Shown here piece by piece: positions 1 to 64,000 of a stretch of DNA of 64,000 bases. Origin of the DNA: Pseudomaricurvus alkylphenolicus. Its GTDB lineage: Bacteria; Pseudomonadota; Gammaproteobacteria; Pseudomonadales; Cellvibrionaceae. The stretch lies in contig NZ_JAAQPI010000005.1 of the NCBI RefSeq assembly GCF_011683955.1, positions 62,001 through 126,000 of the forward strand, read 5' to 3'. The notes beneath the pieces were generated by a model, which was not told the DNA's origin, did not search any database, and worked only from the letters and a program-made list of their open reading frames with translations. Within the stretch, counting starts at the first letter, position 1; each line of letters opens with the position of its first letter. Made by a program: the position numbers and the translations under genes.

Positions 1-346
1 CATCGTAAACCACGGCAACCGATTGTTCCGTATTGCGATTGGATGTCATTCCCCGTATGGTCAGGAAGGCCGAGCCGGCGTCTTGAATGTCTAAAAACAT
101 GACGTTAGGCGTCAGGCTCAGGAAGTCTGACGCTCGTTCAACATGAGCATCCTGCAGCATGGTTTCACTGAAGGCCTGCACGGCGGCGGGAACATCGGTT
201 AGGGACTCCTCCCGTTTACGTGATGTGACAACTATTTCCTCCAAAACCAGATTGCTGGCATGAACCGTCGTTGTTGGCATGGTTGCCGCAGCAGCCAAAG
301 CGCAGGCGATTGCGAGTGTTTTTTTGATAGGCATTGATTGAACCAT
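1..346 (-). CDS. TonB-dependent receptor, N-terminal part (cut by window edge)
   Basis: Only the first 115 codons are inside the window. They show a signal peptide (MVQSMPIKKTLAIACALAAA), a TonB-box-like LEEIVVTSRKREESL, and the start of the plug domain with DVPAAVQAFSE and LTIRGMTSNRNTEQS. Family role: an outer-membrane beta-barrel that imports a scarce ligand using TonB energy. The visible part is strikingly similar to the receptor at 8755-11127 (for example RASDFLxLTPNVMxLDIQDAGSAFLTIRG in both), so the two are recent paralogues. The ATG at 346 was chosen because the signal peptide follows it directly. An ATCGAT box lies about 80 bp upstream. The ligand is unknown. Confidence 0.9.
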   Translation of the reverse strand, partial: MVQSMPIKKTLAIACALAAAATMPTTTVHASNLVLEEIVVTSRKREESLTDVPAAVQAFSETMLQDAHVERASDFLSLTPNVMFLDIQDAGSAFLTIRGMTSNRNTEQSVAVVYD

Positions 347-414
347 GAATTTCTCCGCTAGTGGGTCTGTTATTATTTTTGAGTCAAAGGGCACTTATTT
401 TTATAAAAATATAT

Positions 415-441
415 AACAACAAATAATCGATTTAATTGTTG
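415..441. promoter_or_regulatory. dyad with ATCGAT core upstream of the TonB gene
   Basis: Arms ACAACAA and TTGTTGT enclose an AT-rich centre containing ATCGAT at 426-431. It lies about 80 bp upstream of the TonB start at 346, where an operator would be expected. The ATCGAT core matches boxes found before several other units of the island, but the second box seen in most of them is missing here. Confidence 0.4.
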
Positions 442-592
442 TATATCCATCATACTATTCCTGTGAAGCAGCCGTCGGTAGGGCGATTCCTGAGACTTTG
501 TGTTCTATATTTACAACAAGCGGTTGGGCGATGACGGATACGCAGCAAAGTGCGAGGAGCTGCCCTTCGAATCGGCAGGAATTTACTCCCGC

Positions 593-632
593 GTAGGTTG
601 GATTAGCTCCGCTTCGCGGAGCGTAATCCGAC
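593..632 (+). repeat. REP-like palindromic element
   Basis: GTAGGTTGGATTAG leads into a hairpin in which GGATTA and GCTCCG pair with CGGAGC and TAATCC around a CTTCG loop. The GTAGGTTGGATTAG head is a form typical of gammaproteobacterial REP sequences. An inverted partner is at 775-804, so the pair resembles a BIME. No REP-associated transposase gene is in the window. Confidence 0.6.
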
Positions 633-774
633 GGTTCCACACGTGTTGTTCGTTGGCTGCGGCCCGATTTTTAACACCCTGGGATGTTGCTGTAACAGGC
701 GGTTTATAGGCGGCCGCCGCCAACTTAATCCTTCGGCGGATCGCCGGATTCCAACTGTAGGCGCTTTAGGCGAC

Positions 775-804
775 GAAGCGCAAAGCGCTTCTAATCCGGC
801 CTAC
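775..804 (-). repeat. REP-like element, inverted partner
   Basis: On the minus strand this reads GTAGGCCGGATTAG followed by a GAAGCGC/GCGCTTC hairpin, the same layout as the element at 593-632 in opposite orientation. The intervening 140 bp show no coding features. Confidence 0.5.
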
Positions 805-932
805 ATTCGTGCGGTCGTTGCAGGCATTTTCGAACACCCATGGTGCCCTGAACCCAGAATATGAAAGGCCGGTTATGGCACTTTACCTCCATAGCTTAAA
901 CCAAAACAGCCCACAAACTCTCCTGAAGATCC

Positions 933-967
933 AAAAAAGAACCCCGAAACGCCGAGGCGTCGGGGTT
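933..967 (-). terminator. rho-independent terminator of the hemerythrin operon
   Basis: On the minus strand AACCCCGA pairs with TCGGGGTT, with an inner CGCC/GGCG, followed by CTTTTTT. It starts about 45 bp after the hemerythrin gene's stop codon and closes the YcaC-pirin-hemerythrin operon. Confidence 0.85.
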
Positions 968-1010
968 GCCAAACGAGAGAGATCAGAAATATGTGGCGGC
1001 AATAAACGAT

Positions 1011-1577
1011 TCAGAGTTTACCCAGAGCGGGAATGATCAGGTCTTCTTCATCGTGAAAATGGCGTGGAAACACGGCCGCCAATTGAGAGACTTCGGCATG
1101 CAAACGCGCCAACTGTTCGTATCGATTGGAAGGTTTAAGTCTTGTCAGATCGAAGCTCTCGATCCTATCCAGCAACAGCAGCAATTCTTTGTGGTCGTTG
1201 TCGAGTAGATCAATGCCCCTTTTAATCTGGGGAAATTGACGTTTGAGTCGTGGAAAATAGAGCTGGTCTTCTATGTTGTGATGATGGTGTGTGTGGTGGA
1301 GAAGGTTCTTGAGATTTTGGTCCAGATTCAGGCAGGTCTGCTCATTAACAAAGAACAGGTTGCCGTAATCCAACAAAGATATCAGCTCTTGAGTCAATCG
1401 TTGTGATTCCTCAGAGAGTAACCGATGGTAATCAAAAAAGATCTGGCTCCTCGCTAACATTGACTGGTGTCGGCCCCACTGTTCTCGCCGCGGGGACAGC
1501 AGCGTCGAAACGATTTCCGGTGGTAGCGCTTCGCGACTGTACAGCGAAAGACTATCGCAGTTGACATTGGTTTTCAT
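1011..1577 (-). CDS. hemerythrin HHE-domain protein
   Basis: 188 aa. A four-helix hemerythrin-type fold is indicated by histidine/acidic clusters: HHTHHHHNIED (about 94-104), DNDHKEL (about 126-132) and FPRHFHDEED (about 170-179). Such residues bind a di-iron centre that carries O2 or senses oxygen or NO. No signal peptide, so cytoplasmic. It is the last gene of the operon. Its ATG shares one base with the TGA of the pirin gene (TGATG), which is why this start was preferred to an in-frame GTG 12 bases upstream. The physiological ligand is not deducible. Confidence 0.85.
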   Translation of the reverse strand: MKTNVNCDSLSLYSREALPPEIVSTLLSPRREQWGRHQSMLARSQIFFDYHRLLSEESQRLTQELISLLDYGNLFFVNEQTCLNLDQNLKNLLHHTHHHHNIEDQLYFPRLKRQFPQIKRGIDLLDNDHKELLLLLDRIESFDLTRLKPSNRYEQLARLHAEVSQLAAVFPRHFHDEEDLIIPALGKL

Positions 1578-2242
1578 CACTGGGAACACACAATGATTTT
1601 ACTGTCGGAAAGCGCTTCCATCACCAGGTTCTTACCTTTGATCAGGTCTCCATCGGTGGCCTCTGAACCGTGAATTTTGACGGTGCCATTGGTAACGTAT
1701 GCCATGTACTCTCCGGTTACTTCAACCGTCTGGCCTGCGTTCATCAAAGCGATGTCGACTTTGGTTGAGCTGGCAAAGGTGTCGTCGTTGCGGCCACCGT
1801 ACACGCGAGTGAGTTCACCCTGTTTTGGAGAGTAGTGCCTGTAGCCGGCGGATTCACCTTTCTTTTGCGGCATAAACCAGAGTTGGATCATGCGGTTTTC
1901 CTCGCCATCGGGGTTCACTTCATTGTGTTCAAAACCTTCACCGCCAGCTCGCTGTACCTGCACATCGTTTCCTTCGAGCCCTTTGCCATGCTCAAGTGAG
2001 CCTTCGTGGGATATTCGCCCCTCCACCATCACGGATAACACATCGACTTCCCGGTGGCCGTGCATTTTTGTTTCACCGTGGGGGAGGAACCTGGCGTCGG
2101 CAAGGTAGACAAAGTTATCCAGGCCATTCCAGGTGCCGGGGTTGGCGCGTTTCCCAAACACTCTTGAGTCCATAACCACTCGGGTTTCCCGGAGTCCGGC
2201 AAAACCACCACGTTTCAGTGTGTCCCTTTTTAAAATCTTCAT
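1577..2242 (-). CDS. pirin family protein (bicupin)
   Basis: 221 aa, about the usual pirin length. The N-terminal cupin carries the metal-site motif HGHREVDVLSVMVEG with upstream FLPHGETKMHGH and downstream GFEHNE. The C-terminal cupin is the weaker half typical of pirins. Bacterial pirins include quercetinase-type dioxygenases and redox-responsive regulators; the sequence does not say which this is. The ATG at 2242 was chosen over one at 2308 because it has a GGAG 10 bases upstream and leaves the hairpin at 2261-2284 intergenic. It lies between YcaC-like and hemerythrin genes in one operon. A gene at 32000-32266 resembles only its C-terminal half. Confidence 0.88.
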   Translation of the reverse strand: MKILKRDTLKRGGFAGLRETRVVMDSRVFGKRANPGTWNGLDNFVYLADARFLPHGETKMHGHREVDVLSVMVEGRISHEGSLEHGKGLEGNDVQVQRAGGEGFEHNEVNPDGEENRMIQLWFMPQKKGESAGYRHYSPKQGELTRVYGGRNDDTFASSTKVDIALMNAGQTVEVTGEYMAYVTNGTVKIHGSEATDGDLIKGKNLVMEALSDSKIIVCSQ

Positions 2243-2260
2243 GCTATCGCCACTCCGACG

Positions 2261-2284
2261 GCGGTGGGGCGCAATCCCCACCGC
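2261..2284 (-). promoter_or_regulatory. intercistronic hairpin between YcaC-like and pirin genes
   Basis: GCGGTGGGG and CCCCACCGC pair perfectly around a six-base loop in the 49-bp gap. No T-run follows, so it is more likely an mRNA-stabilising or attenuating structure than a full terminator. Confidence 0.55.
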
Positions 2285-2291
2285 AGGTTGA

Positions 2292-2939
2292 TTAGTTTTG
2301 ATTGGCATTCTGTGCGAGATAGCTCGCGTAAACCCAACCGTAGGAAGTGATGTGGCCCCCGAGGACGCCGCCGAGTTCCATGCCTTTTTCGCTGCGCCAG
2401 TCGTCCATAATTTCTGCCAGCACGCCTGACCAGTTAGCCACCTTGACTCCGGCCTGACTCAGTCTGTGCAGGGTGATTTCCTGAATATTTTTGTTCCAGG
2501 TTCCGGAGGCGTCAATCACGGCGTATACGTCATAGCCTTCCGCGACTGCCGAAAGAGCCGGGAATGCCAGGCAAACATCAGTGACAATACCGGCCATGAT
2601 GATTTTTTTGCGTCCGGTTTTCTCAATAAACCCTTTGAAGTCGGCGTTTTTCCAGGCATTGATTTCGCCTGGACGTTCTATGACGGGAGCATCGGGCAGA
2701 ATCTGTTGAATCTCGGGCATTACGGGGCCGTTGGGACCCTCTGGCATACTGGAAGTTACAACCGTCGGCAGCTCCAATACCTTGGCCATGTTCAACAGAC
2801 CATTAAGATTGTTCTGCAATTCTTTGGGAGAGTGGTCGCGTACGCCGCTAAGCAGTCCAGTCTGGTGATCTATCAGTGCCAGGACGGCATTGTCAGGGGT
2901 CAGTGTTTCACCAAAATGGTTGCCGGTGGGGTGGCTCAT
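2292..2939 (-). CDS. cysteine hydrolase, isochorismatase family (YcaC-like)
   Basis: 215 aa, close to E. coli YcaC (about 208 aa). Catalytic Asp is probably D24 in LALIDHQTGLL and the nucleophile C123 in AGIVTDVCLAFP. Family members hydrolyse amide or ester-like bonds; many have no assigned substrate. No signal peptide. First gene of an operon with pirin and hemerythrin, divergent from the LysR gene at 3081. A second copy with the same core but an added signal peptide is at 25350-26063. The cis-element GTTCTAATTCAGGAAC lies in the shared intergenic region. Confidence 0.88.
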   Translation of the reverse strand: MSHPTGNHFGETLTPDNAVLALIDHQTGLLSGVRDHSPKELQNNLNGLLNMAKVLELPTVVTSSMPEGPNGPVMPEIQQILPDAPVIERPGEINAWKNADFKGFIEKTGRKKIIMAGIVTDVCLAFPALSAVAEGYDVYAVIDASGTWNKNIQEITLHRLSQAGVKVANWSGVLAEIMDDWRSEKGMELGGVLGGHITSYGWVYASYLAQNANQN

Positions 2940-3058
2940 CGTTGAGTCCTCTTTCGTGTTGAGTTCTGAAAAAATCCAATAGGTCCTGAGACCTGCGCTT
3001 GAGTGATCAATATAGTCTTGCGCCCAATCGAAGATAAGTGGTAAAAATGTCTAACTCT

Positions 3059-3074
3059 GTTCTAATTCAGGAAC
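3059..3074. promoter_or_regulatory. GTTC-N8-GAAC dyad at the LysR/YcaC promoter
   Basis: GTTCTAATTCAGGAAC, ending 6 bp before the LysR start and overlapping its AGGA Shine-Dalgarno. It contains a T-N11-A arrangement as in LysR boxes. The reverse complement of 26201-26216, before the second YcaC gene, matches at 15 of 16 positions. Looser copies are at 4663 and 30860. This suggests a small LysR regulon; that is an inference. Confidence 0.5.
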
Positions 3075-3080
3075 AATCAC

Positions 3081-3965
3081 ATGCAGGACTTGAATGACAT
3101 GGCACTGTTTGCCAAAGTGGTTGAGCATGGCGGCTTTTCCGCGGCGGCCACAGCACTGGGGTTGCAGAAGTCTTTCGTTAGCCGTCGCATAGGCAAGCTG
3201 GAAGAGAGTTTGGGGCTACGGCTGGTGGAACGCACAACCCGCCACTTTCGACTCACCGAGATTGGCGAACTCTATACACCGCACTGCAACCGGTTACTGG
3301 AGGAGGCCGCGAGTGCTGAAATAACGGTCGCGCAGATGCAGGACCACCCGCAAGGGGTACTGAAGGTCAGTGCCTCGGTTGCGGTGGGGCAAATGTTGAT
3401 ATCGCCGTTGCTGCCGACATTCCTGCAGGAAAACCCGGATGTTGATATCGATCTCGAACTCACCAATCGTCGGGTGGAGATCATCGACGAAGCCTGTGAC
3501 CTGGTTATTCGAGTGGGTAAACTTCAGGATTCCACATTGGTCGCCAGAAAAATATGGCATGCAGAATTACACTTGTATGCCAGCCCGGGCTATGTCAAGG
3601 CAAAGGGAGCACCAAGCAATCCTGAAGAACTGGTTCATTATGATTGCATCCAAATGGGGGATCTCGTTAACCCCGGCCGGTGGGAATTCAATTCAGGCGG
3701 TGATTTGAGTATCGTCAAAATCAAACCCAGGGTAATGCTTAATGATTTTGTGGCTATCAAACGCATTGCTATGAATGGGTTTGGAATTGCCATCCTTCCA
3801 AACTATATCGGTGCAGTGGAGGAACGTGCGGGGACCTTGGTGAGAGTGTTGCCCGAGTGGCATCTGCCCTCACCGGATATCTATGCGCTTTATACCAATC
3901 GAACCGGATTGACAAAAAAGGTTAAGGCGTTTCTCGATTATCTTATCCAAACCTGTAACCTGTAA
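3081..3965 (+). CDS. LysR-family transcriptional regulator
   Basis: 294 aa, normal LTTR length. The winged helix-turn-helix is at about residues 5-65 (FAKVVEHGGFSAAATALGLQ, SFVSRRIGKLEESLGLRLVE, TTRHFRLTEIG). The remainder is a type 2 periplasmic-binding fold effector domain (about 90-290). The FSAAATALG / RRIGKLEE pattern places it with the CrgA/AaeR/DsdC-like subgroup, whose members often sense aromatic acids or electrophiles. Divergent from the YcaC-pirin-hemerythrin operon, which it likely controls. The GST gene downstream is convergent with a 14-bp gap. Confidence 0.92.
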   Translation: MQDLNDMALFAKVVEHGGFSAAATALGLQKSFVSRRIGKLEESLGLRLVERTTRHFRLTEIGELYTPHCNRLLEEAASAEITVAQMQDHPQGVLKVSASVAVGQMLISPLLPTFLQENPDVDIDLELTNRRVEIIDEACDLVIRVGKLQDSTLVARKIWHAELHLYASPGYVKAKGAPSNPEELVHYDCIQMGDLVNPGRWEFNSGGDLSIVKIKPRVMLNDFVAIKRIAMNGFGIAILPNYIGAVEERAGTLVRVLPEWHLPSPDIYALYTNRTGLTKKVKAFLDYLIQTCNL

Positions 3966-3979
3966 CTGGATAGCACTTG

Positions 3980-4609
3980 CTAGGCTGAGGCGCTGGGGCG
4001 ACTACGCATTTTGGTGAGCCATTCAGAAAGTGAGCTACACTCGGAGGGTTGTTCAATGCCGTTGGAAAGTGCCAGGTCGATGGCCACGAAGGCGGTAATG
4101 TCCGCAACCGAGAATTCCGTTCCCGCCAAGAATTTCTCCTCTGATAAGCGATGGTTTATGTCAAGCATAAAGGTCCTCATTCTCTGTTGGCCTCGTTCTG
4201 CCAACGCCGGAATCTGATCAAAACTGTGTGCGCCCAATAGGGCGCGCCCTTCAAACACAGGCATGCTGTTTCGGGCGACTTCCGCAATGGCCTGCATCCC
4301 ATTGATAAAAGCGATGTGGTTCCACATCTCTACTTGTGCCTGCTCCTGTGCGGTAGTGCCGAAGAGAGGAGGTGTCGGATAAAGCGTCTCAAGGTAGCGG
4401 CAAATGGCATTAACTTGGGTGATGCATTGCCCGTTATCCAGCTCCAATAACGGAATATCCCACAGGGGGCTTTTGTTTTTAAATTCGGGGGAAAACTGTC
4501 CACCAGAGAAGATGTCAATATCGATGGTATCCAGAGTCAGTTCCTTCTCTGCCAGGAACATTCGTACTCTGCGTGGATTGGACTGAATGTCGCTGTTGTA
4601 CAGTTTCAT
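3980..4609 (-). CDS. glutathione S-transferase family protein
   Basis: 209 aa. N-terminal thioredoxin-like domain (MKLYNSDIQSNPRRVRMFLA, with the cis-Pro region WDIPLLELDNG and the glutathione-gripping QVNAICRYLE) and an all-helical C-terminal domain with the usual SVADITAFVAIDLAL motif. Role: glutathione conjugation, isomerisation or dehalogenation of electrophiles, in the cytosol. Divergent from the GMC oxidoreductase at 4761, with a LysR-like dyad in the gap at 4663. It may detoxify aldehydes or quinones produced nearby; the substrate is unknown. Confidence 0.9.
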   Translation of the reverse strand: MKLYNSDIQSNPRRVRMFLAEKELTLDTIDIDIFSGGQFSPEFKNKSPLWDIPLLELDNGQCITQVNAICRYLETLYPTPPLFGTTAQEQAQVEMWNHIAFINGMQAIAEVARNSMPVFEGRALLGAHSFDQIPALAERGQQRMRTFMLDINHRLSEEKFLAGTEFSVADITAFVAIDLALSNGIEQPSECSSLSEWLTKMRSRPSASA

Positions 4610-4662
4610 TGTGCAATGACTCCTTCGGTATCGTCAAATCACCCATACTAGCGCGAAGTACT

Positions 4663-4678
4663 GTTCTATTTTTGGGAC
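4663..4678. promoter_or_regulatory. weak GTTC-type dyad between GST and GMC genes
   Basis: GTTCTATTTTTGGGAC matches the 3059-3074 dyad at 12 of 16 positions and lies in the divergent promoter region. Given the AT-rich centre, a chance match is possible. Confidence 0.25.
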
Positions 4679-4760
4679 TGTGTTTTGTTGCAGATGGGTC
4701 CGCAATGAGAAGGAATCGCTCGTTATACTGCTCGTCCCTTTCATAATTAGCGACAGAAAG

Positions 4761-6407
4761 ATGGCCAAGAAAGAAGTGTTCGATGTCTGTGTTGTCGGAA
4801 CGGGCGCAGGTGGTGGCGTCATGATCGATGAATTGACCTCCGCCGGATTCAAAGTGGTGGCGCTAGAGCGCGGAAAAATGTGGAACAACGCCGAATTTAT
4901 GGAGCATGACGAACTGTCCAGCATGGTGCGCAAACATCAGGTGTGGGCACCGGATCTTCTGGAAACGTTACGGGAAACCGATGGGGAAAAGGCGATACCC
5001 GGTCAATACAGCATGCTGGCGCACGGTGTTGGTGGCAGCTCGGTACATTGGCACGGTGCGGCTTGGCGTTTTCGTCCGGACGAAATGAAAGTCCTGTCCA
5101 CAGAGGGCTCGTTAAAAGGGGCTAATCTGGCCGATTGGCCTATCAGCTATGAAGAGCTTGAGCCTTTTTACGACAAGGCTGAGCAGGCCTACGGGGTGGC
5201 TGGAAACTCGGGTAGTAACCCGTGGGGGGCTCCCAGGAGTGTCGATTATCCGAATCCCCCGCATCCTTATCGCAGTGGCTCACTGGCGATCATAGACGCT
5301 GCCAAGAAGTTGGGGTTGGACCCGTTTTCGACGCCAACTGCCATTAATTCCCGTCACTTTGGCGGGCGTCCCGCCTGCATGAATGGTGGTATGTGTGGTT
5401 ATTTCGGCTGCCCAATCAATGCCAAAGCGTCGTCTTTTTCCGTGTCCATTCCCAGGGCGCAGGCAACCGGCAACCTGGATCTGCGAACCCACTGTTATGC
5501 CTATGAGATCGGTGTGGACAGTCGGGGGCGGGCGCGGAGTGTGGTTTACTTTGACCAAAATGGCGATAGCCAGGAGGTGCACGCACGGCAGATTATCGTG
5601 GCCTGTCATGCCATTGGCTCGGCTCATCTTCTGCAACTGTCCCAATCCGGCAAGTACCCCGGTGGTATTGCCAACAGCAACGGTCAGGTGGGGCGTAACA
5701 TCATGTTTCATATGGATTCGCTGGTGCAGTTTGAAATGGACTCCCCCCAACGCGGGACACTCGGCCCGGCGGGTATGATCTCCATCGACAATTTTCACCC
5801 CAGTGATTCCAGCCGCGGCTTTATTCGAGGAGCGTCGATTCTGGAGTTGCCAGCCAATTCGCCTATCGTCAGCGCCTTCAGTGCAACGGCCTACTATGGT
5901 TCGGATCACGGTGTTTGGGGAAAACCGCTAAAGGACTACATCGAGCGCTTTCCTTACATGAATGGACTCATTGCGTTCTGTGAAGACTTGCCGGTTTATA
6001 GTAATCGGGTTGATCTGGATCCGGACGTCAAAGATCGGTTCGGTATTCCGGCTCCCAGAATTACTCATAAGAATCATGAAAATGACATCAAACAGAGAGA
6101 TTACTTTGATGACAAACTGATGATGATCGCCGAGGCCGCCGGCGCCAAACACGCCTGGAAACTGGATTTGAGTCAGCACAAAAGCGGATCTGCTCATATT
6201 ATGGGTACCTGCCGGATGGGGGATGACCCGGATACATCGGTATTAAACCGTTGGTGTCAGACACACGAAGTGGACAATCTCTGGGTGGTGGACTCCAGCT
6301 TTTTTCCCACCTCGGGTGGCTATAATCCGACGTTGACGATTGTCGCTAACGCCTATCGGATTGCGGATCATTTTATTCGTCAGGCCAAGAACAACAATCT
6401 TTCTTAA
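4761..6407 (+). CDS. GMC family FAD oxidoreductase (gluconate/alcohol dehydrogenase-type large subunit)
   Basis: 548 aa. N-terminal Rossmann FAD motif VVGTGAGGGVMIDEL (about 11-25), the VGGSSVHWHGAAWRF motif of GMC proteins, and a C-terminal SAHIMGTCRMGDDPDTSV plus GGYNPTLTIVANAYRIADH. GMC enzymes oxidise alcohols or sugars, passing electrons to a dedicated subunit. No own signal peptide, but the next gene encodes a Tat-signal subunit-3 protein, so the pair is probably exported together by hitch-hiking, as in gluconate 2-dehydrogenase. The ATG at 4761 was chosen because the FAD motif begins just after it; an upstream ATG adds 27 residues with no homology. No cytochrome subunit is adjacent. 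Confidence 0.92.
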   Translation: MAKKEVFDVCVVGTGAGGGVMIDELTSAGFKVVALERGKMWNNAEFMEHDELSSMVRKHQVWAPDLLETLRETDGEKAIPGQYSMLAHGVGGSSVHWHGAAWRFRPDEMKVLSTEGSLKGANLADWPISYEELEPFYDKAEQAYGVAGNSGSNPWGAPRSVDYPNPPHPYRSGSLAIIDAAKKLGLDPFSTPTAINSRHFGGRPACMNGGMCGYFGCPINAKASSFSVSIPRAQATGNLDLRTHCYAYEIGVDSRGRARSVVYFDQNGDSQEVHARQIIVACHAIGSAHLLQLSQSGKYPGGIANSNGQVGRNIMFHMDSLVQFEMDSPQRGTLGPAGMISIDNFHPSDSSRGFIRGASILELPANSPIVSAFSATAYYGSDHGVWGKPLKDYIERFPYMNGLIAFCEDLPVYSNRVDLDPDVKDRFGIPAPRITHKNHENDIKQRDYFDDKLMMIAEAAGAKHAWKLDLSQHKSGSAHIMGTCRMGDDPDTSVLNRWCQTHEVDNLWVVDSSFFPTSGGYNPTLTIVANAYRIADHFIRQAKNNNLS

Positions 6408-6418
6408 AGGGGATATTG

Positions 6419-7027
6419 ATGGAACTTTCTCGCAGAAAGCTGTTAGCCGGGGTTGGTGCCGGTGTTATTGGAGGCTCACCGGTGATCTTGGCTTCAGATG
6501 CCATGTTTTCCGGTGACGACAAAGATACGCCTAAAGTCCTCAGCTATTCGCAATGGCAAACGGTTCAAGCGATCACCGCTCGGCTGATCCCTTCCGACGA
6601 AAAGCCCGGGGCGCTGGAAGCCCATTGTGTGAACTTTATTGACAAAGCCTTGGCTGCAGAGGAAAAGCCATTGGCGGGAATGTACCGACAGTCGCTGGAG
6701 GAAATTGATCGAATCGTTGCCCTTCGTTACCGGGTTTCCTTATGGAAATTGCCTGATCAGCAGCAAGACGAGTTTCTGCTTGAGCTGCAAACCGGAAAAT
6801 TGGTGGAGTGGCAATTGGACAATGTCAGCCAGAACGCCTTCTTTGAAACGCTGTTAGCGCATACCGTTATGGGCTTTCTGAGTGATCCCAAATACGGTGG
6901 CAATCGTGATCACGTGGGCTGGAAGCTGGCGGGCTTCCCGGGTCATGTGCACATGCTGGGAGGGGCCTCCCATGAACATATGCAGGGTCGCAAGCCATTT
7001 CGAACGCAGTGGGGTCAGAAGTTGTAA
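6419..7027 (+). CDS. gluconate 2-dehydrogenase subunit 3 family protein (Tat-exported)
   Basis: 202 aa. A twin-arginine signal opens it (MELSRRKLLAGVGAGVIGG), followed by the subunit-3 domain with LSYSQWQTVQAITARLIPSD and the C-terminal GFLSDPKYGGNRDHVGWKLAGFPG. In known complexes this small subunit carries the flavoprotein across the membrane and stabilises it. It begins 11 bp after the GMC gene, with AAAGGGG before an ATG at 6419; an overlapping TTG at 6416 is less likely. The cytochrome c partner that usually completes the complex is not adjacent; the cytochromes at 16185, 24927 or 26227 are candidates. Confidence 0.9.
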   Translation: MELSRRKLLAGVGAGVIGGSPVILASDAMFSGDDKDTPKVLSYSQWQTVQAITARLIPSDEKPGALEAHCVNFIDKALAAEEKPLAGMYRQSLEEIDRIVALRYRVSLWKLPDQQQDEFLLELQTGKLVEWQLDNVSQNAFFETLLAHTVMGFLSDPKYGGNRDHVGWKLAGFPGHVHMLGGASHEHMQGRKPFRTQWGQKL

Positions 7028-7092
7028 TATACACAGCTCCTGTCTGTCGTTTCATGGAAACCCGCCTATTCAATCCGTTTGCTTACTTTAAT

Positions 7093-8607
7093 TCAGGTGC
7101 CTGAAAGGGATGTATCCAGCACGGATCGCTGCCAGCGGGTCTTTGAAAACAGGTAGTCCCGAGAGTTTCGCGCCAGGTCGGTTACTCTTTCAATATCGAT
7201 ATCGAGCATTTTACCATCCCACTTTCTGGCTTTGCCAGCCACAAATACGGCGTCTACGTTGCTGCTATCCATGGTGCTGACAATAGAGCCATAGGCATTG
7301 TTCATGGGCATCACATTCAGTGCGTCCGTTGTCAGCATGATGATGTCCGCCTCTTTCCCGGGAGTGAGGGTTCCTATTTTGTTTTCCAGTCCATTAGCCT
7401 TCGAGCCGTTCACGGTTGCAAGCTCTATTGTTTCACGGGTGGTCAGAAGTTCGGGCAGTTTCTCTTCACCTTGCAGGGAACGCTGGTTAATTAGCATGCG
7501 CTGTAACGTAAAGATACTGCGCATCATCGCAAATGGACTTTGAGTCATGGTTCCGTCTACATCGCTGCTCAAACTCGGTCGAATTCCCAAATCCAGTGCT
7601 TTCTGGATGGGAGGCATGCCGTGTCTCATCACCATTTCAATCGGGCTGGCAATAGAGACGTGAACGCCGTGATCAGCAATGGTTTTCCAGGCCGCATCGG
7701 TGAGTTCGGTGCAATGAATGAAAGTAATGTCCGGGCCCAGCAGTCCCTTCTTACCAAGAGAAACGACAATATTCGAGAATTCCGGATTGAACCAAGGAAC
7801 AACGTGCGAGACGATCGGCACTCCCGCTTCACGGGCGAAATGAATGTCACTTTCCGTCAAGTAGGTATTGAATCCCAGGGACAGAAGCCCATCATTATTG
7901 CTGAAATGCGTTTTGTTCAAACGCTCAAAGTCTTGACGACCGTGACAAAAGACCGCGCGAACCCCCGATTCGTGTAAACCCTTTATGCTCGCATCGTTGT
8001 TTTCAATGGTGGGCTCTACGGAGGATAAATCCACTACGGTAGTGATGCCGTGATTCAACGCGCTTAATCCGGATAATAATTGTCCAATATAAGCGTCCTC
8101 CGCTCGAAAAAACTGGTTGACACCTATATCTGTGTAGATATCCCGAACATAGTCAGAAAGGAGTGCATTGCTCATTTGGTTAATGAGTACGCGTTGATAG
8201 TTATGGTGGTGGGTATCAATGAAACCGGGCATGATGATGTGATTGGACGCATCAATCATTTCTACGCCGTCCGATGCGGGCAGATTCTTTCCAACAGCGG
8301 CAATCTTGGATCCCCGAATCAGAACATCCGCTTTGTCAAAGTCGCCGAGTTTGGAGTCCATGGTTAGCACGACGCCGTCTTTCAATAGTATATGACGCCC
8401 TTGAGGGAAGTGGCTGGCGGTTGCGCTCGTGTTGGTTGAGGAGCCAACCGCAGCGCCGGACAGAGATGCCCCTGCAATAGTCCCAACCATTGCACCCCTA
8501 GTCGTTGATCGGATGAAGTTTCGGCGGGACATGTCTTTACTTTCCAGGCGTTCTCCACCAGGTTGATTTGTCTGTGAATTATCACAGTTGAGTTCTTTTT
8601 TACGCAT
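7093..8607 (-). CDS. Tat-exported amidohydrolase (ATZ/TRZ-type metal-dependent hydrolase)
   Basis: 504 aa. A twin-arginine motif (SRRNFIRSTTRGAMVG, from residue 26) precedes the amidohydrolase domain. Metal-site landmarks: IMPGFIDTHHHNYQRV, a histidine in IVSHVVPW, IHCTELTD, and the aspartate in RPSLSSDVDGTM. C-terminal NKIGTLTPGKEADIIML is standard for the family. Members deaminate or hydrolyse cyclic or heteroaromatic compounds, usually in the cytosol, so export is uncommon. An internal ATG at 8532, starting MSRRNF with GGAAAG upstream, is an equally good start; the longer form is listed because AAAGAGAA precedes it. Downstream of the TonB gene and in the same direction, but separated by a terminator. 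Confidence 0.88.
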   Translation of the reverse strand: MRKKELNCDNSQTNQPGGERLESKDMSRRNFIRSTTRGAMVGTIAGASLSGAAVGSSTNTSATASHFPQGRHILLKDGVVLTMDSKLGDFDKADVLIRGSKIAAVGKNLPASDGVEMIDASNHIIMPGFIDTHHHNYQRVLINQMSNALLSDYVRDIYTDIGVNQFFRAEDAYIGQLLSGLSALNHGITTVVDLSSVEPTIENNDASIKGLHESGVRAVFCHGRQDFERLNKTHFSNNDGLLSLGFNTYLTESDIHFAREAGVPIVSHVVPWFNPEFSNIVVSLGKKGLLGPDITFIHCTELTDAAWKTIADHGVHVSIASPIEMVMRHGMPPIQKALDLGIRPSLSSDVDGTMTQSPFAMMRSIFTLQRMLINQRSLQGEEKLPELLTTRETIELATVNGSKANGLENKIGTLTPGKEADIIMLTTDALNVMPMNNAYGSIVSTMDSSNVDAVFVAGKARKWDGKMLDIDIERVTDLARNSRDYLFSKTRWQRSVLDTSLSGT

Positions 8608-8668
8608 ATCATTCTCTTTTTCGGTTTACAGCTGGTCATCTGTCAGCGACAAAGTCATCGGTTATTCA

Positions 8669-8694
8669 AAAAAGGGGTGGCCATTGGACCACCC
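8669..8694 (-). terminator. terminator of TonB receptor gene
   Basis: On the minus strand GGGTGG pairs with CCACCC and is followed by CTTTTTTG. It lies 61 bp after the TonB gene's stop and separates it from the amidohydrolase. A second perfect hairpin (AAACTGCAAC/GTTGCAGTTT, 8704-8733) sits between this one and the TonB gene. Confidence 0.8.
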
Positions 8695-8703
8695 TAAGAG
8701 GAG

Positions 8704-8733
8704 AAACTGCAACCAAATCCAAAGTTGCAGTTT
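8704..8733. terminator. second hairpin in the TonB/amidohydrolase gap
   Basis: AAACTGCAAC and GTTGCAGTTT pair perfectly around ten bases. TTTTT extends the plus-strand side, while the minus strand has only TTT, so it may strengthen the neighbouring terminator or act on antisense transcription. Confidence 0.5.
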
Positions 8734-8754
8734 TTAGACAACCGTAACAACTCC

Positions 8755-11127
8755 CTAGAAACGATAGGTCAAGTCGATACCGGATGTGCGATGGCTTCCC
8801 GGGTGAACAAAACCACCAGGGCCATCGTACTCGGCGTTGTATATTTCGTTGGTTAGATTTTTAACCCATGCTGCCAGCCTCCAGGTTCCGTCTTCGGTTT
8901 CCAGTGCCAGGCTGGCGTTGACCAGGTTGACAGGGTCGCGGCTGGAGAATTCCTCCGGAGACCAATAGGTGCGCCCCAGACGTTGGTAATCCAGGCGTGT
9001 GATGGCATTGACGCCCTCGATGTAGATTGGAGTCGTGTACTGAAAGCCAAAATTTGATGTGTATACGGGCACGTATGGAGCGTGGTTCCCCTTGGTGGGG
9101 AAATCCTCATTGGCGGTGTATTTATCGATTTCGCTTTTTATGCGACCGTAGGCACCAAAAACGTCCAAACCTTCCAGGGGCGTGCGCCAGAGGAAGTCAA
9201 GCTCAACGCCCGACATGGTGACTTCGTCAATATTAAGCAGCGTCTGCGCATTGATCGACTGGGTAGAAACAAAGATAAAAAACTGCTTGTTCTTTACTTC
9301 AGTATTGAATATGGCACCATTCAGGCGCAGACTGCCATCGAGTAAAACTGACTTGAAACCTAGCTCAATATCCTTGGTTTCCTCTTGTTTAAACACATCA
9401 GTGATATTTTCAGGAATCTGAATCTGGCGCTGGTAATCAAAGCTGGCATGGTCCGCCGCTACGGCCGAGGCAATGCCCGTTTGGTTAAAACCTCCCGCGC
9501 GAAAGCCGGTTCCCCAGGAACCGTAAACCGTCAGCTCCTCTGAGGGTTGCCAGCGCAGGTTCAGTTTTGGCTGCAATTTATCAAAGGTTTCCTCTTGTTT
9601 TTGCCCAAAAAACTGACCCGTGGCTTGAGCGGGAATGAATGCAGTCGGTGTTAACGATGTGATTTCGCGGACATCTTCGTCGTAGCGGAGGGCAAACGAG
9701 AGCTCCAGAGTGTCGCTCAAATCGTAGGCGAGCTGCCCGAAGAGCGCCCAGGCTTCGATGTCTGTTTTGTCTCGAACATAACCGCTCGAGGGGTTTACCT
9801 CGCGCCCTCCAAATGGAAAAGCGGAGGGTGCTCTAATAACGATATCATCAGTGTCTATACCATTGATAATGGATTTATCGCGCTGATTGCTGACATAGTA
9901 GGCGCCGGCGATCCAGCGCAGACTGTCTTCAGCGGGAGAGGTCAGTTTGATCTCCTGGGAAATGGCTTGGCTGCTCTCAATGGCGGCTTGGGTAAAGCCA
10001 CGGCCAGGGCCGTAAGGCGTATCCAGCTGGCCGTCGGGCAGGCCATTGAACGCAGTGAGACCAAGAACAGCGCTATCTCCGTAGCTGTTGACATCGACTT
10101 CGTCCCATGCGGTAACAGCGGTTAACTCGGCCCAACCCAGATCCCAATCCAGTTTGAAGGACGCAACGGCCAGGTCTTTGACACTTTTCCCTTTAACATT
10201 GTTATCGGCTTTCAGATCTTCGACCGTGATGTTGGCATCTCCGATCAAATCACATGTACGTGGAGCGGCGCCACAGTCCGGTCCAAGTCCGGCTTCATTG
10301 CCGATATTAAAGTTTGGACGAAAGAAACTTGAAGATACGTCAAAGTTAAAGGCGCCGCCCTCGGTACGTGCTTGGTTATAACGAAGGTCCATGCTCATTG
10401 CGTCGCTGACATCCCAACGTAGCTTGATCCGACCGGAGGAATCCTTATAAGGGTCGACGTAGCCATTAAGGACTCTGTTTTTGATACGACCATCCGAGTC
10501 AGTGAAATTTCCGGCGATACGGAAAAATAGCTTGTCTTCAATAAGAGAGCCGGAATAGGCAGCCGATATTTTAGAGCGGTCACCGCTACCGCTACCAATA
10601 CTGACCTTACCTTCCGCTTCATTGCTGGCTTCTTTTGAGGTTACCAAAATTGCGCCACCGATGGCATTTCGACCGTAGAGTGCACCTTGTGGGCCCTTTA
10701 GCACTTCAATTTGCTGAATATCAAATAGTTCCTGGGTCAGGGCAGTGGGGCTGGTCGTCAGGACACCGTCGTAAACAACAGCAACGGATTGTTCTGTATT
10801 TCTATTTGAGGTGATGCCCCGGATGGTTAGAAACGCTGAACCTGCATCCTGAATGTCCAGCATCATTACGTTGGGTGTCAAGTTGAGGAAATCGGATGCG
10901 CGTTCAATCGCTGCGTCTTCAATCATACTTTCCGAAAAAGCCTGCACGGTCGCTGGTACATCCTGTAAGCTCTCAGCACGTTTTCGAGACGTAACAACAA
11001 TTTCTTCCAGCACAAAGTCATTTGCAGATTCCTCTGTCGCTGAAACCATTTGGTTCAACACCCCTCCAAGAAGGAATGAAGTTATCGCTATTGACAACGG
11101 GTTCTTTGATGCTCTCGTTTTTTTCAC
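8755..11127 (-). CDS. TonB-dependent receptor
   Basis: 790 aa. Signal peptide to about residue 30, TonB-box-like LEEIVVTSRKRAESL, plug domain with IQQIEVLKGPQGALYGRNAIGGAI, then a beta-barrel ending in an aromatic residue (SGIDLTYRF), as outer-membrane proteins need for BAM assembly. The plug is of the FecA/CirA-like group expanded in marine gammaproteobacteria for carbohydrates, aromatics or siderophores. Near-identical plug start to the receptor cut at 1-346. TetR gene 11273 lies upstream in the same direction, with ATCGAA direct repeats in the gap. The ligand is unknown. Confidence 0.95.
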   Translation of the reverse strand: MKKTRASKNPLSIAITSFLLGGVLNQMVSATEESANDFVLEEIVVTSRKRAESLQDVPATVQAFSESMIEDAAIERASDFLNLTPNVMMLDIQDAGSAFLTIRGITSNRNTEQSVAVVYDGVLTTSPTALTQELFDIQQIEVLKGPQGALYGRNAIGGAILVTSKEASNEAEGKVSIGSGSGDRSKISAAYSGSLIEDKLFFRIAGNFTDSDGRIKNRVLNGYVDPYKDSSGRIKLRWDVSDAMSMDLRYNQARTEGGAFNFDVSSSFFRPNFNIGNEAGLGPDCGAAPRTCDLIGDANITVEDLKADNNVKGKSVKDLAVASFKLDWDLGWAELTAVTAWDEVDVNSYGDSAVLGLTAFNGLPDGQLDTPYGPGRGFTQAAIESSQAISQEIKLTSPAEDSLRWIAGAYYVSNQRDKSIINGIDTDDIVIRAPSAFPFGGREVNPSSGYVRDKTDIEAWALFGQLAYDLSDTLELSFALRYDEDVREITSLTPTAFIPAQATGQFFGQKQEETFDKLQPKLNLRWQPSEELTVYGSWGTGFRAGGFNQTGIASAVAADHASFDYQRQIQIPENITDVFKQEETKDIELGFKSVLLDGSLRLNGAIFNTEVKNKQFFIFVSTQSINAQTLLNIDEVTMSGVELDFLWRTPLEGLDVFGAYGRIKSEIDKYTANEDFPTKGNHAPYVPVYTSNFGFQYTTPIYIEGVNAITRLDYQRLGRTYWSPEEFSSRDPVNLVNASLALETEDGTWRLAAWVKNLTNEIYNAEYDGPGGFVHPGSHRTSGIDLTYRF

Positions 11128-11225
11128 TTTCTCTCTCCTCGTAGTGTTATTGGCTCAGTAGGCTGACTTTGTGAAGCCATTCTCCTTAGCCGTCACTTGC
11201 TGTAACTGTCCGCACCCCTGAAGGT

Positions 11226-11260
11226 AAATCGAATAAAAATCGAATAATATTCAATAATGG
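11226..11260. promoter_or_regulatory. ATCGAA direct repeats upstream of TonB receptor
   Basis: AAATCGAATAA occurs twice, 11 bp apart (ATCGAA at 11228 and 11239), followed by an AATAATATT dyad. It is 100-130 bp upstream of the TonB start at 11127. A third ATCGAATA is at 12036, upstream of the TetR gene, so it may be the TetR operator. Confidence 0.4.
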
Positions 11261-11272
11261 TCAAAAAAAAGC

Positions 11273-11995
11273 CTACGCGGCGTTCTCTGATTCTCCCAAA
11301 TTAACAATATCGCTGTTCGCGAGACTGGCTTCTATCCGCTTGACGACCGCAGGCGTATCCTCGTGTGACCAGCCCCATCCTTTCAAAAGCCGAACAATGT
11401 TGCAGATGTACGCCTGCTTCCATTCATGCACAAATGATTCGGTTTGTTGGTCGAAGTCAGAATAAGCCAAAGTGTCGGCTCCAATCGCCAGCGACCAAAC
11501 CCCTAGGCCCATGGTTGTGGCGGAGGCCTCTGGTTCAGGCTCCTCTTGCTCATTCAGCTCAGATCGCGTCTGTTTGTAAAGTTGGAGGAAAAATTCCCAC
11601 ACTTCATTTAGCAAAGCCTGGTGTCGCTGGCAGAGTGCTGGCGTTGCACGCTTCCAAATTGAGGGAGACATGGCCAAATTTGAAATCTCCGCCAACGATG
11701 GATTCTTGTCTGCGTAATTTGCTCCAACAAGACAAGTTGCGATTAATTTCTCAGCGCCGGTTTCTCCAACTTTTACACCTTCTTGAAAGTCTTTATAGCG
11801 ACGCTCCATACTCTGGATGCCCAAAGCGATGAGAAGATCCTCTTTACAGGGATAATGGCTATAGAGTGTGCCAGTGGAAATTCCACAACGTTTTCCGAGT
11901 TCAGATATTTTCATATCAAAGTAACCGGATTCCTCAATTAACAGCTTTGCCTGCTTGAGGATTTCCAATTCTCGTTGTTGCCGTTTCCTTTGCAT
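11273..11995 (-). CDS. TetR/AcrR-family regulator
   Basis: 240 aa. N-terminal helix-turn-helix at about 25-50 (KISELGKRCGISTGTLYSHYPCKEDLL) is clearly TetR. The C-terminal ligand-binding half has no recognisable subfamily and includes an acidic stretch (NEQEEPEPEAS). The ATG at 11995 has GAGACAG upstream; an adjacent TTG is less likely. It probably represses the TonB gene downstream (8755-11127) and itself; ATCGAATA repeats lie in both gaps. The inducer is unknown. Confidence 0.9.
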   Translation of the reverse strand: MQRKRQQRELEILKQAKLLIEESGYFDMKISELGKRCGISTGTLYSHYPCKEDLLIALGIQSMERRYKDFQEGVKVGETGAEKLIATCLVGANYADKNPSLAEISNLAMSPSIWKRATPALCQRHQALLNEVWEFFLQLYKQTRSELNEQEEPEPEASATTMGLGVWSLAIGADTLAYSDFDQQTESFVHEWKQAYICNIVRLLKGWGWSHEDTPAVVKRIEASLANSDIVNLGESENAA

Positions 11996-12026
11996 CAAAT
12001 CTGTCTCTGGCGCTCATACATGGCAA

Positions 12027-12050
12027 TGAACATTAATCGAATATAGTTCA
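12027..12050. promoter_or_regulatory. inverted repeat upstream of TetR gene
   Basis: TGAAC and GTTCA arms, 14 bp apart, enclose ATCGAATA. It is 32-55 bp upstream of the TetR start. The ATCGAATA core recurs at 11228 and 11239, consistent with autoregulation. A separate direct repeat AACGTT (12067 and 12077) follows; its meaning is unclear. Confidence 0.4.
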
Positions 12051-12113
12051 TTCTCAGCTGAGGTGCAACGTTTATGAACGTTATTTCACTTTGATAGCTT
12101 AGATTTAAACGGA

Positions 12114-12665
12114 CTATCGCTTCGGCGATGTGTTCTTGTGTAGCCAAGGGGCCATCACGCGATTGGCCCAGGGCAAGATCGGGTGAGTCAGTGAGGAGGC
12201 CAGCAGCACCACAATCACGAATATGGCGAGTGCCTGCGGAAGATCTCCGATCAGTGGATCCAGTGACAATGTCAGCAACATGATCATGGGATACACGCAG
12301 CTAATGGTCAGCAGAGCACGTTTCCAATAGGGCGGCAGCGGTACGGCCTGGGGCGAAGGCTGCACAAACCAGCCGTGATTGTCGCACTTTTCCAGCGGCG
12401 TTGATTGGTCCCAAAGCAGATCATTGATCTGTTCAAACCATGCGTCGTGGGTCTCTGAGTGAGTTGTCTTAATAACGATAAGATACCGATTCATTGCCGT
12501 TTCCTTCAGCTCAATCACGTCAATCGAGGCGCAACTGCCTGTATCGAGCAGTTGGTGAATAACTTCCCGCATACAACGTTCATAGGCTTCTTTGTTGCCC
12601 GGCCTGATTCGATGGGTCGCTAGATAGGTGGTCGTGTTTGGAGCTGTTTGGTCAATTTGGGTCAT
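12114..12665 (-). CDS. ABM-domain (antibiotic biosynthesis monooxygenase-like) membrane protein
   Basis: 183 aa. The N-terminal 100 residues resemble a ferredoxin-like ABM domain (TYLATHRIRPGNKEAYERCM, NRYLIVIKTTHSETHDAWFE). Two hydrophobic helices follow at about 112-135 and 143-163, so the domain is membrane-anchored. Proteins with this layout are widespread but uncharacterised; the ABM fold alone does not prove oxygenase activity. It is divergent from the Mo dehydrogenase operon at 12802 and shares its promoter region, so a functional link is possible but unproven. Confidence 0.75.
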   Translation of the reverse strand: MTQIDQTAPNTTTYLATHRIRPGNKEAYERCMREVIHQLLDTGSCASIDVIELKETAMNRYLIVIKTTHSETHDAWFEQINDLLWDQSTPLEKCDNHGWFVQPSPQAVPLPPYWKRALLTISCVYPMIMLLTLSLDPLIGDLPQALAIFVIVVLLASSLTHPILPWANRVMAPWLHKNTSPKR

Positions 12666-12744
12666 CTTGAGTCCGGATATCGTTACATTTGACGATTATT
12701 TCAAAAATCCAATGAAGTCGTGGTTTTGAAATCCACCGTTGCAA

Positions 12745-12774
12745 TTATCGATAAACTATATAAAATCGATATTA
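12745..12774. promoter_or_regulatory. paired ATCGAT boxes upstream of Mo dehydrogenase operon
   Basis: ATCGAT at 12747-12752 (within TTATCGATAA) and 12765-12770 (within AAAATCGATATT), centres 18 bp apart, 32-55 bp upstream of the ATG at 12802. Paired boxes with 18-19 bp spacing recur at 18234, 36257, 37320 and 45105. A regulator binding as a dimer of dimers is inferred. Confidence 0.55.
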
Positions 12775-12801
12775 ATAAAACAAATATATATTGTGACTGG
12801 A

Positions 12802-15621
12802 ATGGCAAAGATTACACGCCGGGATTTTCTAAAGTTTAAGGCCGCAGGTATTGCGGTCAGTGTGGTGCCTTATGGCAGTCGTGCATTTGCGGCGTTGTTT
12901 GAGGACAAGCCACTGTCGCCCATTGAGTGGAGGCAGGACAATGGTGAGGCTCGCTTTCGAATTGACGGCATCGCCAAGGTCACGGGAAGTAAAGTCTTTG
13001 CTCGGGACATTCGGGCTAAGGACATGCCTCAATGGCCTGATAACCAGTCTCACGCCATGGTGTTAAGGGTGACACGCGCGGACCGTATTTTCGAAGGAAT
13101 CAACTTGAGCAGACTGGCAAATGGGTTGATGCCGGATCGCCTGGTGACCGCCGAGGATCTGACCCGCGATGGTTTGATGCAGCTGCCCCGGTTCTTCGAT
13201 GACACCCTGATGGCGAGAGCAGGAGAGACCGCGGCTCACCTTGGTGCCGCGGTTGCCGTTTTGATCTTTCACGACTTTGCCCGCTTCCGCCTGGCCAAGC
13301 AGGCGCTGCAATTCAGGCAAGACGTGATTCAATACGGGGCGGAGACTGGTCCCATCGAACGGCCTCCCTGGGGCAGCTACCGTTATGTGCGGGTAGGGGG
13401 CGATAGTCCCTACGATGAAGATGTTTTTTCCAGTCTCAAGGACAGCCCAATTTTTCCGGGCTACAAGAAGCAGGAGCTCGAATGGCCGGAGGCGGATCTC
13501 CGTGGAGACGTCGGTGAGCGCGGTATGTACTACGCAGAGGAAATCGGTCGCGAGATCGAACGTCCCGGGCGGGATGTGATGGTCCTGAGCCGGGATTATT
13601 TTTCCCAATCCACCGATATGGCGGCATTGGAGCCCGACAGCGTCAACACCTGGTATAACGAGCAGGAACACAGCCTCCACATGGTCATTCCGACGCAATC
13701 GCCACAGGATGCCGCCAGGCACGTCGCGGAAATCTGTGCCCGGGGAAAAGCGCCGGTAAAACAGCTCTATATCCATCCTTGCCACACTGTGGGTTATGGC
13801 ACCAAAGACCGCCAGACGCTTCCATACCTTGGATTGGCGGCGGCCTTCTATGCCGGCGGCCGACCTCTCAGGATATCTCATGACCGCTTCGAGCACTTTC
13901 AGACATCCCACAAGCGCCATAGCTTTAAGATGCATTACAACATTGCGGTCAACAAGAATAACCATCGATTCGAAGCGCTGCAGGCCGACATGCAAGTCAA
14001 TGGAGGAGGGCGTCGAACCTATTCTCCGTCAGTTGCCAGAGCGGGTATTGTCCAGGCCCAATCCATCTACTATTTTCCCAAATCAGATCTCCAGGCCACG
14101 TCCATTGCCTCGCGAGCCGTCGACGCCGGTTCAGCGAGAGGCTACGGTGCGCTGCAAACCTTGTCTGCAACCGAAATGCTGGTTGATGAAGTTGCGCAAG
14201 AATTAGGTACCGATGCGATCGATCTTCGTCTCAAGAATGTGCTCAAGTCGGGAATGAAAGCCTCTCATGGCGCGGTGCCGACCTGGGCGCTTCGCGCTGA
14301 AGAAATTCTGCAAAAAGCGCGTAAACACCCACTTTGGGAAAACAGATCTGAGCGCAAGAGCCGCTACGAGCAGAAGCATCCCGGGTATCGATATGGGGTG
14401 GGTTTTGCCTGCATTCACAAAGACTTTGGTATGGGCGTCGATGCCGCCTTTGCTGGTGTGGAGCTCAGTGCCGACGGGCGTATACATCTGCGTCATACCG
14501 GGGCGGAAATCGGTACCGGTACAGCCACCAGTCAGGCAATTGTATGTTCTGAGTGGCTGGGACGGGCAGCGGACAAAGTGACCATGGCGGTGATCGACTG
14601 GGCAGACCTGCCAATGGTCAGCGGCGGCAACCCCTTTGTACCGCGTCAGGACGAGCAGGATCGAAACGCAGAGAACCCATTTTGGACTCCGCATTTGGCC
14701 TCTCCCTCCAGCGCAACCAACTCGGCCTACTTTTTCTCTCACGCCACTCGTGAAGCGGCTCGAATTATTTTTGATTTTGGACTTTGGCCAGCGGCTTTAG
14801 CCATTTGGATGCGGGGTATTGGCGGAGGGCAGGTGACGGGCTCTACATTAAAGCGTGAACACGCACAGTGGATCGACGGACACCTGACGGTAGGAGGCAT
14901 GCAACCTCTGTCACTGCCAACCCTGGCAGCCAAAGCCCACAAACTTGGGTTGGTGACTGGCGCGGTTACTCATGTGTTTGATCGATGGCAGTGGGCAGAA
15001 GCTGAGTTTTCGATTGATGGTCAAACGGATCGTCGGCCCATTGATGGATTGTCTGTGCGTTATGGTGAGGGTGCGCCTGAACGCAAGAAATCACAGCAGA
15101 CAACGCCCGGGGGATTTCACCCGTTGCCGCGCCTGAAAGCCTATTTTCCCCCTGCCGCCAGGGCAAAGGCTTACAAAACCTATTACAGCGGACTGGGAAT
15201 GCTGGTGGAGCTGGCGGTGAATACCGGCACGGGCAAAGTCTCCGTTCTCTCCCATCACTCGATCATGGAATGTGGAAAAATGCTGGTGCCGGAATTGGTA
15301 TCGGGGCAATTACAGGGCGGTATTGCCATGGGTATCGGCCATGCCTTGCACGAATACTTACCGCTCTACGAAGACGGTCCCGGCAATGGCACCTGGAACT
15401 TCAATCGCTATCATGTTCCAAGAGCCAGGGATGTTGCTGTCTGGCATCAAAGCGCTGACGTTCTGCCGCCGCTTTCCGACTCCGACCCCAATAAGGGGGT
15501 TGCCGAAGGTGTCACCATTCCGGTGATTCCCGCTATTGCCAACGCCTTGGCTCATGCTACCGGACATCGATTCCGGGAGTTGCCCGTCACGCCAGAAAAG
15601 ATTCGCGAGGTGCTGTTGTGA
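12802..15621 (+). CDS. molybdopterin-binding subunit, isoquinoline/nicotinate/aldehyde dehydrogenase-type (xanthine dehydrogenase family)
   Basis: 939 aa. A Tat signal begins it (MAKITRRDFLKFKAAGIAVS), so it works in the periplasm. Xanthine-oxidase-family landmarks include SARGYGALQTLSATEMLVDE, the GIGGGQVTGS loop, GGIAMGIGHALHE and the C-terminal PNKGVAEGVTIPV with the expected catalytic Glu. The Mo cofactor is likely molybdopterin-cytosine dinucleotide. Role: hydroxylation of a heteroaromatic ring or oxidation of an aldehyde with water as oxygen donor. Longer than the usual ~730 aa. The ATG at 12802 is directly before the Tat signal. The 2Fe-2S gene overlaps by 4 bp, followed by the cytochrome c. 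Substrate not deducible. Confidence 0.92.
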   Translation: MAKITRRDFLKFKAAGIAVSVVPYGSRAFAALFEDKPLSPIEWRQDNGEARFRIDGIAKVTGSKVFARDIRAKDMPQWPDNQSHAMVLRVTRADRIFEGINLSRLANGLMPDRLVTAEDLTRDGLMQLPRFFDDTLMARAGETAAHLGAAVAVLIFHDFARFRLAKQALQFRQDVIQYGAETGPIERPPWGSYRYVRVGGDSPYDEDVFSSLKDSPIFPGYKKQELEWPEADLRGDVGERGMYYAEEIGREIERPGRDVMVLSRDYFSQSTDMAALEPDSVNTWYNEQEHSLHMVIPTQSPQDAARHVAEICARGKAPVKQLYIHPCHTVGYGTKDRQTLPYLGLAAAFYAGGRPLRISHDRFEHFQTSHKRHSFKMHYNIAVNKNNHRFEALQADMQVNGGGRRTYSPSVARAGIVQAQSIYYFPKSDLQATSIASRAVDAGSARGYGALQTLSATEMLVDEVAQELGTDAIDLRLKNVLKSGMKASHGAVPTWALRAEEILQKARKHPLWENRSERKSRYEQKHPGYRYGVGFACIHKDFGMGVDAAFAGVELSADGRIHLRHTGAEIGTGTATSQAIVCSEWLGRAADKVTMAVIDWADLPMVSGGNPFVPRQDEQDRNAENPFWTPHLASPSSATNSAYFFSHATREAARIIFDFGLWPAALAIWMRGIGGGQVTGSTLKREHAQWIDGHLTVGGMQPLSLPTLAAKAHKLGLVTGAVTHVFDRWQWAEAEFSIDGQTDRRPIDGLSVRYGEGAPERKKSQQTTPGGFHPLPRLKAYFPPAARAKAYKTYYSGLGMLVELAVNTGTGKVSVLSHHSIMECGKMLVPELVSGQLQGGIAMGIGHALHEYLPLYEDGPGNGTWNFNRYHVPRARDVAVWHQSADVLPPLSDSDPNKGVAEGVTIPVIPAIANALAHATGHRFRELPVTPEKIREVLL

Positions 15622-16169
15622 GCAAATCCGCTGTTGCTACCCGACCCCTGACCATCATGATCAATGGCAAACTTCAAGGTCCTTTCGAGGTGCCTGAAGG
15701 ACTGATGTTGATTGACTTTTTGCACGAGTATATGAACCTGACCGGCACTCACTTTGGATGTGGACAGGGAATGTGTCGTGCCTGCACAGTGATTTACGAT
15801 AAAGACGACGGTACTTCAGAAGAACGGAGGGCCTGTATTACCGGCGTGCATTACTTTAATGGCAAACGTATTCGAACCATTGAAGGTCATGCCAGCCACA
15901 ATGATGCCGGCGAGGTCGTATCGCTTTCACCCGTACAACAGGCCTTTTTGGATCATTACTCTTTTCAATGTGGTTACTGTACCCCCGGTTTTGTCAATGC
16001 GGCGACGCTTTTGGTGGAAAAGCTCAGCACCAATCCGATATCCCGAGATCAACTGGAGACGGTCATTGAAGAGGCGCTGGGGGAGCATATCTGCCGCTGC
16101 ACGGGTTATGTGCGCTACTACCAAGCGGTGAAGGCAACACTGCTGGACATACCCGGGTTAGTGGTCTGA
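15618..16169 (+). CDS. (2Fe-2S)-binding subunit of the Mo dehydrogenase
   Basis: 183 aa. The plant-type ferredoxin cluster uses GCGQGMCRACTV plus RRACITG; Arg replaces the usual Gly in CGxC. The second, helical cluster uses CGYCTPG and CRCTGY. Electrons run from Mo through both clusters to the cytochrome encoded next. It starts at a GTG sharing GTGA with the preceding stop, so it is translationally coupled. No signal peptide; export with the Tat-bearing large subunit is likely. Confidence 0.93.
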   Translation: MSKSAVATRPLTIMINGKLQGPFEVPEGLMLIDFLHEYMNLTGTHFGCGQGMCRACTVIYDKDDGTSEERRACITGVHYFNGKRIRTIEGHASHNDAGEVVSLSPVQQAFLDHYSFQCGYCTPGFVNAATLLVEKLSTNPISRDQLETVIEEALGEHICRCTGYVRYYQAVKATLLDIPGLVV

Positions 16170-16184
16170 GAGAAGCAAGCAACG

Positions 16185-17444
16185 ATGAAAACAGGAAATA
16201 AAATACTGGCCATATTCAGTCTGCTGGCCGTGGGCATCGTCGGCCTGGTGCTAGCCTATGATGACGTCCGAAGCCGAGTGATGGACAGAGCAGATGCGGC
16301 GGTTAGCCAGGACGCTGACACCATTCGCAGGGGCGCCTATCTTGCGGCGGCGGCCGATTGTGTGGCCTGCCATACCAGTGACGACGGTCTGGCTTTTGCC
16401 GGAGGAACGCCCCTGCACACGCCGTTTGGTACCATCTATGGGACCAACATAACGCCCGACAAGCGCCACGGTATCGGGTTCTACGATGCCGATGAGTTCT
16501 TTCGGGCCGTAGTCCACGGCCGGGCCCGAGACGGACGTCACCTGTACCCGGCCATGCCCTATACCAGTTATCGGGATCTGACTCGGGAGGACGTCGATGC
16601 TATTTATGCCTATCTGATGGATCTGGCTCCGATTAACTTGCCCAATAAGCCCCACGAATTGAGTTGGCCGTTCAGCATGACGTGGACACTGGCATTCTGG
16701 AACTCGTTGTTTGTGCCCAATCAGTCGTTGTTTATGAAGTCGGAGGAATTTCAGGCGCCGTCCTCCCAGTGGCGCAGAGGAGAATATCTATCCACGGCAC
16801 TGGGTCATTGCGGAGAGTGTCACACACCGAGGAATCTTATGGGAGCCGTGGACCCGGGAAATGCTTTAAATGGCGCGTTCCTGGAGGGATTTGAGGCGCC
16901 GGATATCAGCACGGCCGGCCTGATCGAACGGGGCTGGAGTTCTCCGGATTTGTTGCAGTTTCTCAAAACCGGAATTTCCCGCCAGGGAACCATGACCGAT
17001 GAGATGTTCCCGGTTCTGAAGCACAGCACGCAGTATCTGAAGGACGTTGACGCGCAGGCGATGGTCGCCTACCTGATTGGGGATCAACCAAGGAGAATTG
17101 AACAGGAGTTGGGATTTGACCCGAGTCTTGAGAACGGTAGACAAACCTATCTTGACCTTTGCTCCGGTTGTCACGCACCGGATGGAGAGGGAATTCCCCA
17201 CGTTGCCGTGGCAATGACGACCAATACCTCCCTGAGGTTTGAAAATCCAAGAAACCTGATTCTCGTGATTCTGAAGGGGATAGAAGAACAGGACTTTCCT
17301 GGCCTGGAACATATGCAGGCGATGCCCGGTTATCAATCTTCGCTCAATGATCAAGAGGTTGCTGAACTGGGCAACTACCTTCGTGTCACTTGGGGAGGAA
17401 AGTCCGCCTCCATTACCGCATCCGATATTCGTGAGCTGCGATAA
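16185..17444 (+). CDS. tri-haem cytochrome c subunit of the Mo dehydrogenase
   Basis: 419 aa. One N-terminal membrane anchor (about 6-25) precedes three CXXCH sites: CVACH near 59, CGECH near 210 and CSGCH near 326. The layout matches the cytochrome subunit of membrane-bound alcohol/aldehyde dehydrogenases, and of NicB, where three haems are fused to the Mo subunit. Role: passes electrons from the periplasmic dehydrogenase to the respiratory chain. It is the third gene of the operon, 15 bp after the 2Fe-2S gene, and is followed by a strong terminator. Confidence 0.93.
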   Translation: MKTGNKILAIFSLLAVGIVGLVLAYDDVRSRVMDRADAAVSQDADTIRRGAYLAAAADCVACHTSDDGLAFAGGTPLHTPFGTIYGTNITPDKRHGIGFYDADEFFRAVVHGRARDGRHLYPAMPYTSYRDLTREDVDAIYAYLMDLAPINLPNKPHELSWPFSMTWTLAFWNSLFVPNQSLFMKSEEFQAPSSQWRRGEYLSTALGHCGECHTPRNLMGAVDPGNALNGAFLEGFEAPDISTAGLIERGWSSPDLLQFLKTGISRQGTMTDEMFPVLKHSTQYLKDVDAQAMVAYLIGDQPRRIEQELGFDPSLENGRQTYLDLCSGCHAPDGEGIPHVAVAMTTNTSLRFENPRNLILVILKGIEEQDFPGLEHMQAMPGYQSSLNDQEVAELGNYLRVTWGGKSASITASDIRELR

Positions 17445-17485
17445 ATCAACGTCTTTTGAACTGCCAACACTGTTGACTGCACTTT

Positions 17486-17530
17486 GGCCCCGGCTCCAGT
17501 CCCAGTTACTGGTTCCGGGGCCTCTTTTTT
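17486..17530 (+). terminator. terminator of the Mo dehydrogenase operon
   Basis: GGCCCCGG pairs with CCGGGGCC, with AGT/ACT pairing inside the loop, followed by TCTTTTTT. It is about 40 bp after the cytochrome c gene's stop. Confidence 0.9.
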
Positions 17531-18233
17531 GGGGCGTGGCAAGCCCTTTTAGATTTCAGGGTCTTCAGGAAAATTGTGGGCTAGCTGGGACCAGGCTTTA
17601 GTGGAGATGTGCCAAAAGCTGAACTTCGGCGTGGCACAAATTATCTTCGTGTGTAGCAGCGCGCTCCGAGCGCGACCGGGTTGGCACCGTCTCTTTGCAC
17701 CATAACCGACCATTGGAATTAGGTGTTTTTCCCAGACATTTTCCTTGCTGGAAGGACGAAAGGGGCTAGTGATTTTGTGCCACAACGAACACCCAGCCAC
17801 CCTTTAGACCGAGGTACCCGATCTTTATCGTTCTGAACGTCGCAACTTCAAACCGTTGATATGGAGAAAACCCATCGCGCTCAGAGCGCGCTCCTACAGG
17901 TGGTTGGAGAATCCTGTAGGAGCCGGCTCTGAGAGCCTGCCCCGCCTTATCGGGTACGGCGATTGCGCTCGAAGAGCGCACACATCTATTTCAGGTTATG
18001 GCACATTGCTGCCTATCGGATCCCCTCTGAGGCTTGTTACAAATAGAGCTCAAATAGAAAGACTCGATCCGCAACATAATCCTTTCGAATTTCAACAAGC
18101 TAGTCATCTTTCCGGGCATTTTTTTCCCACGAATTCTTAGGAGGAATCATATTCCCAAACGTTCTGAGCAGCTCATGGCGTCATAACCTCAGTTTCATAG
18201 CATGGTATCAATATATGGATATTAAAAATTATA
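17531..18233. other. intergenic region with REP-like repeats
   Basis: No gene is supported. REP-like palindromes lie at 17650-17680 and 17870-17965. The stretch from about 18180 to 18345 is AT-rich and forms the promoter region of the TonB gene at 18346. Nothing else is recognised. Confidence 0.6.
17650..17965. repeat. cluster of GCGCGCTC-type REP-like elements
   Basis: Related units: GTAGCAGCGCGCTCCGAGCG (about 17652), then on the other strand the CGCGCTCAGAGCGCGCTCCT palindrome (about 17876), GTAGGAGCCGGCTCTGAGAG (about 17917) and GCGCTCGAAGAGCGC (about 17965). The consensus TGTAGGAGCGCGCTC resembles REP sequences of pseudomonads. They differ from the GTAGGTTGGATTAG units at 593-804, so two REP families are present. 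Confidence 0.55.
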
Positions 18234-18262
18234 ATCGGTATATTGGTTGAAAATCGATTTTA
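18234..18262. promoter_or_regulatory. paired ATCGAT-like boxes upstream of TonB receptor
   Basis: ATCGGT (18234-18239) and ATCGAT (18253-18258, in AAAATCGATTTT), centres 19 bp apart. The spacer TATTGGTT is shared with the pair at 37320 and nearly with that at 45105 (TATAGGTT). About 90-110 bp upstream of the start at 18346. Confidence 0.55.
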
Positions 18263-18345
18263 ATACCCTATACTGATTTGTAGATCCTGCAGCCAGGTTG
18301 CGCTTGCCGACTGTGGATCTTCTACCCGATTGAGGAGAGACAAAC

Positions 18346-20511
18346 GTGAATCTGACAAAAATCCAAAAAGCAATTATCAATTACAACGCCCTGTTGGCAA
18401 TTGGGGCAACCAGTCTACTGGCTTCGCCCGGTGTAACCCTTGCCGAAAGCCTCGCCCTGGAAGAGGTGGTCGTTACAGCGCGAAAGCGGGAAGAGAATCT
18501 TCAAGAGGTACCGGACTCGATTACGGTACTGAACAACGAAAGCCTGGAAAACGCCGGGGTGGGCAATCTCGAAGACGTGGGTGCCATTGTGCCCAATATG
18601 AGCGTTCGTCGAGCCAATAACGCCGCCTCGATGCTGATTGCGATGCGTGGTATCAACCCCTCCCGTAACACTGAACCTTCGGTGGCAGTGGTTGTCGACG
18701 GTGTACAGCAAAGTAACTTTCTGCAGTTTTCTCAGGCGTTGTCCGACGTGGCACAAATAGAAGTGCTCAAAGGGCCACAGGGTTCACTGTATGGCCGCAA
18801 TGCATTGGGTGGAGCGATCAACATCGTGACTCAGCAACCGGGTGATGAGTTTGAAGCCAAGCTTGCAATGGGGCTGGGTAATGGTGAGAAAAGTGAAATC
18901 AGTGCCATACTTAGTGGTCCCCTGGTTCAAGACAAACTCTATTACCGATTGAGCACTCGGTATAGCAATTTCGATGGCGTGATCCATAATCCCACCGTCA
19001 ACGATGAAGTGGATTTTGAAGAATCCCGTTCAGGTAAACTGCAGTTGAGTTATCGGGGTATTGACGCACTGGAACTTGAGGTCTATTTGTCTTATCAGGA
19101 TGTCGATGCGTCGGTGTTTAACTGGATTCGTTTTGATGAACCGAATTCCCATCGCAAAACGGATGCTGAACCTAGAGGTAACCGCGTAGGCGTGGATAAC
19201 TACAGTTTTGCAGACGCCACGCTCAAGGCTTCCTACGATTTTGGAGAGGTAACACTATCTTCGGTAACCAGCTATTCGGAGACGCGGGACTCCTGGCGGG
19301 GAGACGACGGTGGCCCCACAGATTTGGATTTTGGACCGTTTGACTTCGCAGGCTGTGTTTGTCGTATTCAGGACTACGATGGCTTCACCCAGGAGTTGCG
19401 CCTTGAAAACAGTAATCCGGAGAACCTTTCCTGGCTGGCTGGCGTCTATTACCTTAAACAGGAAGCTCATTTCGAACAACAGATAGTCTTTGGAGTTAAC
19501 CCCTTTGACCCCAACAATAGTGAGTTTAATGCAGGTGGCAAGAGCAGTTCGGATTTTGACAATGAGACCCTGGCTGTTTTCGGACAGTTGAACTACGATT
19601 TGAGCGATGATCTGGCGCTTACTCTTGGATTGCGCTATGACCGCGATGAACGGGAACAGCATGATCTGATTTCCGGTCGCAAGGACGACGAAACCTTTTC
19701 TCTGCTGCAACCCAAAGTATCACTGTCCTACCAATTAACCGATGACGTTATGGTGTACGGAACGGCTTCTCGGGGGTTCCGCTCCGGTGGCTTTAACCCA
19801 GGTGCGGAAAATGGGTTGTTTGGTGCCTTATTCGAATCCGAAGAGATCTGGAACTACGAACTGGGCGCCAAAACCACGCTTGCTGATGGGCGGGTTACCT
19901 TGAACGGTGCCTTGTTTTATCAGCAGCTGGATGATCACCACGAATTTGTTTTTGACAGAACAGTCGGTTCTTCCGTGGTCTATAACGTTCCCGAGTCTAC
20001 CATTTCAGGTATCGAACTTGAGCTTACCGCAAGACCTATCGAAAATCTGGATATCGTCGCCGGTTTAGGGCTGATGGATTCGGAGATCGAAGAGTTTGAT
20101 GCCGCCGCGATTGGTTTCGACCCGGATCTGTTGCCGGGGGTTCCAGAGAACCTTCAAGGTGAGGGCAACAAACTGCCGCTGATCGCCCATCAGACCTTTA
20201 ATTTGTCGGCTCAATACACGATTACCACCGAAGACTGGGAAATTATTCCCCGGGTGGATTATTCCTGGGAGGATCGCAAGTGGTGGTTCCTCGACAATAC
20301 ACAAGAAGCAGGCAAGCTCAGTCTGGTTAACGCCTCTGTCACCGTGCGCTACCAGGATAATCTGACCTTCCGCTTGTGGAGTGACAACCTGATGGATGAA
20401 GACTATTTCTATGAATATCTTCGTAACTTTCAGGTGGGAGCGCCATTTCCGGCTGAAGCTTATCCCGCGGCGGGACGTACCTACGGTCTTAACGTCACTT
20501 ATGATTTTTAG
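18346..20511 (+). CDS. TonB-dependent receptor
   Basis: 721 aa. Signal peptide to about residue 34, TonB-box-like LEEVVVTARKREENL, plug with QIEVLKGPQGSLYGRNALGG, and a barrel ending GLNVTYDF. It starts with GTG; a perfect GAGGAG eight bases upstream decides the start. It comes before the double-VOC/FAH/MDR gene set on the same strand with only a hairpin between, so import and ring-cleavage genes may be co-transcribed. Same plug type as the receptors at 8755 and 28295, but clearly divergent from them. The ligand is unknown. Confidence 0.95.
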   Translation: MNLTKIQKAIINYNALLAIGATSLLASPGVTLAESLALEEVVVTARKREENLQEVPDSITVLNNESLENAGVGNLEDVGAIVPNMSVRRANNAASMLIAMRGINPSRNTEPSVAVVVDGVQQSNFLQFSQALSDVAQIEVLKGPQGSLYGRNALGGAINIVTQQPGDEFEAKLAMGLGNGEKSEISAILSGPLVQDKLYYRLSTRYSNFDGVIHNPTVNDEVDFEESRSGKLQLSYRGIDALELEVYLSYQDVDASVFNWIRFDEPNSHRKTDAEPRGNRVGVDNYSFADATLKASYDFGEVTLSSVTSYSETRDSWRGDDGGPTDLDFGPFDFAGCVCRIQDYDGFTQELRLENSNPENLSWLAGVYYLKQEAHFEQQIVFGVNPFDPNNSEFNAGGKSSSDFDNETLAVFGQLNYDLSDDLALTLGLRYDRDEREQHDLISGRKDDETFSLLQPKVSLSYQLTDDVMVYGTASRGFRSGGFNPGAENGLFGALFESEEIWNYELGAKTTLADGRVTLNGALFYQQLDDHHEFVFDRTVGSSVVYNVPESTISGIELELTARPIENLDIVAGLGLMDSEIEEFDAAAIGFDPDLLPGVPENLQGEGNKLPLIAHQTFNLSAQYTITTEDWEIIPRVDYSWEDRKWWFLDNTQEAGKLSLVNASVTVRYQDNLTFRLWSDNLMDEDYFYEYLRNFQVGAPFPAEAYPAAGRTYGLNVTYDF

Positions 20512-20541
20512 CAAAGGAACGCAGGTGTTTATCTGAAACCA

Positions 20542-20559
20542 GGGGACCCCAGGGTCCCC
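20542..20559 (+). promoter_or_regulatory. intercistronic hairpin after the TonB gene
   Basis: GGGGACCC pairs with GGGTCCCC around two bases, without a following T-run. It probably acts as an mRNA-processing or partial termination point between the receptor and the VOC gene, permitting lower expression downstream. Confidence 0.45.
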
Positions 20560-20613
20560 CGCAGGTATAGAGTTTAGTAAAGAATTCGACAACAAAAATT
20601 GGAGCGAAGAATT

Positions 20614-21834
20614 ATGTTTGATGTCGGCGGAGTGAGTCTTCCGCGCCCTTTTAAAGTCAGGAGATTGGGACATTTCGGTTTCAATGTCAGCGATGTGGAT
20701 AAATCCCTGGATTTCTACTGCGGGTTACTGGGATTTATGATCTCCGACGATATTGATTTCGCCGAGCCAGGTCGCTATCCAAACCCTGAGGTTTTTGAGG
20801 GAGTCGGCAGCACCATTGGAGCATTCTTGCGTCACGGAACGGATCATCACTCCTTCGCTATTTTTCCGAGAAAAGCGTTGGATGCGATGAGTGGCGGAGA
20901 AGTGGAAGCGGACAATTCCATTAATCAAGTGACCTGGCAACTCAACAGCATGGATGAAGTTTTTCGTGGTAACCAATGGCTGGCGGAACAGGGTTACTTT
21001 ATTCCCAGAATTGGCAGGGATACTCCGGGTTCCAATTGGCATACCTATCCTGTGGGTCCGGAGGGTGTGCTCAATGAGCTCTATTGCGGCATGGAGCAAA
21101 TTGGATGGCAAGGTAAAAGCAAACCCGCCGACATGTATCACAGTTTTACCAGTCCGCCCGAGTTACCCCACATTCCTGAATACCAGGAGGTTCAAGGCGA
21201 TGAAGAGAAGGGCAGGGATTCCAGTGAAGGTTATCGACATCGGGAACGCAGAGAAACTGCTTTTGATGTCGACGGCATTTTGCTGCCCCAGCCATTCAAG
21301 ATCGTCAGGGTGGGGCCGGTACGTCTGTTTGTTCACAATATGGCGGAGACACTGGACTACTATCAAAACACTCTGGGCTTGACCTTGACCGAGTCGATTG
21401 ATTTCGAGGGACATAGCTGTCATTTCCTTCGTGCAAATACCGAGCATCACTCCATTGCACTTTATCCCATCGAACTGCGAGAGCGCTTGGGGCTTAACCC
21501 ACTATCGAGAACGCTGTCGTTTGGAGTGCAGCTGGCTAATTACCGACAGTTGCGCGATGCCGTAGACTTCCTCGAAAGCGAGGGCGCAACCGTTATATAC
21601 CTGCCGGCGGAGTTGTCAGCGGGTATTGATTATTCCGCTTTTGTTTTAGACCCCGATGGTCATGCCATTGAGCTTTATTGCTATATGGAGCAGATCGGTT
21701 GGAACGGGGAGCCCCGTCCACAAGAGCAGCGGCGACTGATCTCCGGGGTGGTTCCAAAAAACCAATGGCCGCAAACGCTTGAGCCTGTGTCCGATGAATT
21801 TCACGGGGAACCCTTTTTGGGGCCCTGGCGCTGA
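20614..21834 (+). CDS. double VOC-domain protein (type I extradiol dioxygenase-like)
   Basis: 406 aa with two repeats, about 1-165 and 215-362, each opening FDV(G/D)G.LLPxPFK. VOC folds include ring-cleaving extradiol dioxygenases with a His-His-Glu iron site. Repeat 1 keeps a first-ligand His (H20, LGHFGFNV), a His pair like the catalytic HH of BphC (78-79) and the final Glu (E155, NELYCGM), but the middle ligand position reads Gln (Q105, NQVTWQL). Repeat 2 has Pro at the first position (P235), keeps HH (278-279) and E353. So any metal site is non-canonical and probably in repeat 1. The ATG has GGAG nine bases before it. It is followed by FAH and MDR genes, which fits ring cleavage. Confidence 0.82.
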   Translation: MFDVGGVSLPRPFKVRRLGHFGFNVSDVDKSLDFYCGLLGFMISDDIDFAEPGRYPNPEVFEGVGSTIGAFLRHGTDHHSFAIFPRKALDAMSGGEVEADNSINQVTWQLNSMDEVFRGNQWLAEQGYFIPRIGRDTPGSNWHTYPVGPEGVLNELYCGMEQIGWQGKSKPADMYHSFTSPPELPHIPEYQEVQGDEEKGRDSSEGYRHRERRETAFDVDGILLPQPFKIVRVGPVRLFVHNMAETLDYYQNTLGLTLTESIDFEGHSCHFLRANTEHHSIALYPIELRERLGLNPLSRTLSFGVQLANYRQLRDAVDFLESEGATVIYLPAELSAGIDYSAFVLDPDGHAIELYCYMEQIGWNGEPRPQEQRRLISGVVPKNQWPQTLEPVSDEFHGEPFLGPWR

Positions 21835-21881
21835 ACGCGCGACAAACCGAACTAACTATACTCACAATGCTTGGAGGAATC

Positions 21882-22817
21882 ATGTCCTACAAACTCGTCA
21901 ACTATTCGACAAAACAGGTGTCAGCTCCACGGTCGGGTCTGGTACTGGACGGCCGGGTGTTCGACACCGCGACTCTATTACAAAATCTGGGTGCAGAGGT
22001 CGAACCAAATCTTTCCAATATGGATATGCTTTCTGAGTGGGATCGGTTCCGTTCGATTCTGGAGGAGGCTTCTCCTGCTGCCGATGTATCCGTCGACAGC
22101 TATTCCCTCGATGAAGTTCGGTTGCATGCACCGCTGCTATACCCAAAGGCGATCTTCTGTACTGCTGCCAACTATATTGATCACGTTCGCGAGATGGCCC
22201 ACGAAGACGTCAATATCGACAAAAGCGTATATCGCCCTTACTTCTTCCTGAAGGCGCCTCCAGAGCGAGCCATCGTTGGTCCGGATGTGGCGGTTAAGAT
22301 GCCCGATCATTCGGAAAAATTGGATTGGGAAGCTGAGTTCGCTGTGGTCATCGGTAAAACCGCGAAGAACATCCGCAAGGAGGAGGCCATGGACTATGTG
22401 GCGGGTTATACAATCATTAACGATCTATCCGCGCGTGACCATCTTTTCCGGGAAGATTGGAAACAATTCAAGACAGACTGGTTTGGCCAGAAGTGTTTCG
22501 ACCAAAGTGTGCCTATGGGGCCATGGATAATTCCAGCCAGTTCCGTAGAGAATCCCAACGATCTCAAAATTCAACTCTGGTTAAACGATACATTGACACA
22601 GGACACGGGCACGGAATATATGATTTTTGATGTGGCAGAACAAATTGAGGCACTGAGCCGGCAAATTACACTGAATCCTGGCGACGTTGTTGCTACGGGT
22701 ACAGGTTCTGGCGTTGGTGGGGCATTGGGCAGCGCAGAGAAGGTGTACTTGAAGTCCGGAGACCACATCAAAATCACAATCGAAGATATTGGTACTCTGG
22801 AGAATACCATCGCATAA
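21882..22817 (+). CDS. fumarylacetoacetate hydrolase (FAH) family protein
   Basis: 311 aa. Motifs: FCTAANYIDHVREM, KLDWEAEFAVVIGK (metal-binding E-x-E with a distal Asp), GYTIINDLSARDHLF, and C-terminal NPGDVVATGTGSGVG. FAH-family enzymes cleave C-C bonds in, or isomerise and hydrate, dicarbonyl products of aromatic ring opening, with Mg2+ or Mn2+. GGAGG four bases upstream fixes the ATG at 21882, not the one at 21867. Located directly after the VOC gene, consistent with acting on its product. Whether it is a hydrolase, decarboxylase or hydratase cannot be told. Confidence 0.9.
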   Translation: MSYKLVNYSTKQVSAPRSGLVLDGRVFDTATLLQNLGAEVEPNLSNMDMLSEWDRFRSILEEASPAADVSVDSYSLDEVRLHAPLLYPKAIFCTAANYIDHVREMAHEDVNIDKSVYRPYFFLKAPPERAIVGPDVAVKMPDHSEKLDWEAEFAVVIGKTAKNIRKEEAMDYVAGYTIINDLSARDHLFREDWKQFKTDWFGQKCFDQSVPMGPWIIPASSVENPNDLKIQLWLNDTLTQDTGTEYMIFDVAEQIEALSRQITLNPGDVVATGTGSGVGGALGSAEKVYLKSGDHIKITIEDIGTLENTIA

Positions 22818-22880
22818 GGCCGGCAGCTATTGCAGGTCGATAACAGGCAATCGAAACAAAACATCGCAAGAAGGTTCACA

Positions 22881-23861
22881 ATGACTAGTGCATTAGTAAT
22901 TAACGAAACCGGTGGCCCTGAAGTTCTGCAGTGGCAGGACATCGAACTGGAATCACCGAAAGCGGGTGAAGTACGCATTAAGCATACCGCAGCCGGGCTC
23001 AACTATATTGATACCTATTTCCGCCAGGGAATATTCCCGCTCCCGAATATGCCAGGAATCCTTGGGGCCGAAGGCGTCGGCGTGATCACCGAACTTGGTG
23101 ATGGCGTATCTGACCTTAGCGTTGGTGATCGGGTGGTTTACTCGGCGGGATTTGGTTCCTATTGTCTGGAACGCAATATTCTAGCCGAGAAGTTGGTCAA
23201 AGTTCCCGATGATATCGACGATATCACCGCCGCCGGCTGTTTCAGCAAGGGCACTACAGCTGAGTTTCTCCTGCTGAGGGCCTATCCACGGGATATTCAA
23301 CCGGGGGACTATATTCTTGTTCATGCGGCAGCGGGTGGAGTCGGTCAGATTCTGTGCCAGTGGGCCAACCATTTGGGTGCAAACGTCATAGGTACTGTTG
23401 GCAGCGAAGAAAAGGCCGAAGTCGCACGCAACCATGGTTGTCGTGATGTCATCAACTATTCAACTGAAGACTTCGTTGAACGGGTCAGTGACATCACCGA
23501 TGGCAAGGGCGTTTGTGTCGTCTTTGATGCCGTTGGCAAGAGTACTTTTGAGGGGTCTCTTGATTGCCTGCAACCCCGTGGATTTCTGATCAATTTTGGA
23601 ACGGCGTCCGGGCCTCCTCCCAAGGTTGATCCTACAGATTTGATGCATAAGGGCTCCGTCTATGTCACTCGCGCGAGTCTCTTTCATTACAACGCAACGC
23701 CAGCCGACTTGTCTGCCAGCGCAGAAAAGCTTTTTGCGGTTATCCGTGAGGGGGGTGTCAAAGTCAATGTTAACCAGACCTATCCGCTACAGGACGCCGC
23801 CCAGGCGCACCAGGATTTGGCTGATAGAAAACTGATTGGTTCTACTGTGCTGATCCCCTGA
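22881..23861 (+). CDS. quinone oxidoreductase-like MDR protein (first of tandem pair)
   Basis: 326 aa. Zinc-free medium-chain dehydrogenase/reductase of the QOR/crystallin-zeta type: N-terminal GroES-like part (AGLNYIDTYFRQG), NADPH motif VHAAAGGVGQILCQWANHLGANVIG (key residues AAGGVG), and C-terminal NQTYPLQDAAQAHQDLADRK. Role: NADPH-dependent one- or two-electron reduction of quinones or enones in the cytosol. The ATG at 22881 follows AAGAAGG. The next gene is a close paralogue, so a local duplication occurred. It may reduce a quinone or unsaturated ketone from the ring-opening step. Confidence 0.9.
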   Translation: MTSALVINETGGPEVLQWQDIELESPKAGEVRIKHTAAGLNYIDTYFRQGIFPLPNMPGILGAEGVGVITELGDGVSDLSVGDRVVYSAGFGSYCLERNILAEKLVKVPDDIDDITAAGCFSKGTTAEFLLLRAYPRDIQPGDYILVHAAAGGVGQILCQWANHLGANVIGTVGSEEKAEVARNHGCRDVINYSTEDFVERVSDITDGKGVCVVFDAVGKSTFEGSLDCLQPRGFLINFGTASGPPPKVDPTDLMHKGSVYVTRASLFHYNATPADLSASAEKLFAVIREGGVKVNVNQTYPLQDAAQAHQDLADRKLIGSTVLIP

Positions 23862-23891
23862 TCGGCACCTTCAGAAAAACAGGAGAGAAAA

Positions 23892-24866
23892 ATGGTTAAA
23901 GCAATGGTAGTCCGTGAAACAGGCGGACCCGAAGTTTTCAGTTGGGAAGATATTGAAATCGCAGACCCAGGTGCCGGGGAAGCGCTGATCAAGCATTCGG
24001 CAATTGGTTTGAATTATATCGATGTCTATCACCGCAATGGTGAGTTCCCCGTTCCCAGCTATCCGGCTGTTGTGGGTATCGAAGGCGCAGGGGTTGTTGA
24101 AGCCGTGGGCCCGGGCGTGAACGACGTTGCCGTGGGTGATCGTGTGGCCTACACGGCAGGTATTGGTTCCTACGCGGAAAAACGATTGATCGCCGCCGAC
24201 AGGCTGGTGAAAATTCCGGAGGGCATCAGTGATGTTGATGCGGCGGGCATCATCAGTAAAGGCATGACGGCCGAATCCATGATCCGTCGTTGTTATCGTG
24301 TTAAAGAGGGTGATACTGTACTGATCCATGCCGCAGCGGGCGGTATGGGTCTGATTATGAGCCAGTGGTGTAAACATCTAGGTGCACGTGTGATTGGTAC
24401 CGTTAGCACCGAAAAGAAAGCTGAAATGGCCAGGGAAGCAGGGTGCGACGATGTAATCCTGTATTCCAAAGAGGACTTCGTGGCGCGGGTTAAGGAGCTG
24501 ACAAATGGTGAACTCTGCGACGTTGTGTACGATTCCGTCGGTGCTACTACCTTCCTGCCTTCTATTCAATGTGTCAAGCGCAGGGGTACCTTGGTGAACT
24601 TCGGCACCTCCTCCGGTTTGGTTCCGGACTTGGACATGAGCTTGCCTTATCGTGCGGGATCCATTTACGTCACCCGAGCCAGTGTGATCGACTACACCGT
24701 TACCCGGGAGGAGGTTGTCGAGAGCGCAAATGCGGTGTGGGATGTTATCAAGGCCGGCGGTCTTACAGTAAATGTTAACCAAACCTATTCGCTGAAGGAT
24801 GCCGCCAAGGCGCATGCCGATCTGGAAGCCCGCAAAACCACGGGTTCCACCGTTCTCATTCCCTGA
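23892..24866 (+). CDS. quinone oxidoreductase-like MDR protein (second of tandem pair)
   Basis: 324 aa, the same architecture as the preceding gene: IGLNYIDVYHRNGEFPVPSY, NADPH motif HAAAGGMGLIMSQW and C-terminal NQTYSLKDAAKAHADLEARK. The two proteins align end to end with many substitutions, so the duplication is not very recent and they may have different substrates. AGGAGAG lies seven bases before the ATG. Last gene of the operon, closed by a terminator at 24880. Confidence 0.9.
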   Translation: MVKAMVVRETGGPEVFSWEDIEIADPGAGEALIKHSAIGLNYIDVYHRNGEFPVPSYPAVVGIEGAGVVEAVGPGVNDVAVGDRVAYTAGIGSYAEKRLIAADRLVKIPEGISDVDAAGIISKGMTAESMIRRCYRVKEGDTVLIHAAAGGMGLIMSQWCKHLGARVIGTVSTEKKAEMAREAGCDDVILYSKEDFVARVKELTNGELCDVVYDSVGATTFLPSIQCVKRRGTLVNFGTSSGLVPDLDMSLPYRAGSIYVTRASVIDYTVTREEVVESANAVWDVIKAGGLTVNVNQTYSLKDAAKAHADLEARKTTGSTVLIP

Positions 24867-24879
24867 TACTCACCACTTT

Positions 24880-24920
24880 CACAGGGTCAAATCGTTGAAC
24901 GGTCTGGCCCTGTGCTTTTT
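24880..24920 (+). terminator. terminator of VOC-FAH-MDR operon
   Basis: CACAGGG pairs with CCCTGTG, then GCTTTTTCC. It lies 14 bp after the last MDR gene's stop and ends just before the convergent cytochrome c gene. Confidence 0.82.
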
Positions 24921-24926
24921 CCTGAT

Positions 24927-25286
24927 TTATTGGTCCCTCTGTTCAGCCTCCTTTCCAATCGGTTTTCTTGGTAAACGGGAATAGTAGGCAGCGATGTCTT
25001 CGATATCTTCATCACTCATAAAGAACGTTATGCTTCGCATCGCCGGGTCAACGAAGATCTGCTCACGATAGGCCCTGAGCGCGGATTTGATATAGCCTTC
25101 GTTTTCCCCTTCGATGAGATAGCTGTCGGGGATGCTGCGATTATGGCATGCCGCGCAGGTCTTCGACTTGGCTTTGCCTTGATCCACATTACCTTTGGCA
25201 TGGATTTCGGTGGCCGTCAAGCCGGATGTCAGCAGAGCCGTTGTTAGTGTCAACAGGGTTGGTAATCTCAGTGTCTTGATAGTCAT
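24927..25286 (-). CDS. small cytochrome c (c553/class I)
   Basis: 119 aa. Signal peptide to about residue 30, one haem site CAACHNRSIPDSYLIEGEN (about 44-62), a downstream Met-rich region (MRSITFFMSDED) that can supply the axial Met, and IEDIAAYYSRL as in c553-type proteins. Role: periplasmic one-electron carrier. The same layout as the 94-aa protein at 26227. It is downstream of the exported YcaC gene on the same strand, but a terminator lies between. It may serve the GMC or Mo dehydrogenases. Confidence 0.88.
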   Translation of the reverse strand: MTIKTLRLPTLLTLTTALLTSGLTATEIHAKGNVDQGKAKSKTCAACHNRSIPDSYLIEGENEGYIKSALRAYREQIFVDPAMRSITFFMSDEDIEDIAAYYSRLPRKPIGKEAEQRDQ

Positions 25287-25301
25287 TGTTGGTTTCCGGG
25301 C

Positions 25302-25329
25302 AAAAAAAGAGCAGCCCTGAGGCTGCTCT
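25302..25329 (-). terminator. terminator of exported YcaC gene
   Basis: On the minus strand AGAGCAGCC pairs with GGCTGCTCT, followed by TTTTTTT. It falls between the YcaC stop and the cytochrome c start, so the cytochrome is transcribed by read-through or from its own promoter. Confidence 0.82.
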
Positions 25330-25349
25330 GTCGAAAAGATGGTAGCGGG

Positions 25350-26063
25350 TTATTGTGCGGCGACTTGCTTTTGAGTGGCCATAAAGCTGTTGTAAGCCCA
25401 GCCGTAGGAGGTATGCTCGCCCAGAATGGCTCCCAGTTCCATCGCCTTGGGGCTGCGCCAATCGTCCATTAACTCGGCCAGCACGGAACCCCAAGTGGTC
25501 ACTTTTACACCGGCTTGAGTCATACGCATCATGGCGGCTTCCTGTACGGTTTTGTTCCAGGTGCCGGAGGCGTCGATCACAGCGTAAACGTCGTAACCTT
25601 CTGCAGCGGCTGCGATGGCGGGGAACATCAGGCAAACGTCAGTGACAATACCCGCCATAATAATTTTCTTGCGTCCGGTTTTCTTGATGGCCTTGCGGAA
25701 TTCTTCGGAGTTCCAAGCATTGATCTCTCCAGAACGATTAATGATCTCGGCATCGGGAAGGTTGTTGGAAACTTCCGGCATGATCGGGCCGTTGGGACCG
25801 GAAGGGTAGCTGGCGGTAATGACGCTGGGCAGGTCCAGTGTCTTTGCCATTTTGGTGAGGCCTTTGATGTTATTCTTCAGCAATGTGGGATTCAGGTCTC
25901 TGACACCCACCAGCAGTCCGGTTTGGTGGTCGATCATTGCAAGAACAGCGTTGTCAGGGGTCAGCGTTTCTGCAAACTGCTTGGATCCTCCCAGTGCCAG
26001 CGTGGAAGTAAACAGCAGGGAGGTGAGTCCGAGCAGTGAAATCAATTTAGTCAGTTGCTTCAT
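25350..26063 (-). CDS. exported isochorismatase-family hydrolase (YcaC paralogue)
   Basis: 237 aa. It repeats the protein at 2292-2939 nearly throughout (ETLTPDNAVLAxIDHQTGLL and TGRKKIIMAGIVTDVCL shared), but has a signal peptide (MKQLTKLISLLGLTSLLFTS, AxA-like site near residue 24). D45 and C144 are the expected catalytic residues. Family members are normally cytosolic, so periplasmic placement is unusual. A dyad at 26201 matching that of the cytosolic copy at 15 of 16 positions lies upstream, suggesting common control. Substrate unknown. Confidence 0.88.
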   Translation of the reverse strand: MKQLTKLISLLGLTSLLFTSTLALGGSKQFAETLTPDNAVLAMIDHQTGLLVGVRDLNPTLLKNNIKGLTKMAKTLDLPSVITASYPSGPNGPIMPEVSNNLPDAEIINRSGEINAWNSEEFRKAIKKTGRKKIIMAGIVTDVCLMFPAIAAAAEGYDVYAVIDASGTWNKTVQEAAMMRMTQAGVKVTTWGSVLAELMDDWRSPKAMELGAILGEHTSYGWAYNSFMATQKQVAAQ

Positions 26064-26200
26064 AATGATTGTGTCTCTAGATGGATTGGTACTTCAGATT
26101 AAAGCCTCCGGTGTCTTCAATAGAATCTCAAGAACACCAAAAGTAGCGCTAAAATATCATGGTGATGTGTGACTGATTAGCCCCGTGTTTGCTTATATGA

Positions 26201-26216
26201 GTTCCAGAATTAGAAC
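26201..26216. promoter_or_regulatory. GTTC-N8-GAAC dyad upstream of exported YcaC gene
   Basis: GTTCCAGAATTAGAAC; its reverse complement matches the LysR-promoter dyad at 3059-3074 at 15 of 16 positions. It lies 138 bp upstream of the ATG at 26063. Sharing this with the other YcaC operon implies that the LysR protein controls both; inferred. Confidence 0.5.
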
Positions 26217-26226
26217 AATTCTCTGG

Positions 26227-26511
26227 TTATTGGTTTGAGAAATAGGCCGAAAGATCTCTAATGTCCTGATCACTGAGAGAAGCGGCCACGGGACTCATTG
26301 TCGGGCTGAACCAGAATTTGCTTCGAAAGTGCCTAAGCGCTTTCTCAAGAAACAACTGTTGTTGACCTTTCAGGTTCGGGTGTTCGTCATAGCTTGCATT
26401 GTGACAGCTCCGACAAGCTTCACTCTTCAGTCTGCCCGCTTCGATGTCGCCGGAAGCAAGGGCATGTGCGCCAATGAAAATCACGGGTATTACCAAGGCA
26501 TGTCTAATCAT
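26227..26511 (-). CDS. small cytochrome c (c553-like)
   Basis: 94 aa. Short signal peptide (to about residue 19), haem motif CRSCHNASYDEHPNL (about 33-47), an axial Met candidate in SPTMSP and SDQDIRDLSAYFSNQ at the end. Periplasmic electron carrier. The start codon shares one base with the sulfatase stop (TAATG), so it is translationally coupled to it. Pairing a cytochrome with an arylsulfatase is uncommon; it suggests the desulfated product is oxidised in the periplasm. Confidence 0.87.
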   Translation of the reverse strand: MIRHALVIPVIFIGAHALASGDIEAGRLKSEACRSCHNASYDEHPNLKGQQQLFLEKALRHFRSKFWFSPTMSPVAASLSDQDIRDLSAYFSNQ

Positions 26512-28187
26512 TATAGGTTCTCCTGCGTTTTAGGGTTTGATGGCGGTAGCAGCCCCGCCTTTTTCTCGTATCGGTTCCAGAGCGAGATTAACTCGGAAGT
26601 GATTTTCGGATACTTTTGGGAGAGATCTCGCCGCTCAGATATATCCTTCGAAAGATCATAGAGTGACCAGCTTTGACGATTACCCGCTGTGCCAATGGAC
26701 AATAACTTCCAATCTCCCCTGCGTATCGCTCGGTGACCAAAAAGCTCCCAGCCCATGGCATAGCCAGGGGAATGAATATCGGTGGTCCGGCCCATAAGAT
26801 AGGGGAGCATGGAAGTCCCCATAGGTTCGTGTATCATTCGACCGCGATAGCGGGACCCCGGATGAGAGACTTGCGCCAGATCGAGCAAGGTCGGTGTAAT
26901 ATCAAGAACAGAGGCAAACTCGTGACTGACCCCGGGAGCTTTGAGAGCGCCAGGAAAGCTGATAAACGCTGGAACTCGTGTGCCTCCCTCCGTTGGATAA
27001 CCTTTGTAGAGGCGAAAAGGAGTGGCCACCGCCTGGGCCCAGTCGCTGCCCTGATCGATAAATGACGTGGGTCGTCCCATATTCTCCAAACGGTTGTCAA
27101 ATTGCTTCATCCACTCTCCGACGCCAGGTCTGACACTGGCATTCACGCCTTCTGGTCCGTTGTCAGAGAGAAAAATGATCAACGTATTTTCATATTGGCC
27201 GCTTAACTTCAGCTGTCGAACAAGGCGGCCGATATGATGATCCATCGAGTCCACCATTGCGGCGTAAACCGCCATGCGTTTTGCCTCTATTTGCTGCTGT
27301 CGACTGTCTAGCGCGTTCCACCTTTGCTCCATCAAATCAGCTTCGTGGATTTTTACGTCGTTCGGGATCAGCTCAAGTCGTTTCAGTTTTTTCAGTCGCC
27401 GTGTCGCGATAGGCAGATAACCTGTAATGTATCGATCTTTATATTTCTCGATCAGATCATCCGGAGCTTGCAGAGGCCAGTGCGGGGCAGTATATGCCAA
27501 GTAAGCGAAAAACGGTTGTTGATCGCGGTCATCTGACGATATGAATTCGATCATTTTGTCGGTATAAAACTCTGACGAATAGAAGTTGCCTGGAAGCTCG
27601 ACAGTATGATTGCCTTCACGATAACTGGCGATTGGTTGGTATACAGAGTGACCCCGAACATCAAAGTGTGAAGCAGCTCCATGAAGCAGCGCAAACGATC
27701 GATCAAATCCTCGCTCGGCGGGAGATTGCATCGGATCTAAACCCAGGTGCCACTTGCCCGCCATATAAGTGTGATAGCCAGCGTTTCTGAGCAGTGTGGC
27801 AACGGTGACAACCTGTTGGTTCAGATATCCTTCGTAGCCGGGTTTACCTCGTCTGGAATCTTGAGTGGCCTTCATTACCTCTGCCATATTGCCAAGCCCG
27901 GCTTGATGATTGTCGGTGCCTGTCAGGAGCATGGATCGTGTTGGTGAGCAGGTGGGAGCCGCGTAAAAGTTGCTGAATTTTGTGCCTCTGTTCGCCAGAG
28001 CATCGAGATTGGGTGTGTCGATTTCCCCACCAAATGATCCAATGTCTGAGAATCCCAGATCATCTGCGAGTATCACTAATATGTTTGGCCTGCCGGTGTC
28101 GGCCATAGTGGCGACATGAACAAACAGGACAAGAATAAACAGAAGTAGCGGAGCGTGTCTGTTAACAAGCCATGCATAAGTCATCAT
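26511..28187 (-). CDS. type I arylsulfatase, periplasmic
   Basis: 558 aa. Signal peptide (about 11-29) and the sulfatase domain. The formylglycine motif CSPTR is at 80-84, with metal ligands ADD (41-43) and later FLSDNGPEG. The motif CSPTR is that of the Pseudomonas aeruginosa enzyme, so maturation by a formylglycine-generating enzyme is expected; no such gene is in the window. Role: removes sulfate from a sulfate ester in the periplasm. Start candidates differ by one codon (28187 or 28184). Upstream is a palindrome at 28217-28243. Confidence 0.93.
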   Translation of the reverse strand: MMTYAWLVNRHAPLLLFILVLFVHVATMADTGRPNILVILADDLGFSDIGSFGGEIDTPNLDALANRGTKFSNFYAAPTCSPTRSMLLTGTDNHQAGLGNMAEVMKATQDSRRGKPGYEGYLNQQVVTVATLLRNAGYHTYMAGKWHLGLDPMQSPAERGFDRSFALLHGAASHFDVRGHSVYQPIASYREGNHTVELPGNFYSSEFYTDKMIEFISSDDRDQQPFFAYLAYTAPHWPLQAPDDLIEKYKDRYITGYLPIATRRLKKLKRLELIPNDVKIHEADLMEQRWNALDSRQQQIEAKRMAVYAAMVDSMDHHIGRLVRQLKLSGQYENTLIIFLSDNGPEGVNASVRPGVGEWMKQFDNRLENMGRPTSFIDQGSDWAQAVATPFRLYKGYPTEGGTRVPAFISFPGALKAPGVSHEFASVLDITPTLLDLAQVSHPGSRYRGRMIHEPMGTSMLPYLMGRTTDIHSPGYAMGWELFGHRAIRRGDWKLLSIGTAGNRQSWSLYDLSKDISERRDLSQKYPKITSELISLWNRYEKKAGLLPPSNPKTQENL

Positions 28188-28216
28188 AACAATCTGTATC
28201 TAGGGGTTAGCCGAGT

Positions 28217-28243
28217 GTTCATCAATGGGCCATTGATTTGAAC
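28217..28243. promoter_or_regulatory. palindrome upstream of the sulfatase gene
   Basis: ATCAATGG and CCATTGAT flank a single G (28221-28237), extended by GTTC at 28217 and GAAC at 28240. The centre is about 42 bp upstream of the ATG, an operator-like position. A regulator cannot be assigned. Confidence 0.45.
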
Positions 28244-28249
28244 TGAATT

Positions 28250-28276
28250 CGCCTCCCCTGTCTGAGGAGGCGTTTT
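28250..28276 (+). terminator. hairpin between TonB and sulfatase genes
   Basis: CGCCTCC pairs with GGAGGCG followed by TTTT on the plus strand. Both flanking genes are on the minus strand, on which the T-run is absent, so its function for them is weak. Confidence 0.35.
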
Positions 28277-28294
28277 AAGAGGACGGTCCGGAAT

Positions 28295-30664
28295 TTATTG
28301 ACCAAAGTGGTATTGAAACTTCAAATATAATTCCCGGGGTCTTGAAACGTTGGCGGTATTACTGCCGGCTACCGTGGTGATTCCACCAGCTGTGGAGTAA
28401 TCCTTATCGGTTAAATTCCTAACGCCCAGTGTGAGATCCCATCGGTCCATGGGCTCCAGGTAGGTGACACTGGCGTTAAGTCTGCTATAGGCCTGCTGCA
28501 TCATGTCCTCGGTGTTTTCAATGCGGAAGTACTGATCGTCCGTCCATATCCAATCCAGTCTGGAACGTAATGCACCACCTCCCGTAAACGACTTAAAGTG
28601 TGACAACCCCAGGTTGAAGTTCCACTTGGGTGTGTTAGGTAGCTCAGAGCTGGTGTCTATGAAAAAGGTCGTATTTCCACCTCCCGTGGTGAGTCTGTCG
28701 CCCACAACCGATTCAATGGTGTCGTCCAGGTAACCTCCGGCAAATTCCAACTTAAGGTTCTCCGTCACAATGGCAGTCACTTCCAGCTCCAACCCTCTAA
28801 GGGTTGCCTCCGCGAGATTGGTGATAGCCGGTGCGCCGGACAGAGCCGGACTACTGGCGGTTACCTGAATATCTTCATAGTTGGTCTGAAAAACCGCGGC
28901 ATTTAGACGCAGTCTGTCGTCGAGCCAGCTACTCTTGATGCCCATTTCTATAGCCGACACATATTCCGGATCGTATGACGGTAGCGCATCTGGCATTCCA
29001 CCAGGGAAGCGACCCGGAAACCCTCCGTCTCGAAATCCCTCTGTGTAGCTGGCGTAGACCATAGTATCGTGGGACAGGTTGTAGGAAAGGCTCAGCAAGG
29101 GGGTCAGTTCATGGGCGGACTGCAGGCCTGTGCTCTGCTGCAACTGGTTATTCATCATAAGGGCATAGTCGTAGTACTTATCGTCTTCTGTGTAACGGAG
29201 CCCAAGCGTGAACTGGAGGGCCTCGGTGGCTTGCCAGGTCAGCTGGCCGAAAACCGCTTTTGACGTATTCTCGATATTCCGAAAATCCGTTTGCGCCAGA
29301 GGAAGAGTGTCAAAATTGAAAGCGGGAGGGAGCAGAGGCGCGACCAGGGATACCGATTGCAGGCCTGTTTCCCTGAAGTAGTAGATTCCAGCTATATAGG
29401 TAACAGAGTCCGATAGCGAGCCCAGCAATTGAACCTCCTGGGAAAACTGCTCTTGCTCGAAAGTATCATTGATGTTGTGGAAGATAACGTAGGGCGTGTA
29501 GTCGAGATCGTTGTAGAAGTTTGCATCGAACTTTCTGAATCCGCTGATTGACGTTACCGTGCCCAAATTGGACTCCCAGGAAATCGCCAGACTGCCTCCA
29601 AGGCTGTTCAGTCGGTTAACCGGCTCGATAGGCATACCCTGCGAATCGGTCCAGACAGAGTTTACAGCGTGGCGGTCGCTTGGAATCCAGATGTTCCCAT
29701 AACAGGCGCGGTTGCTTTGCCGTCCAACGGCAGTGCTGCAACTGGTAAAGTCGCTGGAGATGTAACCCTGGGGCAACGGGGGTGGAAACGGGGTGCCTGA
29801 GTTAAAGCGAGAGGCAATAGGTGCGCCAGAGGCATTCAGGCTGTTGTCTGCAACATTACCCAGATTGGTGGGCACGGTAGGCGATGGCGATTCGGCAACT
29901 TCTGAGTAGTCCAATGCGAAGTCAATGGTCAGGTCCGATGTCGGTTCATAGCGAAATGTTGCACTGACGCCCCAGACGTCGTCTTCTCCCAGGTAGAGGT
30001 CATCGTACTGTAACGCTTTGACATAACCGTCTCGTTGGCGGCTGAAGGTGGCGAATCGAGCGGCAAGATCTTCGCTTAATGGCAAGTTTGCTTTGGCTTT
30101 GGCCTCAATGTACCCGTCGTTGCCGATGCTGACGGAAATGTCTGCGGAAGTATTCTCCGTTTCCGGTTTGGTAGTGACCAGATTAATCGCACCACCAATC
30201 GAGTTCCTACCAAACAGCGTTCCCTGGGGGCCTCTGAGAACCTCAGCGCGCTCAATGTCCAGGAGATCCACCAGACTGCCCAGTGATCTACCCATATAAA
30301 TGCCGTCCACATAAACACCAACGGCGGGATCGCTGTTGATGGTGAAGTCCGCCTGACCAATGCCTCTGATAAATACCGTGGGCGCACTTTTCATTCCTCC
30401 CACCGCTGCCGACCCTTCGAAGCTGACATTAGGGGCTGCCGCGCCGATATCTGTCAGGTCGGTGGTGCCGCGATTCTCCAGATCGGCAGCGCTGAAGGCG
30501 CTAACGGCAATGGGTGTATCCTGGAGAGATTCTTCCATCTTTCTGGCGGTAACGACGAGCTCTTCGATAGCAAGTGTATTTTGTGGAAGAGCCAGCGTCA
30601 CTGGACTCCCCAGCATTCCGATGGCCAATGCCAGAGTATTTAATCTCGCGAAATTTGAGTACAT
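28295..30664 (-). CDS. TonB-dependent receptor
   Basis: 789 aa. Signal peptide to about residue 26, IEELVVTARKMEESL, plug with RAEVLRGPQGTLFGRNSIGGAIN, and a typical barrel. The C-terminus reads LKFQYHFGQ, so the usual terminal aromatic residue is two positions in from the end. It is divergent from the AraC gene at 30929 and upstream of the sulfatase on the same strand, so a sulfated substrate may be imported by it; inferred from position only. Confidence 0.94.
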   Translation of the reverse strand: MYSNFARLNTLALAIGMLGSPVTLALPQNTLAIEELVVTARKMEESLQDTPIAVSAFSAADLENRGTTDLTDIGAAAPNVSFEGSAAVGGMKSAPTVFIRGIGQADFTINSDPAVGVYVDGIYMGRSLGSLVDLLDIERAEVLRGPQGTLFGRNSIGGAINLVTTKPETENTSADISVSIGNDGYIEAKAKANLPLSEDLAARFATFSRQRDGYVKALQYDDLYLGEDDVWGVSATFRYEPTSDLTIDFALDYSEVAESPSPTVPTNLGNVADNSLNASGAPIASRFNSGTPFPPPLPQGYISSDFTSCSTAVGRQSNRACYGNIWIPSDRHAVNSVWTDSQGMPIEPVNRLNSLGGSLAISWESNLGTVTSISGFRKFDANFYNDLDYTPYVIFHNINDTFEQEQFSQEVQLLGSLSDSVTYIAGIYYFRETGLQSVSLVAPLLPPAFNFDTLPLAQTDFRNIENTSKAVFGQLTWQATEALQFTLGLRYTEDDKYYDYALMMNNQLQQSTGLQSAHELTPLLSLSYNLSHDTMVYASYTEGFRDGGFPGRFPGGMPDALPSYDPEYVSAIEMGIKSSWLDDRLRLNAAVFQTNYEDIQVTASSPALSGAPAITNLAEATLRGLELEVTAIVTENLKLEFAGGYLDDTIESVVGDRLTTGGGNTTFFIDTSSELPNTPKWNFNLGLSHFKSFTGGGALRSRLDWIWTDDQYFRIENTEDMMQQAYSRLNASVTYLEPMDRWDLTLGVRNLTDKDYSTAGGITTVAGSNTANVSRPRELYLKFQYHFGQ

Positions 30665-30859
30665 AAAGCTCTCCTGTTTATTTTAATAGGTCGTTTGGAA
30701 TTCTTGCGTCTACGCCAGGAAATCCTATCAGTGGAGCTTTCTGTTTGTTTAACACATATGCGCAGCGGCTAGCGTTCCAGTGCACAATTTGTTCATCTAT
30801 TAGTAGCAGTGTGTGGTTCTGTCGCCAAGAGGAAGGGCCATTCAAAATTAGAACACTCT

Positions 30860-30875
30860 GTTCCAATTGGGGAAC
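30860..30875. promoter_or_regulatory. GTTC-N8-GAAC dyad at the TonB/AraC divergent promoter
   Basis: GTTCCAATTGGGGAAC matches the 3059-3074 dyad at 13 of 16 positions. A TTAGAAC half-site directly precedes it. It is 54 bp upstream of the AraC start and about 196 bp from the TonB start. Confidence 0.4.
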
Positions 30876-30928
30876 ATCAGTCGACTTGTGTGGTTTGATG
30901 GCATTCCATACTATCTATTAACGATAAG

Positions 30929-31957
30929 ATGACATATTCACCAGATGCTTTCATGGAACTAAAGATGAACCTCTTGGCACTCCTGGACGTACACAGTGGG
31001 CTTCCGTTTGAGAACAATATCATTGTCAATACAAACTCTTTTGATGAGTTTCAGGATAGGTTGAACCAGAGAGTCGCGCTGGAAAGTCGATACTTTGACT
31101 CCATGGATTCCAGTCGGGGGGAGAGCTTTAAGGTGACAGCGCAAAGGGTCAACACGACTCGGATCAGTGCCTGTTATCATAGTGCTTCCTTTCATGTAAC
31201 GTCGCCACCGCTGGAGACTTACCACGTGATTATCCCTATTAATGGGGTAGTTACATCAAATCACCATCACCGGGAAGTGGTAGCAGGGCAAAGTCTGTTT
31301 TTCACGCCCAATGACACGGTTGATGTGGTTTGGGGCAGAGACTCTATGGCTCTGGTGCTTACTGTGGAGATGGAGTCTTTTCTGAGTTATGTCAAGCAAC
31401 AGTACTCCGTGATCGGGGAGATTACCGAACCGTCTCTGAGTGGTGTCGTGGATCTGAGTCAAGGGGGCGGCAGTCTGGTTAATATCCTGGCGACCATCAG
31501 TCGGGAAAGTCAGGTACCATCTTCCAGTTTAAATCGCAGTAACGTTTCCAGACATCTTGAACACTTACTGTTTGAGGGATTGATTTTTAGCCACCAAGGC
31601 ATGAAGAAAATGATCGACCTTGATGACCGGATTAAGCCAGCTTGTGTGAAAAGGGCCATCGATTATATCGTCGATAATATCCATCGGGACATTTCACTAG
31701 CGGATTTAGTGAAAGAGACCCATGTGAGTAAAAGAACCCTTGAGAAGGGGTTCTCGAGCTCTTGCCAAACGAGTCCGATGGCGTATATTAGGCGATTAAA
31801 GCTCTCAAGAATTCGTCAGGAGCTTATGGGGTCTTCACCAGAAAAGACAACCGTCAGCGCAATCGCAGAGAATTACGGATTTTATCATGCCAGTAATTTT
31901 ACTGCTCGTTACTATCAACTTTTTGCAGAGAACCCTTCCGAAACTCTGAAGAAGTAA
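30929..31957 (+). CDS. AraC-family transcriptional regulator
   Basis: 342 aa. The N-terminal ~210 residues fit a cupin-type effector domain of the AraC_binding/Cupin_6 kind (THHVIIPI-like YHVIIPINGVV, AGQSLFFTPND). Two helix-turn-helix units follow at about 250-340 (ISLADLVKETHVSKRTLEKG and VSAIAENYGFYHASNFTARY). The divergent TonB gene at 28295-30664 is its likely target. The N-terminal layout resembles regulators of aromatic catabolism, though that is only a likeness. The exact start is uncertain; a methionine at residue 9 is possible. Confidence 0.9.
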   Translation: MTYSPDAFMELKMNLLALLDVHSGLPFENNIIVNTNSFDEFQDRLNQRVALESRYFDSMDSSRGESFKVTAQRVNTTRISACYHSASFHVTSPPLETYHVIIPINGVVTSNHHHREVVAGQSLFFTPNDTVDVVWGRDSMALVLTVEMESFLSYVKQQYSVIGEITEPSLSGVVDLSQGGGSLVNILATISRESQVPSSSLNRSNVSRHLEHLLFEGLIFSHQGMKKMIDLDDRIKPACVKRAIDYIVDNIHRDISLADLVKETHVSKRTLEKGFSSSCQTSPMAYIRRLKLSRIRQELMGSSPEKTTVSAIAENYGFYHASNFTARYYQLFAENPSETLKK

Positions 31958-31999
31958 TTTCTAAAAAACTCTGAATCCGTACAGCTAATCAATATCGCT

Positions 32000-32266
32000 C
32001 TATTGCATAGAAAAAATAATGAGATCGCAGTTGGTAATGGATTCGATCACGATTTCCTCCCCTGTCAATGTTGACCCAGCGCCAAAGTACTTTCCATTAA
32101 TACGGATAGAGCCATTGACCAGATATAGAAGACACTTTCCCGAAACCTGGTGATGGCTGTTTCGAGTCATCAAAGCACTATCCATGTTGATACGCGTGGA
32201 TTGCAATGATGCCTTTTTGTAGATAATACGCTTGAATAACACGGGGGGCGAAAACACACCATTCAT
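32000..32266 (-). CDS. pirin C-terminal-domain-like small protein
   Basis: 88 aa. It aligns with the C-terminal half of the pirin at 1577-2242: STRINMDSALM against STKVDIALM, YLVNGSIRINGK against YVTNGTVKIHG, and IIFSMQ against IIVCSQ. The metal-binding N-terminal cupin is absent. It is either a decayed pirin remnant or a real single-domain protein. No conserved neighbour or clear Shine-Dalgarno. Convergent with the AraC gene. An ATCGAT box lies 67 bp upstream. Confidence 0.55.
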   Translation of the reverse strand: MNGVFSPPVLFKRIIYKKASLQSTRINMDSALMTRNSHHQVSGKCLLYLVNGSIRINGKYFGAGSTLTGEEIVIESITNCDLIIFSMQ

Positions 32267-32330
32267 AAACTACCTTTTGTCTACTATTATTGAAAGCATG
32301 CAGAGAGTAAGTTGATTCAAGTCAATCTTA

Positions 32331-32340
32331 AAATCGATAT
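32331..32340. promoter_or_regulatory. single ATCGAT box upstream of VOC gene
   Basis: AAATCGATAT with AT-rich flanks, 83-88 bp upstream of the VOC start at 32421. No good partner box at 18-19 bp was found. The intergenic region 32267-32420 otherwise shows nothing recognisable. Confidence 0.35.
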
Positions 32341-32420
32341 TATATTGTAATATGCATTTAGTGTCATTTTTAAGTGACTCATTAATTCCCATTCTCTAGA
32401 TCAAAAAAAGGAACAATACT

Positions 32421-32888
32421 ATGAAAAGACTTGGCCACGTTGCTGTTTATGTGTCCGATATTGAGAAATCTCGACGCTTTTACGAAGAGGTTGTCGGACT
32501 CAAGCATTCGGAGACCCGAGGCGGTGAAGATCATAATGCGCTTAAGGATCTAAATATCACACTGTGTTTCTTGAGCTGTGGCCATTTACACCACGATTTC
32601 GTTCTTGTGGAGAAAAAAGATGGCAGAGGTGATCCTGTGGAAGTGGGTGGTTATTCACTGATGCACTTGGCATTTGAATTGGAAGCGGAAAAAACGATTG
32701 AAGAATTTTCAGAATACGTCAGGAAACAGGGTATCGAAATCGCAATGGGGCCTGTGATGCATGATCGTGAACCTGTCGGAGATGGTACATGGGGTGGTAA
32801 CCATTCCGTCTATTTTCGCGATCCGGATGGACATGATATTGAAGTCTACCAGGGCATGGATGACTTCGTTGAAAACATTATTCGGTAG
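32421..32888 (+). CDS. VOC-family protein, extradiol dioxygenase-like
   Basis: 155 aa, two VOC half-modules. A complete His-His-Glu set is present: H6 (LGHVAVYVSD), H82 (LMHLAFEL) and E141 (GHDIEVYQG), plus a His pair at 57-58 (HLHHDF) equivalent to the acid-base His of BphC. It therefore has a full type I extradiol-like metal site, unlike the double-VOC protein at 20614. Small single-domain extradiols of this length are known. AAAGGA precedes the ATG. Convergent with the VOC gene at 32938. Ring cleavage is plausible but unproved. Confidence 0.83.
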   Translation: MKRLGHVAVYVSDIEKSRRFYEEVVGLKHSETRGGEDHNALKDLNITLCFLSCGHLHHDFVLVEKKDGRGDPVEVGGYSLMHLAFELEAEKTIEEFSEYVRKQGIEIAMGPVMHDREPVGDGTWGGNHSVYFRDPDGHDIEVYQGMDDFVENIIR

Positions 32889-32894
32889 AGCCGG

Positions 32895-32931
32895 AAAAAA
32901 GACCCCCTCACCCAAGAGGATAGTGAGGGGG
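32895..32931 (-). terminator. terminator of crotonase-AACS-VOC operon
   Basis: On the minus strand CCCCCTCAC pairs with GTGAGGGGG, followed by TCTTTTTT. It lies immediately after the stop of the VOC gene at 32938. It may also block read-through from the convergent VOC gene. Confidence 0.85.
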
Positions 32932-32937
32932 ATGGAA

Positions 32938-33393
32938 CTATTCCGATGCCTGCACGATTTGCATGTGCATACCCCATGGCGTCCGAAAATAGAAAAAGCC
33001 GTATTCACTGATGGCGTATACTTCCACGCCTGGCTGCTTTGCCAGATAGCGAGCGGCTTTATTCAGGTCTGGCACAGAAAAAGCAATGTGACGGGCATGG
33101 ATGTGACTCAGATCGATGTTCTCGCATCGCTGATCAGGCCCTGACCACTCTGTCAGCTCTACTTTTTGCCCATTGTTGGCGATTAAAAAGGCGCCACAGT
33201 AGCCCGCTCGGGGGTGTACGCCGAAAACGTCTGACATAGTATTTCCGGTTTCGTCCGAAACCGGATTAAACATCTGTAGCAACTCAAATCCGAGAACCTC
33301 TTTGAAAAACTGTATAGCGGCATCCAGGTCAGGGACAACAAAACCCACGTGATCGATGGTAACCGTTTCAGCCAATGCGTTGAAATTGGTCAA
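32938..33393 (-). CDS. VOC-family protein (methylmalonyl-CoA epimerase/glyoxalase-like)
   Basis: 151 aa. Candidate metal ligands in order are H15 (IDHVGFVV), E79 (KVELTEW), H102 (ARHIAFSV) and Q145 (MHMQIVQ), the H-E-H-Q pattern of epimerase/lyase-like VOC proteins rather than an extradiol H-H-E. Role likely isomerisation, epimerisation or hydration of a small acid or CoA ester. Twelve bp after the AACS gene, last gene of the operon. Confidence 0.8.
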   Translation of the reverse strand: MTNFNALAETVTIDHVGFVVPDLDAAIQFFKEVLGFELLQMFNPVSDETGNTMSDVFGVHPRAGYCGAFLIANNGQKVELTEWSGPDQRCENIDLSHIHARHIAFSVPDLNKAARYLAKQPGVEVYAISEYGFFYFRTPWGMHMQIVQASE

Positions 33394-33405
33394 GATACAG
33401 GACTC

Positions 33406-35364
33406 CTATGCTTGCAGTTGTTCGATATTCTCAAACAACGCCAAAGATCCCGGATTTGCCAGTGAGTCTCGGTTCTTCACCTCCACACCGTGGATAACAT
33501 TGCGTACCGCAACTTCCACAATCTTGCCGGTAGTCGTTCTCGGAATATCCTGAACCTGAACCACAACCGCCGGAACATGGCGAGGCGTCGCGTTCTGTCG
33601 AATCTGCAATTTGATGCTGGCTTCCAGCTGTTCATCCAGCTCCAGTCCGTCTTTTAATATGACGAACAATACCACTCGGGTGTCGTCATCCCATTCCTGG
33701 CCTATCACACATGAATCAGTGATTTCCTCCATCTGTTCCACCTGGCGGTAGATCTCGGCCGTGCCGATGCGAACACCTCCGGGATTGAGTACGGTGTCGG
33801 AGCGGCCATAGATGATCAAGCCACCCTGCGCACTGATCTCTGCAAAGTCGCCATGGCACCATACGCCCGGGAACTTTTCGAAATACGCTGAGTGATATTT
33901 TTCGTCGTTAACATCGCCCCAAAAGGCTACTGGCATGGACGGAAAAGTCGCGGTGCAGACCAGTTCACCTTTCTCTTGCGTCACAGGGTAACCGTTGTCG
34001 TTGTATACCTCTACCTTCATCCCTAATGCGATACAGGCGGATTCGCCACGATAGACCGGCAAATTCGAGCTCCCCATCGCAAAACAGCCACAGATGTCGG
34101 TACCACCGGTGACCGATGACAGCCTGAAATCCGATTTGATCTCCTCATAAACATAGTCATAACACTCCGGAGCCAGAACCGAACCGGTACTGTGCAATGC
34201 TTTCAGGGACGACAAATCGTGTGTCACTCTGGGTTTTAGTCCTTCCTTTTTAACGGCGTCAATAAATTTGGCTCCCGTCTGCCAGACGTTGATCTTCGTT
34301 TCATCCACCAGGTCAAACATCGCACTGTTGGTGGGATAAAAGGGTGAGCCGTCGTATTGGACCACACTGATACCGCTGGCCAGGGCGGATATCATCCAGT
34401 TCCACATCATCCACCCGGTGGTTGTGAATCCAAACACACGTTCGCCGCTACTGAGATCGCCATGGAGAACATGCTCTCGTATGTGCGTAAGCAGTGTTCC
34501 ACCGGCTCCATGAACGATGCATTTCGGTTTTCCGGTGGTGCCGGAGGAAAATAGAATAAACAGCGGGTGATCAAATGGAAAACGTTCGAACTGAATGTCC
34601 GTAGGGCTGTAATCTCGGAGAAAATCGTCCCAGACAAGCGTCCGTTCATCCAGGCTCGTGGAGTGGGGGCCGAGGCTCAGGTATTGGACCACAACGATTT
34701 TTTCAACGGAGTCCAATGAGTCTACGATGTCTTTGGCCTTTGTTCGTACATCGAAGCTCTTACCGTTGTAGTGATAGCCGTCGACAACAAACAACACCTT
34801 CGGATTCACCTGACCAAAACGATCCACAACCCCTTGGGTTCCAAAATCCGGTGAACAGGACGACCAGATGGCGCCCAGACTGGTGGTGGCGATCATGGCG
34901 ATTGTCGCCTCGGGCATATTGGGCAGGTAGCCGGCCACTCGATCGCCCGCTCCAACGCCAGCATCTCGCAGGGCCTGCATCACCCGCGAAACCTGGTCGT
35001 ATAATTGGTTATAGCTGATTTCGACCTTGACTTTGTCTTCTCCTCTGAAAATCAGAGCCGCAGTATCGTCGCGGCGCTTTAAGAGGTTCTCGCCGTAATT
35101 GATTTGAGCGTTTGGAAACCACTTGGCCCCGAACATTTCTTCAGCGCCGACGAGGTAGGGTTGGCACCCAAGATCACCGACACACTGATTGTAGTTCCAG
35201 AGCGCTGCCCAGAAGTCTGCAGACTGTTCCACCGACCAGCGGTAGAGTTGATGATAATCTTGCAGCGCCAGTCCGAATGACTCATTGACGTAGTGAGTGA
35301 ACCGGGTCATGTTGCAGTTTGCCGCGAGTGCGGGAGAAGGGGTCCATAGGGGGGCGTCGCTCAT
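33406..35364 (-). CDS. acetoacetate-CoA ligase-like enzyme
   Basis: 652 aa, the usual length of acetoacetyl-CoA synthetases. AMP-binding core FSSGTTGKPKCIVHGAGG (about 265-282), YGRSDTVLNPGGVRIG and the C-terminal RTTTGKIVEV with the catalytic Lys. The N-terminal ACS-N extension (WSVEQSADFWAALWNY) is present. Role: ATP-dependent activation of a beta-keto acid to its CoA ester in the cytosol. The next enzymes are a crotonase-like hydratase upstream and a VOC protein downstream. The actual acid may not be acetoacetate. Confidence 0.9.
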   Translation of the reverse strand: MSDAPLWTPSPALAANCNMTRFTHYVNESFGLALQDYHQLYRWSVEQSADFWAALWNYNQCVGDLGCQPYLVGAEEMFGAKWFPNAQINYGENLLKRRDDTAALIFRGEDKVKVEISYNQLYDQVSRVMQALRDAGVGAGDRVAGYLPNMPEATIAMIATTSLGAIWSSCSPDFGTQGVVDRFGQVNPKVLFVVDGYHYNGKSFDVRTKAKDIVDSLDSVEKIVVVQYLSLGPHSTSLDERTLVWDDFLRDYSPTDIQFERFPFDHPLFILFSSGTTGKPKCIVHGAGGTLLTHIREHVLHGDLSSGERVFGFTTTGWMMWNWMISALASGISVVQYDGSPFYPTNSAMFDLVDETKINVWQTGAKFIDAVKKEGLKPRVTHDLSSLKALHSTGSVLAPECYDYVYEEIKSDFRLSSVTGGTDICGCFAMGSSNLPVYRGESACIALGMKVEVYNDNGYPVTQEKGELVCTATFPSMPVAFWGDVNDEKYHSAYFEKFPGVWCHGDFAEISAQGGLIIYGRSDTVLNPGGVRIGTAEIYRQVEQMEEITDSCVIGQEWDDDTRVVLFVILKDGLELDEQLEASIKLQIRQNATPRHVPAVVVQVQDIPRTTTGKIVEVAVRNVIHGVEVKNRDSLANPGSLALFENIEQLQA

Positions 35365-35440
35365 AGAATGCTCTCAGTGCTTTTCTATAAAATTGAAGTT
35401 ATGGAGTTGTGGCAGTTACGCTGATGCGGCCGAGCGCCGC

Positions 35441-36220
35441 TCAACGCCAGGGATCAAAATTGGGCTTACGTTTTTCGAGAAACGCGCTGGCTCCTTCGTG
35501 CTGTTCACCAGTTTCGAAATAACCCGGAGCCACACGATTAACCACGGTTGCCATGTCCTGATCCATAATGTTATCGATCTTGTGGCGGAAGGAGGCTTTG
35601 ATGATTTTCAGGCAAGTGGGGCTGAGAGAGAGCATTTCGTCCGCCCACCGACGAACTTCGGCATCCAGGTATTGCTTGGGAACCACGGTGTTCACCAAGC
35701 CCCAGTCCAGCATTTGGTGAGCCGTATACTGGCGACACATTAACCACAACTCCATGGCTCGTTTGTGGCCAAGGATATTGGCGGAATGGGAAACCATATA
35801 ACCTGCGGCGGGTGAACCAACGCGAGGGCCGGCCTGGCCAAAGCGTGAATTGTCCGATGCGATGGTAACATCACAGAAGTAAGCCAGGTGGTGACCTCCG
35901 CCAATACACCAGCCATTGACTCTCGCAATGACGGGTTTGGGACACTCGCTGATGGCATGCGCGAGATTATAGGTGTATTCCTTGTCTGCCAGGCCACCTT
36001 CTCTTTCCCAGTTAACATCCCCGCCGACGCAAAAGGCTTTATCCCCGGTTCCCGTTAATACAACAACGCCGACTTTACTGTCGCTGCCAGCGGTTTTCAG
36101 GGCATCTTCTATTTCGTGAAGTGTCAATTGCGTCCAGGCGTTGAGGACTTCGGGGCGGTTTATCGTGATGGTTGCTACAAGGTTATCTACAGAATAGAGC
36201 AGGTGTTGATAGTTTTGCAT
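35441..36220 (-). CDS. crotonase-fold hydratase/hydrolase, BadI/MenB-like
   Basis: 259 aa. Crotonase fold with VVLTGTGDKAFCVGGDVN, the oxyanion-hole motif NGWCIGGGHHLAYFCDVT, and FGQAGPRVGSPAAGY. This last segment, the MELWLMCRQY helix and DWGLVNTVVPKQYLDAEVRRW recall BadI and MenB (both in the C-C bond-forming or -breaking subset) more than classical enoyl-CoA hydratase. A ring-opening hydrolysis of a cyclic beta-ketoacyl-CoA is therefore possible. The ATG at 36220 has AGAGG eight bases upstream; a longer in-frame start at 36265 is unlikely. First gene of the operon with AACS and VOC. Confidence 0.82.
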   Translation of the reverse strand: MQNYQHLLYSVDNLVATITINRPEVLNAWTQLTLHEIEDALKTAGSDSKVGVVVLTGTGDKAFCVGGDVNWEREGGLADKEYTYNLAHAISECPKPVIARVNGWCIGGGHHLAYFCDVTIASDNSRFGQAGPRVGSPAAGYMVSHSANILGHKRAMELWLMCRQYTAHQMLDWGLVNTVVPKQYLDAEVRRWADEMLSLSPTCLKIIKASFRHKIDNIMDQDMATVVNRVAPGYFETGEQHEGASAFLEKRKPNFDPWR

Positions 36221-36256
36221 AACGGGCCTCTTTAACAGAAATGTTTCAGTCCACAA

Positions 36257-36286
36257 TATCGACAAGATTAGAATAAATCGATTTTC
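36257..36286. promoter_or_regulatory. paired ATCGAT-like boxes upstream of crotonase operon
   Basis: ATCGAC (36258-36263) and ATCGAT (36277-36282, within AAATCGATTTT), centres 19 bp apart, 38-62 bp upstream of the crotonase ATG. Confidence 0.55.
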
Positions 36287-36383
36287 AAGTCAAATATGTG
36301 TTTTGAGGTGTTGGGCGAACGAATTCACACACTCGAATAAAGGGTGTTTTTGAAAGAATCTATGCGAATAAGGGATGTCAAGC

Positions 36384-36410
36384 CGCCTGACTGCTAGTGA
36401 CAGTCAGGCG
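36384..36410 (-). terminator. hairpin downstream of GntR gene
   Basis: CGCCTGACTG pairs perfectly with CAGTCAGGCG around seven bases, 32 bp after the GntR stop. No T-run follows on either strand, so termination may be weak or rho-dependent. Confidence 0.5.
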
Positions 36411-36441
36411 ACGGGGAAGAAAGAGGAGGGGGATCGGGTAT

Positions 36442-37188
36442 TTAGGAAAGGGCTTCTTCGGCGAACGCTGATTTTTCTGCCAGCACGATTTCCACGGTTT
36501 TACTAAAGTGCTTTTCGATTAATTTACACGCTTTTTCCGAATCCCTTGCCAGGGCCGCGTCCAATATTTTTTTGTGATCCAATTCAAATGGATCCGCGTC
36601 TTTTTTACTATGGGCCTTTGCATAGCTTCGTTTTCGAGCAGTGAAACCATAGGAGAGGTTGCGGAACCTTTCCATCTCATCGGAAAGCGTCTCCCGAAAA
36701 CGCAGTATCCAAAAGGACTGGCAGGCGGCAACGAGACTGTCATGAAACTCTTTATGGTAAGTCGTCCATAAGGTTGAGGTGGAACTCGGGTCTTCGGGGT
36801 CGAGATAAGATGTTGATGCGAGTCGGTGAAAGGCTGCGATCATGTTGGCTTCCCAGTCGGTATCGCCGTTCTCAATTGACTCTGTGACAGCCATGCATTC
36901 CAGCGTGGTGCGTATGCGGTTGGTATCAATCAGGTGTTCTTCAGACATGGGCGCCACGGTAAATCCACGTTGACCTTCCGCAATCACAAATCCAACGGCT
37001 GCGAGACGGGACAGGGCTTCTCGCAAGGGACTGAGAGAGACATCATACACATCGCGAAGATCACCGATCGGCAATTTGGTGCCGGGCATCCAGACACCTG
37101 AAACAATATCGCGTTTCAGGTTTTCATAGACATCTGCCGTTTTTGTCTTGCCTTGCTCTTTCTTTGCCGCTGTGGATGCTCTGGCCAC
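36442..37188 (-). CDS. GntR-family regulator, FCD subgroup
   Basis: 248 aa. Winged helix at about 17-82 (VYENLKRDIVSGVWMPGTKL, LREALSRLAAVGFV), FCD effector domain at about 90-235 with the characteristic RTTLECMAVTESIE and metal-site histidines (HKEFHDSLV, LDHKKIL). FCD regulators usually sense carboxylic acids from catabolism. It starts at GTG with AGGGGGG immediately upstream. Divergent from the AAHS transporter operon and downstream of the crotonase operon's promoter, so central in the island. It is the best candidate for binding the paired ATCGAT boxes, but typical GntR operators differ (TnGTnnnACnA). Confidence 0.9.
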   Translation of the reverse strand: MARASTAAKKEQGKTKTADVYENLKRDIVSGVWMPGTKLPIGDLRDVYDVSLSPLREALSRLAAVGFVIAEGQRGFTVAPMSEEHLIDTNRIRTTLECMAVTESIENGDTDWEANMIAAFHRLASTSYLDPEDPSSTSTLWTTYHKEFHDSLVAACQSFWILRFRETLSDEMERFRNLSYGFTARKRSYAKAHSKKDADPFELDHKKILDAALARDSEKACKLIEKHFSKTVEIVLAEKSAFAEEALS

Positions 37189-37319
37189 GTTCCCCCCTGG
37201 TTCAACCTACGAACGGTTATCTGCTTCTGAGTGTCATTGTAGCCGATGGTATGGAGCAAAAAAACTATTAATGACTGAATGAAGATATTCAGACCTTCAA
37301 ATAGGTTTTGGGCCTTATT

Positions 37320-37343
37320 ATCGATATTGGTTTAAAAATCAAC
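37320..37343. promoter_or_regulatory. paired ATCGAT-like boxes in the GntR/MFS intergenic region
   Basis: ATCGAT (37320-37325) and degenerate ATCAAC (37338-37343), centres 18 bp apart, with TATTGGTT in the spacer as at 18240. It is 132-155 bp upstream of the GntR start and about 160-180 bp from the MFS start. Confidence 0.45.
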
Positions 37344-37436
37344 GAATTGGATGGTTATATCGTCATTTGAATTCAGGTCGATCTGACCAAAACTGACCTT
37401 AAAAATCATTTATTTATAAAAAATATATTGTTGTCT

Positions 37437-37450
37437 ATAAAATCGATTAT
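37437..37450. promoter_or_regulatory. ATCGAT palindrome close to the MFS operon start
   Basis: ATAAAATCGATTAT, ATCGAT at 37442-37447, 52-57 bp upstream of the MFS ATG. No second box at 18-19 bp. Together with the pair at 37320 the region holds three box-like sequences. Confidence 0.45.
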
Positions 37451-37498
37451 ATGTTAGTTTGAAAATGTCAGCGAAACCTGTTCGGGAGAAACCTGCCT

Positions 37499-38860
37499 AT
37501 GGGCGATGTACAAAGCGTCAATGTGACAAAAGTAATCGATGAGCGACCCTTAAGTCGCTTTCAGAAGACTGTCATTGCACTGTGTGGAATTGTTGCGATG
37601 CTGGATGGTTTCGACACTTTGTCGATCAGTTTCGTGGCCCCGGTGATTGCAGAGCAATGGGGTGTGGAGCGTTCCCAGTTTGGCCCCATTTTTTCGTCAG
37701 CATTGGTCGGTTTGTTGGTGGGTGCATTAACGCTGGGGGCGTTGGCGGATCGGGTGGGGCGTCGCTGGGTGATTATCCTCTCGACGGGCGGCTTCGGATT
37801 CTTCGCGTTTCTGACCGCCTACGCCGAAACTCTGAATGAGTTGATGATTCTAAGGTTCCTTACGGGGCTTGGCCTTGGTGGTGCCATGCCCAATATCATT
37901 GCGATGACGTCGGAATACTCCCCCAAACGTGTCAAAACCCTGGCCGTTGTGGTCATGTTTTCAGGCTTTCCTCTGGGGGCCATGTTAGGTGGACTGGTAA
38001 GTGCGCAGCTCATCGGCGCTTTTGGATGGGAGAGCGTGTTTATTTTTGGTGGCATGTTGCCTATTGTTATGGTGCCTGTACTCTACTTTTGGCTCCCTGA
38101 GTCAATTCCCTATCTGGTACTCAAGAATGCCCAGACCAGTCACGGTGGCCGTATTGCTGCCTATCTCGCCAGGATTGACTCGAAACAGGTTTTCAATGCA
38201 GACGATAACTTCTATATGCCGGAACCTCCGGCTGCAGACTCATCGGTAAAAAGTCTGTTTGATCAAAACCGCGCGCAAGTGACAGTCATGCTGTGGGCGG
38301 TTTTCTTTACCAATTTGTTGATGTTCTATTTCTTATCGCAATGGTTGCCGATTGTTCTCTCCGGCGCCGGACTGCCTGTACACCTGGCCATTGTGGCATC
38401 GGTGCTGCTGAGTTTCGGCAATATCTTCGGTGGTATCTTTCTCGGTCGTATGGCGGACAAGTTCGGTCCATTCCGTGTCCTGGGCTTTAATTACATTGCC
38501 GCTGGCGTTTTCGCCGCTCTGATCGGTGTAGCCAGTTCAAATTTGTATCTGGTCTCGGCCATGGTCTTTTTGGCTGGCTTTTCGGTCGGGGGAGGGCAGC
38601 TCGTCGCCAACAGTCTGGCGGCGATTCTTTATCCGGTTGCGATTCGATCCACGGGTATCGGCTGGGCCGTCGGCTGGGGGCGTATAGGGGCAATTTGTGG
38701 TCCTCTGTTAGCCGGTGGGCTCATTGCTCTGGGCTTGTCTATTGAGATGCTGTTTGTTGCTTGCGGTGTTCCGGCGCTGCTGGCCTCTTATGCGGTATTT
38801 TCTATGGGAAACATGAAAACTGAGTCGTTGGGCGTGCAACGGGAGAGCTGCAGTTTATGA
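37499..38860 (+). CDS. MFS transporter, aromatic acid:H+ symporter (AAHS) family
   Basis: 453 aa, about 12 membrane helices. Motifs: MLDGFDTLSISFVAP in helix 1 (the DGxD motif of PcaK/BenK-like proteins), the MFS loop GALADRVGRRWVI, and FLTGLGLGGAMPNIIAM. Role: proton-driven uptake of an aromatic or heteroaromatic acid across the inner membrane. Divergent from GntR. The YCII gene's ATG overlaps its TGA (ATGA). Substrate not fixed by sequence; the operon mates are YCII and an amidase. Confidence 0.92.
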   Translation: MGDVQSVNVTKVIDERPLSRFQKTVIALCGIVAMLDGFDTLSISFVAPVIAEQWGVERSQFGPIFSSALVGLLVGALTLGALADRVGRRWVIILSTGGFGFFAFLTAYAETLNELMILRFLTGLGLGGAMPNIIAMTSEYSPKRVKTLAVVVMFSGFPLGAMLGGLVSAQLIGAFGWESVFIFGGMLPIVMVPVLYFWLPESIPYLVLKNAQTSHGGRIAAYLARIDSKQVFNADDNFYMPEPPAADSSVKSLFDQNRAQVTVMLWAVFFTNLLMFYFLSQWLPIVLSGAGLPVHLAIVASVLLSFGNIFGGIFLGRMADKFGPFRVLGFNYIAAGVFAALIGVASSNLYLVSAMVFLAGFSVGGGQLVANSLAAILYPVAIRSTGIGWAVGWGRIGAICGPLLAGGLIALGLSIEMLFVACGVPALLASYAVFSMGNMKTESLGVQRESCSL

Positions 38861-39246
38861 CGGATGCCATTCCCACGGAAACAGTCTATGTCAATTCCGA
38901 AGGGTTTCTGCGCATGAAGCTCTATGTTATTCAGACTGCGCCTGCTGAGGACATAGAGTCGCTTGCCGTACACCTGAAGGCCCACTTGGAGTACCAGGTC
39001 ATGTTGGAAAAGAGGGGCATTCTGTTTGCCGCCGGCCCAATTTGGGGCGATGATGAAGACAATTGGCACGGTGAGGGGTTAGTGATTATCAGAGCGGAGT
39101 CGCTGTTGCAGGCCCAAGCCATTGCCGCCGAGGACCCGATGCATAGCAGTGGCGCACGCCACTTTCAGGTTAAGCCGTGGCTGCTCAACGAGGGCAGCCT
39201 GGAGGTGAATCTTAGCTTTTCTGACTGTAGTATGCGTCTCAGGTAA
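38857..39246 (+). CDS. YCII-related domain protein
   Basis: 129 aa. YCII fold indicated by MLEKRGILFAAGPIWGDDED and the VIIRAESLLQAQAIAAEDPMHSSG stretch (key residues AEDP and HSSG). The YCII His and Asp are characteristic; some members act as dehalogenases or muconolactone isomerase-like enzymes. The ATG overlaps the MFS TGA by four bases, so it is coupled. A later methionine (residue 20) is another possible start, as the first 19 residues look non-conserved. Confidence 0.82.
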   Translation: MTDAIPTETVYVNSEGFLRMKLYVIQTAPAEDIESLAVHLKAHLEYQVMLEKRGILFAAGPIWGDDEDNWHGEGLVIIRAESLLQAQAIAAEDPMHSSGARHFQVKPWLLNEGSLEVNLSFSDCSMRLR

Positions 39247-39262
39247 CGCCAGGGGGATGAAC

Positions 39263-40711
39263 ATGGAAATCGCCTTTCGAAGCGCCAGCGAGCTGGCCAA
39301 CCTGATCAGGCAAAAAGAACTTGGTTGTGAAGAGTTATTGGAGATATATCTGCAGCGGGTTAGCCGCCACAACCCGAAGTTAAACGCCGTCGTTGTTCTT
39401 GACCAAAAGAGGGCGCGTAAACGAGCCAGGGAAGCGGATGCAGCCCTGGCGCGCGGAGAAATCTGGGGGCCGTTGCACGGCGTTCCCATGACCTGCAAGG
39501 AATCCTTTGATGTCAGGGAGTTGCCCACCACCCGTGGAAACCCTGATCTGAGAGCCAATATTCCCGCCATTGACGCACTGGCAATCCAGCGGTTGCAGAA
39601 CGCGGGAGCCATTATTTTTGGCAAAACCAATGTGCCTCTCAATTTGGTCGATATCCAGAGCTACAATGACATCTATGGCACTACGAATAACCCCTGGGAT
39701 GTCGACAGGGGAGCAGGCGGATCTTCCGGCGGATCAGCCGCTGCGCTGGCGGCGGGGCTCACCGGGTTTGAGATTGGATCTGACATCGGTGGATCCATTC
39801 GCAATCCGGCTCACTATTGTGGTGTCTTTGGTCACAAATCGACCTGGGGCATAATCCCTCCCCGCGGACACGCGGCTCCCGGATTGTTGGCGCAATCGGA
39901 TCTTGGCGTGCTTGGCCCGATGGGCCGAAGTGCCAATGATTTGCAGCTTGGTATTGAGGTGCTTGCCGGGCCGGATGAAATCCAGTCACAAGGGTATCAG
40001 CTCCAATTATCAAAACCGGGCAAAAGCTCCCTGGCTGACTTGAAGGTGGCGGTCTGGAATTATGATTCCCGGGCGCCAGTGACGCGCTCGGTCAGATCAG
40101 CGGTGGACAGGGTGGCTCACGCTATTTCAAGCGCCGGAGGTCAGGTTGAACCCGATGCCCGGCCTGATTTCGATCCCCAAGAGCAACACGATGTGTTCCA
40201 GACGCTAATGCAAGCGGTATCCAATGCGGGATTGAACGATAGCCAATATGAAAAGTTGACAGACACTGTTGCCGGGCTTGAAGCCGGAGACCACAGCGCC
40301 AGGGCCAAGACTCTCCGAAACCAGGCGGCCAGCTTCAGGGATTATGCCCGTGCCAATGAGCGACGCACGCATTTTCGTTGGGCCTGGCATGAATTCTTCA
40401 AATCATTTGATGTACTGATTTGTCCGGTAGTGGCGACCAGTGCCTTTTTGCATGATCATCGACGGTTCGGTGAGCGTAGTATTGAAGTGGATGGGGTGAA
40501 GCAACCCTATTTTCAACAGTTATTCTGGCCAGGCATGGCGGTTTGCTCACTCTTGCCTGCTACCGCCATGCCGGTCTGTCAGGACGAAAATGGCTTGCCC
40601 ATCGGCGTGCAGATAATTGGTCCCGAGTTTGGTGACCTCAAGACCATTCAGGTGGCAAGGCTGTTGGAAGAGAGCGGTTTCGCATTCCGTCAGCCACCCG
40701 GTTATGAATAA
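39263..40711 (+). CDS. amidase, amidase-signature family
   Basis: 482 aa. The Ser-cisSer-Lys catalytic triad is visible: CKES Lys, the glycine-rich GAGGSSGGSAAALAAG with cis-Ser, and nucleophile Ser in GSDIGGSIRNPA. Role: hydrolysis of an amide or, in some members, another acyl bond. The ATG at 39263 has GGGGG six bases upstream, so it is preferred to the one at 39257. Ends convergently with the CoxG gene, six bp apart. It may release an acid or ammonia from an aromatic amide. Confidence 0.93.
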   Translation: MEIAFRSASELANLIRQKELGCEELLEIYLQRVSRHNPKLNAVVVLDQKRARKRAREADAALARGEIWGPLHGVPMTCKESFDVRELPTTRGNPDLRANIPAIDALAIQRLQNAGAIIFGKTNVPLNLVDIQSYNDIYGTTNNPWDVDRGAGGSSGGSAAALAAGLTGFEIGSDIGGSIRNPAHYCGVFGHKSTWGIIPPRGHAAPGLLAQSDLGVLGPMGRSANDLQLGIEVLAGPDEIQSQGYQLQLSKPGKSSLADLKVAVWNYDSRAPVTRSVRSAVDRVAHAISSAGGQVEPDARPDFDPQEQHDVFQTLMQAVSNAGLNDSQYEKLTDTVAGLEAGDHSARAKTLRNQAASFRDYARANERRTHFRWAWHEFFKSFDVLICPVVATSAFLHDHRRFGERSIEVDGVKQPYFQQLFWPGMAVCSLLPATAMPVCQDENGLPIGVQIIGPEFGDLKTIQVARLLEESGFAFRQPPGYE

Positions 40712-40717
40712 CCCGAC

Positions 40718-41269
40718 TCAGGCTCCGGAAAAGTACCAGAAGGTTGCCAGTAACGCACAGAGGGCGGCGGCGAGTTTCCAGATTATCGTCAGGGAGGCTG
40801 AGCGTTCTTTAGCGGATGCCGGTTTAAGATCTTCTCCGACAATATTGGCGGAGAAGGTTTCAAAAAAGTCGTTGGCGAGTTTGCGGGCAGAGCTTTCGAC
40901 CAGGCGACTGCCAATCTGTGCCAATTTCCCGGACACCTCCGCAGTGAACTCATAGGTGAGTAATGTCTCGTCGCCGTCAGCCTTCAGATTCACGGCGGCT
41001 TTACACCTGCCCATGCTGGCGGCCCCTTTGCCCTCACCGGTCAGCAGGTAACTCTGCGGGGGAATGACGTTGGAAAGTGTACAGCTGCCGCTGAAAGGGG
41101 CCTTGACCGGACCGACTCTGGCAATGACGGTGGCCTCCATCTCTGTGTCGGATACTTTGACCAGGCGCTCACAACCAGGAATGGCGTGTTTTAAGGCGTC
41201 GGGACTGTTGAGCGCGGAGAATACCACCTCTCTGGCGGCGGCGATACGGTGTTCACCTTCAAATTTCAT
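40718..41269 (-). CDS. CoxG-family SRPBCC protein with C-terminal membrane anchor
   Basis: 183 aa. The SRPBCC domain (about 1-145: KFEGEHRIAAAREVVFSALNSP, HAIPGCERL) is followed by a single C-terminal hydrophobic helix (about 160-181). CoxG anchors CO dehydrogenase to the membrane; this homologue probably does the same for the adjacent Mo hydroxylase. The ATG at 41269 has AGAGG seven bases upstream. Last gene of the Cox-like operon. Confidence 0.87.
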   Translation of the reverse strand: MKFEGEHRIAAAREVVFSALNSPDALKHAIPGCERLVKVSDTEMEATVIARVGPVKAPFSGSCTLSNVIPPQSYLLTGEGKGAASMGRCKAAVNLKADGDETLLTYEFTAEVSGKLAQIGSRLVESSARKLANDFFETFSANIVGEDLKPASAKERSASLTIIWKLAAALCALLATFWYFSGA

Positions 41270-41287
41270 GACCATACCTCTTTGTTA

Positions 41288-43669
41288 CTACTGGTGAGTT
41301 TGCTTTAACGCATCCAGAATGACTTCCGGTGTAAAGGGTTGTTCTTTAACCTGTGCTCCGAGTGGACGCAGTGCATCGTTGATGGCACACCACATAACCC
41401 CAATAGCGCCAATGGTTCCTGCTTCTCCTACGCCTTTGGCGCCAAGTTGTGTATAGCGGGTCGGGGTTTCGACGTGTTCGACATGGATATCCGGCATCTC
41501 GCTGGCCATGGGCACCAGATAGTCCGCCATACTGGCATTGAGCATTTGCCCCTGTAGATCGTAGTGGCATTTTTCCAGCAGTGCCCCGCCGATACCCTGT
41601 ACAATCCCGCCTCGCACCTGTTCATCAACAATCATGGGATTGAGAATGCGTCCACAATCGTCCACCGCCCAGTGCCTTAACAGACGAATGATGCCGGTAT
41701 GGGTATCGACTTCCAGATAAGATGCCTGTACGCCATTGGCGACGTAGTAGGGGGGAACATCGTTGCGCGGTACGTGGCTGCGGGTTACCGCGAATTCCGG
41801 TTGCAGGTCGGCGGGTAATTGGTCCTGTCTGAAATGGCCGATCTTAGCCACCTCCTCCAGCTCCATACAGCTTTGACCATTGTGTTTCAGGCAGATCCGG
41901 GAGCGGCTAAGGGTAAGCTCCTGAGGCGCAAGGTCGAGCAGCGCAGCGGCCACTTCCAGAATATTGCTTTGCAGCTGACGAGCTGCTTTTAACGCGGCTT
42001 CGCCAGCCATGGCAGCGCCTCGTGACGCCCAGGAGCCGCCTCCATAGGGTGTGGTACCGCTGTCCCCATGAATCACGCTGATGTCGTCGACACCAATGCC
42101 AAGTTCCTCCGCTACGATTTGCGCAATGCCTGCGGTGGTGCCCTGGCCTTGTTCCGTTGCGCTGGTCAGGCAGCGAACCTTTCCGGTGGGCTCAAGTTTG
42201 AGTGTGCAGCCTTCCTGAACCGACACTCTCGCTTCTGTAGGACCATAATAACGGGAACCGTAGGCGGTCTGCTCGATAAAGGTGGCAATACCAATACCGC
42301 GATAAATACCGCGTTCTCTCTGTTGTTGCTGTTCCTGCCTGAGTTCGTCGTAGTTCATCAACGCCTTGAGCTGCGTCAGACACTGGTGCAAAGAAAGCTG
42401 TTCAAAGTGAATGCCCGTTGCGGTGGTGTGGGGGTACATATCATCGTCAATATAGTTCTGTCGACGAAACTCCAGAGGATCCATATGCACGGCAGCGGCG
42501 GCCAGGTCTACCATCTGTTCGCCAACGGCACAGGCAATAGGAAGACCCACTCCGCGATACATGCCGATCATATTTTTATTCTGGTAGACAATTCGTGTGC
42601 GTCCGCGATAGTGCTTGAACTTATAGGGCGCGGCCGCGCTGGTGATGGTTTGCAAGCCTTCGACAATACTGAAACGTCTGGCGTGGCCATAAGGTCCAAC
42701 GGCGGACAGATCGTCAACCTCGAAGGCCTGAATCCGGCCATTGGCGGAGACTGCCATTCTCGCTTTGACTCGGTGATCCCGGGCATGGGTATCAGAGACA
42801 AAGGACTCCATCCGATCGGCGACAAATTTTACTGGCCTGCCTGTCAGAACACTGGAGGCCACTGCGGCGACCTCGTCCCCGTAGATGTGCAGCTTGACCC
42901 CAAAAGCCCCTCCCACATCAGGGCAAATCACTCTGACGTTATTTTCATCGATGGCCAGATTCTGTGCATAGAGGTCTTGCATCTGGAATGGGGACTGGTG
43001 AGATTGGTATACGGTCAATGATCGGCTGCCTGAGTTGTAATCAGCGATAACCGACCGGGGTTCCAGCGTGACACCGGTTTGGCGCCCAAAAGTGAAATCC
43101 GCCTCCACGACATGGAGGGCTTTATTGAATGCCTCGTCGGGTGAACCGGCCTCAATCAATTGTTCGTCTGCCAGATTGGTACCCAGATCCGGGTGAATCA
43201 GCGGTGCGGAAGCTTCCAGGGCTCCGTGAGGATCGACGACAGCCGGCAGCTCTTCAAAATCGATAAAAACATGGTCAATGGCATCTTCCGCCTGCGCGCG
43301 GGTCTCAGCGAGAATGGCAACAATGGGCTCCCCCTGCCAGGTTACCTGTTCCATCGCCAATGGGTACTGAGGCGCAGATTTAAGATTGGGACGATGCGCG
43401 GCTTCTCCGTTCCAGGGCTTGCAAATTTCCGCGATGTCAGCACCGGTAAAAATATGTGCTATGCCCGGCTGCCGAAGTGCGTCGTCAATATTTATGTTAA
43501 CGATTTTGGCGTGGGCGAGTGGGCTGCGAACAAACACCAGCTCCAACATCCTCGGCAATTGGATATCGTCGGTATAACGTCCCCGGCCGTGTACCAGTTG
43601 TCGCAAGGCGCTGCGGGGAACGCTTTTGCCAATAATACTCTCTCGATCACTCGGACGCTGATTATCCAT
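41288..43669 (-). CDS. Mo hydroxylase large subunit (CoxL-like, xanthine dehydrogenase family)
   Basis: 793 aa, the usual length. MoCo-binding motifs: FVRSPLAHAKI, VCPDVGGAFGVK-like ICPDVGGAFGVKLHIYGDE, EQGQGTTAGIAQI, and the C-terminal GAKGVGEAGTIGA with catalytic Glu. The position of the CODH active-site loop AYxCSFR reads MYRGVGLPIA, so it is not a CO dehydrogenase; aromatic or aldehyde hydroxylation is more likely. No Tat signal: cytosolic, in contrast to the enzyme at 12802. It overlaps the 2Fe-2S gene by 8 bp. Confidence 0.93.
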   Translation of the reverse strand: MDNQRPSDRESIIGKSVPRSALRQLVHGRGRYTDDIQLPRMLELVFVRSPLAHAKIVNINIDDALRQPGIAHIFTGADIAEICKPWNGEAAHRPNLKSAPQYPLAMEQVTWQGEPIVAILAETRAQAEDAIDHVFIDFEELPAVVDPHGALEASAPLIHPDLGTNLADEQLIEAGSPDEAFNKALHVVEADFTFGRQTGVTLEPRSVIADYNSGSRSLTVYQSHQSPFQMQDLYAQNLAIDENNVRVICPDVGGAFGVKLHIYGDEVAAVASSVLTGRPVKFVADRMESFVSDTHARDHRVKARMAVSANGRIQAFEVDDLSAVGPYGHARRFSIVEGLQTITSAAAPYKFKHYRGRTRIVYQNKNMIGMYRGVGLPIACAVGEQMVDLAAAAVHMDPLEFRRQNYIDDDMYPHTTATGIHFEQLSLHQCLTQLKALMNYDELRQEQQQQRERGIYRGIGIATFIEQTAYGSRYYGPTEARVSVQEGCTLKLEPTGKVRCLTSATEQGQGTTAGIAQIVAEELGIGVDDISVIHGDSGTTPYGGGSWASRGAAMAGEAALKAARQLQSNILEVAAALLDLAPQELTLSRSRICLKHNGQSCMELEEVAKIGHFRQDQLPADLQPEFAVTRSHVPRNDVPPYYVANGVQASYLEVDTHTGIIRLLRHWAVDDCGRILNPMIVDEQVRGGIVQGIGGALLEKCHYDLQGQMLNASMADYLVPMASEMPDIHVEHVETPTRYTQLGAKGVGEAGTIGAIGVMWCAINDALRPLGAQVKEQPFTPEVILDALKQTHQ

Positions 43670-44165
43670 GATGCGGGTTGCTCTTGTCGGATGCCAAACG
43701 TTTATTCAGTGTCGACTCGATGGCGTCGACGATGGCGTGATAGCCCGTGCAGCGGCAGTAGTTACCGGATATATGATCACGGATCGCGTCCCGGCTGACG
43801 GGTTCTTTACCGCCGATCAGATCCGCCGCGGTCATTAACATGCCTGGTGTGCAGAAGGCGCATTGGGCGGCGTTGCGTTGAATAAATTCGTGTTGCAGAT
43901 CTGCGATTTCCCCACTTTGAGAAATGCCCTCAATAGTTTCGACAACACATCCGTCGGCTTGAACTGCCAGCATCAGACAGCTTCGCGCCGAGCGCCCATT
44001 CACCCTGATTGTGCAGGCGCCACATACGCCTTGTTCGCAGCCAATATGGGTGCCGGTCAAGCCCAGTTCATGTCTCAGGAAATCGGCTAGGTGTTGACGA
44101 ACGGGAACCCGGTGAGACACCTCTTCGCCGTTAAGTGTAAAAGCTATTTCTCGCGTGTTTTGCAT
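43662..44165 (-). CDS. Mo hydroxylase (2Fe-2S) subunit (CoxS-like)
   Basis: 167 aa. The first cluster uses GCEQGVCGACTI and RSCLML, the second CAFCTPGM and CRCTGY. The ATG at 44165 is preferred; an upstream TTG at 44186 would overlap the FAD-subunit stop. Carries electrons from Mo to the FAD subunit. Middle gene of the CoxM-S-L-G-like order. Confidence 0.93.
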   Translation of the reverse strand: MQNTREIAFTLNGEEVSHRVPVRQHLADFLRHELGLTGTHIGCEQGVCGACTIRVNGRSARSCLMLAVQADGCVVETIEGISQSGEIADLQHEFIQRNAAQCAFCTPGMLMTAADLIGGKEPVSRDAIRDHISGNYCRCTGYHAIVDAIESTLNKRLASDKSNPHHG

Positions 44166-44182
44166 ATCAATCTCTGGTTTTG

Positions 44183-45073
44183 TCAATCGATTGTTCCGAT
44201 ATCACGTGCCAGAGAGAGAAGGGCTCTCTCCAGCAGAACCGTCGCCAGATGTAACTTGGTATCCGCCCGTCCCTCCAGATTGGCAGTCGGGTTCAGTTCC
44301 TGCTCAAGTTTCTGCTTGGCGGCGGTGATCGTATTTTTGTCGATAGATGTGCCGATCAAGTGCAGGCAGGTTTGAGCAAGTCTGGTGGGTTTATCTTCAC
44401 AGCCAAAAATAACCACATCCAGCGCTTTCAAGCTGCGTTTGGAAGACATAAGACCTTTCTTGACAGCAGCCGTACAAGCCAGGCCGACAATGGCAAAGTC
44501 GCCTTGACGCCGGTTGATTTCTTCAAAATAGTGGAGTTGCTGAGGAGCGCATTTGGGAATAGTAATCTGTGTCAGAATTTCATTATCCTGACGCTCCGTG
44601 GTGTAGAGCCCGGAAAAAAAGTCTCTCGCTTTCACCACGCGTTGCCCTGAACGGCTGCTGAGTTCAAAGGTCGCGTCAAGGGCAACGCAGCAGGCCGGTA
44701 ATTCTGCAGCGGGGTCTGCCATCGACAGACTGCCACCAATGGTGCCTCTATTACGAATGGCGACATGCGCGACATGGGGCATGGCGCTGGCGATCAACGG
44801 CAGGTGTTCCTTTACTATGTCGGACTCAAGCAGTTCCATATGGCGAGTCAAGGCGCCGATACGAATGTCTTTGCGGGTCTCGCGAACTCCGCTCAGCCCC
44901 TGGATGCTATTGATATCGATCAGGACCTGCGGCTGGGACAAGCGCATGTTTAACGTCGCCATCAGGCTTTGACCTCCGGCGATAATCCGAGCCTCTTCTC
45001 CATATTGATCCAGGAGCCCCAGTGCTTGATCCAAACTGGTGGCGTTTACATAGTCGAAAAGTGGAGCTTTCAT
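44183..45073 (-). CDS. Mo hydroxylase FAD subunit (CoxM-like)
   Basis: 296 aa. Vanillyl-alcohol-oxidase-type FAD motifs AGGQSLMATLNMRL (about 32-45) and TIGGSLSMADPAAELP (about 111-126), with a CO_deh_flav_C-like end. Role: final electron transfer to quinone or another acceptor. First gene of the operon. An ATCGAT pair at 45105 lies 32-57 bp upstream of the ATG. Divergent from the DUF1857 gene at 45338. Confidence 0.92.
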   Translation of the reverse strand: MKAPLFDYVNATSLDQALGLLDQYGEEARIIAGGQSLMATLNMRLSQPQVLIDINSIQGLSGVRETRKDIRIGALTRHMELLESDIVKEHLPLIASAMPHVAHVAIRNRGTIGGSLSMADPAAELPACCVALDATFELSSRSGQRVVKARDFFSGLYTTERQDNEILTQITIPKCAPQQLHYFEEINRRQGDFAIVGLACTAAVKKGLMSSKRSLKALDVVIFGCEDKPTRLAQTCLHLIGTSIDKNTITAAKQKLEQELNPTANLEGRADTKLHLATVLLERALLSLARDIGTID

Positions 45074-45104
45074 TGGGGGCGTCTCTGTACACCATGTTAT
45101 AAAA

Positions 45105-45130
45105 TACGATTATAGGTTATAAAATCGATA
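45105..45130. promoter_or_regulatory. paired ATCGAT-like boxes upstream of Cox-like operon
   Basis: TACGAT (45105-45110) and ATCGAT (45124-45129), centres 19 bp apart, spacer TATAGGTT. 32-57 bp upstream of the CoxM-like ATG at 45073, and about 210 bp from DUF1857. Confidence 0.55.
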
Positions 45131-45337
45131 AAAATACAAAAAATAGATTAGTGAGGTGTCAGAGAAAAGGTTGGCGGCTGTTGATGTCCAGCAATCCTTG
45201 AGATGACGCGGGTGTTCTATCTGGGGAAATTTGTGTTCCCATTGTGTGGCTTTTTCTACAGTCCTGGTTTACTTAAGCTGGTCATTCTTTTTCAACACTT
45301 CGGATTCAGGGCACTCGATGTGACCCAGGAGAAAACT

Positions 45338-45802
45338 ATGATTAGAGTCAGCCGGAATATTCCCATCAATTCACCGGATGAAGCTATAGTGCTAAGCCGT
45401 TCCCAGGTGTGGCAGGGGTTACAGATGAAGGCCTCCAATGCGGTGCCCTTCGTGCCGTCCATTACGGAGTGTCGAGTTGTCGAGCAGTGGGACGGTGGTA
45501 TTCTTCGCGAAGTGGTTCACGCGGGTGAGCGTTTGCAGGAAGCGATCACACAGATCCCTGAGCGAGTGATTCATTTTCGGCGTATCAGTGACAAAACGCC
45601 GGGCGATATCTTTAACGAGCTTTACTATAATGACGACGGCGAGTTGACGATGACTTTTACATTTGCTTTGGACATTGCGGATGTAGAGCCCGGCAGTCCG
45701 GAGGCACAAAAGCTGTCGCAGGAGCTGGAACAATCCTATCTTCAGTCTGTTCAGGCGACTCTAAAACACCTGCGTGTCCTGGCGAAACAGGGAGAAATAT
45801 GA
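45338..45802 (+). CDS. SRPBCC protein, DUF1857/AtaL-like
   Basis: 154 aa. START/SRPBCC-type ligand-binding fold of the DUF1857 kind (VSRNIPINSPDEAIVLSRSQ, WQGLQMKASNAVPFVPSITE). Family function is unknown; AtaL-like members bind small hydrophobic molecules. AGGAGAA eight bases upstream fixes the ATG at 45338, not an in-frame one at 45203. Divergent from the Cox operon and convergent with FadH. Confidence 0.8.
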   Translation: MIRVSRNIPINSPDEAIVLSRSQVWQGLQMKASNAVPFVPSITECRVVEQWDGGILREVVHAGERLQEAITQIPERVIHFRRISDKTPGDIFNELYYNDDGELTMTFTFALDIADVEPGSPEAQKLSQELEQSYLQSVQATLKHLRVLAKQGEI

Positions 45803-45826
45803 GCCCCCGCCATACCAAGGGGGGGC
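45803..45826. terminator. weak hairpin between convergent DUF1857 and FadH genes
   Basis: GCCCCC pairs with GGGGGC in the 35-bp gap; no T-run on either strand beyond four bases. May be a weak bidirectional terminator. Confidence 0.3.
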
Positions 45827-45837
45827 AAAAGCTGTCT

Positions 45838-47946
<2,109 letters not shown>

Positions 47947-47961
47947 CTAGTTTAACCGAGG

Positions 47962-48570
47962 TTAACTCTCCTCCAGCCACTGTTTTTTGTACTTGGACAA
48001 GGCAACGGGGGTAATCCCCAAATAGGAAGCGATATGATACTGGGGAATCCGCTCCAGATAATCCGGGAAATTACGCACCAGTTGCCTGAATCGCTGTTGT
48101 GCCGTCATGGTTAACAGCTCCGCCTCGCGGCGCTCATTGCGGATCAGCATCATTTCCACGCTGTGTTGGTACAGGCGCTGCCAGGCGGGGCTTTGTTCGG
48201 TAAAGCCCCGCAATCCCGCCAGGTTAATCTCCACCAGAACACTGGGCTCAAGAGTCTCTACCGCAAAGCGGCAGGGTTCATCCAGGATGCTGGCGCTGAG
48301 GCTGCCAACGATATGATTCTTGCCGTAAAACCCCTTGTTGAGTTCCTTGCCATCGGGAGTGATGTAATAAAACCGGACCAGCCCATCAGCCACAAAGTAA
48401 TTATGTGTGGATTTTTCACCAATGGCCTGTAGCAGATGTTTGCTGCCCACCTGGCAAACCTTGAGATTGGGCAGCATCCGCTCCCATTCGTCCCGGGGGA
48501 ATCCCACCAGCTGGTCATAGTGTTGATGCATTGTCTCCAGGGGAGAGCCATGGATGGGAGAGGAGGACAT
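47962..48570 (-). CDS. Crp/Fnr-family regulator with cNMP-binding domain
   Basis: 202 aa. cNMP-binding beta-roll (about 25-120: FVADGLVRFYYITPDGKELN) then a dimer helix and a C-terminal HTH (IPQYHIASYLGITPVALSKY). Family regulators respond to small molecules or lack a ligand. Upstream of FadH on the same strand with an 81-bp gap, so it may or may not be co-transcribed. The exact start is uncertain, as a Shine-Dalgarno is not obvious. Confidence 0.85.
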   Translation of the reverse strand: MSSSPIHGSPLETMHQHYDQLVGFPRDEWERMLPNLKVCQVGSKHLLQAIGEKSTHNYFVADGLVRFYYITPDGKELNKGFYGKNHIVGSLSASILDEPCRFAVETLEPSVLVEINLAGLRGFTEQSPAWQRLYQHSVEMMLIRNERREAELLTMTAQQRFRQLVRNFPDYLERIPQYHIASYLGITPVALSKYKKQWLEES

Positions 48571-48798
48571 AGGTAGTTGTCAGCTTACGGGTTATTTCGG
48601 GTAGTTCAGAATCAATGGCAATAAGCTTTATTGCAGCTAATTTTCAGCGGTATAAACAAGCTACATGAAAGTTCAATCATTTTGCAAGGGTACCAGTTTC
48701 AGGTTGTGACGTTTCAATCAGATAAGATTCTACTGGACAAGCCCGTTTTCAGTCGCCCAATATGGACAACCTGAAACCCATTGCGTGGCAACAGCATC

Positions 48799-49497
48799 AT
48801 GAAGAAATACGGAATTTTCGAAACCGGCAACGTTAAGTCCCATCTGCGGCAAAAGTATGGTTCTTACCCGGAAATGGTAAAGGACCTGATCGGTGATCAA
48901 CTGCCCGGCTCCCGGTTCGATACCATAAGCGTTGTGAACGGGGATGACCTGCCCGTTATGACTGATTATGACGGCTTTATTTATATGGGGTCACGATTCA
49001 GTGTTTACGACGATCTCACCTGGATTGCGCCCGTGAAACAATTTATCCGCGACGCTGCCGAGCGCTCTATTCCCCAGGTGGGGATCTGCTTTGGTCATCA
49101 GCTGATGGCGGAGGCTCTGGGGGGCAAGGTCGAGCCCAAGGGATGGATCGTTGGTGCTCAGCTGTATTCGAGGGATGATTGTTCGGAGGATTCCGTCACC
49201 GCGTATGCCTACCACCGCGATCAGGTGACCCGATTGCCAGACAATGTCGAGGTGATTCTGACTCATCAGCACTGCCCTTATGCGGGTTTGAGGTATCGGG
49301 ATATTCCGGCTTATTCTGTGCAGTTTCACCCGGAATTCGGGCCGGGGTTTATGGGCGAGCTGATCGAAATGACGGCTGGAAATCCCGTGGATGAGGATGT
49401 GGCCGCAAGCGCTTTGGCATCTTTGGAGCGGCCACTTGATCGGGGTGTCATCGCCGAGAAAATTGCCCGGGCGTTGCTTCCGCTAGCTGACCAGTGA
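48799..49497 (+). CDS. class I glutamine amidotransferase-like protein
   Basis: 232 aa. GATase1 fold with nucleophile elbow GICFGHQLMAEALGG (Cys about 99), the His/Glu pair in VQFHPEFGPGF, and YDGFIYMGSRFSVYDD. Relatives of this stand-alone type are often annotated as GMP-synthase-like domains; the acceptor is unknown. The 3' end overlaps the convergent acyl-CoA dehydrogenase by 15 bp. An ATG was chosen at 48799 because an upstream TTG adds six residues with no support. Confidence 0.86.
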   Translation: MKKYGIFETGNVKSHLRQKYGSYPEMVKDLIGDQLPGSRFDTISVVNGDDLPVMTDYDGFIYMGSRFSVYDDLTWIAPVKQFIRDAAERSIPQVGICFGHQLMAEALGGKVEPKGWIVGAQLYSRDDCSEDSVTAYAYHRDQVTRLPDNVEVILTHQHCPYAGLRYRDIPAYSVQFHPEFGPGFMGELIEMTAGNPVDEDVAASALASLERPLDRGVIAEKIARALLPLADQ

Positions 49498-50625
49498 GCG
49501 GCCAATAATCAGTTTCATGATTTCATTGGTGCCACCAAAGATGCGCTGAACGCGGGCGTCGGCGTAGGCGCGGGTCACCGGGTATTCCCACATAAAGCCG
49601 TAGCCGCCGTGCAGTTGCAGGCATTCGTCGATAACTTTGCCTTGCAGGTCGGTGGTCAGCATCTTGGCCTTGGCCGCAGTGACGGCATCGAGTTTGCCCT
49701 CAATATGCAGTTCCAGGCAGCGATCCAGAAAGACACGCTGGGCGGTGACTTCACTGTCCAGCTCGGCCAACTTAAATTGGGTATTCTGAAAGCTGGCGAT
49801 GTTTTTGCCGAACGCCTTGCGCTCTTTCACGTAGTCAATGGTGTAGCTGAGCACGGACTCCATGCTGGCAACCGCGACCAGGGCAATTTGCAAGCGCTCC
49901 TGAGGCAGTTCCTGCATCAGGTAAACAAATCCCTGTCCTTCCTCGCCCAGCAGGTTTTCTGCGGGGATGCGGGCGTCGTTAAAGAAAAGCTCTGAGGTAT
50001 CCTGGGCTTTCATGCCCAGTTTTTCCAGATTGGTGCCTTTTTCAAAACCGGGGGTTCCAGCCTCTAGCAGAAACAGACTGATGCCAGCCGCACCCTGTTG
50101 CGGGTCGGTCTTGGCGACCAGAATAACGACGTCAGCGTGCTGGCCATTGGTGATAAAGGTCTTGGAGCCATTTATCACGTAGTGGTCCCCATCGCGAACC
50201 GCAGTGGTTTTGATGCCCTGCAGATCAGAACCCGCGCCGGGCTCAGTCATGGCAATAGCGGTTACAATCTCACCGGAAATACAGCCCGGTACATACTTCT
50301 GCTTTTGTTCTTCTGTGCCGAAATTCAAGATATAGGGTACGGCGATATCACTGTGCAGCGGCCAACCGATCCCACTGAGTCCCAGGGCGGCGCACTCTTC
50401 ACTGATGATCGCATTGTAGCGAAAGTCCACACCCACGCCGCTGTATTCTTCAGGAGCGGTGGGTACCAGGAATCCCTGCTCACCGGCTTTGTTCCACAGG
50501 GCGCGGTCCACCTGGCCATCTTTCTCCCACTGTAAGTGGTGGGGCACAGCCTCGGCCTGAAGGAATTTGCGCACGCTTTCGCGAAACATATCGTGTTCGG
50601 GTTCAAAAACCGTTCTTGGGATCAT
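49483..50625 (-). CDS. acyl-CoA dehydrogenase
   Basis: 380 aa. ACAD motifs: AMTEPGAGSDLQGIKTTA, KTFITNGQHADV, and the C-terminal LQLHGGYGFMWEYPVTRAYAD with RIFGGTNEIMKL. FGGTNE in place of YEGTNE points to an LCAD-like catalytic base elsewhere (about residues 250-260). Role: alpha,beta-dehydrogenation of an acyl-CoA, donating to ETF. Upstream, 34 bp away on the same strand, is the DUF2855 gene with a TetR-type operator. Confidence 0.93.
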   Translation of the reverse strand: MIPRTVFEPEHDMFRESVRKFLQAEAVPHHLQWEKDGQVDRALWNKAGEQGFLVPTAPEEYSGVGVDFRYNAIISEECAALGLSGIGWPLHSDIAVPYILNFGTEEQKQKYVPGCISGEIVTAIAMTEPGAGSDLQGIKTTAVRDGDHYVINGSKTFITNGQHADVVILVAKTDPQQGAAGISLFLLEAGTPGFEKGTNLEKLGMKAQDTSELFFNDARIPAENLLGEEGQGFVYLMQELPQERLQIALVAVASMESVLSYTIDYVKERKAFGKNIASFQNTQFKLAELDSEVTAQRVFLDRCLELHIEGKLDAVTAAKAKMLTTDLQGKVIDECLQLHGGYGFMWEYPVTRAYADARVQRIFGGTNEIMKLIIGRSLVS

Positions 50626-50659
50626 CCTGTACTCCTGAATATCGAAATCGTTGGTATTA

Positions 50660-51763
50660 TTACTGGCTCAGCGACAATATGTAGCCGGCACTCGGACTTT
50701 GGTCGCCGGCCAATACGGTTTGATAAATATTGGCGACGGCTTTTGGATCGCTGATATTCTCCACTTCAATCCAGCCCTGGGCGAAAGCGGTAAAGGCCAG
50801 CCAGAGGTCTGCGAGTCGTTGCTGAAAAACTGAACCGCCCCATTCGTTCAATCGTTTTTCTGCCTGAGTGGGGGCAAAAAACATAATGGGATGGGGGCCA
50901 TCAAGATCTTTCTTGGTTTTACCGCGCTGGTCCCAGTGGGAGGCTCCCACCAGACAGCTGTACTGAAGCTGCGGCGCCAACTGAGCGTGCAGTCGTTTCA
51001 GTACATCGCCGTTGCCGGCAAAGTCTACTATGGCGCTGGGTTGCGTGGCGTCGAGCTGTTCGATCTGGTCATAGGTGATGACCTCATCGTAACAGCCGAG
51101 CTTTTCGACAAACACCTTGTTGCTCGCGGAGGTCAGACCGATGATCTTGTAATCATGATCGCGTTTGCTGCGATTGCGGTGCAGGGCATAGGCCATACCG
51201 GCGGCCGTTTTACTGGAGGCGCTGGTCAGTATCAGATTGCTGGCACCGAAGAATTGATTGTCGTCGAAGAAATCGTCCAGCAGGAATGAGGTGGTGAACA
51301 AAGGGCGCAGCAACATCTGCATTTCTTCAGTGTCAGCCTGATACAGCGGGTCCTTGCTGCAATTAACATATTGATTATAAATCACTGACAGGGGCTGGCG
51401 GTGGGCAGCCTGGTCGATAAAACCCGTGGGTTTAATGTTGCCTGGCTCTGCCAGTAAATGGCTGCCCATTGGGTAGTAGCCATAGAATCGCTCACCGACT
51501 TCAACGCCTTCGCATTGTGAAGCAGTGACTTCGGCGAAGCCCCATACCGGCGTGATGCCGAAACCTTCTTCGGCAGGGAAAAATTCCCAATAGCGCAGAA
51601 CGTCTCCCGTGGCGGCGTAGCTGATGTTATTGGCCGTGTAGGAAAAGCGCTCAACTTTCATCAGAATCTGCCCGGGACCGGGTTCCGGCAGGGCATCTGT
51701 GGTTTGGTACTTGGTCTGGGAAAAGTCTTTACGATGCACAAGAAATGAACGGGTGGCGGCCAT
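50660..51763 (-). CDS. DUF2855 family protein
   Basis: 367 aa. DUF2855 proteins resemble an MDR without the canonical NAD motif; recognisable segments are FGITPVWGFAEVTAS, LILTSASSKTAAGMAYAL and CLVGASHWDQRGK. Function unknown. The ATG at 51763 has AGAGGAG seven bases upstream. First gene of an operon with the acyl-CoA dehydrogenase; a strong TetR-like palindrome overlaps its promoter at 51786. Confidence 0.85.
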   Translation of the reverse strand: MAATRSFLVHRKDFSQTKYQTTDALPEPGPGQILMKVERFSYTANNISYAATGDVLRYWEFFPAEEGFGITPVWGFAEVTASQCEGVEVGERFYGYYPMGSHLLAEPGNIKPTGFIDQAAHRQPLSVIYNQYVNCSKDPLYQADTEEMQMLLRPLFTTSFLLDDFFDDNQFFGASNLILTSASSKTAAGMAYALHRNRSKRDHDYKIIGLTSASNKVFVEKLGCYDEVITYDQIEQLDATQPSAIVDFAGNGDVLKRLHAQLAPQLQYSCLVGASHWDQRGKTKKDLDGPHPIMFFAPTQAEKRLNEWGGSVFQQRLADLWLAFTAFAQGWIEVENISDPKAVANIYQTVLAGDQSPSAGYILSLSQ

Positions 51764-51785
51764 GGCTAACTCCTCTGGTTTGCGC

Positions 51786-51814
51786 AATAATATAGCGAGC
51801 GCTCGCTCGTTATT
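51786..51814. promoter_or_regulatory. TetR-type operator between DUF2855 and TetR genes
   Basis: AGCGAGCGCTCGCT (51794-51807), a perfect 14-bp palindrome, with AATAA and TTATT arms 29 bp overall. It lies 23-51 bp upstream of DUF2855 and about 96 bp upstream of the TetR gene. The form is typical of TetR/AcrR repressor sites; repression of both genes is inferred. Confidence 0.75.
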
Positions 51815-51909
51815 CAACGAAAATGTGACTGAAGTGCGACCGTTTAGTCACGCGTGCTGGCCGGCTATAATGCGCAGCCCTGGATCCAGGGGAATATTGA
51901 TTCAATCAG

Positions 51910-52644
51910 GTGACAATCGAAAGCACAACCACTATGGAAAACACAGCAAACTGGCCTCAAGACGTATCCCTCACTGCCTTCTGTCGTTCTCTGCCAATTT
52001 GTCGGGAGTCGGTGTATGGGCACTTCTTTGATGCTTTTTCTGATCGGATCAAGGTTCGCAAACGTGAGATTGCCGAGTCCAAACTGAGCATTATTCTTCC
52101 GGCCACCTTCCGTATTTCTGCCCGTAAGGGTTTTCATGCGATGTCATTGCGGGATCTCTGCCAGGAGACCGGACTGAGCATGGGAGGAATTTACAACTAC
52201 TTTGGCAGCAAGGAAGAACTGTCGGAGATGATCAACCGCTTTGTGGGTGAGGCGTTTGCCGAAGCAGGTTTTCGGATGTTACCGGATGAAGCGGACTGTC
52301 GCGCGCGGATGGACGCTATGATTCGCAGCCATATTTATATGGCTGAGCAATTTCAGCCCTGGTACTACTTTATGTTTATGGAAGCCAAGAGTCTGCCAGA
52401 AAAGCAGCGCAAGCGGGCGATTGAAAACGAGCAGCGCAGCGTGGATGAGTTTGCCAGCTTGATTGAGACCGGCATTACCCGTGGCCTCTTTCGGGATAAC
52501 AACCCCAGCCTGACCGCGTCTTCTATCTTGGCACTGACCCAGGAGTGGTATCTGAAGCGCGGCTACTTCAGGCATCAGGGTATTGAGACTGAGGCCTATG
52601 CTGACTATGTGGTTGAGGCGGCCGCCCGGCTGATGTCGGCCTAA
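51910..52644 (+). CDS. TetR-family regulator with N-terminal extension
   Basis: 244 aa. The HTH is at about 71-97 (MSLRDLCQETGLSMGGIYNYFGSKEEL), so it is preceded by some 50 residues, including SLTAFCRSLPICRESVYGHFF, more than typical for TetR. Start is either GTG at 51910 or ATG at 51934; neither has a strong Shine-Dalgarno. The extension itself ends in an HTH-like IxRESVYGHFFDAF, so a second DNA-recognition helix or DNA-contacting arm is possible. Divergent from the DUF2855/acyl-CoA dehydrogenase operon, with its operator at 51786. Confidence 0.85.
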   Translation: MTIESTTTMENTANWPQDVSLTAFCRSLPICRESVYGHFFDAFSDRIKVRKREIAESKLSIILPATFRISARKGFHAMSLRDLCQETGLSMGGIYNYFGSKEELSEMINRFVGEAFAEAGFRMLPDEADCRARMDAMIRSHIYMAEQFQPWYYFMFMEAKSLPEKQRKRAIENEQRSVDEFASLIETGITRGLFRDNNPSLTASSILALTQEWYLKRGYFRHQGIETEAYADYVVEAAARLMSA

Positions 52645-52770
52645 CGTCCGTTCAAGGTCCATTTTCGTCGTCGCCCAGGGGGCACGGCGCAATCCCGCTT
52701 GTGTGGCGTTCAGTCCCGTTCTCGGTCGATGTGCATCTCTTCAAAATGGCGTTAAATGTCCCTTTATTAT

Positions 52771-52841
52771 AACTCGACTACAGTTGAGTTTTTGGACTGC
52801 TTGAATTAGTATTGTTTCAATTGTTCGACAAGAGTCGAGTT
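52771..52841. promoter_or_regulatory. AACTCGACT inverted repeats upstream of aminotransferase
   Basis: AACTCGACT and AGTTGAGTT (52771-52790) form a stem followed by TTT, a possible TetR-gene terminator. AGTCGAGTT recurs at 52833, the exact reverse complement of AACTCGACT, so an operator for the next gene is another reading. 73-143 bp upstream of the start at 52914. Confidence 0.45.
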
Positions 52842-52913
52842 TTAGTGGTCGTTTCAAGCCATGACCGATGGTGCGGCCGTGCGCGGGTTATAGAGAGATC
52901 GGAGGCTGGAAAG

Positions 52914-54275
52914 ATGAGTGATAAGGCTTTAGGTGGTTTTGGGGGCCTGGCCCACGTCAACCTGGACGGGGAATATGCCGCAGCTACTGCCCGGCAACTT
53001 GATCTGATCGAACGCCGCAAGCGCCATTTTGCCGGCAGCTTCCTGTTTTATCAGGACCCGGTTGAACTGGTTCGAGGCGAAGGCGCGCACCTGTATGATT
53101 CTGACTACCGCCGCTACATCGATTTTTACAATAATGTTCCCGTGGTAGGCCACGCCAATCCGCGAGTGGTTCGGGCAATGACTGAGCAGGCCGCCAAGTT
53201 AAATACTCATACCCGATATTTGCATGAAAATGTGATCAGACTGGCCGAAACGGTAGCGTCGACATTACCGGGAAAACTCGACGTCTGTCTGTTTACCTGT
53301 ACGGGCACGGAGGCGGCCGAGTTGGCCATGCGCATCGCGAGGGTGGTGACGGGGCAGCGGGGCATAATAGTGATGGAGAACAGCTATCACGGTAATTCCA
53401 AGCTGGTGGGTGAGATGTCTACGGCGACTTATGCGCCCTCAGACCGACCGCCACACATTGAAGCGGTGGCGGCCCCCAATACCTATCGTGGGGTGTTTCG
53501 TGGCGACAGAGAGGATGAATCCCTGTCGCAAGATTATGCGGATTTGATGGATCCGGCGTTAGAGAGGCTGCAGGCCAATGGTGAGGGGGTAGCGGCCTTT
53601 GTCTGCGATTCAATTTTTGACAGTCAGGGTGCATTGGACGCGCCGCCCGGCTATTTCAAACGTGTCTACGAAAAGGTGCGCGCTGCCGGAGGCCTTTGTG
53701 TGGCTGATGAGGTTCAGGCCGGGGTGGGGCGCACGGGTACCTATTGGGGCTTCGAGCATCACGATGTGGTTCCGGATATCGTATTTACGGGCAAGCCGTT
53801 TGGTAACGGGCATCCGGTGGCGGCCGTTTTTACCACACGAGAGATTGCGGACCGTTGGGCACAGAGCGATATTTATTTTAATACGTTTGGGGGGAATCCG
53901 GTTTCTGCGGCGGCGGCCCAGGCCGTGTTTGATGTTTTGCGTGAGGATAATCTGCTCGAACATGTCAAGGAGCTGAGCCACTATCTCTTCCAGAGATTGG
54001 AGACTCTGCAGCAAAAGCACTCGGTGATCGGCAGGATTCAGGGGCGCGGGTTGTTTGTGGGTGTGGATTTGGTGAAGGATCGCGACTCTCGCGAACCGGC
54101 GTCTGAGCTGGCTCGCCGGTTGCCGGATTTGATGAAGCAGCAGGGGGTGTTGATTGGATTGTCCGGGCCGTTAGGGAATGTATTGAAGTTTCGGCCGCCT
54201 TTAGTGGTGACTCGGGAGGATGTTGACAGAGCCTTAGCCGTGTTCGATGACGTCTTATCCCGGCAAGCGTCGTGA
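52914..54275 (+). CDS. class III aminotransferase (PLP-dependent)
   Basis: 453 aa. Class III hallmarks: VPVVGHANPRVVRAMTEQ, TGTEAAELAMRIAR, CVADEVQAGVGRTGTYWGFE and the PLP Lys in FTGKPFGNGHPVAAVF. Role: transamination of an omega- or alpha-amino group with 2-oxoglutarate or pyruvate. GGAGG ten bases upstream fixes the ATG at 52914. Substrate unknown; class III includes ornithine, GABA and amine:pyruvate enzymes. Convergent with the chemoreceptor, 15 bp away. Confidence 0.93.
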   Translation: MSDKALGGFGGLAHVNLDGEYAAATARQLDLIERRKRHFAGSFLFYQDPVELVRGEGAHLYDSDYRRYIDFYNNVPVVGHANPRVVRAMTEQAAKLNTHTRYLHENVIRLAETVASTLPGKLDVCLFTCTGTEAAELAMRIARVVTGQRGIIVMENSYHGNSKLVGEMSTATYAPSDRPPHIEAVAAPNTYRGVFRGDREDESLSQDYADLMDPALERLQANGEGVAAFVCDSIFDSQGALDAPPGYFKRVYEKVRAAGGLCVADEVQAGVGRTGTYWGFEHHDVVPDIVFTGKPFGNGHPVAAVFTTREIADRWAQSDIYFNTFGGNPVSAAAAQAVFDVLREDNLLEHVKELSHYLFQRLETLQQKHSVIGRIQGRGLFVGVDLVKDRDSREPASELARRLPDLMKQQGVLIGLSGPLGNVLKFRPPLVVTREDVDRALAVFDDVLSRQAS

Positions 54276-54290
54276 GACTCACGACGCAGA

Positions 54291-55979
54291 CTAAATCGTC
54301 TGCGCCTGATACCCCATTCTAAAACCACCCCAATGACGGCCTCGCACAAAAATCGGCACAGAAATATCGTGCAGCACCTCACCGGTATCACGCTTATAAG
54401 TTTGCAATAAAAACGTCTCCGTGTTGCTGCCGCAACGACTCCCGGTACGGTCATCAAAAATACGCTTGGTGCGATTTTTCACGATGTCTGTTTCGTAGTC
54501 GCCGGTCAGGGGCTGGCAATAACGTGTGTTATGCGTTGGAAAATAACCCCGATCATCCACCGCACCGGCATACAATAACTGCGGATACTGCTGTAACAGT
54601 GGCTCCTGAATACGCGGCAACATCCGATCCGTAAACTCATCAAAACGCGTGTGATACTTGAGAGGATCTGTTCCCTGAATGGGTTGATAATCCCGATCAA
54701 ACAGATCACTCAAGGTCAGCTCACCCTCCAGCAGGGCTCGCTCAAAAATATCACCGACCTCCCGTGCCGCCTCGACGGCAATATGACGCATGCGGTCGTT
54801 TTCCGTATCCAGTTCGTATTGAGCCAGACTGGCAACAATATTCTCGGCCAGCTCCGAGAGATTAATGGCATCTGTAGATGCCGTATTGGCGTCAGATTCT
54901 GTGTCGCACAAAGAGTGGCTTAGATGCTGCAAAGAGGCGGAAATTTCCTCGCTGGCCTTAACGTGTTCACCCATTGCCATTACGATCTGCTGAATCTGCT
55001 GGTCCGATTCATTGGCATGCTGATAAATCCTCTCCAGCGATTCCCGAGTATCACCGGCCGTGGAAACGATGTCCTGGACATCCACCTCCAACTGCTGCAT
55101 CACCTCGGCGGTCTGGATCGACTGCTCGCGATTTCGGCTCAACATCACATCGATCTCTGCTGTCGCCGCCGTGGTCTTCTTCGCCAGCTCCCGCACTTCA
55201 TCCGCCACCACTGCAAAACCGCGACCGTACTCTCCCGCTCGGGCCGCTTCGATGGCGGCATTGAGTGCCAGCAGATTTGTCTGGCTGGCGACGCCATTAA
55301 TCACTTCGGTGATGCCATGAATATCCCCCGACTGCTGCTGCAGCGCCTGCAGCTGTTCCGCGACGGAGGCAACTTGCGCATTCACCATGTCCAGTCGATG
55401 CATCAACTTGTCGACTGCCTCCTGTCCGCTGGCGCTGGACTCGCGGGTACTCGCGGCACTCGCTGCCGCCTGCCCGGCGCTTTCTGCGATCACAGACGTA
55501 GTTGTGGCCACTTCCTCCGCCGCAACACCAATCTGCTCCACCCGTTTGTTTTGTTCGGCAATGTTTTTGCGCAGGCCATCGATAAAGAAAGAGATTTCTG
55601 CAGCACCCACACTTAACTTGTCACTCATCAGCGATAATTTTCTCAGGCAATCGATCACTTCCTGCTGATAGCGGTGAACTCGTCGAATGAGCGATTGAAA
55701 GCATCGACTCATTCGATGCAGGGAGCCAGAGATAATCAATTCCAATTGTTTGCCTGACGTTTTTCGGTCGAGCAAGCAATGGATATGGGTATTCAGCGTG
55801 CCGTTAGGGGCGACAAAATACAAGTAGATAACGGGTGACATCACCAGAAGGGTAAGAAAGCTGATACCCATGGACTTGACCCAAAAAGGGACTTCGGTGA
55901 CGGGCAACACCATTTCGGTGGTGGCCGCCATGGCGGGAATCGCCAGGGTTGCAAACACTATGGCTATAGGACGTTTCAT
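54291..55979 (-). CDS. methyl-accepting chemotaxis protein with C-terminal sensor domain
   Basis: 562 aa. N-terminal signal-like helix, then a membrane helix (about 38-58), no sizeable periplasmic domain, and the cytoplasmic signalling hairpin with the conserved tip [20 protein letters not shown] (234-253). A ~160-residue C-terminal domain follows (about 400-562: [43 protein letters not shown]), fitting a cytoplasmic cache/PAS-like sensor placed after the signalling region. No CheR pentapeptide at the end. Role: chemotaxis or another CheA-linked response to a cytosolic signal. Confidence 0.88.
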
Positions 55980-56154
55980 GATTCTGCACCTTCACGCTAA
56001 CTGAGCCCCAATGGTCTCGGAACGCTTTCCATGCTTTTTATGATGTAGCTTCAGCATAGATCCTGGCACAAATGCGAACAATTGGACGTTGGTCGTATCA
56101 CTCTACTACTAAAGTCTTAGAGTAGGGGGGGAGAGTTTATCAGAGTGATAGTGA

Positions 56155-56179
56155 GCGGGTCGGCAGGGTGCCGACCCGC
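56155..56179 (-). terminator. hairpin downstream of ppc
   Basis: GCGGGTCGGCA pairs perfectly with TGCCGACCCGC around three bases, 37 bp after the ppc stop. No T-run follows on the minus strand, so it is either a weak terminator or a 3'-end stabiliser. Confidence 0.55.
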
Positions 56180-56215
56180 GGATGGGTTGATGTTTGCCGT
56201 CAACTCGTTGAAGCG

Positions 56216-58900
56216 TTAACCGGTATTGCGCAATCCGGCAGCGATACCGGCAATAGAGACCATTAACGCCTGTTCCAACACCGGCTCCTGGCCTTCCTCC
56301 AGTTTGCGCAGCCGACGCATCAATTCCACCTGAGTGATGTGCAGCGGATCGATATAGGGGTTGCGCACATCGATGGAACGGCGCAGGAAGGGTAGTTTTT
56401 CCAGCAGCGGATGGCCGCTGATCTGCTGTAGCACTTCGGTGGCCTGAGTCAGTCCCTCGCGCAGTTCCTCGCCAAGTTCAGCCAGGTCGTTGTCTTCCAA
56501 CAAGCGCTGTTCGTAGTAGGCCGCCACTTTGTTTTCAGCCTTGGCCTGTACCATTTCCTGCATATCCAACAACATACGGAAGAAAGTCCAGTCTTGAGCC
56601 ATATCCTTGATCAGGGTTTCCTGTTCACCGCCGTCCAGTGTGGCGGCCAGCGCCTTGCCGGTGCCCAGCCAGGCGGACAGCATCAGCCGCATCTGCGTCC
56701 AGGCAAACACCCAGGGGATGGCGCGCAGGCTTTCCACACCACCGCTGGCGCGACGTTTGGCAGGGCGGCTGCCAAGGGCCAGGCGACGCAGCTCCTGTTC
56801 AGGGGTGACGCAGCGGAAGTAGGGTACAAAGCGCGGATCTTTATGTACGATGCGGCGATACTCGGCGACCGAGAGATCGGACAGTTGCTGCATCATTTGT
56901 CGCCATTCGGGCTTGGGTGCCGGTGGCGGTGCCAAGGTGGCTTCCAGGGTGCCGCTGGCGTAGAGCTCCAGGTTCTGTTCGGCAATGCCGTGCAATCCGA
57001 ATTTAAATTGAATCATTTCGCCCTGCTCGGTAACACGCACAGAGCCTTTGATGGTGCCCGGCGGTTGTGACAGGAGTGCGGCGTGAGCGGGACCACCGCC
57101 ACGGCTGGCAGAGCCGCCGCGGCCATGGAACAGGGTCAGGTGCACATCGTGGCGGGCACAGGTTTCGCTAAGCGCTTCCTGCGCACGGTACTGGGCCCAG
57201 GAGGCGGCGAAAAAGCCAGCGTCCTTGGCTGAATCCGAGTAGCCGATCATCACTTCCTGATGACCGTTGATGTCGTCGCGGTACCAATCGACGGACAGCA
57301 GTCGGTCAATGGTGTTGGCCGCACCTTCCAAATCATCCAGGGTTTCGAACAGCGGAACAATGCGCTGTGGCTCACGACAGCCGGTTTCTTTCTGCAGTAG
57401 TCGGACTGCCAACACATCGGAGGGATGGGTGGCCATGGAGATAATGTAAGCGCCTAAAGCGGAAGCGGGTTGACGGGAAAGCACCCGGAAGGTATCGATA
57501 ACTTCACGAGTCTCCGGCGTGGGCTCAAAGTCACCGCTGAAATCATGGGGCAATAGCGGACGCGGGCTGGCCAGTTCGGTCAGCAGGAATGCTTGTTTGT
57601 CTTCCTCGCTCCAATCCAGATAACCCTTGCCATCCTGTTCCAGCCCCAAGTATTGGGTGATTTCGTGGATCGCTTCGGCGTGGCGGGTGGATTCCTGGCG
57701 CACGTCCAGACGCATCAGGGTCAGGCCAAAACAGGCAATGCGGCGCAGGATATTGGCCAGGCTGCCTTCGGCGATGGCTTCCATGCCACAATTGATCAGT
57801 GAACGACGGATCAGCTGCAGTGGCTCCAGCAGTTCTTCGTCATTGAGATAAATGGGCTTGGGATAAGGCTTGTGTCGCAGGCTCTTATCGTTCAAACAGG
57901 CCTCTGCCCAGTCGCGGGTATTCTCCAGTTTTTGGCGTACATCACGCAGCAGTTCGCGATAGGGTTCGCGGTGTTCACCCACATGCTCGCGAACCCCCTG
58001 GGTGCAATCACCGATGGACAGGTCTTCACGCAATTCGTGAATGTCCCGGCGCAACAATTCGGCCGCTTCCCAGCGTGCCAGCAGTAACACTTCCTCTGTC
58101 AGTTCGGCGGTGACATTGGGATTGCCGTCACGATCGCCACCCATCCAGCTGGCGAAACGCAGCGGTGCGGCGTCCAGGGGCAGGCGTTTACCGGTGTGTT
58201 GCTCGAGCTGGCGATCGAATTCGCGCAGAAAGTCTGGCAGCGCCTCCCACAAGGTGTTTTCGATCGCCGCAAAGCCCCATTTGGCTTCGTCTATGGGGGT
58301 GGGGCGGTGGCGTCGGATTTCGTCCGTATGCCAACCGGCGATGATGCGGCGCCTGAGTCGTGCATGCTGATCTTGCTGCTCAACCGGTGTCAGATCCGGG
58401 TGATCCAGAGTCTTCAGAATCTCGCTGATATCGTTGTATTTGCGCAGCAAGGTGCGACGGGCGATTTCCGTGGGGTGAGCCGTCAGGACCAGTTCGGTCT
58501 GCATATTGACTGCAGTCTCCCAGATTTCGTCCCTGGATTTGCCCTGTTCGATCAGTCGCGGTAAGAGTTCATTGAGCGTGCCCAATTGCGGTGCGGCTTC
58601 GGTGTCGCTCTGACGCTGGCGGCGCCGACGTACACGGTGGTGCTGCTCGGCGATATTGGCGTAGTTCAAAAAGTGGGTAAAAGCGCGGGCCACGGGTACC
58701 AGCTCGTTGTCGGGCTGGTCGCTCATCAGTTCCAGCAGTGGTTGCCAGTCGCCACTGGCGCGCGCCTGTTTGGCGAGGGAGCGGATCTGCTCTACTTTTT
58801 CGTAGACCTTGTCCCCCACCTGTTCGCGAATGGTATTGCCGAGCAGGTCCCCCAGCAGACGGACGTTGTCGCGCAAGGGGGCATCGATATCTTGACTCAT
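56216..58900 (-). CDS. ppc: phosphoenolpyruvate carboxylase
   Basis: 894 aa against 883 in E. coli. Conserved sites: LTAHPTEIARRT (catalytic His), ASWMGGDRDGNPNV, FHGRGGSASRGGGPAH, TEQGEMIQFKFG, and the C-terminal RNTG. Role: bicarbonate plus PEP to oxaloacetate, replenishing the TCA cycle. No unusual features. Flanked upstream by the Hsp70 cluster on the same strand. Confidence 0.97.
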   Translation of the reverse strand: MSQDIDAPLRDNVRLLGDLLGNTIREQVGDKVYEKVEQIRSLAKQARASGDWQPLLELMSDQPDNELVPVARAFTHFLNYANIAEQHHRVRRRRQRQSDTEAAPQLGTLNELLPRLIEQGKSRDEIWETAVNMQTELVLTAHPTEIARRTLLRKYNDISEILKTLDHPDLTPVEQQDQHARLRRRIIAGWHTDEIRRHRPTPIDEAKWGFAAIENTLWEALPDFLREFDRQLEQHTGKRLPLDAAPLRFASWMGGDRDGNPNVTAELTEEVLLLARWEAAELLRRDIHELREDLSIGDCTQGVREHVGEHREPYRELLRDVRQKLENTRDWAEACLNDKSLRHKPYPKPIYLNDEELLEPLQLIRRSLINCGMEAIAEGSLANILRRIACFGLTLMRLDVRQESTRHAEAIHEITQYLGLEQDGKGYLDWSEEDKQAFLLTELASPRPLLPHDFSGDFEPTPETREVIDTFRVLSRQPASALGAYIISMATHPSDVLAVRLLQKETGCREPQRIVPLFETLDDLEGAANTIDRLLSVDWYRDDINGHQEVMIGYSDSAKDAGFFAASWAQYRAQEALSETCARHDVHLTLFHGRGGSASRGGGPAHAALLSQPPGTIKGSVRVTEQGEMIQFKFGLHGIAEQNLELYASGTLEATLAPPPAPKPEWRQMMQQLSDLSVAEYRRIVHKDPRFVPYFRCVTPEQELRRLALGSRPAKRRASGGVESLRAIPWVFAWTQMRLMLSAWLGTGKALAATLDGGEQETLIKDMAQDWTFFRMLLDMQEMVQAKAENKVAAYYEQRLLEDNDLAELGEELREGLTQATEVLQQISGHPLLEKLPFLRRSIDVRNPYIDPLHITQVELMRRLRKLEEGQEPVLEQALMVSIAGIAAGLRNTG

Positions 58901-59016
58901 AGGTTGGCTCGCTGGCTGTCGTTAAAACTCAAAAGTTACCGAATGCCAACTCTACCAGAAAACCAAGGGTGGTTGTGGCCATCAGCCGGGGGCTAACCGG
59001 CGATGCCACCAAAACG

Positions 59017-61809
59017 TTATTCCATAAGTATTAAACCACTGGGCAGACTGTCGCCAAGCACCACTTTGCTTTCCTGATCACTGAGTTCAGTGACTTCGGT
59101 GACCATGCGCACCCACAGCTCGGGCACCTTGATGCCCTTGAGCCGCTGCGCCACTTCGCCGCGCAGTTTCACATCCACATCTCGACCGCGATCGCCCGTG
59201 CATCGGGCCAGCATAATGGCGGCCTGGGCCGCCTCCGGTGTCTTGCTCCAGTTTTGTTCCAGCACGGCTTGTAGCCAGCGTGATGCCACCTCCAGCGGTA
59301 CCAGGTTTTCCAGATGCCCGTAGAAGGGCTCACGGCTTCCCACCCGGCCCAGTGCCCACCAACTGGTGAGAGTCTCTCCGCGCTGTTTAAGCCGTTCGAG
59401 CAGCCAGTCCCCCAATTCCACCTTGGTGGCGACCGGCAGGTGCTCCAGAGAGGCGGCCAGACGAATCATGTCTTCCACCGACAGGTCTTTCAGCTCCGCC
59501 ATGATCTGGCGTTTGCTGAGGTTGGCCGGGTCGAGAAAATGACGGAAGACGTCGTAGATCATTTCTTGCACATCGCCGGGAAAGCCGCCGCCAATGCGTC
59601 GCAAAAACGTCCACCAGGCCGCCCAGCTTTGGTGATCTTCGTATTGCAGTCCCGCCTCGATAATCGGCCAGATTTGTTCGATCCGCCATTCGTCGGCGGG
59701 GAAACCCAGACCGGGTCTCAATGTAAATCCAGCCAGCACTAACCAATTGCGTTCGTGCTGGGCGGAGCGACGTCGGCGTTTGGCACTATCAAGCAAAGCA
59801 TCAAACAGCGCGCGCAGTGTTTCAGAGTTCCATTGATCCCGGGGGCCCAACAATCTGTCCAGGTCGGCGCGCAGGGTTTTAATCGCCTTGGGATTACCTT
59901 CCTTGTCGCTCTGACCATAGACGGTCTCGATTTTTTCCAGGGCTTCATCAAAGCGCTCAGGCAGTGCACCGAGGCGGGTGCGCGGTTTGCCGGACTTGCG
60001 GATCTGGAATTCCAGCAGCCAGCGTTGTTCAGAATCTCGGGTGTTCACACACTCCAAAGCCAGGGTGCCAACTTCACTTAAGGTGGCTTGCAGTTCAACT
60101 TCCAGCGTTTCCTGTTGGTTGCCTCGTTGTTCCAGTGCCGCAATCACGGGGGGCAGTAATTGCAGTTGGGATTGATCGGTTTCGCTGACCAGTTCGCCGG
60201 CTTTGTAGGGCAGGTCACCGCTGCTGGCCAATAGGTTGAAGCTGACTGGCTGGCCCAAATTCAGCTGAAAGCGCCGGCTGCTTAACGGCACCGCCTCTTC
60301 GGTGTCCGTACCTTTGGGCAAGACACAGATGGCCAGCTTTTCTTGGTTTTTTCCGGGGACTTCCAGAAAGAAACTGCGAGCTGATCCGCCGCCAATGACA
60401 AGGCCGCGATTGCGTTTGGCCTGGCCGAACGCCACCGCGCCAAAGGCAACGGCGTCGTTGGGACGATGATTGACCAATAACTCTGCGGCGGGTTGACCCT
60501 GTTGTTGACGCCAATGGTTCAGCAGCTCGACACAGCGCTGGGCCAAGATCGGGCTGTTAAAAAAGCCGCCGTTCAGTAGAACCACATCAGGGAGTGCCAA
60601 TTGATCGCCATCGATTGATCGTCCCAGTGCTTCGGTACAGACCGTCTGGTGTCGATGGATAAATTCAGCGATGTGTTTACTGATAGCGGGCTCGGCCGCG
60701 TAGGGCAGACCGAGTTCCACAATCGCGCTGCGTTGGCGGTCTGGTTGCTCGTGGCGATCTGTAAGTGGCAGAAAACCGTCCAGCGCCAGCTGCTGAATAT
60801 CGTCCCGGGCCAGGGCAGCAGAGCGGGCACCGCCGATCAGTCGCGAACCGGAGCCCAGAACCGTAACACTTGCGGTATCCGGCGCGGGTTCATTCAACAG
60901 CGTTTCTTTGGCGATGCGTGTCTGCTGGGTCAGCTGCGCCAACTGCGCGGTAGAGAGTTTTTTACTGGCATTACCGGCAATCTGCTGTTCGGCAATATGA
61001 GCCATGGCCAGGTCGATATTATCGCCGCCCAGCATCAGGTGGTCGCCCACCCCAATACGCTTGAGTTCCGGTAGTGGTTTCGACGCATCGGTACTGATTT
61101 GCACCAGACTGAGGTCGGTGGTGCCGCCACCCACGTCCACAATCAACATCAACTGCCGTTGTTCCAGGGTTTGCCGCGACAATTGTTGCTGGCACAGACT
61201 ATACCAGTCGTAGCAGGCGGCCTGGGGTTCCTCCAACAGTTTAACGCGATGGACGCCGGCCAGGGCGGCGGCTTCCAGTGTCAGCGAGCGGGCCATTTCA
61301 TCAAACGAAGCAGGGATGGTGATGACCACATCCTGCAGTTCCATGGGCGCTTCGGGGTGCTGGTGATTCCAGGCGCAGCGCAGATAGAAGAGGTAACTGG
61401 CGCTGGCGTGCAGGGGCGAGACTTTGTCGACATCGTCAGCTTCAGCGCCCCAGGGCAGAATGGCGGCGGTGCGGTCAACCTGATTGTGTGAGAGCCAGCT
61501 TTTGGCACTGAACACCGAGCGGCTGTCGGTCTTGGAACCCAGTTCACGAGCCCATTCACCAATAACGACACGTTCAATTTCATCGTCCAGCGTTTGGTTC
61601 CAGGGCAAGACCACATCGGTCTCCGCCAATTCCCCGGCCGCCGGATGGTAACGAAACGAAGGCAAGTAGGGGCGCTTGCCGATCTCGCCGGCCGCCACCA
61701 GCTGCTCGATCTCAAAGATCTGCGATTCGCCTCCGGCAACTGCTGCATAGGCGACCACCGTGTGGGTGGTACCCAGGTCAATACCGATATGAAATTTGGG
61801 CTGGCTCAT
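59017..61809 (-). CDS. Hsp70-family protein with long C-terminal extension (DUF3731-like)
   Basis: 930 aa, much longer than DnaK (638). Actin-like ATPase motifs GIDLGTTHTVVAY (7-20), VDVGGGTTDLSLVQI (about 222-236) and GGDNIDLAMAH. The classical substrate-binding domain is not apparent; instead there is a ~350-residue C-terminal region (WNSETLRALFDALLDSAKRR, WLVLAGFTLRPGLGFPADEW) of the DUF3731 type. Role: probably a specialised chaperone or assembly ATPase. Third of a DUF2760 / Hsp70 / Hsp70 cluster, 15 bp after the shorter Hsp70 gene. Confidence 0.87.
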   Translation of the reverse strand: MSQPKFHIGIDLGTTHTVVAYAAVAGGESQIFEIEQLVAAGEIGKRPYLPSFRYHPAAGELAETDVVLPWNQTLDDEIERVVIGEWARELGSKTDSRSVFSAKSWLSHNQVDRTAAILPWGAEADDVDKVSPLHASASYLFYLRCAWNHQHPEAPMELQDVVITIPASFDEMARSLTLEAAALAGVHRVKLLEEPQAACYDWYSLCQQQLSRQTLEQRQLMLIVDVGGGTTDLSLVQISTDASKPLPELKRIGVGDHLMLGGDNIDLAMAHIAEQQIAGNASKKLSTAQLAQLTQQTRIAKETLLNEPAPDTASVTVLGSGSRLIGGARSAALARDDIQQLALDGFLPLTDRHEQPDRQRSAIVELGLPYAAEPAISKHIAEFIHRHQTVCTEALGRSIDGDQLALPDVVLLNGGFFNSPILAQRCVELLNHWRQQQGQPAAELLVNHRPNDAVAFGAVAFGQAKRNRGLVIGGGSARSFFLEVPGKNQEKLAICVLPKGTDTEEAVPLSSRRFQLNLGQPVSFNLLASSGDLPYKAGELVSETDQSQLQLLPPVIAALEQRGNQQETLEVELQATLSEVGTLALECVNTRDSEQRWLLEFQIRKSGKPRTRLGALPERFDEALEKIETVYGQSDKEGNPKAIKTLRADLDRLLGPRDQWNSETLRALFDALLDSAKRRRRSAQHERNWLVLAGFTLRPGLGFPADEWRIEQIWPIIEAGLQYEDHQSWAAWWTFLRRIGGGFPGDVQEMIYDVFRHFLDPANLSKRQIMAELKDLSVEDMIRLAASLEHLPVATKVELGDWLLERLKQRGETLTSWWALGRVGSREPFYGHLENLVPLEVASRWLQAVLEQNWSKTPEAAQAAIMLARCTGDRGRDVDVKLRGEVAQRLKGIKVPELWVRMVTEVTELSDQESKVVLGDSLPSGLILME

Positions 61810-61824
61810 GAAGCTTCTGCCTTA

Positions 61825-63684
61825 CTAATCCCTGACGTTGAATTCGACGTTCCAGCGTTCCTCGCCATTTACGCTAATGGCTTCAAGCTGCAATATACCC
61901 ATTTCGGTCACACGGGAAGCCAGCTGTACGGGTACCACTTCGCCTTGTTGGCGACCCTCGGCCGGAAGGTTAATGTGGATTTCCGGCAGTTCTTCCAACT
62001 CGGTTTCGTTCCAGTCGTCCAACAGCTCTCCAGCCTGATCGTCCCGGCGTACCGTGGAACCCAGGAAGCGGAAGTGCACGGGTTCGCCGACAACCAGCCC
62101 CAGAGGCTGACCGGGCACCGATACTTCCGAACCTTCTTCCATACCAAACGGAGCGACACACAATGCTTCCAGCGGTGGCGCCATGCCGGGAATCGCAGGC
62201 ATAGCGCTTTCAATACCGACGTAGTAAGCCGAGGCGATACCGCCACGAATGCGAACCCCCTTGCCGTGAGTTGCGAGACCGTGGCGCACAAACCCATAGT
62301 AGGAGGCACCACGGGCAACCGCCAGGTCCAGATCCACGCCGGTCAACAAACGGGCAGCGGGGGTGGCGGATTCACTCAACCATTGATTCAAGGTGTCCAT
62401 AACACGGGAGGACAACATGGGTGCCTTGAGCACACCGCCGTTAAAGATCACGGCGCTGGGCTTGATAAAGTCCAGTGCCGCGGGCGCCCCGGGCATAAAG
62501 GGATTGACGTCTTCATCGTCCGAGCCTTCACCGTGCTTGCACAAGAACGCGGCCAAGTGGCGGGTAATTCCGGCGTCCTGGGCGTAGGGCAGGCCCACCT
62601 GAGTCAGCGCCGAGCGCGTGTGCTGGCGCGGATGTTCGTCCACGGCAACGCGGGGGAAGAAGCCATCCACCAGCGCATTCAACACGTCGTCGCGGGTCAG
62701 TTCCGTTCTGATGGAACCGCCGATCAGGCTGGAGCCGCGAGAGGGCACAACAATCGGTACGGCCTCGACGTCACTATCACCCAGTAATGCCTCTTTGGCG
62801 TCACGACAGCCATGAGCCAGGGCCTGAATTTGCCAGGGAGCCAATTTGGTACCCTGTTGTTTGAGCTTGGTGCTGAGCCCGTAGGCCAGCGCCAGATCCA
62901 TATTGTCGCCACCGAGCAGAATATGGTCGCCCACCGCCACGCGGTTGAGCACCAGTTCGCCCTGTTCTTCGGCAACGCTGATCAGCGACAAGTCGGTGGT
63001 GCCTCCCCCGATATCCACCACCAGAATGGTATCGCCGACATTGACCTGGTCGCGCCAGTTTTCGTTATTGCCAAGCCAGCTATAGACCGCCGCCTGAGGT
63101 TCTTCCAGCAGCGTCAGCTGCGCAATACCGAGCGACTGTGCCGCCTCGGCGGTTAATTCCCGGGCACCGGGATCAAACGAGGCAGGCAGGGTAACCGTCA
63201 CCTGTTGTTTGACCAAGGGATGATCCGGGAACTGATGATCCCAGGCGGATTGCAGGTGACGCAGGTAAACACGGGTGGCTTCCACCGGCGAAATTTTAGC
63301 CACTTCTTCCGGGCTGCCCTGAGGCAAGAAAGCTTCGTGGCTGTTACTGCCGGTATGACAGAGCCAACTCTTGGCGCTGCCGACCAGTCTGATGGGGGTT
63401 TTATTTCCCAATTCCCGGGCAATACCGCCTACCAGGTGTTCGGCGCTGGCGCTCCAGGGCAGTGCCCGGTCGCTGCCACCCAGTTCCGCCTCGTGAGCCT
63501 GATAAACAAAGGAGGGCAGTTGCGAACGGTTTTCCACCTGACCCGGCCGCACCAACTGGGGAATTTCCAGGGTGAGCTGCTGGGGTTCTTCTGTGTTCAG
63601 TTCGGTGTAGGACACCACACAATTGGTGGTGCCTAGGTCAATGCCGACAGAGTAGCGGCATTCAGTATTCTGTACCTCTTCCAT
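61825..63684 (-). CDS. Hsp70-family protein, shorter paralogue
   Basis: 619 aa. Motifs match the neighbour: GIDLGTTNCVVSY (14-26), VDIGGGTTDLSLISV and GGDNMDLALAY. After the ATPase domain is a short C-terminal beta-rich region (VGEPVHFRFLGSTVRRDDQA) without typical DnaK lid features. It aligns with the first ~620 residues of the 930-aa protein, so the two arose by duplication. Ten bp after the DUF2760 gene. Confidence 0.88.
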   Translation of the reverse strand: MEEVQNTECRYSVGIDLGTTNCVVSYTELNTEEPQQLTLEIPQLVRPGQVENRSQLPSFVYQAHEAELGGSDRALPWSASAEHLVGGIARELGNKTPIRLVGSAKSWLCHTGSNSHEAFLPQGSPEEVAKISPVEATRVYLRHLQSAWDHQFPDHPLVKQQVTVTLPASFDPGARELTAEAAQSLGIAQLTLLEEPQAAVYSWLGNNENWRDQVNVGDTILVVDIGGGTTDLSLISVAEEQGELVLNRVAVGDHILLGGDNMDLALAYGLSTKLKQQGTKLAPWQIQALAHGCRDAKEALLGDSDVEAVPIVVPSRGSSLIGGSIRTELTRDDVLNALVDGFFPRVAVDEHPRQHTRSALTQVGLPYAQDAGITRHLAAFLCKHGEGSDDEDVNPFMPGAPAALDFIKPSAVIFNGGVLKAPMLSSRVMDTLNQWLSESATPAARLLTGVDLDLAVARGASYYGFVRHGLATHGKGVRIRGGIASAYYVGIESAMPAIPGMAPPLEALCVAPFGMEEGSEVSVPGQPLGLVVGEPVHFRFLGSTVRRDDQAGELLDDWNETELEELPEIHINLPAEGRQQGEVVPVQLASRVTEMGILQLEAISVNGEERWNVEFNVRD

Positions 63685-63694
63685 GTGTTACCTC

Positions 63695-64000
63695 TCAGAG
63701 TTCGATCTCTGCCGGTGCCAGTACCCGGGCATTGTGCCCGGGGGCCAGCTTGGGCAGATTTACCTCTTCGGCCTTCCAGCCTTTGTGGACCAGGGTGCCG
63801 GTAAAGGGGGCCTCGCCAACTACATTTCCGGTCAGGCGGTTTTCACTGGCATTGAATCCGGGCTCCAGGGTGACTCGGGATTCTTCCTGTTGGCTGGAGA
63901 CGGGAGAGAGTTCAAAGTAATTATCCAGCACCTTTTTGGCACCGGTATGAACGACACGGGCGGCAGCGCCCACGTCAGCATCGCCAAAGTTGCTCAGATC
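63695..64000 (-). CDS. DUF2760 family protein, C-terminal part (cut by window edge)
   Basis: The last 101 codons are inside the window, including NYFELSPVSSQQEESRVTLE, NASENRLTGNVVGEAPFTG and the end LAPGHNARVLAPAEIEL. DUF2760 genes commonly precede a pair of Hsp70 genes, which is the arrangement here, so it may be a cofactor of the chaperone pair. The 5' end lies beyond position 64000. Confidence 0.78.
   Translation of the reverse strand, partial: DLSNFGDADVGAAARVVHTGAKKVLDNYFELSPVSSQQEESRVTLEPGFNASENRLTGNVVGEAPFTGTLVHKGWKAEEVNLPKLAPGHNARVLAPAEIEL

Follow-up and report, generated by a model that had tools for sequence, protein, structure and literature searches.

What reads the paired ATCGAT boxes that recur before the uptake and oxidation genes of this island, and does a single regulator stand behind them? 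The original prediction, made on the 64-kb stretch of DNA analysed here (the window, in its full length), listed five pairs, all of which proved exact in coordinates and letters when checked against the sequence, and proposed that one regulator, perhaps the GntR encoded at 36442, controls uptake and oxidation genes together. Our follow-up supports such a regulator at the level of sequence: in six other families the genes of GntR homologues have an ATCGAT tandem at 19 bp beside them, and a matrix built from the homologue promoters recovers the predicted sites without having seen them. We put the probability at roughly 0.87 that the boxes serve as operators for the FCD-domain GntR encoded in the island, which would repress itself and the uptake and oxidation units until a compound of the pathway releases it.

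The operator, as read from the window, is an AT-flanked palindrome with an ATCGAT/TCGA core, and several sites stand at each promoter, with pairs or triplets at seven regions, in three of which one partner is weak (scores, in bits, are those of the homologue-trained matrix described below). The first array (426..450, minus strand; ATCGAT/ATCCAT, 19 bp apart; matrix matches at 407, 21.99, and 426, 21.15) precedes the ORF of a 795-aa TonB-dependent receptor, which runs on the minus strand from 394 down to -1993 and exits the window; box 426 lies 32 bp before its longest-ORF start (GTG, 394). The top match in the window (29.2) is the pair 12747/12765 (12747..12770, plus strand; ATCGAT N12 ATCGAT), before an operon for a Mo-hydroxylase large subunit, a [2Fe-2S] subunit and a cytochrome c protein (12802..17444, plus strand); the longest Mo-hydroxylase ORF begins at 12739, and an alternative ATG at 12802 (MAKITRRDF, twin-arginine-like by eye) is the likelier start. 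A triplet with 19-bp steps, ATGGAT/ATCGGT/ATCGAT (18215..18258, plus strand; 28.2, 23.5 and 20.7), stands before genes for a TonB receptor, a VOC protein (glyoxalase/dioxygenase superfamily), an FAA hydrolase and two zinc dehydrogenases (18346..24866, plus strand), which, judging from their spacing, probably form one operon. The array at 32333..32357 (plus strand; ATCGAT/ATGCAT, 19 bp; 25.8) lies between an 88-aa ORF on the minus strand and a VOC-family gene on the plus strand (32421..32888), for which an assignment as a MarR-type regulator was rejected. Before the crotonase and acetoacetate-CoA-ligase genes (33406..36265, minus strand) is the pair 36258/36277 (36258..36282, minus strand; ATCGAC/ATCGAT; 23.1 and 21.95); the ligase scores above its family cut-off, and the nearest models of the crotonase, MenB and BadI, score below theirs.

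The divergent region between gntR and the MFS gene carries two arrays, one on the gntR side (37320..37343, minus strand; 37320/37338, ATCGAT/ATCAAC, 18 bp; 21.2), whose two mismatches count against our reading, and one on the MFS side (37423..37447, plus strand; ATATAT/ATCGAT, 19 bp; 23.7). The genes beyond it encode an MFS transporter, a YCII protein and an amidase (37499..40711, plus strand), the transporter being nearest to an aromatic acid/H+ symport model (390.1 against a cut-off of 418.6). A second triplet, TACGAT/ATCGAT/ATAGAT with 19-bp steps (45105..45148, no strand assigned; 26.9 and 24.2), separates a unit for a CoxG-like protein and a CoxL/S/M-like Mo-hydroxylase (40718..45073, minus strand) from an AtaL-family gene (45203..45802, plus strand). 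The pairs predicted at 18234/18253 (ATCGGT/ATCGAT) and 45105/45124 (TACGAT/ATCGAT) are present as parts of triplets (18215/18234/18253 and 45105/45124/45143) and do not stand as pairs. Three boxes that had been called single have 19-bp partners (426/445 ATCCAT, 32333/32352 ATGCAT, 37423/37442 ATATAT), and the weakness of those at 445, 32352 and 37423 counts against our reading. The spacer TATwGGTT, earlier taken as shared, did not hold up as a conserved motif: when the right half was included, a single match at up to three mismatches turned up in the genome, partly because the distance between the motif and the box differs by one base from site to site. The shorter TAGGTT is also present in three homologue loci (L015, L016, L020).

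The gntR gene itself (36442..37188, minus strand) encodes the proposed regulator of the arrays, a CsiR/BphS-like protein with Pfam GntR and FCD domains; AphS and BphS possess an FCD domain as well. Each self-complementary ATCGAT box with its AT-rich flanks would form one dimer site, and two or three such sites in a row, about 19 bp apart, would allow neighbouring GntR dimers to bind side by side, cooperatively, over the promoter. In this way the protein may repress its own gene and about eight transcription units, namely the TonB receptor read from 394, the Mo-hydroxylase operon, the TonB-VOC-FAA-dehydrogenase operon, the VOC gene, the crotonase/CoA-ligase operon, the MFS-YCII-amidase operon, the Cox-like unit and the AtaL unit, until the pathway substrate or a ring-cleavage-type intermediate releases it. 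An unlikely though serious alternative is that GntR binds the arrays chiefly as an activator; BphR1 of P. furukawaii KF707, a related regulator, is presented as such, with DNA bending, in the part of PMC10282184 used here. Such GntR activators have a precedent there, and some arrays overlap no recognisable promoter: of five stretches scanned, two gave sigma70-like matches on the expected strand, with numbers near those of shuffles in one, two others gave none, and in the fifth the best match was oriented the opposite way. Against activation, box 12747 falls within the match at 12739-12766 (one found, 0.8 expected) and box 18253 within that at 18247-18274 (four found, 1.1 expected), the classical position of a repressor, and GntR regulators are said in the same portion of PMC10282184 to act in general as repressors. 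Repression by GntR is the reading that we carry forward.

The link to this regulator comes from the promoters of its homologues in other genomes. Among 70 upstream regions, 15 carried a total of 18 near-exact ATCGAT pairs at 19 bp, while every other spacing from 7 to 60 was represented in 0-3 regions, and 100 shuffles gave a mean of 0.1 and a maximum of 1 at 19. The set comprised part of the matches listed, 20 being added from among those without a locus; it excluded L001, L002, L004, L007, L010, L063, L099, homologues below 32% identity and duplicates, L045 was not entered, and L003, L005, L006, L008 and L009 had no tblastn match. The 15 promoters are spread over six other families, but nine of them come from one family, the homologues other than that of Leisingera are 32-45% identical to the window GntR, and 54 of the 70 promoters lack a near-exact pair at 18-20 bp, all of which count against our reading. 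In eight homologue neighbourhoods (118 kb), selected for carrying pairs, 15 of 17 near-exact pairs at 18-20 bp stood upstream of gntR (L106:7768 among these, which a greedy ORF call placed in an ORF) and the other two inside ORFs elsewhere.

These promoters also bear on whether a different regulator, encoded within the window or close to it, reads the boxes, which we consider improbable. TetR (11273), AraC (30929) and LysR (3081) regulators do exist there, and the gap next to the TetR gene contains a weaker matrix match (11239, 18.8 bits); against this stand the pairs upstream of GntR homologues in six other families, whose neighbouring genes differ (gamma-glutamyltranspeptidase, aldehyde dehydrogenase, dioxygenase-like), so that GntR appears to be the shared element.

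Operation by the island's GntR also agrees with a plasmid of Leisingera sp. M527 (NZ_CP081040.1), which encodes a GntR 49.6% identical to that of the window, paired with it in the tree at a support of 0.992, together with relatives of ten more island proteins (41-77%). The original prediction would have been undermined by a lack of boxes at orthologous promoters, and related Leisingera genes do carry them: an exact pair ATCGAT N12 ATCGAT (32.4) precedes the VOC-FAA-dehydrogenase genes, and weaker arrays occupy the divergent gap between YciI and CoxM (19.3) and the region upstream of genes that include an AtaL relative (19.1), these two of the three scoring less than the 20 bits required in the window. 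The cluster resembles the island in its GntR, its related proteins and its three arrays; it differs in a rearranged gene order, in arrays that are weak in two of three gaps, and in having a TRAP transporter and no TonB receptor annotated within the 24.7-kb stretch. Two Paracoccus regulators (about 39-40% identity) and one Sphingobium regulator had no clear array, which counts against our reading, and a search of five other genomes for conservation within the genus returned no close GntR (best E 3.5e-4).

The matrix was trained solely on the 15 pair-carrying homologue promoters, with no window sites used, and it gave 14 window matches of at least 20 bits, covering every pair originally reported. 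Thirteen of these sit in seven of the 27 intergenic regions, counting the gap 12666-12802, which falls within the longest ORF and was therefore added by hand, and the fourteenth, at 36258, starts 8 bp within the crotonase ORF in its longest form. A similar density elsewhere would have spoken against the prediction, and the control from the same genome was nearly free of sites (280 kb with one match at 20 bits or more). Intergenic-wise shuffles (100 rounds, best 23.8) averaged 0.01 matches of at least 22 bits against nine in the window, and 2 of 15 shuffles of a whole 104-kb stretch reached 20 bits (best 21.0). The window holds 44 copies of ATCGAT as such, more than any of 100 shuffles (18.4, sd 4.5), and the 280-kb control holds 82, or 18.7 per 64 kb; the idea that the word is merely common in this genome was rejected on these counts. 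All nine intergenic copies belong to the arrays described, and the remaining 35 lie within called ORFs at nearly twice the control density, which counts against our reading. Rarity of the spacing was rejected as an argument, since exact pairs show no genome-wide enrichment at 18-19 bp (42 with start-to-start distances of 12-36, three at 18, one of them 12747, and one at 19); allowing up to one mismatch, there are 34 pairs at 19 bp in 8.88 Mb, four of them inside the window. The AT-flanked form WNAAAATCGATWWWW has ten genome occurrences, seven within about 33 kb of the window, six of these being intergenic on the assumption that 12802 is the Mo-hydroxylase start; the pattern was written after the sites were seen, so the count is descriptive only, and the single palindrome, rejected as the operator unit, marks a strong box. 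Pseudo-pairs thrown up by chance in an ATCGAT-rich window with AT-rich promoters can draw on the 44 copies, the lack of pair enrichment and the whole-stretch shuffles, but are very hard to reconcile with the matrix matches relative to the 280-kb control, where equal density was sought and not seen, with the intergenic shuffles, with the 19-bp peak in homologue promoters and with the Leisingera arrays.

Read as operators of GntR, a group of look-alike boxes becomes a testable regulon with seven regions, one regulator and a defined operator. Such a regulon places two Mo-hydroxylases, VOC and FAA-hydrolase-type enzymes, a crotonase and an amidase, together with a pair of TonB receptors, under a common signal and so narrows down what the substrate might be. 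The homologue-trained matrix can also be applied to further genomes to detect operons under the control of this branch of GntR regulators. In the 54 homologue promoters without ATCGAT pairs, some of them from close relatives (L076, L079), identical 6-mers again lay 19 bp apart more often than at any other distance (10 of 54 regions; the next, 7, at 15), whereas 200 shuffles averaged 1.9 regions at 19 and never exceeded 7. We lean slightly towards a wider reading, taken as a whole, in which the CsiR/GlaR-AphS/BphS branch reads tandem arrays with a period of about 19 bp, the period being conserved and the box letters changing with the DNA-binding domain, and in which one array-defined catabolic regulon within the branch, as yet uncharacterised, is common to the window host and the roseobacter plasmid and probably spread horizontally.

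Two known systems invite comparison. With CsiR/GlaR of E. coli and Pseudomonas, which in the excerpts of PMC6265302 and PMC6667623 used here govern glutarate catabolism, the window GntR shares a broad subfamily and a 19-bp period: the primary E. coli CsiR sites, given as six nucleotides apart in the excerpt of PMC6265302, start at 490 and 509 in L063. It differs in scoring below the cut-off of the NCBIfam CsiR model (E 1.3e-41, 142.8 against 218 bits), in box letters that depart from the excerpted site TTGTN5TTTT, and in a DNA-binding domain with SPLRE, not GPLRE; no glutarate-hydroxylase family member was found among the window proteins scanned.

AphS/BphS, which act in phenol and biphenyl degradation (PMC6449761, PMC11448139, PMC10282184, as far as excerpted), are likewise of the GntR family with catabolic targets, and their operators are AT-flanked palindromes centred on TCGA/ATCGAT with several sites per promoter. 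Our literature search, covering titles and the starts of abstracts, returned no paper on the present operator; it did return PMC6449761, which in the part available gives the AphS/BphS motif AwATATCGATATwT at multiple sites, implying cooperative binding, and names BphS for strain CJ2. BphS is a repressor relieved by HOPDA in the corresponding part of PMC11448139. On P. naphthalenivorans pPNAP01, a pair GTCGAT N13 ATCGAC (19-bp spacing, 19.1 bits) lies beside a GntR gene heading bph-like genes, starting 142 bp before the annotated start of the regulator, within the final part of the gene annotated upstream; this regulator, annotated just as GntR family, is presumably the BphS of CJ2, with which the gene order fits. 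The window GntR and its Leisingera partner fall outside the 19-member clade that holds the pPNAP01 regulator (0.905), deeper joins having a support of 0.151. No window sequence fits the published 14-mer AAATmTCGAkATTT at up to two mismatches, which counts against our reading, and within three mismatches the 14-mer occurs 13 times in the 64 kb against 25 in the 280-kb control. The flanks in the published motif, as excerpted, are AAATATCGATATTT, whereas those of the window are AAAATCGATWTT, and the window sites are dispersed over seven regions that include TonB receptors and Mo-hydroxylases. Because ATCGAT-centred multi-site operators have been published for AphS/BphS, in the part of PMC6449761 used here, the window system would appear, on sequence grounds, to be a dispersed new case of an already published kind.

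The protein encoded at 36442 (36442-37188, minus strand) carries GntR and FCD domains; its similarity to CsiR (E 1.3e-41) falls short of the model cut-off. Of 390 genomes sampled from the order, 50 encode a homologue at E <= 1e-25, as do 17 of 369 sampled from the class at E <= 1e-30, with the window's own genome included in both counts and two genomes of the order set repeated in the class set; apart from that of Leisingera, discussed below, these homologues are distant. We searched their upstream DNA (70 distinct regions, each about 300 bp long) for ATCGAT pairs carrying no more than one mismatch over both boxes. A 19-bp spacing occurred in 15 regions, with 18 pairs in all, and any other distance between 7 and 60 bp in only 0-3; in 100 dinucleotide shuffles the 19-bp spacing averaged 0.1 region and never exceeded 1. 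The 15 promoters belong to six families and several tree branches, and represent fewer than 15 independent events because nine share one family. Some contain three consecutive boxes (L026, L029), and at three loci of one homologue family (L102, L108, L109) the pairs are flanked by gntR on one side and by a gene for a chromate transporter or gamma-glutamyltranspeptidase on the other, and therefore this operator type serves different pathways. Elsewhere in the window's own genome, the locus of an FCD-type GntR relative with 26% identity (L010) has two ATCGAT at 1224 and 1247, 23 bp apart, with a further ACGAT box beside them, perhaps a related operator with different spacing.

We scanned the window with a weight matrix to which no window base contributed: each of these 15 promoters supplied one site, and weighting reduced the effective number to 6.6. 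The 14 top matches, all of at least 20 bits, start at 407, 426, 12747, 12765, 18215, 18234, 18253, 32333, 36258, 36277, 37320, 37423, 45105 and 45124. The window has 27 intergenic regions of at least 60 bp, and 13 of the matches fall in 7 of these; the 14th, at 36258, starts 8 bp into the longest crotonase ORF. The original prediction had listed five box pairs, whose positions and letters were all confirmed. Against the 14 matrix sites in the window, a 280-kb control taken from elsewhere in the genome (3% of its length) contained one match of at least 20 bits (20.96) and none of at least 22. Shuffling each intergenic region separately over 100 rounds gave a mean of 0.01 matches of at least 22 bits (maximum 1) versus 9 in the window, and when the whole 104-kb stretch was shuffled, 20 bits was reached in 2 of 15. 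Boxes previously considered single coincide with matrix matches and are therefore weak pairs. The sole control match (L052 18639, window coordinate 82639) is in a gap outside the window and reads ATCGTT N13 ATTGAT.

The ATCGAT pair by itself is nothing special across the 8.88-Mb genome, where 42 exact pairs occur 12-36 bp apart, three of them at 18 bp and one at 19. With one mismatch allowed, the genome holds 34 pairs at 19 bp, four in the window, which is 0.7% of its length. The form WNAAAATCGATWWWW, a description composed after the boxes were seen and common to six intergenic boxes of the window, has 10 matches genome-wide, seven in the window (one of the seven in a coding region). ATCGAT alone occurs 44 times in the window versus 18.4 in shuffles and 18.7 per 64 kb in the 280 kb of the same genome; all nine intergenic copies belong to arrays. 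The other 35 lie within called ORFs, at nearly twice the density of control DNA, for which the arrays do not account. The genome itself is large compared with the 4.0-5.7 Mb of five others of the genus, and a family search found no 16S gene in it.

ORF calls here are mechanical and operon boundaries inferred. Site 426 is that of a TonB receptor gene with its longest ORF running from 394 out of the window. Another TonB receptor gene (8755-11127) is preceded by the gap 11128-11272, where a weaker match at 11239 (18.8 bits) may mark a further regulon member. Boxes lie inside promoter-like matches at 12739-12766 and 18247-18274, shuffles also giving 0.8 and 1.1 per stretch, and the promoter search found no such match in 36200-37520 or 45000-45300. 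The longest Mo-hydroxylase ORF begins at 12739, 5' of the box pair; translation from 12802 would be the better fit and would give a twin-arginine-like leader. At 32333 the best promoter-like match points in the opposite direction, towards an 88-aa ORF (32000-32266, minus strand) that is divergent from the VOC gene and has the box region in common with it.

A plasmid of the alphaproteobacterium Leisingera sp. M527 encodes the closest GntR found (49.6% identical), and in the neighborhood of that gene one-way tblastn placed relatives of a further ten island proteins (VOC 57%, FAA 58%, dehydrogenases 70 and 77%, AtaL-type 74%, YCII 45%, CoxL 65%, CoxM 52%, CoxS 59% and CoxG 41% identity). This 24.7-kb stretch contains four matrix matches of at least 19 bits in three gaps: 32.4 and 24.8 bits, with an exact ATCGAT pair at 18 bp, before the VOC-FAA-dehydrogenase genes; 19.3 bits in the divergent YciI/CoxM gap; and 19.1 bits upstream of genes including the AtaL relative. 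The gene families behind these arrays also have members behind window arrays. Around a GntR of 38% identity on a Burkholderia cenocepacia plasmid there are four matches (18.3-22.8 bits, three gaps), and a single one (23.0 bits) precedes the GntR gene of a Cupriavidus plasmid; on two Paracoccus plasmids no match reached 14 bits. Three of four further plasmid regulators adjoin a 19-bp-spaced match (17.8-19.1 bits), the fourth (L130) having none of at least 13 bits beside its gene.

The simplest reading of these sequences is that one FCD GntR dimer would bind each self-complementary box, with boxes repeated every 19 bp placing dimers side by side on the promoter. The whole regulator branch may share the 19-bp period: identical 6-mers in homologue promoters lacking ATCGAT pairs still have 19 as their commonest distance (10 of 54 regions; shuffles, mean 1.9, maximum 7). 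The E. coli CsiR sites, described as TTGTN5TTTT and ATGTN5TTTT six nucleotides apart (PMC6265302), have starts 19 bp apart on the sequence. We found no statement of this period in the available text of the published accounts cited here.

Regulation could consist of repression followed by release by a pathway compound, as in the published case of BphS (PMC11448139), and an activator of the same GntR type has also been described (PMC10282184). In the available text, AphS/BphS operators have the motif AwATATCGATATwT, which was refined to the 14-mer AAATmTCGAkATTT, and occur as multiple sites, implying cooperativity (PMC6449761); ATCGAT-centered operators of aromatic-catabolism GntR regulators are therefore already known. 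Even with 2 mismatches allowed, the published 14-mer does not occur in the window. In the regulator tree, whose deeper joins are unresolved, the window and Leisingera GntRs form a pair (support 0.992) outside the 19-member clade (0.905) of the pPNAP01 regulator, a GntR heading bph-like genes on a P. naphthalenivorans plasmid, which we take to be BphS of strain CJ2. The window system would work like AphS/BphS, but neither the 14-mer nor the tree position places it among them.
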